DNA of 26,036 nucleotides from a virus. Of the stretch, positions 1 through 26,036 are shown piece after piece (the stretch's first letter is position 1; every line of letters begins with the position of its first letter). A program made the position numbers and the translations under genes. The notes under the pieces are model-generated. The model was not told where the DNA came from. It saw only the letters and a program-made list of their open reading frames with translations, and did no database searches. The stretch is taken from the IMG/VR virus record IMGVR_UViG_3300009079_000109, positions 1 to 26,036 of that record; one strand, given 5' to 3'.

Positions 1-30
1 AAGATAGTAAAATTAATGCATATATCCAAC
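1..30 (-). promoter_or_regulatory. Candidate promoter at window edge (GTTG-N20-TATCTT)
   Basis: On the minus strand GTTG (30-27) is followed by exactly 20 bases and then TATCTT (6-1). Sequence and spacing are identical to the three intergenic sites at 2448-2477, 24566-24595 and 25721-25750. It would drive the gene to the left, outside the window. It overlaps the short reading frame starting at 40, so one of the two readings may be wrong, or the promoter may sit inside a coding region. Confidence 0.35.
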
Positions 31-40
31 TTTTTCTCAT
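1..40 (-). CDS. Start of an unidentified gene, possibly exported (partial, runs off the left edge)
   Basis: An ATG at 40-38 overlaps the TGA stop of the nuclease gene (ATGA arrangement), the coupling used repeatedly in this window. The 13 visible codons read MRKSWIYALILLS: two basic residues followed by a hydrophobic run, as at the start of a signal peptide or membrane anchor. The frame stays open to the window edge. Too little is present to name a family. The same bases contain a GTTG-N20-TATCTT promoter match, so the reading frame could instead be a chance opening in front of a promoter. Confidence 0.4.
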   Translation of the reverse strand, partial: MRKSWIYALILLS

Positions 41-819
41 AGTTTTAATGTCGTAGGGTAACTATTATAAATAGGTTCAGTATTAGGGTTCTCTAATGAA
101 TAGAGCTTGTAGATCATTTTAAAGAGTTCAAAATTCTCTTCTATATTGTCTATTACTTTTATTTGCCAACCTTTACCTTGGTAAGCTCCTTTCTTTTTAG
201 ATGCAGATCTTGTATGTGCTTTTAACCAGATGATTCCTGTACGTTGTATTTTTATACCCTTGGCCTCTTCTAATCCTTTAGCATATGAAGCTAACTGGAG
301 GTCATAAGATTTATGTATGCTATTAGAGGTCTTTATATCTAATAACCATATCTCTCCATCCATCTTAACAACTAAGTCAGCCGTTCCAGCAAACTTATGT
401 TCGTCTGACCATACGAAGTCTTCAGCTGATATAAGTTCAGGTTTATGTGTACGCCAGAAGTCAGCAAACTTAAGTATCATCTCCCATACAATTTGAGAGT
501 ACTTAGCATTACCGTAGTCATCCATCCATGATACTTCTTCTCCTAGTACAAGTTTCTCACAAGCTTCATGTACCTGAGTACCTTCCTTACCTGCCTTACG
601 CATGATAAGATCGGCGTTATGCCCAACATCCTTCATCCATGTTTCGAAGAACTTATTCTTGGGCATATATTGGAGTATTGTGGTTACGGACGGGTAATAT
701 ACTCCTTCGCCTCTCTTATAGACTCTACGGTCTAAAAAATTAATTTGCTTTAAATCGGGGTTAAAATCTAATCTCTTTTTCTCGTTTTGTTCGAGAATAT
801 TCATTCCTTGTTTAATCAT
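37..819 (-). CDS. RecB/Cas4-like PD-(D/E)XK exonuclease
   Basis: The 260-residue protein has the motif series of RecB-family nucleases: a histidine in GTQVH (H84), GTAD (D148), DIK (D161, K163) and QLASY (Q175, Y179). In this family the D, D-x-K and Q residues form the metal-dependent active site acting on DNA ends. Cas4-like nucleases of the family often carry four cysteines for an iron-sulfur cluster; I see no such cluster here, so this is the plain nuclease form. It is the third gene after the primase in the same direction, fitting DNA replication or recombination. The ATG at 819 is used; a second in-frame ATG at codon 6 has an AAGGA directly abutting it, too close for a normal ribosome site. 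Family call is strong; the precise role (repair, host DNA degradation, recombination) is inferred. Confidence 0.8.
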   Translation of the reverse strand: MIKQGMNILEQNEKKRLDFNPDLKQINFLDRRVYKRGEGVYYPSVTTILQYMPKNKFFETWMKDVGHNADLIMRKAGKEGTQVHEACEKLVLGEEVSWMDDYGNAKYSQIVWEMILKFADFWRTHKPELISAEDFVWSDEHKFAGTADLVVKMDGEIWLLDIKTSNSIHKSYDLQLASYAKGLEEAKGIKIQRTGIIWLKAHTRSASKKKGAYQGKGWQIKVIDNIEENFELFKMIYKLYSLENPNTEPIYNSYPTTLKL

Positions 820-822
820 AAT

Positions 823-1503
823 TTAAATTACACTTAAAGGTTTAATAGGTATGTCTCTTAAAAAGAAACTTTTTGTGTTAGTTTTAGCTAATGCATATCC
901 CAGTGCTAAACCTTCTCCATTTCCTACTCCTGTGTATACGTTTTGTTTATTAGTACTATTAAATTCAAATATTGTTCTTACTTTTTCTAGTTCATTTAGT
1001 ACACTACTAACTTTTTTATCGAAAGGAAATATAAATATTCTCTCAAGTAGCGGTACTATTTTGTTTAAATTAATTTTATCTGATTCTATTAAGTCAAGTA
1101 TGTTGTTAAAATATCCATACTCAAGGTAAGGACTATTTAAATTATAAAGTTCTTTTGCTGATTCTATTCCTTCCCAATTGCTGTTGGTATAAATGTGATT
1201 AATTTTTTTTGCATCAAAGTCTAATAACGCACGGTAGAAATCTACATTTAACCTCCCTACATCTAAATATAAAACTGGAGTTTGTTTTTCTTGAGTTAGT
1301 AAATAAGTTAAAGTGAATTTATCAAAATACCTAAAAGTAGAATATTCATAATTTCTAATATCAGCAAAAGGTAAAATTTCCTTAATCTTTTGTACTGCGT
1401 CGGTATAAACTGTTATATTAGCTCGGCCTTCAAGTAGTAGATAATCACGTAGTAAAATATTTACGTACTTTTCTCCTGCAGCAATTATTAATATATTATT
1501 CAT
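823..1503 (-). CDS. Possible GT-A type glycosyltransferase-like protein
   Basis: 226 residues. The N-terminus MNNILIIAAGEKYVNILL is a beta-strand/loop start of nucleotide-sugar-binding type. A segment around residues 59-83 (FDKF, then TPVLYLDVG) resembles the GT-A pattern in which a hydrophobic strand ends in a metal-binding DxD; here it reads D81-V-G83, so the second aspartate is absent. The C-terminal part has no motif I recognise. The gene starts within the stop region of the primase gene (ATG at 1503 touching its TGA) and ends four bases before the nuclease start, so it is co-transcribed with DNA-metabolism genes, which does not obviously fit a sugar transferase. It may be inactive or a different Rossmann-like protein. 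The glycosyltransferase call is tentative. Confidence 0.4.
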   Translation of the reverse strand: MNNILIIAAGEKYVNILLRDYLLLEGRANITVYTDAVQKIKEILPFADIRNYEYSTFRYFDKFTLTYLLTQEKQTPVLYLDVGRLNVDFYRALLDFDAKKINHIYTNSNWEGIESAKELYNLNSPYLEYGYFNNILDLIESDKINLNKIVPLLERIFIFPFDKKVSSVLNELEKVRTIFEFNSTNKQNVYTGVGNGEGLALGYALAKTNTKSFFLRDIPIKPLSVI

Positions 1504-2426
1504 TACAGGTCTAATTTATGTAACATTAAACCACTTAAATCTAATTCTTCAGCAGATTGAACATAATTAGTAAAAGTTTTAAAGCCCATTTCAGATGGAT
1601 CTTTATCTGGAAGGTTAATGAGAAATACCCTTTTACCTTGATTCAAAAATTTCTCTCCTATTTCTATTGCTTTATCTCTAGCATCTGTATCTAAAGCAAC
1701 GTATATGTCCTTAACATTACTTGTTAAGATTTTCTTATATAATGAAGTAGAGATGCTCTTTCCCAAGATAGGAATAGCATTCCTACGTATAGCCATAGCG
1801 TCAAATACACCCTCGCAAAGTATTATAGGTTGGTCCCAATTGATAAGGTTCTCAAAAAATATTATGTCTTTAGAAGCTTCTGGGTTTTTATATTTAAAGT
1901 AATTTCCGTCATAAGTTCTTGCAACAAAGAAATTGAGTTGATTGGATCCAGAATAACTCGGAATAATAACTCTTCCTCCATAGTCTCCAGTTGTTGCATA
2001 TCCAATCCCATATTTAATAAAATCATTATCGGAAAGTCCTCTCTCATATAAATACTTTTTAACTATGTTTGCAACAACCGAAGTACTAGAAGCCGAATGT
2101 AGCGGTTGGTACTCTTTCGGGAGTTCTATTATAGATAGACCGTTATATTCTGTAAATGTACCTTTAGGTAGGTACTTTAAAATAGTAGCAGCTATATCCT
2201 TAGGGGTCTTTAACTGTTTAAGTAAAGAACGTATGGATTGACCTCGAGTTTGACATACCCAACACTCCCAGAAGTTTTTACCTTCCTCGTTAGTAGCCAT
2301 ATTAATCTCAAGCTTAGGTTTGCGATGATTGCAAAAGGGACAATGAAAAGCATAGTTATCTCTAGCTCTCTTATGACTTTTGCCTAAAATATTTTCAATA
2401 GATCCTAAAAGGAAAGTGTAATCCAT
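1503..2426 (-). CDS. DNA primase, T4 gp61-like (DnaG-type zinc finger plus TOPRIM)
   Basis: The 307-residue protein makes RNA primers for lagging-strand synthesis, in T4 together with the gp41 helicase. Domains seen: an N-terminal zinc-binding region with CPFC (C29, C32) and CWVC (C55, C58); a middle DnaG-like region; and a TOPRIM domain with LCEGVFDA (E205) and ALDTDA (D246, D248), the acidic metal-binding residues. T4 gp61 is 342 residues, so this is slightly short but complete. The start at 2426 follows a 50-base gap that holds a GTTG-N20-TATCTT promoter match ending 21 bases from the ATG. Two downstream genes overlap or abut, suggesting a short replication operon. Confidence 0.88.
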   Translation of the reverse strand: MDYTFLLGSIENILGKSHKRARDNYAFHCPFCNHRKPKLEINMATNEEGKNFWECWVCQTRGQSIRSLLKQLKTPKDIAATILKYLPKGTFTEYNGLSIIELPKEYQPLHSASSTSVVANIVKKYLYERGLSDNDFIKYGIGYATTGDYGGRVIIPSYSGSNQLNFFVARTYDGNYFKYKNPEASKDIIFFENLINWDQPIILCEGVFDAMAIRRNAIPILGKSISTSLYKKILTSNVKDIYVALDTDARDKAIEIGEKFLNQGKRVFLINLPDKDPSEMGFKTFTNYVQSAEELDLSGLMLHKLDL

Positions 2427-2447
2427 AAACCAGTCCGTATCTCTTAC

Positions 2448-2477
2448 AAGATAAGAACATATTATTTAATAGACAAC
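2448..2477 (-). promoter_or_regulatory. Candidate promoter for the primase operon (GTTG-N20-TATCTT)
   Basis: Minus strand: GTTG at 2477-2474, 20 bases, TATCTT at 2453-2448, followed by GT. The G of GTTG is the last base of the upstream gene's TAG stop. The arrangement resembles the Bacteroidota vegetative promoter (TTG at -33, TAnnTTTG at -7). A transcript would start roughly a dozen bases upstream of the primase ATG. Confidence 0.55.
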
Positions 2478-2677
2478 TATATCTCGTTATTTTGTAGAAG
2501 GTCACCGATTGCAGCTGATACTGATTGGTGTAGTAGTGTTTTGTTATCTATATCTAAGTAGTCAGATAGTTTATTAGTAATAGCTTCAGCAAGTTTAAGT
2601 ACATCCTCATCAGAAAGGTCAAGTTGCTCTCTTACTACGTATTTTTTATTTTCTAATATAATTTTTGATAACTTCAT
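2477..2677 (-). CDS. Small protein with MKLSKIILE leader; candidate internal capsid protein
   Basis: 66 residues, family unknown. The first nine residues, MKLSKIILE, are identical to those of the next gene upstream (2689-2961) although five of the nine codons differ synonymously. The rest is helical and acidic with no recognised motif (LSDEDVLKLAEAITNKL, then LLHQSVSAAIGDLL). In T4, internal head proteins carry an N-terminal capsid-targeting peptide cut by the prohead protease after a hydrophobic-x-Glu motif; I-L-E at residues 7-9 fits. I infer, without proof, a mature protein starting at N10 packaged in the head. It is last in the 4127-2477 gene group; its TAG stop directly joins the primase promoter. 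Confidence 0.6.
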   Translation of the reverse strand: MKLSKIILENKKYVVREQLDLSDEDVLKLAEAITNKLSDYLDIDNKTLLHQSVSAAIGDLLQNNEI

Positions 2678-2688
2678 AATATTAAATT

Positions 2689-2961
2689 TTAACTGACATC
2701 TATTTCAAAAGAATCGGCTTCGATTCCTTTTAATTTTAAACCATCAATAACTTTTGATACTTCGTCATCGTGGTAATAAGCTCTTGTAGGTACTTCAACT
2801 CCTGTTGTCTTTTGAATAAATTCAATAGCCTTTTGGTGATCATCACCTCTTTGCTTTTCCCCATTGAAACTAATTGAATATAGTCTGGCACCATTTGTGT
2901 AGGTTAAACTAACCTTCAAATTGTCGTTCCATCCTTCAAGTATAATCTTACTTAGTTTCAT
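2689..2961 (-). CDS. Small protein with MKLSKIILE leader; candidate internal capsid protein
   Basis: 90 residues, no family recognised. It shares the nine-residue leader MKLSKIILE with the next gene and nothing else obvious. After the leader comes GWNDNLKVSLTYTNGARLYS, a likely beta-hairpin, then a charged alpha/beta region ending FEIDVS. The I-L-E at 7-9 fits the hydrophobic-x-Glu cleavage rule of T4-type prohead proteases, which would release a mature protein starting at Gly10. Its ATG overlaps the stop of the small basic gene upstream (ATGA), with AAGGA-like bases just before the ATG as a plausible ribosome site. Packaging in the head is an inference from the leader. Confidence 0.6.
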   Translation of the reverse strand: MKLSKIILEGWNDNLKVSLTYTNGARLYSISFNGEKQRGDDHQKAIEFIQKTTGVEVPTRAYYHDDEVSKVIDGLKLKGIEADSFEIDVS

Positions 2962-3095
2962 TTTCCTTGTCCTTTGTAAGCCTTTTGATAATGTTTACTA
3001 CCTTTCAGCTTTGATGTTTTAGACTTAGCATGAATGCCTGGTCTCTTTTTTTTAGGGCTACCTACGTAGTTACCTAAAGTTAATCCTTTTGCCAT
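2958..3095 (-). CDS. Very small lysine-rich protein (45 residues)
   Basis: A complete 45-codon frame: ATG at 3095, TGA at 2960-2958. The product contains 12 Lys and 1 Arg, and no Asp or Glu; its core reads SPKKKRPGIHAKSKTSKLKG, followed by SKHYQKAYKGQGK. Its start overlaps the end of the upstream gene by 16 bases and its stop overlaps the next ATG (ATGA), so it closes what would otherwise be a gap of about 120 bases in a tightly packed operon. This supports it as a real gene. From memory, similar GxHAKSK...KxYRGQG-type small basic proteins occur in other aquatic phages, but I cannot confirm it here. Strong positive charge suggests nucleic-acid binding, perhaps with packaged DNA. Confidence 0.65.
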   Translation of the reverse strand: MAKGLTLGNYVGSPKKKRPGIHAKSKTSKLKGSKHYQKAYKGQGK

Positions 3096-3370
3096 ATCTT
3101 TACAACTAAATCACCAGTTCCTTTTATCAAACGGTGATATGTCTCTTTTGGTATAAATAGTTTATCTTTTGCTAATCTACGTGGAATATCATTATCTAAC
3201 TGAAATAGCCAGTCAGTATCATGAGTACATTCAACCCAACGATCTTCTTTGTCTCTATGCCATACGAATTCAAATGAGGGAGTATCCTGAGAGAACTCTC
3301 TTATTGTATAACCGTTTTCCTTTTTTTGGGAATATGGTCTACCAGTAACCTGAGAAGTTTGATCCGCCAC
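3080..3370 (-). CDS. Conserved-looking phage protein, cupin-like beta-rich (function unknown)
   Basis: 96 residues. The segment IREFSQDTPSFEFVWHRDKE, then DTDWLFQLDNDIPRRL, then LFIPKETYHRLIKG, then DLVVKIWQKD reads like a small cupin barrel: HxD-like (HRD), an IPxxxxHR segment and a closing strand. The metal-binding pattern is incomplete, so enzymatic activity is uncertain. The frame has no ATG near its 5' end; the only workable start is GTG at 3370, which lies inside the end of the previous gene (32-base overlap). A GGA about ten bases upstream could help initiation. I do not assign a role. It lies within the group holding the MKLSKIILE proteins and may be a virion component. Confidence 0.6.
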   Translation of the reverse strand: MADQTSQVTGRPYSQKKENGYTIREFSQDTPSFEFVWHRDKEDRWVECTHDTDWLFQLDNDIPRRLAKDKLFIPKETYHRLIKGTGDLVVKIWQKD

Positions 3371-4127
3371 CTAGTGATTTCCAATAACGGCCTATATTAC
3401 AAGACCAATAACCTGCTTTTGTTTTATCTTTCTTTGTTGAACATTTATGACGAGCTGCAAATGATGCTCTAGCTCCTCTTTGCTTCAACTTAACAGATAA
3501 TCCAGTATCACCAAATGATACTTTCTTAACGTTACCTTTCTTAGACTTAACATAAACGTAGAACTTTTTAGATCCTCCACGCTTTGGTTTGTTAAGTGCT
3601 ACTTTTTTACCTTGGTACTCTGCTTCATTCATATAATCAACAGAAGCTTTAAGCATATCAAAGCCAGAGTAATCAAAAGATTCATTCTGTAGTTTAACAG
3701 CTTTTCTAAAGTTTTCCATGTTAATAGTACCGCCGATTGATTCTACTAATTCTTTTACTAAGTCGAAGTCAATCATTTCCTCAATTGAAGTAGCTTCATC
3801 AATAGTATCTTCATTTTCAATCATACTATCAATCATACATCCTATTTCAAATAGTGGATTTGCTTTTCCTGCAGATACCATTGGTAAGTCTAAAGGAACT
3901 TTCATTCCATTATAATCTCCGTACTCTCCTATATCTGTAGTTTCTAAAAGATCTATATCCTCTTCGCTAAGTTCGATAACCTCGTTGCTAAGAGCTTCTC
4001 TTGCTTCTTTAAACAATTGTATAAAGGCTTCAGAGTTATAGCGGTAGACATGCTCGTGTAATGAGAGCTTATTGTCTAAGTGGTACTGTAGCGATGGGTA
4101 TCCTATTACTTCTTTTAGTTTAATCAT
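3339..4127 (-). CDS. Hypothetical phage protein with C-terminal basic Cys/Trp module
   Basis: 262 residues with two distinct parts. Residues 1 to about 175 are acidic and helical with several Asp/Glu-rich stretches. From about residue 178 the composition turns basic and aromatic: KKFYVYVKSKKGNVKKVSFG, then ARASFAARHKC, then AGYWSCNIGRYW and a Gly/Ser tail. I recall this C-terminal module as recurring on otherwise unrelated phage proteins, but cannot name a family with certainty; the H-K-C and S-C residues could bind metal. The ATG at 4127 overlaps the stop of the oxygenase gene (ATGA), and a TATAAATA lies just upstream within that gene's end. The gene begins the 4127-2477 group; a head-associated role is possible, not shown. 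Confidence 0.6.
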   Translation of the reverse strand: MIKLKEVIGYPSLQYHLDNKLSLHEHVYRYNSEAFIQLFKEAREALSNEVIELSEEDIDLLETTDIGEYGDYNGMKVPLDLPMVSAGKANPLFEIGCMIDSMIENEDTIDEATSIEEMIDFDLVKELVESIGGTINMENFRKAVKLQNESFDYSGFDMLKASVDYMNEAEYQGKKVALNKPKRGGSKKFYVYVKSKKGNVKKVSFGDTGLSVKLKQRGARASFAARHKCSTKKDKTKAGYWSCNIGRYWKSLGGGSNFSGYW

Positions 4128-4897
4128 AATGTATTATTATATTTATAAATATCACCTAAATTCATAGCATGTAGGCTATTCACTATAACATTATTAAATC
4201 TAGAATCTTGTTTAAAGTGAACTATAATATGTATTCTTGCAGTATCACTATTGTTCCATACTGAATGTGTGTTAGATATATCTACTAAACATGCTCCTCC
4301 TTTAGGGTTAAAAGGTACATCACCTTTATCTTTCATTCTAAAAATACACCCTTCAGGATTGTTTAAAGCAATATTAACAGGAAACAACATACTATGGTCT
4401 CTATCCCTATGAGGTTGAATATACCCGTTAGGTTCTAGGTACATAAACCTTACTCTATAATATTCTTGAGCAGGGAAACTTTTTTTAAAGTAATCAGTAG
4501 TTACTGGGCATTTAGATGTAATTTCTTCGCACCATTTATATTCTATATCCTGCTCAGTCTTTCCTTTATGTTCTGGGTATTGATTAAAGCTTTCGGTTTT
4601 GTTCCATTCTTCACCATGTAGACAAATACTTGCCCAACCTTTATTATTATAGTCTACTGGTAGGTTATCTTCTATTCTATGATTTACAAATAAGTCTTTA
4701 AGGTTTTGTGCTTCAGAAAGCATTTCAGTATAAGGAGCTTCTGGCAGTACTAAAGGTAGGTAAGGCCATTTACTTTTATTTATAACCCAATTAACTACTT
4801 GAGAATCATTTTCAACCTCTAAGAGTTCTTTTGGACGAAAATCGAATTCAATAGGTTCGTCGTTAAAGAAGTTTTTAACGCTATTGGGTGTTTTCAT
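4124..4897 (-). CDS. Aspartyl/asparaginyl beta-hydroxylase-like 2-oxoglutarate/Fe(II) oxygenase
   Basis: 257 residues. The C-terminal half has the core of this oxygenase family: GYIQPHRDRDHSM gives the H-x-D iron ligands (H163, D165), followed by FPVNIALNNPEGC, and NTHSVWNNSDTARIHIIVHF supplies the distal histidine (H211) and the arginine (R221) expected to hold 2-oxoglutarate. Enzymes of the family hydroxylate Asp/Asn side chains; related phage and bacterial members act on unknown proteins or small molecules. The N-terminal ~80 residues match nothing I know. It overlaps the glycosyltransferase-like gene before it by 17 bases and the next gene by 4, so all are likely co-expressed. Role inferred: modification of a virion or host protein, perhaps preparing a glycosylation site. 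Confidence 0.75.
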   Translation of the reverse strand: MKTPNSVKNFFNDEPIEFDFRPKELLEVENDSQVVNWVINKSKWPYLPLVLPEAPYTEMLSEAQNLKDLFVNHRIEDNLPVDYNNKGWASICLHGEEWNKTESFNQYPEHKGKTEQDIEYKWCEEITSKCPVTTDYFKKSFPAQEYYRVRFMYLEPNGYIQPHRDRDHSMLFPVNIALNNPEGCIFRMKDKGDVPFNPKGGACLVDISNTHSVWNNSDTARIHIIVHFKQDSRFNNVIVNSLHAMNLGDIYKYNNTL

Positions 4898-6329
4898 TAT
4901 AGATTTTATCTGTTAAAGGATGAGTACCTAATATTTCTATATCTAAACTACTACCTTTGAGTTCTTTTACCAGCAGATTATATTTTTCTTCAACAAAATT
5001 TGGTCTATAGTTTCTAATTACGGGTTCACTAAAAAATATATTACTTAACCAAATAACATTATTACCTTTGTTTTTCTTCATGTGTTCAGTTAAACTAGAA
5101 AAATCTCCTAAAACATCTGCCTGTATAAATTCAATATCTAAATTTCTAAATTTGCTCCAGAAAGATAACCAAGCTTTTTTTCCTCCAAACTCTTCTACTG
5201 TTTGTTCAAACTTTTTACGAAGTATTTTTTCATCTTCTATTATATCAACTTCTTTTTTCCATTGGTAGATAGATTCTATAGGAGCATCACAACACTCGCA
5301 GACAGCGTTGAACTTATAGTACTTTAATGCATCAATATAGTCAACTCCATCCCAATTCTGTATAAACCATTTTTTTAGATTTAAAGAAGCTTTACTGTAA
5401 TCATAAAATCCTATTTTAGTTTTCTCATTCCAGTTACTTGATTTTAACAGTTTAAGTGCCTTTAATCCTGAAGCGGTTGAGTAGAGATTATCTAGGATTG
5501 GAGTATCGTAATCTGCATTATAAGTATCACTGTCATTATGATTAAAGATATAAACTCTACCTTTATGTTGTGTAAAACTGGTTTGAGTTATATATTCTAC
5601 TTTTGAATTATCAGTAGCTTGATTATCTCTAATAAACTTTTCTTCATCTAAGTTACCTTCTAATAACTCTGCTAAATACTTACTTTCTAACTCTGGGTAT
5701 AGATAGTGTTTCATTTGACCTACAGATTGAGGAAAAGAAATTATTGATTCTCCTCCTTCCATTGCTGCCTGTATAAACTCCCACCCTGTATCTAGGAAAC
5801 CGTCGTACTGTACTTTTTTACCAGAGGGTTTAATCCACAAGGGGGTGTAATCGTCGTGAATATTTTCTTCACTTCTTTCTGGTATATGTTTGACTAAAGT
5901 AGAGATAGTTTTTTCGCCAAATTTAGGACTGCCTATTTTTTTCCAAGCCTTTAGATTTATTAACATGCATTGAGGGTGTATTAAAAATTCACCTTCACCT
6001 AATCCTGTGCTAGGATAACTTACTTGGAGAGGATGTCCTATAAAATTACAGTTATTTTCTTCAGCGTGTTTAATGCTTTTTTCTATTATAGAAGTATCTA
6101 ATATTCTTATTCCATAAGAAGAAAGGAATAGCCATTCGGCTTTAGTTTTATATGCATCAGCAATAATTTCGTCTATATCATTTCTTTCTATAATATTTTC
6201 ATCTATATTTTTTTTATCAGATGATTTTAAATTCAGTAATGAAAAAAAAGTAATAGCTCTTACGTGGTCTTGATAGACAGTATCTTTACTTGAAATATTA
6301 TTATGAACACCTATAACTATTTTATACAT
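4881..6329 (-). CDS. Two-domain protein: glycosyltransferase-like N-terminus, Rossmann/methyltransferase-like C-terminus
   Basis: 482 residues. The N-terminus MYKIVIGVHNN and a segment ending AEWLFLSSYGIRIL resemble a GT-A nucleotide-sugar fold with its helix-strand pattern; DGFLDTGWEFIQAA near residue 190 resembles the acceptor-side region of such enzymes. From about residue 270 a second fold begins: LYSTASGLKALKLLKSSNW, then TKIGFYDYSKASL, then WDGVDYIDAL and NVIWLSNIFFSEP, reminiscent of a Rossmann-type methyltransferase although a clear SAM glycine loop is missing. Start choice: the longest frame begins with TTG at 6338, inside the previous gene; the ATG at 6329 lies one base after that gene's TAA and begins the natural fold, so I use it. 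Assignment is by general pattern and is moderate at best. Confidence 0.5.
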   Translation of the reverse strand: MYKIVIGVHNNISSKDTVYQDHVRAITFFSLLNLKSSDKKNIDENIIERNDIDEIIADAYKTKAEWLFLSSYGIRILDTSIIEKSIKHAEENNCNFIGHPLQVSYPSTGLGEGEFLIHPQCMLINLKAWKKIGSPKFGEKTISTLVKHIPERSEENIHDDYTPLWIKPSGKKVQYDGFLDTGWEFIQAAMEGGESIISFPQSVGQMKHYLYPELESKYLAELLEGNLDEEKFIRDNQATDNSKVEYITQTSFTQHKGRVYIFNHNDSDTYNADYDTPILDNLYSTASGLKALKLLKSSNWNEKTKIGFYDYSKASLNLKKWFIQNWDGVDYIDALKYYKFNAVCECCDAPIESIYQWKKEVDIIEDEKILRKKFEQTVEEFGGKKAWLSFWSKFRNLDIEFIQADVLGDFSSLTEHMKKNKGNNVIWLSNIFFSEPVIRNYRPNFVEEKYNLLVKELKGSSLDIEILGTHPLTDKIYNENTQ

Positions 6330-6330
6330 T

Positions 6331-6819
6331 TTACTCAAAATCTTTTCTGTAAAATTTACCTAGGATATTATCATTTATATATTGATGGCTATAAGTTTCT
6401 AGCACATCGTTTTTAAAAAGATGTTTACACTCATAATAAGTTAAGAGTTTTTTGCTGGGAACTAAATCGAGTATCTTTTTTTCAAAATCTTTTCTCAAGT
6501 CTTTTGAGTCTGCAACTAATTGTTTTATTTTAGGATGAGAACCGTAATATTCTTTCCAATCAGATTCTGTTATTACTTTCTGTTTAAGTGGGGTACGTCC
6601 TCCAATTCCTTTTGCTTTTCTTTCTTCTTTTAAAGCTTCTAGAGCTTTTTTTCCTAATCTTTTATTTCTTTCGAAAAACAATACTTTCTTACCAAGGTAC
6701 TTTAAGCCAGAGGGTTTATGAAAAACCTCATAAATAAAGCCGTAAGTTCCTTCTGGGAAGTCTAATATATCGTTGAAGATCCTACCCTGGTATGTCCAGG
6801 AAGGGTATGTCATTTCCAT
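6331..6819 (-). CDS. GIY-YIG nuclease-like protein
   Basis: 162 residues with the signature of the GIY-YIG fold: YGFIYEV (the GIY strand, residues 26-32), KYLGKK (the YIG strand, 40-45), a positively charged linker, a glutamate in TYYECKHLF (E130) that fits the metal ligand, and an asparagine in YINDNILGKF (N149 or N151). These are the expected catalytic positions, so the protein looks active. The family includes homing endonucleases and repair nucleases; comparable stand-alone proteins are common in T4-like phages of aquatic bacteria. It sits between the last fibre gene and the modification genes, with an 18-base gap after the former. It may be a homing-type selfish gene or a phage DNA-processing enzyme; sequence alone does not decide. 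Confidence 0.7.
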   Translation of the reverse strand: MEMTYPSWTYQGRIFNDILDFPEGTYGFIYEVFHKPSGLKYLGKKVLFFERNKRLGKKALEALKEERKAKGIGGRTPLKQKVITESDWKEYYGSHPKIKQLVADSKDLRKDFEKKILDLVPSKKLLTYYECKHLFKNDVLETYSHQYINDNILGKFYRKDFE

Positions 6820-6837
6820 ATAATTTGGTTTCTGTCG

Positions 6838-8391
6838 CTAGAGCTTTGACTTCAGCTCATCTATTTGTAACTGCTGCTCTTTAATAGCATTTATTAATAA
6901 CGCGACTATTTTATCATAACGAACTGCCTTGTATCCGGTATCTCTATCGACTACTACTTCTGGCAACACTTTTTCGATTTCTTGAGCAATAACACCAACA
7001 TCGTGGCCGCTATGGCTAGAATCACTATTCCAATCAAATTCATATCCTCCTATTTGATTTATTTTATCTAATGCATTACTTAGAGGAGTAATGTTATCCT
7101 TTAATCTTTCATCTGAAGAGTAGTATGCAGTTATGTCTCCTGTAGCTACTATTTCTCCTGTTGCTCCTGTTGCAGCAACTCCTACTCCTAAACTATCAAA
7201 CTGTACGTCTGAGCCAGTAGTTAATCCTCCATTGAAGTTAACTGTAGATGCAGTCGTAGCAAATGATGCTGTTGTAGAGTTAGCTACTGTACCGTCTATA
7301 TTAGTAGCAAGTACATAAGAAGCTGAAGTAGCATTATCTGCTTGGTCAATACTTCCTGATATGGTTGCTTGTATAGCTGACGCTGTAAGTGCACCTATTA
7401 TGTTTGTGTTACCGGTAATAGTAGTAGCACCATCTATGTTTACACTTCCTGTAAATGTATGAGTGTCATCTGCCGAGTTACCAAACTTGGTTGAACCAGA
7501 TTCTAGTATTACGGATGAAGTAATATACTCTGTGTTAAACTCTTGAGCAGTTAAGGTTCCAGTTACGGTTAGGTCTCCTGTTAAAGTATCACTGGTATTA
7601 AGTAGATATGTTGATGCTACACTAGATGATAAACTAGTAATTTCAGTATTTATAGAGGATGAAAGAGCAGTATCAGCTGCTGTATACGCTATTGTTAATG
7701 CGGATGATGATGCATTAAGTTCAACATCGGTCGTAAAGGTACTATCTAAACTACTAGAAAAACTTTCTATATTTGTAACTCTAGTACTAAATGATCCTGA
7801 GTCGGTCTGTAGTTGAGTTATTTCTCCTTCATGTGCTGAAGCGGTTGCGTTTAGTGCATCGATAGAATTCCTTAAATTAGGTACTCCTATAACAGAAAGT
7901 GCTCCTACTATATTAGCATTACCGTCAAGGTTTAAACTGCCAGTAAATTGATGAACATCATCAGCAGAATCTCCAAATTTAGTTGAACCAGATTCAAATA
8001 AAATAGAAGACGATATTAATTCAGATTTAAACTCTTGTGCTGTTACAGTTCCACCTACTACTAAATCTCCTGTAATTCCGCTACTACCTGTAACTTTAAA
8101 AATACTATTTACTGTATCGAAAATAAAATTAGCAGATCCAGTAAGGGTGGCATCGTCACCTGTAGGGCTATCTCCTTTTTTAAACTGTATGAATCCTGTT
8201 TCACCTTTTGGAGGATCGATAGGAAATTGAATAGAAGCGGAAGGGTTAGCAGAACTGGAATCGTAATGAAATCTATGTAAAACTACTTCACTACCATCTA
8301 CAGACGCTGAGTAGAAAAACTCGGTAAAGTTTATATCTAATTCATCCTGAGTTAGGGGAGTTCCTTTTGTGCCTCTTAATGTTATTGCCAT
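6838..8391 (-). CDS. Tail fibre protein with C-terminal S74 intramolecular chaperone
   Basis: 517 residues. Residues 1-30 (PLTQDELDINFTEFFYSAS) form an attachment-type N-terminal module shared with the next S74 gene. The middle is Ser/Thr/Gly-rich beta-repeat, typical of trimeric fibres, with two related segments at residues 108-166 and 272-336. Residues about 425-517 are a peptidase S74 chaperone: SSDERLK (425-431) contains the serine and lysine of the self-cleavage dyad, followed by DVGVIAQEIEKVLPEVV and a helical end (IKEQQLQIDELKSKL) likely to form a coiled coil. In this family the domain helps trimerise the fibre and then cuts itself off. It probably binds the host surface. It is the last structural gene before the GIY-YIG gene. 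Confidence 0.88.
   Translation of the reverse strand: MAITLRGTKGTPLTQDELDINFTEFFYSASVDGSEVVLHRFHYDSSSANPSASIQFPIDPPKGETGFIQFKKGDSPTGDDATLTGSANFIFDTVNSIFKVTGSSGITGDLVVGGTVTAQEFKSELISSSILFESGSTKFGDSADDVHQFTGSLNLDGNANIVGALSVIGVPNLRNSIDALNATASAHEGEITQLQTDSGSFSTRVTNIESFSSSLDSTFTTDVELNASSSALTIAYTAADTALSSSINTEITSLSSSVASTYLLNTSDTLTGDLTVTGTLTAQEFNTEYITSSVILESGSTKFGNSADDTHTFTGSVNIDGATTITGNTNIIGALTASAIQATISGSIDQADNATSASYVLATNIDGTVANSTTASFATTASTVNFNGGLTTGSDVQFDSLGVGVAATGATGEIVATGDITAYYSSDERLKDNITPLSNALDKINQIGGYEFDWNSDSSHSGHDVGVIAQEIEKVLPEVVVDRDTGYKAVRYDKIVALLINAIKEQQLQIDELKSKL
7384..8070 (-). repeat. Internal duplicated module in the fibre protein
   Basis: Two copies of an approximately 60-residue unit, at protein residues 108-166 (bases 7894-8070) and 272-336 (bases 7384-7578). 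Both read GDLxVxGTxTAQEF, then SS followed by ESGSTKFG, SADD, FTGS and NxDG, ending with IxGAL. The intervening part is Ser-rich and unlike either. This is a lengthening duplication within a fibre shaft. Confidence 0.7.
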
Positions 8392-8392
8392 C

Positions 8393-9052
8393 TTACTTAT
8401 TTTCTAAAATAGATATTCTCTTTTCTAATTCAGCTAACTTTATATTTTGCTCTTTAACTGCTTCAATTAATACAGGTACAATACTAGCGTATGAAACACT
8501 AAGATAGCCTTTTTCATCTTCTGATACAACTTCTGGAAGTACTTTCTGTACTTGCTGAGCTATTACGCCAACTTGTCTATCAGAGATTCCTTCATTCCAA
8601 TTAAAGTATACTCCTTCAACTTTATTAATTTTTTCTAATGCGTTATCTACTACCTCTATATTGCTTTTTAATCTTTCATCTGATGATTGTACTACTGTTC
8701 CAGATGCTCTTATGCTTCCAGATACATCTAGTCTGTAGCTCAATGTTTCAGTAGATTCATCTACACCTACACCTAAACTTCCGCTTCTGTCTACATATAC
8801 TCCTTCTCTTGTTTCAATTGCAGATGAACCAGAAAATATTACAACTCTTCTATCTGATCCCTGATTTTGTAATCCTTTTACTAAGTTAAAAGTAAAAGAT
8901 CCACTGTTAACTGGAACTTCGGTAGACTCTGGGTAGTATAAAGTAACTGTCTGTCCATCTGTACTAGCTGAATAGAAGTATGCTCCAAAATTATTATCTA
9001 ATTCTGAGTATGTTAATGGTGTACCTTTTTCAGCTCTAAATGTTATAGCCAT
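8393..9052 (-). CDS. Short fibre-associated protein with S74 chaperone domain
   Basis: 219 residues; a compact relative of the downstream fibre. Residues 1-30 (PLTYSELDNNFGAYFYSAS) match the other gene's N-terminus closely, and residues 123-219 are a full S74 domain with SSDERLK (123-129), QVGVIAQQVQKVLPEVV and a C-terminal heptad-like helix (AELEKRISILENK). Between them lie only about 90 residues, so after self-cleavage the mature product would be around 120 residues. It could be a short tip, a fibre adaptor, or a chaperone supplier. Stop and start are one base apart from the neighbouring fibre gene, so both are made together. A GTTG-N20-TATCTT match occurs inside this gene at 8501-8530; it is probably fortuitous because it encodes conserved S74 residues. 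Confidence 0.82.
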   Translation of the reverse strand: MAITFRAEKGTPLTYSELDNNFGAYFYSASTDGQTVTLYYPESTEVPVNSGSFTFNLVKGLQNQGSDRRVVIFSGSSAIETREGVYVDRSGSLGVGVDESTETLSYRLDVSGSIRASGTVVQSSDERLKSNIEVVDNALEKINKVEGVYFNWNEGISDRQVGVIAQQVQKVLPEVVSEDEKGYLSVSYASIVPVLIEAVKEQNIKLAELEKRISILENK

Positions 9053-10074
9053 TATAAATCAATTTTTACTACAAAAGTCATATCAATATTTCGTGACTTT
9101 GGTATAGGTCTGTTTGTTTTTGCAACTGCTAATAATTCATTAGCTTCGTTATAAAGTCCAACTGATGTAATATAAGGTCTAAAATTACTATCAGTAATAT
9201 TTTCTCTTACAGTATTATCTGAGCCACTTATAGCTGATGGGTTATATGTGTGATTCATTTCTGATTCACGAACCGTACAGTGGACATTATATGTATAAAT
9301 AGGTTGTTTTGATTTCCAGTTAACTATATGTCTTGAATAAGTGCTATAGTAACGTGCTACAATAGGGTCAGTAAATAAAATTACTCCTTGATTATAAATT
9401 ACATCTCCAACAATTTTTTGATCTACTGCTTCAGATATATCAGAACCTGATAAAAAAAGTCTTCCTTCTCCATCATCTACTACCTCTAAACGGTAAGCTG
9501 ATGCAGGATTTACAACGTATTCATCTGGGCTTTCAGCTACATAGTTACTATCATCTTCAGTAACATAGTCGGCACTATCAACTGAAGTACCATACCATTC
9601 ACCGATTTCTTCTACATAGTCATTGTATCCTGTTGCTGCATCTCCTACGTATCCTACTGTATTGTAGTAATCTGAAGTTTCTCTTTGAGGCTGTATTACG
9701 ACTGTACCGGGTTCTATTCCTACTCCTACGATTTCTTTGGGTAGAGATACAATAGCAACTTCTGAGTCTGGAGTTCTGGAAGCACTTAATGTCAAGGTAG
9801 TACTGTGGGATACGTCTCTTGAACCAGAATATATTCCCAAGCTTCCATATGTGTCACCTAGGTAGTTATGAAACGCACTATCGTAAACAAGTTTTTGATA
9901 TCTGTTATTCCTATAGTCATTAGGGTAGGGGTAACCTGGAGTTGATCCAGAAAAACCTCTCAATGTTTCTATGTTATAACTAGTTAATAGACTTCCTGAT
10001 GCAAGCCAAGTTTTCTTAGCTACATAGTCTGATGTAAATACATCCTGTCTGTTTAATTGCTTGTAAGCACTCAT
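9052..10074 (-). CDS. Structural protein, paralogue A (function unknown)
   Basis: 340 residues, not assignable to a named family. It is a paralogue of the adjacent 341-residue protein: both start S-x-Y-K...DV, and the final ~90 residues align (ExNxxxNPSxIxGS, then ITxVGLYNxxNxLLAVAKxxRP, ending xxxVxIxL). The middle is Tyr/Ser/Asp-rich, with several YVxE(D/S) repeats at about residues 165-190 (YVEEIG, YVTEDD, YVAESP, YVVNP). Position between the S74 fibre genes and the large tail proteins indicates a baseplate or fibre-attachment component. Length is close to T4 gp8 (334 residues), but I see no sequence likeness to gp8 and do not use that name. The TAA stop shares a base with the next ATG. 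Confidence 0.7.
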   Translation of the reverse strand: MSAYKQLNRQDVFTSDYVAKKTWLASGSLLTSYNIETLRGFSGSTPGYPYPNDYRNNRYQKLVYDSAFHNYLGDTYGSLGIYSGSRDVSHSTTLTLSASRTPDSEVAIVSLPKEIVGVGIEPGTVVIQPQRETSDYYNTVGYVGDAATGYNDYVEEIGEWYGTSVDSADYVTEDDSNYVAESPDEYVVNPASAYRLEVVDDGEGRLFLSGSDISEAVDQKIVGDVIYNQGVILFTDPIVARYYSTYSRHIVNWKSKQPIYTYNVHCTVRESEMNHTYNPSAISGSDNTVRENITDSNFRPYITSVGLYNEANELLAVAKTNRPIPKSRNIDMTFVVKIDL

Positions 10075-10077
10075 TCA

Positions 10078-11103
10078 TTAATAATCAAGCTTTATTCTTA
10101 CCAGTGACTCTTTTGTAAAATCTTTTAGTAGAGGTCTTGATAATTTAGCAACAGCTAATAAATCATTATTATCATTATATAGTCCTACAGCAGTAATAAA
10201 AGACTGAGGAGTATTAACCATAACGTTATGACGTATCTCTCCTGAACCAGTAATTAATGAAGGGTTAGTAGAGTAATTAAATTCGCTGTTTCTAGCTCTT
10301 ACAAATACAAAGTTAGAAGTAATAGTTTCTTCTGACTGTATTCTAAAGCTAGCACCATCTCTTATTATATTAAAAGATTTTTGGTTGTTTACACCTACAC
10401 TATCAGAGGATCTATCTACGTTTAAAGCTATTCCTCCATCACTTACAGATGCATCTAATGCTTTACCGTTTAGTATAATTAATCCTACATCTGGAAGAAG
10501 TTTACCGTATGAACCAGCAGAAGTAGTATAACCACTAGTATTTTTTGCTCCTGCAGATATATTACCTAAAGAGCCGGAAATAAGTTCATATACTCTACCT
10601 GCATCTGCAAACGTAGATGTAGTTACTAATTTACTGTTATCTGTCAGATTTAATGTTGCACCACTAGCACTCACTAATAGTTTTAAATCTAAAGTTCCAG
10701 GTAAAAGTTTTTCTTTATATCTTGCTCTGTCTATAGTGAGTACATAGAAATACTCTGATGTTTCAGTACCAAAAGTAAAGTCTGTATCTTCATCTCCTAG
10801 TACTAAGTTTCTATATTGACCATATATAGTCGAAGAAGGTGACTTTCCATCTACTTGACTATTATAGAGAAGTGAACCACTTCCCTTTTTATCTGCATAT
10901 GCTGAAGAAAATTGAACTCTAGAACCTTCTATAGTCGATCCTGTATTGTATATATCGTAATAAAAATCGGCTGATGAAGCTCCAATCTGTGTAGATGAAG
11001 TAAAAAAAGTATTAAGAGTAGTAATATCTCCAGTCCATATAGGAGTAGATATTGATTCCGCACTTACTACAACGTCTTCTGTATCAAATCTTTTGTATGA
11101 CAT
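10078..11103 (-). CDS. Structural protein, paralogue B (function unknown)
   Basis: 341 residues, paralogue of the downstream 340-residue protein; the clearest similarity is in the last ~85 residues (NSEFNYSTNPSLITGSG, then FITAVGLYNDNNDLLAVAKL, then RIKLDY). The middle is Ser/Thr/Gly-rich beta sequence and has diverged fully. Two consecutive copies of similar length suggest two related subunits, or different ligand-binding versions of one baseplate part. It lies three bases from each neighbour in the structural run. Family unknown. Confidence 0.7.
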   Translation of the reverse strand: MSYKRFDTEDVVVSAESISTPIWTGDITTLNTFFTSSTQIGASSADFYYDIYNTGSTIEGSRVQFSSAYADKKGSGSLLYNSQVDGKSPSSTIYGQYRNLVLGDEDTDFTFGTETSEYFYVLTIDRARYKEKLLPGTLDLKLLVSASGATLNLTDNSKLVTTSTFADAGRVYELISGSLGNISAGAKNTSGYTTSAGSYGKLLPDVGLIILNGKALDASVSDGGIALNVDRSSDSVGVNNQKSFNIIRDGASFRIQSEETITSNFVFVRARNSEFNYSTNPSLITGSGEIRHNVMVNTPQSFITAVGLYNDNNDLLAVAKLSRPLLKDFTKESLVRIKLDY

Positions 11104-11105
11104 AA

Positions 11106-11762
11106 TTAGTTAGATTTAGTAATAGTTACTGGAATAGTTAGTCTTGCTCCTGATCCTCGACCTATAACTGTAATAGTAGTACTAAGTGAGGTAGTTGACC
11201 CGAATAAAGTATTAACTGATGTACCTGTAAGGTTAATTGTTGTACCAATTACTGTTTTAGACACGTTTGTACCAACAGTAGTTGAAGTATTTAATCGATC
11301 AGCATCTTCTGTATTAATACCAACTCCAGTGAAGGAGTTTAATACTCTTACGTCAGCAATAGTAGCTGTATATCCGTCTGTCTCAAAAATCGAAGTTGCA
11401 CCTAAATAGTTTAGGGTTTGAGGAGTAATAGCAACTGAAGCACCTTGATTAAGAGAAATCGAAGCATAACCTAAATCTAGTACAGGTAGTTTTGAAGTAC
11501 CTCTAGGTAGAGTTGTAAGTTTATATTTCATTATTTGAGTCTCATCTGGAAAGGCTTCTAACAATGGCATGTTTTCTATTGCCTCACCGTAGAGTGCAGA
11601 ACCTGAGGGATGTGATGGATTGTATAAGGTGTAATCGATCTCGTCATCTGCAAGTGCAAATTGAGTAATCTTAAAAGAACCGTCCCCTCTAGCTAACAGC
11701 TCTCTTCCTTTTTTAGTTAGGATCGCATCCACCGTGACGATCGAATTATCTAAGTATCCCAT
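11106..11762 (-). CDS. Virion structural protein (function unknown)
   Basis: 218 residues. The N-terminal half, with VDAILTKKGRELLARGDGSF, ITQFALADDEIDYTLYNPSH and YGEAIENMPLLEAFPDE, is a pattern I recognise as recurring in structural regions of aquatic T4-like phages without an assigned function. The C-terminal half (after about residue 120) is Thr/Ser/Val/Gly-rich beta sequence with short repeats. The gene follows a 43-base gap, one of only three gaps longer than about 18 bases inside the structural block, which contains the TATTTATAATAAAC element; an A-rich tract sits directly before the ATG. Probably a tail or baseplate component. Confidence 0.7.
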   Translation of the reverse strand: MGYLDNSIVTVDAILTKKGRELLARGDGSFKITQFALADDEIDYTLYNPSHPSGSALYGEAIENMPLLEAFPDETQIMKYKLTTLPRGTSKLPVLDLGYASISLNQGASVAITPQTLNYLGATSIFETDGYTATIADVRVLNSFTGVGINTEDADRLNTSTTVGTNVSKTVIGTTINLTGTSVNTLFGSTTSLSTTITVIGRGSGARLTIPVTITKSN

Positions 11763-11774
11763 TTTGTTTTAAAT

Positions 11775-11788
11775 GTTTATTATAAATA
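11775..11788 (-). promoter_or_regulatory. Candidate late promoter element TATTTATAATAAAC
   Basis: The minus strand reads TATTTATAATAAAC, identical over 14 bases to the element before the structural gene at 22706. It lies in an intergenic gap 12 bases upstream of the ATG at 11762. T4 late promoters are TATAAATA on the non-template strand; this motif is the reverse complement followed by AATAAAC, so it may represent a diverged recognition sequence for the gp55-like factor. Inferred from recurrence and position only. Confidence 0.4.
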
Positions 11789-11805
11789 TATGTTTTTTAC
11801 CTATT

Positions 11806-12771
11806 TTACTCTATTAATGTAACTTCCCCAAATTCATTTGAAGTAAACACCTCTCCCTTATCGACAGAGTAGATCTTAGAGTTAACTAAACCGATAAATT
11901 TATTTCCTTCTTCTGTATATAAGTAACTTGAAGTATATGGAAAGTTAGGAAATTCAAATGTACCTGCATTATTTATTCTATCAACGTTAAAGTAAACATT
12001 GATTAATTCTCTGTCAGCCTGCAATATGTTTTTTATAGCCGTAGTATTTGCATCGATTGAATGTACACTTCCTATAAATTGTTTATATGCAAGCGCGGGT
12101 ACATTCCCGTCTATGGAGTTACTACTTACATAGGAAGTATGTTCATCTTTGTTACGTTTGTAGCTAGATCCTGCACCAGTAGTTTTAGAGCCTAGGTACC
12201 TACTGCTGATAAGTCCAATTTTAGTATAAGAGCAATTTTGGAGTTCTGCAGGTGTTGCTGTACCGTTTATTATTGCATCAAGATTAGTTGGAATTGTTTG
12301 AGATGTAAACCTATCGACCTTTACAGCCACATTATTTACTTTACTTCCTTCACTATTATTTAATGTAGGATTATAATCACTGTTATAAAAATCATCAACA
12401 CTAAAGGGAATAAACACTAAAGATGTATCTTCTTGTACATACCCAACACTAGGTACTTCAGTAGGAAGTTCATCAACTAAAATATCTTCTATAGCAAAAT
12501 AATAGTAATTAGTTCTTTTTTGTCTACCTATTATTTTAGCATCCAAACTTGAAGATACGAAAGGAAATCTTACTTCTGTAATCTGTCTCAGTACAGTACT
12601 CAAATCTGTTCCTTCTTGACTAACATAGGGTATAGATAGGCCCTGGATTACATACGGAGTAATAGGAGTGTTGTCGATGCCTGGATCTACTACACTGCTA
12701 CTAAAGAGTAAGTTTATGTTACCTGCTCCGAAAGTACTTGGGTCTGTTTCTTTAAATTCTTCTATTGTCAT
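11806..12771 (-). CDS. Virion structural protein (function unknown)
   Basis: 321 residues, family not recognised. Composition is Ser/Thr/Asn/Tyr-rich without long helices, as in tail and baseplate beta proteins. Local features include IQGLSIPYVSQEGTDLS near residue 45, a mid-region Asn/Ser-rich stretch, and a C-terminal SSYLYTEEGNKFIGLVN. It ends just before a 43-base gap with a candidate late promoter and starts one base after the stop of the 1076-residue tail gene, so it is co-transcribed with that gene. A role next to the large tail protein is inferred. Confidence 0.65.
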   Translation of the reverse strand: MTIEEFKETDPSTFGAGNINLLFSSSVVDPGIDNTPITPYVIQGLSIPYVSQEGTDLSTVLRQITEVRFPFVSSSLDAKIIGRQKRTNYYYFAIEDILVDELPTEVPSVGYVQEDTSLVFIPFSVDDFYNSDYNPTLNNSEGSKVNNVAVKVDRFTSQTIPTNLDAIINGTATPAELQNCSYTKIGLISSRYLGSKTTGAGSSYKRNKDEHTSYVSSNSIDGNVPALAYKQFIGSVHSIDANTTAIKNILQADRELINVYFNVDRINNAGTFEFPNFPYTSSYLYTEEGNKFIGLVNSKIYSVDKGEVFTSNEFGEVTLIE

Positions 12772-12772
12772 T

Positions 12773-15700
12773 TTAAATAAATCTAGCGTAAATAGTTCTA
12801 CCGTTAGTATTAATATACGCCTTAGTAACAGTTAAGGTAGTAGATGTTGTTAAAGGAGAACCTCCTGATGCTACGTTATACCACCCTTCAAACACACCTG
12901 GATATGTTGCTGTTGCTTCTAAAGTAAATGTACTATACTCTTCAAAATCATTTATATATTCTATACCTGAGTTACTAACTGAAGCAGTTGTTGGGTAAGT
13001 AACGTCTACCTGGCCATTACCACTTGAGCTAATAAAGTAAGTTATATCTTCGAAATAAGCATGATATGAATTACCGTATACATTTTCATCTATATAATAA
13101 ATAGTGAGGTTATTGTTCTCTGTAATTAATGTTGACCCTGAAGTATCTGCATACCAGCCTCTAAACGCATCACCTGTACCGGTAGTAGCAGTAGCAGCAA
13201 CGTATTCGTAATCATCAAAATTAACGGTATAGTTAATAGAACTACTATTATTTCCTTCTAGTACTGGATAGCTTACTCCTACAGTACCGGATCCAGATGT
13301 ATTAAATATTAAATATTCTCCAGTATAAGAACCAGTAATTAATATTAAACATCCTGGTGGTAAAGGAGATGAAAGGTTAAAAGCTGTAATTTTATATGAA
13401 ACAGGAGGTTGGTTTATTTTTTTAAAAGAGTTATTACTCGATACCTCACCGTCTGTAGAGATAAGCAATGACCCGCTAAACTCTCCAGTAAACATTGGAG
13501 ATTCATCTGTTACATTCCTAGGTACAGATCCGATAGGAGAAATAAAATTCTTATCGTAATTTGTAGTAAAGTTAAATCTTTCTCTATTGTTGAATGCTCC
13601 TCCTTGACTACCTGTAGCTGTACCTATAGAAACTGAACCTGTTTCAGTTAAAGATTCCCAACTTGCTTCTACTTGCTTAGCTTTACTTCTAGCAAGTTTG
13701 TGAGATTTTATGATTACCCCTGTATCTACTTTAGCTCTAGCTGGGACAAAATCTTTTATTAACTTAAATAATGAACTGTCAAAAAAGTTTAATAAGCGTA
13801 TAAATCCTTTAGGAGATTTAGAATAGGATAAAGCATCATCCCATTTAAAATCAGCTTTTTCCCAATTGTCAGATATATCGTTCCAATGGTATCCATCATT
13901 TACTATATTTTTACCCATGGAAGTAAGGACCGGGTATCCTTCTTCATGAACATTTCTTGGATCACCAATATAGTCATCTATACTAAAGCTACTAGATATC
14001 TTAAAGTCTATAAATTCATCTGTTCCTCTAGATATGTTAAACCCTACCTCTACATGAGGTAAGTCGTCAGTATATTTCTTATCACTTTTTACTATAGAAA
14101 CATATCTAGATAGCGTACTACCGCTAACTATACTACCGGTATTGTCTAAACGAAGCTTATCAGATCCGCTTATTAATTGATTACTTCCGCTATTATAAAG
14201 ACTACTAGTCTGAAAATGTTCAGGACCGAAAAACTTTTCTTCTCCTGTTTTATTTCCACCGAAGGTTTTTATAGTAAGTATTTCTTTAGGTATACCGAAA
14301 CAGTTAACAAGAGCTCTCAATCCTCTTTCTGTTCCTTTTGCTTTCATTAAGAATGGAAGGTTATGATATATTCTTTTATATATCTCCTTTTCATAATTGT
14401 TTTTAGCAACTGGTTGTAAATGTTCTAAAGCCGTACTTCCACTGTTAAAAGAAGCTGATGTAGCAAGAGAGGTAGATACAATTCTCTCACTTCCAGTAGA
14501 TAGATTTTCTCCTACAAATGTAGCAAATAGATTATCTTTACTTTGATTACTATTGTATAATTTAACTCCAAAAGATTCTATTGCATCTCGTACTAAATCC
14601 TTACTTACACCGAAATTCAGTCTATGATCTGTATCATACTTATCTGAGACTGCTTTAAAATATATCCAAAGATTATCGAAATGATGAGCAATCATATGAA
14701 TAAACATCTGGTATTGCTCGTTGTTCGAATCTTCTCTTATAAAGGTAGGGATGGTATTAGTAAGTATATCAAAATTACTAACATCAAAATTATTAGCATT
14801 CACGATAGTAGATTGTAACCACGCAGAAGCAGAAGGATGTGATGAGTCGTAATTTACGTGAGGTCGCTTAGTAGTAGTTTTAGGCCATGCAGTTGAACTA
14901 CTTTCAAAGTATAAATACCTATCATAGTGATCAAAGTTGTTTATAATACCCGTAATGAGATTTTCGTAACTTTCTTTGCTTCCTGTTGTAGTAGTTAAGT
15001 AAGGATTGGAACTACCTGATGCGTCTGTATTTAAATCACCTATAGCTTCTTCATAAGATTCTATTAATTGAAGCTTATAATGAAAGTTTCTTAGTCTTTC
15101 TTCCGCTGATGAAAAATGTATAAAGTTTTCAAAAGAACTATAATCTATTGCTATTTCAGCACTTTTTTCATTAAAGAGTGAATAGAGCTCAAAATACGAA
15201 TTAGAGACTGGATAGCTAAATAATTCATTATAATTGAGATATTCTGTAGGCTGACTGCTATCGTCTGTAGAATCTATTGAAAAGTTAGGTCCTTTTAAAA
15301 AAGGTACTTTAATTACATCTTCCTGTACTACTGTAGTTATTTCGTAGAGTATATCATCTGATATGTTTTCTTCTACAAAAAACTTCTCGTTTACTAAGAT
15401 ATTAAGAGGTTCGTAAAGTTTTATAGCTACTGCCAATCCATTTTTAGTCTCCTCTAAATCTATATTAAGACCTGTACCTAATTTATTATCACCAAAATTT
15501 AAGTTAAATTCTGATATATGATTACTATTTTGTAATTTCTCTTTTAAGGTATTAGTATACTCTCTTAATTTTTTATCTGAAACTTCAGTAGATAAGGCTC
15601 TAATTTCTGTACCATCAGGAGAAATAGACTCTATAAAAAGTTTTCCTCCTACTTGAGATTCAGAATATAAGTTGTTAGTAAATCTATATAAAAGTCTAAC

Positions 15701-16003
15701 ATCTCCAGTGTCATAATTTAACTTTTTTATATCTGCTACTGGGTCAAGAGTGAGTACAGATGCCCCAGATTTTCCTGCGCTTTGTGCGTTTAAAGAAAAA
15801 CTAAAGTCGGTAAAATTAGGAATATGTTCTAACAATGTGTTATCAACACCGTACACATTTAACTCTACGTTACTACCGTTAGGTGTAAATAAACTATTAA
15901 CCTCAAAGGTACCTATAAGCTCTTTTTCTTCTACTGTTATTTTAGAAGGTTGATTAAGGCTCTGTACCTCTAGTTGCTCTATGTTGTATATAAACTTCGC
16001 CAC
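12773..16003 (-). CDS. Large tail/baseplate protein with C-terminal InlB-type repeats (possible gp7 counterpart)
   Basis: 1076 residues. Size and position, shortly after gp6, match T4 gp7 (1032 residues, baseplate wedge), but I see no clear gp7 sequence match. Around residues 550-570, FLMKAKGTERGLRALVNCFG resembles the conserved segment of phage tail protein I/wedge proteins. The N-terminal ~250 residues are beta-rich. Residues 900-1076 contain two tandem ~88-residue units with SGxGxVxVxYP, ATAT, F(R/E)GWY and a final A(Y/R)F, typical of InlB/Listeria-Bacteroides-type repeats found on surface adhesins. The start is GTG at 16003, sharing one base with the TAG stop of the preceding gene; an in-frame TAG two codons upstream and no nearby ATG leave no better choice. 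Confidence 0.72.
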   Translation of the reverse strand: MAKFIYNIEQLEVQSLNQPSKITVEEKELIGTFEVNSLFTPNGSNVELNVYGVDNTLLEHIPNFTDFSFSLNAQSAGKSGASVLTLDPVADIKKLNYDTGDVRLLYRFTNNLYSESQVGGKLFIESISPDGTEIRALSTEVSDKKLREYTNTLKEKLQNSNHISEFNLNFGDNKLGTGLNIDLEETKNGLAVAIKLYEPLNILVNEKFFVEENISDDILYEITTVVQEDVIKVPFLKGPNFSIDSTDDSSQPTEYLNYNELFSYPVSNSYFELYSLFNEKSAEIAIDYSSFENFIHFSSAEERLRNFHYKLQLIESYEEAIGDLNTDASGSSNPYLTTTTGSKESYENLITGIINNFDHYDRYLYFESSSTAWPKTTTKRPHVNYDSSHPSASAWLQSTIVNANNFDVSNFDILTNTIPTFIREDSNNEQYQMFIHMIAHHFDNLWIYFKAVSDKYDTDHRLNFGVSKDLVRDAIESFGVKLYNSNQSKDNLFATFVGENLSTGSERIVSTSLATSASFNSGSTALEHLQPVAKNNYEKEIYKRIYHNLPFLMKAKGTERGLRALVNCFGIPKEILTIKTFGGNKTGEEKFFGPEHFQTSSLYNSGSNQLISGSDKLRLDNTGSIVSGSTLSRYVSIVKSDKKYTDDLPHVEVGFNISRGTDEFIDFKISSSFSIDDYIGDPRNVHEEGYPVLTSMGKNIVNDGYHWNDISDNWEKADFKWDDALSYSKSPKGFIRLLNFFDSSLFKLIKDFVPARAKVDTGVIIKSHKLARSKAKQVEASWESLTETGSVSIGTATGSQGGAFNNRERFNFTTNYDKNFISPIGSVPRNVTDESPMFTGEFSGSLLISTDGEVSSNNSFKKINQPPVSYKITAFNLSSPLPPGCLILITGSYTGEYLIFNTSGSGTVGVSYPVLEGNNSSSINYTVNFDDYEYVAATATTGTGDAFRGWYADTSGSTLITENNNLTIYYIDENVYGNSYHAYFEDITYFISSSGNGQVDVTYPTTASVSNSGIEYINDFEEYSTFTLEATATYPGVFEGWYNVASGGSPLTTSTTLTVTKAYINTNGRTIYARFI
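12776..13306 (-). repeat. Two tandem InlB-like repeats at the C-terminus of the large tail protein
   Basis: Residues 900-990 and 991-1076. Unit 1: SGSGTVGVSYP, VNFDDYEYVAATAT, FRGWYADTSGSTL, HAYFED. Unit 2: SGNGQVDVTYP, INDFEEYSTFTLEATAT, FEGWYNVASGGSPL, YARFI. The order and spacing (G-x-V strand, ATA turn, F-x-GWY, final A-x-F) fit the divergent InlB B-repeat pattern of bacterial adhesins. The two copies are clearly homologous and quite diverged. Confidence 0.65.
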
Positions 16004-16338
16004 TAGCTAGGTGTGTTTGCAGCAATAAGCTGTTGTTGATAACTTAAAATCTCTTCTCTCAATTGAGCTATTTCGTCTAATAAAGGCTGTATTTCATCTG
16101 TGTTTTTATCGAAGTCTACTATTTCTGAGCTTTTCTGTATTAAGTACTGGTGTGAGTTTGTCTCTCCTTCAGGTGGTATATCGTAGTAAAGGTTTTCATA
16201 TTCAACAAAAAACTGTTGTACAGTCAATTGTTCTTCCACTTCTGGTGGTTGAGCAAAAGTCTTAAATGACCTATCTATTACTTTTTCAAAATTATCTTTT
16301 GAAAATACAGTTTTTTTTATTTGTATATCTTTAGACAT
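16003..16338 (-). CDS. Small structural protein with C-terminal coiled coil (function unknown)
   Basis: 111 residues. Begins MSKDIQIKKTVFSKDNFEKV; middle TVQQFFVEYENLYYDIPPEG, then SHQYLIQKSS; the last third (IQPLLDEIAQLREEILSYQQQ) is a heptad-pattern helix that should oligomerise. No catalytic motif. I recognise the general pattern as one that sits beside tail genes in T4-like aquatic phages, without an established function. It overlaps the DNRLRE-like gene before it by eight bases and shares one base with the GTG of the large tail protein. Likely an adaptor or assembly chaperone for that protein. Confidence 0.68.
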   Translation of the reverse strand: MSKDIQIKKTVFSKDNFEKVIDRSFKTFAQPPEVEEQLTVQQFFVEYENLYYDIPPEGETNSHQYLIQKSSEIVDFDKNTDEIQPLLDEIAQLREEILSYQQQLIAANTPS

Positions 16339-17383
16339 TCTTCACTACTTTAAAAATATTATTTTGGTCTAAAACAGTAGTACTCCCAGCTAAAGTAGTT
16401 TTTATAAGAAGTCTGTAGTACCTTTCAGGTTGTAGAGTATCCATATAAAGATCAAAATAACTACTGGTATTGTCTGCACTTATTTTAGTATATGTTGTAT
16501 CAAAATCAACTATCATATTACCACTAAATTCGTCTTTTATCGCCCAGTAAGAATCTTGGGGTAAAGCATATTCTGTAAGGTAAATAGAGGATGTTGTAAA
16601 TTCTCTAGCTGGGTATTTAGGTCTAGCAGAAACTCTAAATCTAGATACGTCTGAGTTATTATATTTTTCTTTATTGTTCTTTATTGAAATAGTAGCTACA
16701 TCTGTACTTAGAGTAGATAATGTTGTACTGTAAGTTGAATCATCCCATTTAAACTCTAAAAACGGTTTGAATATTGTAGAACTGTCGCTACTAAAGTACT
16801 TTAAAGAGATAGATTGAGATGTATAATTTTCAAAACTATCTTGGAGTTTCACTATTATACCGTTGTTAGACAGGCTACTGCTATAAGTTTGCTCAACTAT
16901 ACCGGTAACGTCAATACTTATATCATGATTAGAATCTAAAGTATGCAACTGAGATCCAGAATAACTACTTGTTAAGAAGTCACAACCTTGATTATCCCAT
17001 TCAGCAATTGCGGCATTTTTATATTTCCACGATGTTCCTGTTCTATTTACAGGAGAGTCAGCAAGTCTTCCTGTTCCGGAAGTCCATGAGCTAGAAATAG
17101 GATAAGCATATAATGTGTATTCGGAAGGTAGTTCCGATGCATCTGCAATATATAGATTTAAGCTAGCGCTAAATCCTCCGGTGACTTTTTCTTCTAAGGT
17201 AGAAGATATTTCACTAGAGTAAAATTGAAGTAACATTCTCTTTGTTCTACCAATTTGGTTAATGTCAGGATATCCTCCTACTTCTAATATTTGATCTTTA
17301 CCTGCATTACCATACAATCCGGCTGCTGATGGTTCTGACCAGATAGTAGTATCTTTTTCTGGGTTAATTCTATATATTGCCAT
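16331..17383 (-). CDS. DNRLRE-domain-like tail protein
   Basis: 350 residues. The first ~230 residues follow the pattern of the DNRLRE/carbohydrate-binding-like fold: an opening with DTTIWSEPSAAGLYGNAGKD, an RMLLQFYSSE strand, a long beta region with YTLYAYPISSSWTSGTGR, and a closing strand with FLEFKWDD. The remaining ~120 residues (ISIKNNKEKYNNSDVSRFRV and RYYRLLIKTT) look like a fibronectin-type or other beta sandwich. Similar domains sit on secreted surface proteins and several phage tail genes. Coming directly after gp6, it is probably a baseplate-peripheral component that may contact the host. Sequence-level family call is moderate. Confidence 0.65.
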   Translation of the reverse strand: MAIYRINPEKDTTIWSEPSAAGLYGNAGKDQILEVGGYPDINQIGRTKRMLLQFYSSEISSTLEEKVTGGFSASLNLYIADASELPSEYTLYAYPISSSWTSGTGRLADSPVNRTGTSWKYKNAAIAEWDNQGCDFLTSSYSGSQLHTLDSNHDISIDVTGIVEQTYSSSLSNNGIIVKLQDSFENYTSQSISLKYFSSDSSTIFKPFLEFKWDDSTYSTTLSTLSTDVATISIKNNKEKYNNSDVSRFRVSARPKYPAREFTTSSIYLTEYALPQDSYWAIKDEFSGNMIVDFDTTYTKISADNTSSYFDLYMDTLQPERYYRLLIKTTLAGSTTVLDQNNIFKVVKNV

Positions 17384-17384
17384 C

Positions 17385-19190
17385 TTATAAAGTTGTTACT
17401 CTTCCTTCTATATCAATATCGGGATATTTAACTTCGAATATACTAGGATCATAAGAGGGGTATACTATATTATCTTTAGTAGCACCTTCTGTATCGTAAG
17501 CATACTGCGAGTAGTTACCTCCTGCCTTATTGCTAATTCTAATACTTTTTACTGTCTGTACACCTTTTATTTGGTCAAGAACTGTGAAGAGATTAGATAG
17601 GTTAATAGGTTGATTAATGTTCCAATTTTTTATGTTAAAAAACTCTTTTACTGCATTTGTACAGTTAAGCAATACATCTCTGGATGCATAATTAGGTATA
17701 GTCAAAACATCAAACTTTACTCCTATATTAATAACGAAAGCGTCTTTTATATCTACAGCGTCAGTTAACAACATGTACTGTGATAAATAAGTCTTTAAGT
17801 TAGTTTTAAGAGTGATATTAGGAGTAATTAATTTTTGTTCGTTATCAAATGCTAAAGTATATACAGATAAAGCAAGTGGGTTAATATCTAACATGCTTGA
17901 GGCGTTAGCTATATTTTCTTTGGTAACGTACGCTTTAGCAATTGAACCAAAGCGAGTAGGGAGAGAAAGAGATCTTACTGTATAGTCTTGTAGTGTTACA
18001 GTTCGTTTTTGTTCTGCAAAAGAACGTAAAGCATTTTGTCTTAATTCCTCTACTGTATCTCCGTCTTTACCTCCTGAGGCAGGTTTAAGGTTAGTTACAG
18101 CTAAAGTGTTAATATATGTATCATCTGTGACTTGAGTACTTATAGTATTTTTACTTGTAATACTTCCTGCAGGACAATTAGCTTGTACGCCTCCTCCGAC
18201 AACGTACTTAATAGTAAGTGTAGTATTGTTTGGTGCTAATCCGTAAGTTCTTGTAAATAAGAAGTTAGATGGATCGTATGCAGTATCTATTTTATCTACT
18301 CTATCCTGAGTAGTAAACTTTTCGATCTCTGTTGGATCTGGTAAGAACTCTCTATCCAAAGCTGTAGATACTCCTGCACCGAATTGAATTTGTAATACAC
18401 CTTTAGAGGTAAACCTTGTTACGTACCTTCTAGGTACCGTCTTTACTTTAAGTATAGAAGGTGTTAAGTTGTTATCTGAGTTATTATTGGCTTCTTCTAC
18501 ATAAACTGTATCTTGACCTAAAAAAGGAACTTCTGTCCACTCATTTCCGTCGCTGTCAGTAATAGAAAGTACATTTAAAATATCTGTATCATCTACTTCT
18601 ACAGTAGTATATTTTTCAGCAGTAGTAAAAGTTCTGGTTAAGGTTTTTATTTCTCCTGAAAAAGCTTTAGTAGTCTTAGTTAAGTTAAATAATCTAGGTA
18701 CTCCTGCAGGTGCATCTTCTATTGTTATTTCTGTAGGATCATATGAGCTTGAAAATTTAAAGTCTACAGCATTAGTAGATATAAAGGATGTATTACCTGT
18801 AGTAGTTGACTTAAAAGTAGAATTTTCATTTAACTTTAATGCTTGATCCCAGTTAGGTAATCCTGCTATAGCTCCTATTTGTTGAGTAACTGTTAACTCT
18901 ACTTCTGATGCTGATGATACCTTTGGTCTGTATCCCATCATATACGCTAGGGTATATAAATTAGATGGGTTTTGAGCGTGCTGTAAGAATGTTTCTTGTA
19001 GTTGAGTATCTTGATAGAAGGATAATACATCACCAATATAGGCAGACATTTCAATAAACATCATACCAGGGGATGTTTCAGAGAAGTCATTATAAGTGTC
19101 TGGAAAGTAGTTTTTAGCAAACTCTTCTAATTGGGATTTAAAATCACCAAATTCTCTACCTATATATTTTATATCTTTTTGTGAGGCCAT
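17385..19190 (-). CDS. Baseplate wedge protein gp6 (baseplate J-like)
   Basis: 601 residues (T4 gp6 is 660). The N-terminus has the expected NDFSETSPGMMFIEMSAYIG and LSFYQDTQLQETFLQHAQNP, then LAYMMGYRPK, the start of the gp6/gpJ family. The C-terminal portion with VEELRQNALRSFAEQKRTVT, LQDYTVRSL and a domain of the GVxFDVL type also fits the J family. In T4, gp6 dimers form the inner ring of the baseplate that links wedges and drives sheath contraction. It sits next to gp25 (one-base stop/start overlap), its physical partner, supporting the identification. Confidence 0.88.
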   Translation of the reverse strand: MASQKDIKYIGREFGDFKSQLEEFAKNYFPDTYNDFSETSPGMMFIEMSAYIGDVLSFYQDTQLQETFLQHAQNPSNLYTLAYMMGYRPKVSSASEVELTVTQQIGAIAGLPNWDQALKLNENSTFKSTTTGNTSFISTNAVDFKFSSSYDPTEITIEDAPAGVPRLFNLTKTTKAFSGEIKTLTRTFTTAEKYTTVEVDDTDILNVLSITDSDGNEWTEVPFLGQDTVYVEEANNNSDNNLTPSILKVKTVPRRYVTRFTSKGVLQIQFGAGVSTALDREFLPDPTEIEKFTTQDRVDKIDTAYDPSNFLFTRTYGLAPNNTTLTIKYVVGGGVQANCPAGSITSKNTISTQVTDDTYINTLAVTNLKPASGGKDGDTVEELRQNALRSFAEQKRTVTLQDYTVRSLSLPTRFGSIAKAYVTKENIANASSMLDINPLALSVYTLAFDNEQKLITPNITLKTNLKTYLSQYMLLTDAVDIKDAFVINIGVKFDVLTIPNYASRDVLLNCTNAVKEFFNIKNWNINQPINLSNLFTVLDQIKGVQTVKSIRISNKAGGNYSQYAYDTEGATKDNIVYPSYDPSIFEVKYPDIDIEGRVTTL

Positions 19191-19600
19191 TATTGTTCAA
19201 AATTTAAGACTACTTCATCATCTATATTAGTATCTCTAACTTTATATTTCATAGCAAATTGTACTGTATTAGAGTCTGGGATTCCGTTTGTAGTTATTTC
19301 TGTAGGTTCAACAGTAGGAAAATAATAAGCTAAATCTGCTTTTATCTGTGCATCTATCTGTTTTACTTTATCTTCGGTTAGTTGATCAAAAAGTAAGTTT
19401 CGAAGTCCGTTGCCAAAGTCTACGTTTAGGTACCTTTCTCCTCTAGAAGTTAAAAAAAAATTTATCAAGTTAGTCTTTATAGCTTCACTAGTAGTAAAAG
19501 TAGAGTTAAATACAGCTGTACCTGAGAAAGGTAGTTTAACTCCTACTGCTTTTCTAGGTTGTAAATCTAACGGGTTTATTTTTTTAACTTCAAATGCCAT
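19190..19600 (-). CDS. Baseplate wedge protein gp25
   Basis: 136 residues (T4 gp25 is 132). Pattern of the gp25/lysozyme-like baseplate family: KLPFSGTAVFNSTFTTSEAI, FFLTSRGERYLNVDFGNGLR, then LFDQLTEDKV. The R-G-E-R segment with nearby Asp/Asn is the family hallmark. The protein is structural in T4, attaching gp6 and seeding the sheath; despite the lysozyme label no wall-cleaving role is implied. It lies between a small helical protein and gp6, in the same order as in many contractile-tail clusters. Confidence 0.9.
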   Translation of the reverse strand: MAFEVKKINPLDLQPRKAVGVKLPFSGTAVFNSTFTTSEAIKTNLINFFLTSRGERYLNVDFGNGLRNLLFDQLTEDKVKQIDAQIKADLAYYFPTVEPTEITTNGIPDSNTVQFAMKYKVRDTNIDDEVVLNFEQ

Positions 19601-20007
19601 TAAGCTCCTGATCTTGTTTTATCTTTTTCTATCGATTTATCTAATATTGCTTTTGCTTTTTGAGGATCGAATCCGGGTATAGTACTTAGATCTAATCCTG
19701 CTCCACCGCCGCCTGTTATCTGCCTTTGTGCAAAGTTTGGTGCTTTCGTTGAATCGAAATTACCTATACTTCTAAAATCCTCATTGGTCATATCTGCTTT
19801 TGTAGCAGATAACATTTCATCTAAGGATTTTCTACCGGTAGCTGGAGTAGACCATTTAAGGTTGCTCCCTTTAGGTTCAGGTATAGCTTGCATTTTAGTT
19901 GGAGTAGAAGCTATTTTAACAGCTTCATTCATTACTTCTTGTAACTCCTCCTTAACAGCAGCTCTTACTTCTTCACGAATTATCTTACGTAGTTGGTCGA
20001 GTTTCAT
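19600..20007 (-). CDS. Small helical virion-associated protein (function unknown)
   Basis: 135 residues. It opens with a charged amphipathic helix, MKLDQLRKIIREEVRAAVKE, followed by EELQEVMNEAV, then a Pro/Ser/Thr-rich linker and a central LDEMLSATKADMTNEDF, and ends in IPGFDPQKAKAILDKSI. No family name can be given. The opening recalls the MKLSKIILE leader of the small proteins at 2477-2961, and I-R-E (residues 10-12) would fit a hydrophobic-x-Glu protease site, although here it could simply be a helix. The ATG is preceded by a TATTTATATAT element at 20011-20019. Confidence 0.6.
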   Translation of the reverse strand: MKLDQLRKIIREEVRAAVKEELQEVMNEAVKIASTPTKMQAIPEPKGSNLKWSTPATGRKSLDEMLSATKADMTNEDFRSIGNFDSTKAPNFAQRQITGGGGAGLDLSTIPGFDPQKAKAILDKSIEKDKTRSGA

Positions 20008-20010
20008 ATA

Positions 20011-20019
20011 TATAAATAG
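20011..20019 (-). promoter_or_regulatory. Candidate late promoter element CTATTTATA
   Basis: The minus strand reads CTATTTATA in a 17-base gap before the gene at 20007, with the ATG only three bases further on. If this is a promoter, transcription would begin at or just inside the start codon, giving a leaderless message. Shares TATTTATA with the elements at 11775-11788 and 22717-22730. Weakest of the three. Confidence 0.25.
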
Positions 20020-20024
20020 TTTAG

Positions 20025-21188
20025 TTATGGAAGTTGATTATCAATTCTAAATTTTATTTCTTTTAATAGTACTTCAGTAGAAGAACTGAAAGATTTTTGT
20101 CCTTTAAATTTTACTATTCCGGATATAGTAGTTGCAATAGCAAATCTTCTAGGAGCTATATCTGGAGAGTTTGGATCATTTATTATTTCTAAGGAATATG
20201 TTTGTCCATCTGGTCCAGTATGGTAAAATTTACTGTCGTCTATAGTCTCTGCTTTGGGAGTAGTTTTAAAGGTATTTAAAAATCCTTTTATATTTTCTTT
20301 TGCAATAGAGGATAAATTACTATCATTAAGGGAATTAAGAGATGATAATAAAGAGTTTGAAGTATCGGTTTGAATATTGCTCAATGTTTTCCAGGGCCCT
20401 ACTCCTGGTGGTCCTGTTTCTCTTCCTCCATCTATATTAGAAGTATGGTCTTTTAAGCAACTCCATTTCTCCCCGTCATACTTTACATTTTCATCTTTTA
20501 AATACTCAACACCATTCAACCATTTTCCTCTAAATCGTTTACTTGGTGATTCATCGAAAAAGTCTCTATTAGAATTTTCTAATGTATAATTTCCTTGATT
20601 GTTGTAAATTCCAATAGTGGTTAACTCTTCAACTGTAATATTTCCTTTTTCAATTTCATCTTCTAATACTGCTCCTAGCTCACATACTTTTAACGCACTA
20701 TCAGCTCTATCAAGAATTCGTTCTATCGAATTTAATGTTGTACCTGGTGTGTCTAATACTACCTCAATAGACTTTATTATTTCATCTATTTGCTTTATAA
20801 ACTCTTTAAGTAAATGTAAAACGTCTGCATACTTAGTTGTAATATTAATTGGTAGACCAATACCGGGAGGTACTGCTTGAGGTATAGGTAAGGATAGTAT
20901 TATTTTTAGAGCAGCTTTAAACCCTCCTAAGGGGGCTTTTAATTTTTTAGGTAATTTTTTAAACTTAGAAAGTTTGCCAGATATACTACCTATGGCAGCA
21001 TCTAACTGAGCTTTCTGTTGTCTTAGTCTTTTAAGATCGTTAGATTTTGGACATCCTTGTTTGTTAAGGTTATTTACTATGTCATTTGCTTTCTTAAGAA
21101 CTTGTGCAGTAATCTGTCCTTGCAGTTTTCCAACTATTTTAGCTGTTGCTCCTCCTAATCCGCTCTCTGGTATATTTACGTAAGGCAT
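20025..21188 (-). CDS. Virion structural protein with embedded carbohydrate-binding-like module
   Basis: 387 residues. Residues 1-190 are helical and basic, with a hydrophobic Pro-rich segment around 98-125 (SLPIPQAVPPGIGLPINI). Residues ~219-269 look like a small chitin/carbohydrate-binding module (CBM5/12-type): FRGKWLNGVEYLKDENVKYD, then GEKWSCLKDHTS, then GPPGVGPWKTLS, with the aromatic W-Y-Y-W-W spacing of that family. The remainder is Ser/Asn-rich and beta-strand-forming. Its position between the hub (21188) and gp25 suggests a central baseplate or hub component carrying a glycan-contacting loop. The overall family is unnamed to me. Confidence 0.65.
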   Translation of the reverse strand: MPYVNIPESGLGGATAKIVGKLQGQITAQVLKKANDIVNNLNKQGCPKSNDLKRLRQQKAQLDAAIGSISGKLSKFKKLPKKLKAPLGGFKAALKIILSLPIPQAVPPGIGLPINITTKYADVLHLLKEFIKQIDEIIKSIEVVLDTPGTTLNSIERILDRADSALKVCELGAVLEDEIEKGNITVEELTTIGIYNNQGNYTLENSNRDFFDESPSKRFRGKWLNGVEYLKDENVKYDGEKWSCLKDHTSNIDGGRETGPPGVGPWKTLSNIQTDTSNSLLSSLNSLNDSNLSSIAKENIKGFLNTFKTTPKAETIDDSKFYHTGPDGQTYSLEIINDPNSPDIAPRRFAIATTISGIVKFKGQKSFSSSTEVLLKEIKFRIDNQLP

Positions 21189-22348
21189 TATTCTGTGTAT
21201 ACTTTTTTAGATAGTAACTCTTTTAAAAGGTTTCTTAACTGAGGAATAATAGGTAGTACAGCATTACTTGTTGCGATCATTTTAGCTACGAAAGCAGGAG
21301 GTGCGGGTGGTGCTGTGGCCATACCTTTTACAATAGTTTCAAATTGAGATAAATGATCGTCCATCCAAGCTATTGAAGTTTCACCTAAAAGTACAGGCTC
21401 TTTTTCTTTAAAGGCTTGTGTACCTAAATATAGTTTCTTAGCATCTAATCCTACATAATCATCAGCATCTATACCTATAGCTTTTGCGTTTAACCCAATG
21501 CCTTCGGTAGCAGATATAAAAGCACCTTCTTCTTTAGCGTTAAAATAAAGTCTACCAGAGTTAATAATAACCTGGTTACCTTTAAACTGATCTGCTTTCT
21601 CTGGCTCTTCTTCCCAAGCATCTCTTTTTTCATGAGCTTGTTTCAATTCAAAAGTATGATCAGCACCAATGTATACAGAAGATGGATCTTCATTTATATC
21701 TTCTACTATAGGATCGATAGCGTTAGGAGGTTCTTTTAATCCATTAGATAGTATGATATAAGGACTCCCGTTATTACTATCATCGGTAAATGTATTTAAA
21801 GTATGTTTAGTCCCTCCAAACCTTATTTTATTACCATGCCTGCCTTCTACTATAACGTCCCCTGGAAATATCTGCAGTGGGGAAGTAGCTTCTGATTCTT
21901 CAAAATCTTCTCCTAAATCTGCACCACTTCTAGCTTGATCTTCAAATTGAATAACATCAGGATAAGCATTGTGATGTGGGTGATTCCAGAGCGGTACAGC
22001 TTTTGTCCAGTATATTTTTTTTGCAGTAGTTACTTCTGTTCTTTCTTCTGATGGAAGAGTTTGGAGTACTACTATTTCGTTCTTAAGAGGAGGTCTAATA
22101 ACACCTCTTTCTCCGCAATATGCAAATTTTAAAGTCTGTAGTTCATCTTCTACAGAACTCATATCTAATTCACGGTAGAATACTCCATTAAGAGCTTGAG
22201 TCTTTCCTAATGTTTCATAATCAGGATGAGAGTCGTCTAATATAATATCAACAACTCTACCAAAATTAGTTCCTCCTGTTGAGCTGCCCGCGGTTGATGC
22301 GATTGCTCCTCCTCTACTGGAATTACGAAGAGTGTTTCTAATCGCCAT
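21188..22348 (-). CDS. Baseplate hub/spike protein, gp5-like, without lysozyme domain
   Basis: 386 residues. An N-terminal OB-fold-like segment (NFGRVVDIILDDSHPDYETL, later NEIVVLQTLPS) is followed by IFPGDVIVEGRHGNKIRFGG, the characteristic gp5 entry to the beta-helix. Then come strands with INSGRLYFNAKEEGAFISA, TEGIGLNAKAIGIDADDYVG and LDAKKLYLG, an intertwined beta-helix spike. A helical C-terminus follows. T4 gp5 is 575 residues and has a lysozyme domain between the OB fold and the helix; none is seen here, as in cyanophage gp5 proteins. The protein is expected to sit at the tip of the tail tube and puncture the outer membrane. It overlaps the acidic protein upstream by 11 bases. Confidence 0.82.
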   Translation of the reverse strand: MAIRNTLRNSSRGGAIASTAGSSTGGTNFGRVVDIILDDSHPDYETLGKTQALNGVFYRELDMSSVEDELQTLKFAYCGERGVIRPPLKNEIVVLQTLPSEERTEVTTAKKIYWTKAVPLWNHPHHNAYPDVIQFEDQARSGADLGEDFEESEATSPLQIFPGDVIVEGRHGNKIRFGGTKHTLNTFTDDSNNGSPYIILSNGLKEPPNAIDPIVEDINEDPSSVYIGADHTFELKQAHEKRDAWEEEPEKADQFKGNQVIINSGRLYFNAKEEGAFISATEGIGLNAKAIGIDADDYVGLDAKKLYLGTQAFKEKEPVLLGETSIAWMDDHLSQFETIVKGMATAPPAPPAFVAKMIATSNAVLPIIPQLRNLLKELLSKKVYTE

Positions 22349-22706
22349 CTTCTTCTTTATCTTTTTCTACATCTTCAACTTGCTTATCAAGAGCTTCTGA
22401 TTCCTCTAATAAATCCTGTAGATCTGAGAAGTCAAATTCTCCTCCCTCTCCTTTAGCTTGGGCTGATTCTATACGTTGTATTACCGTCGCTAACTTAATT
22501 AAATGTTCGTCATTCTTTACACCTATCTCCATATATTCCTTTATCATAGGAACAATGAGAGTTGCGTCTCCAATGTTTTCTATAAGTGGCTTTAACTCAC
22601 CGATTAGAGACTTTACTTGTACTTTAGTCTCCTTTGAATTGTCGTAAATTTCGCCGAATAGATCGGATAGAGTTTTACCGCTAAAGATTTCTTTATCTAA
22701 ACCCAT
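22338..22706 (-). CDS. Small acidic protein (function unknown)
   Basis: 122 residues. A helical domain (SGKTLSDLFGEIYDNSKETK, LIGELKPLIENIGDATLIVP, MIKEYMEIGVKNDEHLIKLA) is followed by an acidic tail (LLEESEALDKQVEDVEKDKE, then EDGD). The pattern recurs in T4-like aquatic phages with no assigned role. It is the first gene of the structural block and follows a 26-base gap with the candidate late promoter. The strongly acidic C-terminus could contact a basic partner; being first in the hub operon, it might be an assembly factor. It is unlikely to be gp33, the late coactivator, as nothing in the sequence supports that. Confidence 0.65.
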   Translation of the reverse strand: MGLDKEIFSGKTLSDLFGEIYDNSKETKVQVKSLIGELKPLIENIGDATLIVPMIKEYMEIGVKNDEHLIKLATVIQRIESAQAKGEGGEFDFSDLQDLLEESEALDKQVEDVEKDKEEDGD

Positions 22707-22716
22707 AATAAAAATA

Positions 22717-22730
22717 GTTTATTATAAATA
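22717..22730 (-). promoter_or_regulatory. Candidate late promoter element TATTTATAATAAAC
   Basis: Identical 14-base element to that at 11775-11788, again in a gap between genes and 10 bases from the following ATG (22706). It stands between the stop of the late sigma-factor gene and the first structural gene, exactly where a late promoter would be expected. A TATAAT lies just upstream (CTTATAATC). Confidence 0.4.
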
Positions 22731-22732
22731 GA

Positions 22733-23437
22733 TTATAAGAATTTATTGTTAAGAAATCCGTTATCGAAGTAGTATTGATGCTTATCTCTAAAATTATTCT
22801 TAAGTACTGTGATAACTCTAGTTAGTTGAGGGGTTTCACAGTCGGTCATTTCCCTTATGTAGATGTATAAAGCCTTTTTCTTAAAAATTTCTAAATCGTA
22901 TCTAGTCTTAAATAGAGTAAGAACAGCATCGGCTATCTTAAGTTCTTGATCTTTAGTAAAAAACTCTTCTAAACTATCGTATGTCTCCTCTACCCATTTG
23001 TCTATAAACTTACTTAAAGTTATTCCTTCAGGATGTTCACCTAAATTATCATTTTCGAAAGAATCTTCGACATCAGAGAATGATCCTATCTGTTTAAGTT
23101 TTTTATAGTTCTTATTATTGTAGTTTATTAACCAACGCTTAACTATTGTACCGAAATACGAATATGCTTTTGCACCATTATCTGGGTCAAACTTCATAAT
23201 CTTTTCTTCTAGTAGTACAGATACTACCTCATGTTTTAAATCCTCAATTTGTTCAACATCGGTATAGTAGAACTTAAAAGTATGTATAATATTTTCTGCT
23301 AACTTGTAAAAAGGGAGGTAAATATGGTCTGTAAATATTTGATTCCTGTATTCTTGGTCTGTCGATACATTATATTTCTTAATGTATTCTTCTGTCTCGC
23401 TGGTAAAGTAATTAGCTTTGCTTTTCTTCCTTGCCAT
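22733..23437 (-). CDS. Late-transcription sigma factor, T4 gp55-like
   Basis: 234 residues (T4 gp55 is 185). Residues ~60-107 match sigma-70 region 2 as found in gp55 homologues: QIEDLKHEVVSVLLEEKIMK, FDPDNGAKAYSYFGTIVKRW, then LINYNNKNYKK. This region binds core polymerase and the -10 DNA. No region 4 is visible, as in T4, where gp55 instead relies on the sliding clamp for activation. The C-terminus (DNGFLNNKFL) is hydrophobic and could serve as a clamp-binding tail; that is a guess. The gene ends 26 bases before the first structural gene, and the 5' end overlaps the small membrane-protein gene by 26 bases. Confidence 0.85.
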   Translation of the reverse strand: MARKKSKANYFTSETEEYIKKYNVSTDQEYRNQIFTDHIYLPFYKLAENIIHTFKFYYTDVEQIEDLKHEVVSVLLEEKIMKFDPDNGAKAYSYFGTIVKRWLINYNNKNYKKLKQIGSFSDVEDSFENDNLGEHPEGITLSKFIDKWVEETYDSLEEFFTKDQELKIADAVLTLFKTRYDLEIFKKKALYIYIREMTDCETPQLTRVITVLKNNFRDKHQYYFDNGFLNNKFL

Positions 23438-23720
23438 AGTTTTCGGGGAGCATATATCGGTCTAGCTCTTTTTGAATTGTTTTTAATTGTTCGAAATAGT
23501 AACCGACCTCATCATCTGACTGAAATACCCCTTTCTCGTCAAGTTTGTATAGGTGCTTTTGACCTTCTCCTACTGTATTTGATATATTTTGAAGATATGC
23601 TACTTGGTCTTTTACAACATCTTCATACTTTTCGTTTTTCAACAGTAAGTTACGTATAATATAGATTAAAAATACTAATAACGCAACTAAAACCCCAACT
23701 ATTATTTGATATACTAACAT
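23412..23720 (-). CDS. Small membrane-anchored protein (function unknown)
   Basis: 102 residues. Residues 2-25 form one strong transmembrane helix (YQIIVGVLVALLVFLIYIIR), followed by a cytosolic-looking charged domain: YEDVVKDQVAYLQNISNTV, then LDEKGVFQSDDEVGYYFEQL and IQKELDRYML. The N-terminus is short and the positive charges (R, K) lie after the helix, predicting the bulk of the protein inside the cell. The EKGxFxxDDEVGxxF motif recurs in my memory of other T4-like aquatic phages. It lies between the HD hydrolase (one-base gap) and gp55 (26-base overlap), so it is made with the transcription factor. Role unknown. Confidence 0.7.
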   Translation of the reverse strand: MLVYQIIVGVLVALLVFLIYIIRNLLLKNEKYEDVVKDQVAYLQNISNTVGEGQKHLYKLDEKGVFQSDDEVGYYFEQLKTIQKELDRYMLPENYGKEEKQS

Positions 23721-23721
23721 T

Positions 23722-24456
23722 TTATAGGTTTTTAAGCATATTTGATAGTCCTTCTGAAGATTTTACTGATTTTCCTACTGTAGAAGTGGTTTTAGGACGT
23801 TTAGGAGTCGATGTACCACCGTTTCTTTTCCAAATATCGTATTCAACCTTAGAAGCTAAGAAGTCTGCACTGTGTAGTACTGAGATAATTGATGTCTTCT
23901 GTCTTGATGACTCAACATGACTAAAGAAATAAGCTTCATTAGCTTTATCAAACACACCATCATGACATCTTATAGCCAAAAACTCCTTCTGACTAACTTT
24001 TATACCGAACTTTTGTAAAATAAACAAAGAACGGTCTGGTATAAGCATGAAATCCAAGTCTGGATTGAAAGTATACATCTCTGATAGTTTATCTTGACGC
24101 CATTTATCAGTCTGAGGTATATAGTTAGGTTGGTCACCATCTCCCATTTTACCTAGATCATGGAATAATGCGGCAAAGACTAGTTCTTCTTCGGTGTAAT
24201 CAATTGTTCCACCCATCTCTTCGTATAACCTCGACTGCTTTACCGCATACTCCACTACTCTATTTACGTGATCTACATATCCTCCGGCGAATGCATTATG
24301 ATACCAAGTCTTACCACTAGCAGGAGCCATTACGTAATTCTCTTCCATATGAGATAACATCTCTTTAATAGAATCTTTACGATCTCCTATGTAAGTATCT
24401 ATAATCTTTAAATGCTTTTGGTAGTTAGTTTGTATTTTTTCCGCCGTTAATGACAT
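23722..24456 (-). CDS. HD-domain phosphohydrolase
   Basis: 244 residues. The HD signature is complete: H63 (GGYVDHVNRV), H99-D100 (LFHDLGKMGD), H165 (RCHDGVF) and D198 (LHSADFL). These are the metal-binding positions of enzymes that cut phosphate esters, such as nucleotidases, dNTPases and cyclic-nucleotide phosphodiesterases. The Lys/Ser/Thr-rich tail after residue 210 looks disordered. Phages use HD enzymes to tune nucleotide pools or remove host signalling nucleotides; which substrate applies here cannot be read from sequence. It stands first in a three-gene operon with the late sigma factor, after the A/T-only promoter region. Confidence 0.82.
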   Translation of the reverse strand: MSLTAEKIQTNYQKHLKIIDTYIGDRKDSIKEMLSHMEENYVMAPASGKTWYHNAFAGGYVDHVNRVVEYAVKQSRLYEEMGGTIDYTEEELVFAALFHDLGKMGDGDQPNYIPQTDKWRQDKLSEMYTFNPDLDFMLIPDRSLFILQKFGIKVSQKEFLAIRCHDGVFDKANEAYFFSHVESSRQKTSIISVLHSADFLASKVEYDIWKRNGGTSTPKRPKTTSTVGKSVKSSEGLSNMLKNL

Positions 24457-24594
24457 ATTAGATTAATTTTATAGTTAATATATTATTATTATTTTTATCT
24501 ATATATATTTATATACTTATATATTATTAATAATTATTTTATATATATATTTTATAATATAAATTAAGATAATGATTATTTATCAAAGAATCAA
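24457..24594. other. Extremely A/T-rich spacer with promoter elements
   Basis: A 138-base gap, the longest in the window. Between 24481 and 24560 only two of 80 bases are G or C. It holds a GTTG-N20-TATCTT match at its upstream end (24566-24595) and a minus-strand TATAAATA (24513-24506), the T4 late consensus, 50 bases before the HD gene's ATG. No hairpin terminator and no reading frame are seen. It may be a strong promoter region, a DNA-melting element, or both. Confidence 0.5.
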
Positions 24595-24595
24595 C
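24566..24595 (-). promoter_or_regulatory. Candidate promoter before the HD/gp55 operon (GTTG-N20-TATCTT)
   Basis: Minus strand: GTTG at 24595-24592, 20 bases, TATCTT at 24571-24566. The G is the last base of the lipoprotein's TAG stop, the same arrangement as before the primase gene. The ATG is about 110 bases downstream, leaving a long A/T leader. Confidence 0.5.
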
Positions 24596-25212
24596 TATTC
24601 TACAATAAATTTTTGAGAAAAGTCATCTTTAGTAAGTGATTCCATTCCTGCTTCCCAAAAAACCTTCATATAAACAGTAATAGTATCGCCTTTAATAGTA
24701 GGAGGAAAAGGTCCAAGAATACGTCTAGTAAAAAGAGAACCGTTTTCTTCTGAAAAGTAAATATTAGTATTCTGAGCTATATTAATCTCTGTTCCTGCAT
24801 ATTGAGGAAGGTTAATATCAACAGTAGAAGATGGAATAGGTACCCATGATGAAGTATAATTTCCAAAAAACGGATTATATAGTGGTTGCTGTATGACAAG
24901 ATCTTTACCTAAAATCCAAGATGTATCACTATCAAATTTAGCTTCCACTACTGATCTACCATTGTACCTGTAGCTATCATCTACCGGAGTAGCCTCTACA
25001 TCAATATAGAACCACGGTAAATAATCTCCATCCCAATTTAACTCTAGATGGTAAAATCCATTAGCATCTGCTTCAACAGGAAAAATCATTTGAGCATCAC
25101 AACCGCCGGGGCAGGTTTCCGGGGCGATAGGGTCTATAGTACAAGATGCAAGAGCGAAGCTCGCCGCGCAAACGCGCGCAAGTCGCACCGCGATATATCT
25201 AAGCTTCTTCAT
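24595..25212 (-). CDS. Phage-encoded lipoprotein with GC-rich signal region
   Basis: 205 residues. The N-terminus MKKLRYIAVRLARVCAASFA followed by LASC is a lipoprotein signal peptide with lipobox L-A-S-C (Cys24 lipidated). The +2 residue is Thr, which suggests the outer membrane. The mature part is beta-rich (FYHLELNWDGDYLPWFYIDV; FFGNYTSSWVPIPSSTVDIN; RRILGPFPPTIKGDTITVYM) with no recognised family. Bases 25101-25200, coding the signal peptide and first mature residues, are 60% GC in a genome that is about one-third GC, with GCG, CGC, GCC and CCG codons. I chose the ATG at 25212 over the one at 25236 because it gives a canonical signal peptide; it overlaps the GIY-YIG gene by 14 bases. A role in superinfection exclusion or receptor masking is possible. 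Confidence 0.72.
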   Translation of the reverse strand: MKKLRYIAVRLARVCAASFALASCTIDPIAPETCPGGCDAQMIFPVEADANGFYHLELNWDGDYLPWFYIDVEATPVDDSYRYNGRSVVEAKFDSDTSWILGKDLVIQQPLYNPFFGNYTSSWVPIPSSTVDINLPQYAGTEINIAQNTNIYFSEENGSLFTRRILGPFPPTIKGDTITVYMKVFWEAGMESLTKDDFSQKFIVE

Positions 25213-25696
25213 TAGTATCCATTTTATAAGGTTCACCTATTCTTTCTACTACCGCCTTAGCTTCTTCAACAGATATATTAAAGAACTCTTTCTTATTATT
25301 TACCCTAAAGCCGTTATCTTGTAAGTACTTATGTACTTGCTTTTCTACATCATGAGCATTGAAGCAAGGTAAAGCCCATTCTACAACGAAGTCTTGGGCT
25401 ACACCCGTGGCAGAGTTTATCTGCTTTACTCTCTCAGAAGGTTTATTCTTAGTAAAGCCTATCTTACATAGACCAGGCATTGTAGTATTAGTTAATACGT
25501 ATACCCATTGACAGCCAGTAACACCTTTTGGTATCTGGATCTTCTTAGGTCTATTAGTATAGTAAGTAACATCATCCCATCCATCTCCTTTATCACTGGT
25601 AGTAAGAGTAAAGTAAGAAGCATCAGTATCTGTCTGATCTTCAGAGACTTTGATTAGACCTTGAGCATATTCTTCGGTAATTCTTTTTATTCCCAT
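25199..25696 (-). CDS. GIY-YIG protein of T5orf172/MUG113 type
   Basis: 165 residues. The C-terminal ~100 residues carry the family pattern: QWVYVLTNTTMPGLCKIGFT (GIY at 65-68, YIG variant K-I-G at 78-80), PSERVKQINSATGV (R89), ALPCFNAHDVEKQVHKYLQ, then KKEFFNISVEEA (E137 expected catalytic). The first ~60 residues are an extra N-terminal region without a match. Such proteins are widespread in phages, where they are thought to cut or bind DNA; the specific target is unknown. A Bacteroidota-like promoter and a weak AAAGG lie before the ATG at 25696. Its end overlaps the lipoprotein start. Confidence 0.78.
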   Translation of the reverse strand: MGIKRITEEYAQGLIKVSEDQTDTDASYFTLTTSDKGDGWDDVTYYTNRPKKIQIPKGVTGCQWVYVLTNTTMPGLCKIGFTKNKPSERVKQINSATGVAQDFVVEWALPCFNAHDVEKQVHKYLQDNGFRVNNKKEFFNISVEEAKAVVERIGEPYKMDTNEEA

Positions 25697-25720
25697 AACC
25701 TTTATTTTTAATTATACTCT

Positions 25721-25750
25721 AAGATACGAACTTTATTTCAGTTAGCCAAC
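25721..25750 (-). promoter_or_regulatory. Candidate promoter before the GIY-YIG/lipoprotein pair (GTTG-N20-TATCTT)
   Basis: Minus strand: GTTG at 25750-25747, 20 bases, TATCTT at 25726-25721, followed by AG. It lies in a 61-base gap between the small gene ending at 25758 and the ATG at 25696. A separate TATAAT sits a few bases downstream without a matching -35, so the GTTG/TATCTT pair is preferred. Confidence 0.55.
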
Positions 25751-25757
25751 TTATCTA

Positions 25758-26036
25758 TTATAATTTCTGCTCAGTATATTCTAGTTTATCTATATACTTT
25801 TTGATAACAGCACATTTTTCATAATGCTCTATTGTTTCATAATACTTAAGTAAGAATCCTAGAGAACCTAGAGCGTCGTCAAAGTTAAAAGAAGTACCGA
25901 CACTATAATTATCTACGTCTTTTATTTTTTCTATTCTTAAAAGGTATCCAAATAGTTTATTAAGGTACTTAAATTTAATAATCTTTGTTACCTTCTTGTA
26001 TTCATCTGGGTATCTTCTATTGTATATAGTATTCAT
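25758..26036 (-). CDS. Small protein of unknown function (may continue past the right edge)
   Basis: 92 residues visible. The ATG is the last three bases of the window, so a longer N-terminus cannot be excluded. The product is basic at the N-terminus (MNTIYNRRYPDEYKKVTKII) and ends in a charged helical segment, LLKYYETIEHYEKCAVIKKY followed by IDKLEYTEQKL. The YYExIExYEKCAxIKKY pattern resembles small accessory proteins of other T4-like phages, without assigned function. It is followed by a 61-base gap with a candidate promoter for the next genes. Confidence 0.55.
   Translation of the reverse strand: MNTIYNRRYPDEYKKVTKIIKFKYLNKLFGYLLRIEKIKDVDNYSVGTSFNFDDALGSLGFLLKYYETIEHYEKCAVIKKYIDKLEYTEQKL

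What the first reader, a model, noticed from the sequence alone, without database searches (positions are those of the whole stretch)
2448..25750. Recurrent promoter motif GTTG-N20-TATCTT with invariant spacing
Minus-strand GTTG, exactly 20 bases, then TATCTT occurs at 2477-2448, 24595-24566 and 25750-25721, in the three gaps of 50 bases or more outside the structural block and in the transcription direction. A fourth match lies at the left edge (30-1) and a fifth inside the S74 gene (8530-8501). Ten fixed bases with one spacing would be expected far less than once by chance on one strand. In two cases the G of GTTG is the last base of the upstream gene's TAG stop. The form resembles the Bacteroidota promoter (TTG, ~20 bases, TAnnTTTG) but ends in TATCTT, so it may be a phage-specific early or middle promoter read by the host's primary sigma factor. 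It also hints at the host group.
Basis: partly seen in the sequence, partly recalled or inferred. Interest (0 to 1): 0.75.

Follow-up and report, generated by a model that had tools for sequence, protein, structure and literature searches.

The report
Early-gene promoter of Bacteroidota phages
The repeated GTTG, exactly 20 bases, TATCTT pattern is almost certainly the "on switch" (promoter) for early genes in a widespread, almost unstudied family of viruses of Flavobacterium-like bacteria; it resembles but is not identical to the host's own switches, and one copy sits inside a protein gene whose codons are held fixed to preserve it.

Summary
In detail: five exact matches, all on the coding strand, 0.17 expected. 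The window is a fragment of an Immutovirus-like myovirus (nearest isolate: Flavobacterium phage immuto). In seven related records (792 kb) GTTG-N-TATMTT occurs 193 times at spacing 20 and 0-6 times at any other spacing. Logo: aGTTGc-N15-TTCn-TATMTT-wAggTAT, 26-30 bases before start codons.

It marks early and replication genes (primase, HD hydrolase, arrays of small genes). Structural genes instead carry CTATTTATA, a T4-late-like box (81/82 and 74/78 orthologs; early motif 0), and the window encodes a gp55-like sigma protein.

The match inside the S74 gene, which looks incidental, is under DNA-level constraint: the three most codon-constrained residues of that gene are motif codons.

Twelve Flavobacteriia genomes hold the motif only at background, and the host element TAHHTTTG is absent from immuto gaps. 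So this is a phage-optimised promoter, sharing TTG and TAHHTT with host promoters but with rigid spacing and A instead of the host's near-invariant G.

Promoter: about 93% likely. Host primary sigma as reader: about 65%, untested. A new variant of a known kind.

The parts
25721..25750 (-). Early promoter: GTTG-N20-TATCTT, 24 bases upstream of the T5orf172-domain gene (25199-25696)
   Evidence: exact match; PWM score 32.6, TTC-G before TATCTT and AGAGTAT after; 6 of 14 distinct orthologs carry it
24566..24595 (-). Early promoter: GTTG-N20-TATCTT, 109 bases upstream of the HD-domain phosphohydrolase gene (23722-24456)
   Evidence: exact match; PWM 24.2; early motif upstream of 45 of 62 distinct orthologs
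2448..2477 (-). Early promoter: GTTG-N20-TATCTT, 21 bases upstream of the DNA primase gene (1503-2426)
   Evidence: exact match; PWM 15.9; 3 of 3 primase orthologs have [GC]TTG-N20-TATCTT 26 bases upstream
1..30 (-). Early promoter at the window edge, just after the exonuclease gene (37-819); its gene lies outside the window
   Evidence: exact match; immuto has GTTG-N20-TAACTTTAGGTA (106172-106201) at the same place, after its exonuclease and 20 bases before the next gene
8501..8530 (-). Promoter-like motif inside the S74 tail-fibre gene, 109 bases upstream of the next gene (6838-8391)
   Evidence: motif codons GTT 16/17, GGC 15/16, TAT 16/16, CTT 16/17; window of 10 codons ranks 1 of 216 for codon constraint
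23658..23687 (-). Sixth site, GTTG-N20-TATATT, inside gene 23412-23720 and 220 bases upstream of the sigma-like gene
   Evidence: motif within 300 bases upstream of 43 of 76 distinct sigma-gene orthologs, at two different places in different lineages; codon constraint suggestive only
22733..23437 (-). gp55-like late sigma protein (234 aa), KFDPxxGAKAYSYFGTIVKRWLINYNNK = sigma region 2
   Evidence: alignment of 37 relatives; PHROG_234 late sigma factor in 22 of 37 members, best E 0.012; VIA-align top hit T4 gp55 7d7c_F, Z 9.3 over 118 residues
22724..22731 (-). Late-type box CTATTTAT, 17 bases before gene 22338-22706
   Evidence: present in 81 of 82 distinct orthologs
20012..20019 (-). Late-type box CTATTTAT, 4 bases before gene 19600-20007
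   Evidence: present in 74 of 78 distinct orthologs
11782..11789 (-). Late-type box ATATTTAT, 19 bases before gene 11106-11762
   Evidence: late box in 24 of 27 distinct orthologs
1503..2426 (-). DNA primase gene downstream of the 2477-2448 site
   Evidence: PHROG_47 DNA primase, E 8.5e-43
23722..24456 (-). HD-domain phosphohydrolase gene downstream of the 24595-24566 site
   Evidence: PHROG_28876 metal-dependent phosphohydrolase, E 1.5e-13; Pfam HD
25199..25696 (-). T5orf172-domain (GIY-YIG-like) gene downstream of the 25750-25721 site
   Evidence: Pfam T5orf172, E 7e-20

Best explanation
The motif is the early (immediate-early/delayed-early) promoter of Immutovirus-like phages of Bacteroidota. 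Shown: a rigid bipartite, strand-specific DNA element [G>C>T]TTG-N20-TATMTT, with conserved TTC just before and wAggTAT just after TATMTT and A/T-tracts upstream, standing 26-30 bases before start codons of early and replication genes. Inferred: host RNA polymerase carrying a sigma factor of the primary sigma-ABfr type binds GTTG at about -36 to -33 and opens DNA at TATMTT (-12 to -7), starting transcription 5-7 bases further; the TTC, the discriminator and the upstream A-tracts make it an over-strong version that outcompetes host promoters, as T4 early promoters do. Early products include a gp55-like sigma, itself preceded by this motif in most relatives, which then directs the same polymerase to CTATTTATA boxes of the structural genes.
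For: Spacing: 193 at N20 against 0-6 at other spacings, 9 on the reverse strand, in 792 kb; unbiased dyad search puts it first or nearly first in three relatives. Position: 36 of 52 immuto matches lie in 7.8 kb of ORF-free sequence out of 160 kb; median 26-30 bases before ATG; array of one site per small gene at 60.9-76.2 kb. Gene class: HD 45/62, sigma-like 43/76, primase 3/3, against 0 for most structural genes, which have CTATTTATA instead. The 60-78 kb early block has 18 early and no late gaps. -7 core TAHHTT with no G at the H positions equals that of F. johnsoniae (PMC6847099). Upstream A-tracts suggest a cellular polymerase. No sigma-70/ECF, MotA, AsiA or T7-type polymerase match over cut-off. 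Spread: over 120 IMG/VR stretches carry the extended N20 form; an N21 form with as many fixed bases gave 2.
Against: No transcript start has been mapped. Host TAHHTTTG has T-6 and G-5 nearly invariant, whereas here base -5 is A in 82% of sites. Host spacing is variable and its -33 weak (PMC7366714, PMC6847099). Twelve Flavobacteriia genomes show only background counts, so no host regulon reads this exact form. The true host of this phage is unknown. One site lies in a tail-fibre gene, so the class is not purely early. About a quarter of immuto gaps of 50 bases or more have neither motif.
Confidence: 0.65

Rival explanations
1. Middle promoter by sigma appropriation: a phage DNA-binding protein contacts GTTG at fixed spacing while the host sigma factor contacts only TATMTT, as MotA/AsiA do in T4.
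For: Rigid spacing and strong upstream element with a host-like TAHHTT core; no match of host promoters to the upstream element.
Against: No MotA or AsiA match over cut-off (one sub-threshold AsiA hit, E 0.018, in one record). No other promoter class seen that could serve immediate-early genes: TAHHTTTG is 0 in immuto gaps. The motif array precedes the small early-type genes themselves.
Confidence: 0.17
2. Promoter for a different sigma factor: a host alternative sigma factor or an unrecognised or virion-delivered phage factor with strict -33/-10 spacing.
For: Strict spacing and absent G-5 are unlike the primary sigma factor; Bacteroidota have many ECF factors (PMC7366714).
Against: No sigma70/ECF match over cut-off in eleven phage records; no host regulon with this form; TAHHTT core is that of the primary sigma factor.
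Confidence: 0.11
3. The motif is a binding site or RNA element with another role (repressor operator, replication, processing), not a promoter.
For: Some spacers form hairpins that look like terminators; one site lies in a coding sequence under constraint.
Against: Fixed orientation with transcription, fixed distance to start codons, A-tracts upstream, TAHHTT core, mutually exclusive with the late-type box.
Confidence: 0.05
4. Chance, or shared coding sequence.
For: The LQPERYYR site seen in many relatives is explained by amino-acid conservation without codon constraint.
Against: All counts above; 0.17 expected in the window, 193 against about 3 in relatives.
Confidence: 0.02

Closest known systems
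Bacteroidota primary sigma-ABfr promoter (-33 TTTG, -7 TAHHTTTG; F. johnsoniae, B. fragilis, B. thetaiotaomicron)
   Same: TTG core upstream; T-12, A-11, non-G at -10/-9, T-8, T-7; similar separation of the two boxes.
   Different: G (or C) before TTG, A excluded; spacing fixed at 20; TTC before the -7 box; A instead of the near-invariant G-5; conserved wAggTAT after; not enriched in Flavobacteriia genomes.
T4 early promoters (host sigma-70 reads them, no viral factor; PMC6024815)
   Same: Many per genome, before early genes, extended conservation beyond -35/-10 including upstream A/T-rich part; paired with a gp55-type late system.
   Different: Different boxes and spacing, adapted to a Bacteroidota polymerase; host recognition not yet shown.
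T4 middle promoters (MotA/AsiA)
   Same: A phage-specific upstream element at fixed distance from a sigma-read -10.
   Different: No MotA/AsiA match over cut-off; box and spacing differ.
T4 late promoter and gp55 (for the second, CTATTTATA class)
   Same: Eight-base TATA-like box, no -35, before structural genes; gp55-like fold encoded.
   Different: CTATTTATA rather than TATAAATA; protein recognised only by weak profile and fold matches.

Membership tests
Bacteroidota sigma-ABfr promoter | -7 core T-12 A-11 H H T-8 T-7 | tested here: met
   Hexamers 20 bases after GTTG: TATATT 121, TATCTT 72, TAACTT 7; about 1 each at other spacings
Bacteroidota sigma-ABfr promoter | T-6 and G-5 nearly invariant (TAHHTTTG) | tested here: not met
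   -6 T 68%, -5 A 82%; TAHHTTTG 0 in immuto gaps
Bacteroidota sigma-ABfr promoter | -33 TTTG with variable spacing | tested here: not met
   TTG core yes, but G>C>T before it and spacing 20 only
Bacteroidota sigma-ABfr promoter | Transcription starts 4-5 bases after the -7 element | not testable with these tools
   no transcriptome of this phage group
T4-type early promoter | Stands before early and replication genes, not structural genes | tested here: met
T4-type early promoter | Read by unmodified host RNA polymerase | not testable with these tools
   needs in-vitro transcription
T4 middle promoter | MotA and AsiA present | tested here: inconclusive
   no match over cut-off in six records; divergent proteins could be missed
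T4 late system (second promoter class) | gp55-like sigma and -35-less TATA box before late genes | tested here: inconclusive
   box: 81/82, 74/78, 24/27 orthologs, no upstream TTG; protein: VIA Z 9.3 to gp55, nearly all top rows sigma factors, model pLDDT 71; PHROG_234 weak

The most novel reading that the evidence does not exclude
Immutovirus-like phages use a promoter form that the host genome does not use: either a phage factor re-aims the host polymerase to a rigid GTTG element, or the phage exploits a latent -33 preference of the Bacteroidota primary sigma factor that host promoters hide behind variable spacing; and they hide such promoters inside structural genes at the cost of codon freedom.
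Probability: 0.35. Interest if true: 0.75.

Novelty: new variant of a known kind. Interest (0 to 1): 0.6.

Why it matters
Bacteroidota promoters are poorly understood; a genome-wide F. johnsoniae study could not see the -33 element. A phage clade with hundreds of near-identical promoters of fixed geometry gives an excellent natural consensus to test what the Bacteroidota polymerase reads at -33 and at -5. It also gives candidate strong promoters for Flavobacterium genetics, a simple sequence signature for assigning uncultured phages to Bacteroidota hosts, and a two-class (early/late) transcription map of a widespread phage family of which only one species is isolated in the collection searched.

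Tried and rejected
TATCTT alone: not enriched. Host-type TTG..TAHHTTTG as the phage promoter: no enrichment at any spacing. Whole-family chance: rejected. The LQPERYYR coding site (relatives only) looked like a conserved promoter but shows no codon constraint and is coding coincidence. The 3106-3077 PWM hit (GTTG-N20-TAACTT) spans a gene start and is probably chance. Codon constraint in gene 23412 is real but not exceptional: columns rank 9 and 14 of 99, so only suggestive. Fused terminator-promoter: hairpins across GTTG are only mildly more stable than shuffles (mean z -0.3 to -1.0; 48 of 203 sites at -6 kcal/mol or below), not a general rule. Distant relative Mel-JY01 (Microcystis): motif 5 forward, 1 reverse, so at most weak. 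Tenacibaculum phage pT24 (not a close relative): no motif excess in its first 50 kb. My first IMG/VR pattern was mis-registered to spacing 21; it served as a control. The T7-type polymerase search had no positive control. Folding of the sigma-like protein gave only moderate confidence.
Full report
OBSERVATION. The pattern GTTG-N20-TATCTT occurs five times in the window, all on the minus strand, at the coordinates given; 0.17 are expected over both strands and no shuffle reached five. Scanning spacings 8-35 gives one further hit, at N17. TATCTT by itself is at its expected number. The gene-sized ORFs of the window are on the minus strand, so the motif is in the direction of transcription. GTTG overlaps the upstream stop codon at 2477 and 24595 as stated, and this recurs in a relative.

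WHAT THE WINDOW IS. A tail-region protein (12773-16003) matches Flavobacterium phage vB_FspM_immuto (160 kb, Immutovirus; host Flavobacterium sp. LMO8) at about 40% identity, and the baseplate-wedge-like protein matches hundreds of IMG/VR contigs at up to 66%. The window record itself is a 26,036-base fragment.

THE MOTIF IN RELATIVES. In immuto, GTTG-N20-TANNTT occurs 44-46 times on the coding strand, with about 3 at each other spacing. Thirty-two of 39 strict sites lie in the 4.6% of the genome that is intergenic, an 89-fold density excess. Between 60.9 and 76.2 kb nearly every small gene has its own copy about 31 bases before its start. A 161,982-base relative has 40 forward and 1 reverse match. 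Pooled over seven records (792,042 bases) spacing 20 gives 193 hits, all other spacings 0-6, reverse strand 9; CTTG gives 43, TTTG 20, ATTG none. A dyad search without prior choice returns the motif at or near the top in three relatives. The logo of 209 sites is A-rich at -18 to -15 and -4 to -1 relative to GTTG, then GTTGc, TTCn before TATMTT, and wAggTAT after it. Over 120 IMG/VR stretches carry a 19-base extended form; a form with spacing 21 and as many fixed bases was found in 2. Of 12 such records without a visible sigma-like gene, 10 carry the immuto terminase or DNA polymerase, so the motif belongs to this phage group.

ORTHOLOGOUS POSITIONS. Upstream of window-gene orthologs, after removing duplicates, the early motif is found for the HD hydrolase in 45 of 62, the sigma-like gene in 43 of 76, primase in 3 of 3 and the T5orf172 gene in 6 of 14. 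It is 0 for gp6, gp25, g19600, g22338, g21188, g20025, g12773 and others. Exceptions are g16003 (20 of 52), which is the LQPERYYR coding coincidence, and g11106 (3 of 27). The edge site at 30-1 has a counterpart at the same place in immuto, after the exonuclease.

A SECOND PROMOTER CLASS. Genes of the structural block carry CTATTTAT(A): g22338 81 of 82, g19600 74 of 78, g11106 24 of 27, g3339 3 of 3, with almost none elsewhere. It has no upstream TTG. This is the form expected of a T4-type late promoter: a TATA-like box with no -35 (PMC2988020). The window ORF 22733-23437 contains a sigma region 2 signature conserved in 37 relatives, matches PHROG_234 (late sigma factor) weakly but in 22 of 37 members, and its AlphaFold model (pLDDT 71) aligns best with T4 gp55, Z 9.3. 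Z of this size can be unspecific for helical proteins, but nearly all top rows are sigma factors.

THE SITE INSIDE THE TAIL-FIBRE GENE. Of 17 orthologs of the S74 gene, 16 keep the motif. For each residue I compared the commonest codon with its frequency in the set. The three most constrained of 128 residue columns are G188 (GGC 15/16, pool 10%), L190 (CTT 16/17, pool 17%) and V181 (GTT 16/17, pool 34%); Y189 is fifth; all belong to GTTG...GGCTATCTT, and the 10-codon window at the motif ranks first of 216. Codons between the boxes vary more freely. Related sequences are not independent, so the p-values are only a ranking, but the contrast within the gene stands. Hence the match that looks incidental is probably functional. 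A similar site inside g23412, upstream of the sigma-like gene, is supported by its recurrence at two different places in different lineages, but its codon constraint is not exceptional.

COMPARISON WITH THE HOST. In F. johnsoniae the -7 element TAHHTTTG is nearly invariant at T-12, A-11, T-8, T-7, T-6 and G-5, and no clear -33 is seen (PMC6847099). In B. thetaiotaomicron the two boxes have variable spacing (PMC7366714). The phage motif keeps TAHHTT and TTG but has A at -5 and one spacing. Twelve Flavobacteriia genomes contain the motif at background only, 4-23 per strand in 2.6-5 Mb and no more than the reversed control (4-29). Host TAHHTTTG is absent from immuto gaps and rare in other relatives.

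MECHANISM. Shown by sequence: a rigid bipartite DNA element in transcription orientation before early and replication genes, separate from a late-type box. Inferred: host polymerase with its primary sigma factor reads it; the element is over-optimised, as T4 early promoters are; the late sigma then takes over. The A-tracts upstream are the kind of sequence that the alpha subunit of cellular polymerases contacts (established knowledge, not tested here). 'Early' is itself inferred from gene content (small genes, replication, sigma-like gene), not from time-course data. Main rival: a phage protein holds GTTG (sigma appropriation); MotA and AsiA were not found, and without another early class such a promoter could not serve immediate-early genes. 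No TIGR02937-type sigma factor scores over cut-off in eleven records.

LIMITS. No expression data exist here; the true host of the window phage is unknown and the host sample is Flavobacteriia in general; 14 of 60 immuto gaps of 50 bases or more show neither motif, some of them at tRNA genes. A search of the open literature found no account of promoters in Immutovirus, but most subscription papers are not held.

Noticed in passing
window 22724-22731, 20012-20019, 11782-11789, 4145-4152: A T4-late-like box (C/A)TATTTAT precedes structural genes and is conserved in 89-99% of orthologs of the three best-sampled genes; a second promoter class of these phages.
   Followed up: yes
window 22733-23437: Unannotated 234-aa gp55-like sigma protein, one of the best conserved proteins of the group (60-82% identity), with no Pfam hit at E 0.001.
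   Followed up: partly
window 8501-8530: Codon-level conservation (GGC Gly 15/16 where GGC is rare) inside an S74 tail-fibre gene; why a tail-fibre gene should hold an early-type promoter is unexplained.
   Followed up: partly
L087:37294-37323, L086:7961-7990, L086:10242-10271 (immuto): Some promoter spacers hold near-perfect hairpins such as GTTGCCTCTTCGGAGGCAATTT: the -33 box lies in the arm of a terminator-like hairpin, so upstream terminator and downstream promoter appear fused.
   Followed up: partly
L087 (immuto 18.6-37 kb): Immuto carries QueC/D/E, FolE, QueF and DpdA, a 7-deazaguanine DNA modification set, as annotated; modified G could affect reading of GTTG.
   Followed up: no
L252-L260 (G019) and immuto: Strong AGGA-N17-AGGA (G019, 94 against 20 expected) and CAGG-N21-AGGA (immuto, 44 against 10) periodicity, origin not examined.
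   Followed up: no
L289-L292 (Mel-JY01): Microcystis phage Mel-JY01 is a distant relative (sigma-like protein 37%, terminase 51% identity) without clear enrichment of the early motif.
   Followed up: partly

Follow-up and report, generated by a model that had tools for sequence, protein, structure and literature searches.

Head-packaged proteins that are injected are, to date, known mainly from T4 and giant phages. According to PMC9026906, T4 gp21 cleaves behind L/I-x-E, and the internal protein IPIII needs no more than its first ten residues to be packaged, of which residues 4 and 7 contribute to targeting and residues 8 and 10 to processing. In the giant phages SPN3US and phiKZ, according to PMC5694885, ejection proteins carry propeptides that are removed by a related prohead protease, and the N-terminal 15 residues of the diverged paralogues gp53 and gp54 are identical. 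Here we describe a nine-residue N-terminal peptide, MKLSKIILE, that precedes unrelated protein bodies in a marine T4-like phage and its relatives, and for which the open-licence literature in PMC yielded no paper. Judged from sequence, this leader is very probably a capsid-targeting propeptide of the T4 type.

Two window genes with one leader

The window, by which we mean the whole stretch of DNA analysed, is an entire IMG/VR record of 26,036 bases and represents a fragment, about 26 kb long, of the genome of an uncultured marine T4-like phage. Its genes include a T4-like set for tail and baseplate, with gp25-like and gp6-like wedge proteins, along with a nuclease and a DnaG-type primase; no tRNA genes were found anywhere in it, and the phage collection held no near-identical match to it. 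Among isolates, Flavobacterium phage immuto (Immutovirus) comes nearest, its primase and that of the window sharing 63% identity. Since, in addition, the gp23 proteins of immuto and of the related contig G005 have 72% identity, the window is placed in a distant group of T4-like phages, the cultured member of which infects Flavobacterium.

The tail proteins at 6838-8391 and 8393-9052 (minus strand) have C-terminal parts (SSDERLK...) that resemble, by eye, tail-spike intramolecular chaperone domains, and the protein at 25199-25696 (minus strand) resembles, again by eye, a T5orf172/GIY-YIG domain protein. A baseplate-cluster protein at 19600-20007 (minus strand) starts with MKLDQLRKIIREEVRAAVKEEL, a repeated N-terminal type that also has I-x-E. 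Genes similar to the 45-aa basic protein listed in Table 1, which is possibly DNA-binding, are present in the related contigs G006 and G031 and in immuto (protein 186).

Table 1. Coordinates of the leader genes, their parts and their neighbours in the window
Feature	Position	Strand	Remarks
Family A protein, 66 aa, MKLSKIILENKK...	2477-2677	-	ORF
Family B protein, 90 aa, MKLSKIILEGWN...	2689-2961	-	ORF
Leader MKLSKIILE of the 66-aa protein (family A)	2651-2677	-	DNA ATGAAGTTATCAAAAATTATATTAGAA; predicted cleavage after Glu9
Leader MKLSKIILE of the 90-aa protein (family B)	2935-2961	-	DNA ATGAAACTAAGTAAGATTATACTTGAA; predicted cleavage after Glu9
Body of the 66-aa protein	2477-2650	-	Predicted flexible stretch, then two helices (residues 23-40, 46-62)
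Body of the 90-aa protein	2689-2934	-	Confident predicted small alpha/beta domain, beta-beta-alpha-alpha-beta
DnaG-type primase	1503-2426	-	Next gene downstream of the leader genes; position beside the leader genes kept in related contigs
45-aa very basic protein, KKKRPGIHAKSKTSKLK..., without leader	2958-3095	-	Directly upstream of the leader genes

The two leader genes are as an earlier note, made from the sequence of this DNA, had described them, with a common MKLSKIILE start and unrelated bodies. The synonymous codon differences that it listed, at Lys2, Leu3, Ser4, Lys5 and Leu8, were also recovered, and 8 of the 27 leader bases differ. Its view that the pair did not arise by a recent duplication of the leader DNA is borne out by codon usage, both here and in leader pairs within contigs, which rules such a duplication out. 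A signal peptide was ruled out by eye, the hydrophobic run being just 3-4 residues long and ending in Glu.

In the alignment of family A (21 homologues), the leader is the best-conserved part. Structure models of both proteins place residues 3-9 in a low-confidence helix, followed by a flexible stretch in the 66-aa protein, whose model is weak (mean pLDDT 70, pTM 0.47), and by a confident small domain in the 90-aa protein. A Foldseek search with the latter model for relatives among solved structures gave 419 matches at E ≤ 10 and none at E ≤ 0.001, and a second look with VIA-align reached a best Z of only 3.4, indicating no clear solved relative. A viral structure library returned one match (E 2.5e-4), an uncharacterised protein of Tenacibaculum phage Gundel_1, and immuto protein 177 contains a homologue of this domain behind a different N-terminus. 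PHROGs and Pfam scans of families A and B returned noise only, and a PADLOC search gave no match up to E 0.1; in the phage collection, no relatives of family A were found beyond noise, and none of family C.

The leader on unrelated bodies

A degenerate back-translated leader pattern matches the window exactly twice, against 0.00 matches expected from 100 shuffles, and a slightly looser pattern matches the 20 long relatives 28 times, against 0 for the reversed control pattern. Relatives of the two window proteins were retrieved from viral contigs at 8 and 67 loci; together with the window, these contain 124 distinct ORFs (crude longest-ATG calls made by script) with at least 6 of the 9 leader residues, which fall into seven unrelated body clusters. 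Searching IMG/VR by leader DNA alone returned at least 220 matches and at least 167 distinct proteins, so that the sharing reaches well past the two genes of the window. Among the matches with proteins of 30 or more residues there are at least 18 body families, found through the leader DNA and not through the body, of which at least 11 have three or more members; among the matches listed, seven of the 18 are singletons, some perhaps arising by chance. One leader-pattern match has an in-frame stop. A short N-terminal peptide common to unrelated bodies, which in a T4-type propeptide would have about 7-19 residues, is found in families A and B of the window and in the MKLSxIILE families of IMG/VR. 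As a control, non-homologous proteins from eight genomes or contigs were compared, and residues 2-9 agree at 6 or more of 8 positions in 34 family pairs versus 0-2 at six internal offsets, a part of this N-terminal sharing being due to signal peptides such as MKKLFLIL.

The earlier proposal that the peptide itself is conserved holds across these leaders. Ser4 is encoded by TCA, AGT, TCT, TCC, AGC and TCG, and leader pairs within contigs use the same codon at 512 of 1118 shared residues, a freedom that points to selection on the peptide. The DNA upstream of leader genes is A-rich, and this, together with the location of the repeat at gene starts, would fit a start that is conserved at the level of DNA or RNA and not of the peptide, for instance in translation initiation, in regulation or as a recombination hot spot. 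Such an origin is extremely improbable, as synonymous codons vary freely, including the six for Ser4, and no conserved upstream motif beyond A-richness was seen. Leaders of different families inside one contig are not more alike than leaders from different contigs (0.526 vs. 0.543 shuffled, with 498 of 500 shuffles reaching the observed value), and no co-evolution with a phage-specific core is therefore seen, which counts against the propeptide reading.

Family J contains a P-loop domain with a Pfam match to Zeta toxin (E 3e-10; 40.3 bits vs. a cut-off of 22.3), for which PADLOC gave only E 0.014-0.019. Family D has a glycine-rich loop that by eye resembles that of a protein kinase, a reading for which PHROGs gave one weak match (E 0.007) and Pfam no match. 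The other leader families scanned, A and B included, showed no convincing relative.

Leader ends, head genes and other labels

Both window leaders end in I-L-E. Among distinct N-termini without Glu at residue 9, 71 of 75 have Glu at residue 10, with I/L-x-E preserved; family B, for example, has endings IILE, IILNE and IILSE, and family D has IILE beside LGE and ILKE. Across all families except A, counting loci that were not picked by their own leader, I/L-x-E is located within the first 14 residues of 106 of 115 distinct proteins (93 of 102 by subtraction of family B, which was also a query), whereas among the contigs' other genes the figure is 102 of 567. This is a fairer count than a tally of 240 of 251, which is partly circular because some of its loci had been chosen with the leader pattern; the P1 and P3 columns are fixed by the alignment pattern. 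The nine proteins without the motif comprise seven with the family F domain inside a larger protein, one with the family G domain similarly placed, and one immuto homologue with V-N-E. At loci L007, L009, L019 and L065, a protein that resembles nucleotidyltransferases and starts with MIALYPGAFKPPHRGHFEVVK has the family F domain fused to its C-terminal part.

The gp21 protease, gp22-like scaffold and gp23 are not among the genes of the 26-kb window, because the window is a fragment. The gp21-like protease that the earlier note had suggested looking for is thus missing here and present in related contigs: a gp21-type S77 protease is encoded in 6 of 20 related contigs and, within an overlapping set of 20 longer contigs with leaders, in 11, and gp23 in 4 of the 20 related contigs. 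The 9 of 20 long leader-bearing contigs without an S77 match may be fragments or chance pattern matches. The relatives' protease aligns with T4 gp21 and retains its GELxHP and GxSSRG stretches, which presumably hold the catalytic His and Ser. The gp23 presequence of the relatives contains several I/L-x-E sites and ends in I-V-A/S-E-A, which we take to be the point of cleavage.

Contig G006 contains both window families together with gp21, a gp22-like scaffold and gp23. A leader gene is located directly between gp21 and gp22 in G031, G032 and G006; the slot proteins of G031 and G032 are homologous (E 3e-19), and that of G006 is not clearly related. In G002 and G005 the same slot, between protease and scaffold, is occupied by a protein whose leader is a different one (FDLRKFITEN or FNLRKFLAEN). 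This leader type, F-D/N-L-K/R-x-F-L/I-x-E-N-K, was observed at 21409-21990 of G002, at 34800-35204 of G005 and in immuto proteins 179, 194 and 195.

In the 177-kb relative G022, 8 of 232 ORFs start with MK/MI-L/I and a hydrophobic-x-E, all of them between 25.6 and 69.4 kb, and all leader genes are within the structural module. One of the eight is the MKLDQLRKIIREE gene, whose window counterpart sits in the baseplate cluster, and MKL...I-x-E alone is therefore no proof of a head protein. With module limits drawn after the leader positions were known, and ORFs shorter than 60 aa left out, I/L-x-E starts are found in 15 of 33 genes of the head/cargo module vs. 14 of 179 outside (p 6e-7), in 8 of 24 vs. 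13 of 167 when MKL-type starts are removed (p 0.0013), and in 15 of 36 vs. 19 of 178 in immuto (p 3e-5).

The leader might alternatively be an uncut short docking helix for another phage structure, such as the baseplate, tail tube or membrane, consistent with the predicted helix in both models and with the related MKLDQLRKIIREE start in a baseplate-cluster gene. We consider this quite improbable, since it leaves unexplained both the joint shift, by one residue, of the Glu (between 9 and 10) and of the I/L that precedes it by two (71 of 75) and the leader genes between protease and scaffold.

Even with a cleaved propeptide, the cargo could consist of prohead core or minor head parts that aid assembly and are not injected effectors. 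The gp21-gp22 slot proteins and one leader family, E (99 aa), are indeed within the head gene cluster, and T4 IPIII also affects head assembly, according to PMC9026906. The bodies are nevertheless patchy and exchangeable, and with the Zeta-toxin-type P-loop (Pfam E 3e-10) they look more host-directed, making a purely structural role possible but somewhat unlikely.

Cargo bodies also occur under other labels. In immuto, the N-termini of the homologues of families B, D, E, G and L are MKKSQLREIIRKE, MISIYNILKE, MRKLVNE, MKKSELVKLIKE and MRLLELLRE; all five still have a hydrophobic-x-Glu near the start, the body being kept and the label changed. Family H gives a sixth immuto match, which is weak (E 0.006) and internal to a large protein. 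In Pelagibacter phage HTVC008M, the homologue of the Zeta-type protein begins with MIPFILKEG. In the same phage (L295, 7953-13109), P-loop, nucleotidyltransferase-like and 5'-nucleotidase-like genes, named by eye, are close together as in the window's relatives, which suggests an old conserved gene group of marine T4-like phages. Further repeated N-terminal classes are MKKSQLxxLIxEV, FDLKKFLxENKLT and, in immuto, MKKQILSEQFxRMQKLAGIITES; the immuto proteins at L102 (16676-17140) and L103 (25061-25456) have the common start MKKQILSEQFxRMQxLAGIITES.

Proposed route and comparison with known systems

In the proposed mechanism, the first nine or ten residues would attach unrelated proteins to the prohead core during head assembly, and a gp21-type (S77) protease would then cut after the Glu of the I/L-x-E site. 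The cleaved bodies would be left loose in the head with the DNA, and would pass from there into the next host by injection; the two window genes would represent two cargos of a larger exchangeable set. From the sequences we infer core binding, cleavage and packaging of the leader proteins. Injection into the host is likely by analogy with T4, and injection followed by action on the host we infer more weakly. The capsid-targeting part of the earlier note's hypothesis is accordingly well supported, with the shared leader, the I/L-x-E Glu at residue 9 or 10, gp21, gp22 and gp23 in relatives, the leader genes beside gp21 and their confinement to the structural module all in its favour. Action against host defences, its other part, is a possibility only, neither window protein matching PADLOC, Pfam or PHROGs above noise.

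A broader proposal is that a marine T4-like clade loads at least a dozen swappable, unrelated proteins, including the Zeta-toxin-type P-loop and kinase-loop-like bodies, for injection by way of one removable peptide, so that the injected set can be read from N-termini, with MKKSQLxxLIxE and FDLKKFLxENKLT doing the same job. We regard the chances of this proposal as evenly balanced. If the reading of the leader is right, a nine-residue signature would allow proteins that uncultured marine phages may package in the head and inject to be listed directly from metagenomes, and many unannotated short proteins would become testable effectors. The cultured relative immuto, for which no virion proteome was found in the open-licence literature of PMC, is open to a direct proteomic test.

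Immuto resembles the window's phage group in its gene order round the primase and head genes and in encoding relatives of the B, D, E, G and L cargo families, but these proteins start with peptides other than MKLSKIILE. The giant phages SPN3US and phiKZ differ in that their propeptides are mostly longer than 100 residues and are shared between paralogues. T4 gp24 starts with MAKINELLRE, ending in L-R-E at residue 10, presumably the gp24 cleavage point, and is very like leaders such as MRLLELLRE; gp24 is, however, a shell protein, and the family scans gave no relation of any body to it.

The closest likeness is to the capsid-targeting sequence of T4 IPI, IPII and IPIII, an N-terminal peptide of about ten residues that starts with MK, ends in hydrophobic-x-Glu and precedes unrelated bodies. 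It extends to the gp21-type protease and gp22-like scaffold encoded in relatives of the window phage. The peptides themselves differ, being MKTYQEFIAE in T4 ipII and ipIII and MKLSxIILE here, with the Glu at residue 9 or 10. Compared with the T4 internal proteins, the leader proteins comprise at least 11 multi-member body families, and their virion location and cleavage are predictions from the genes. The mechanism is already known from T4; new to us are the leader sequence and the breadth of its cargo.
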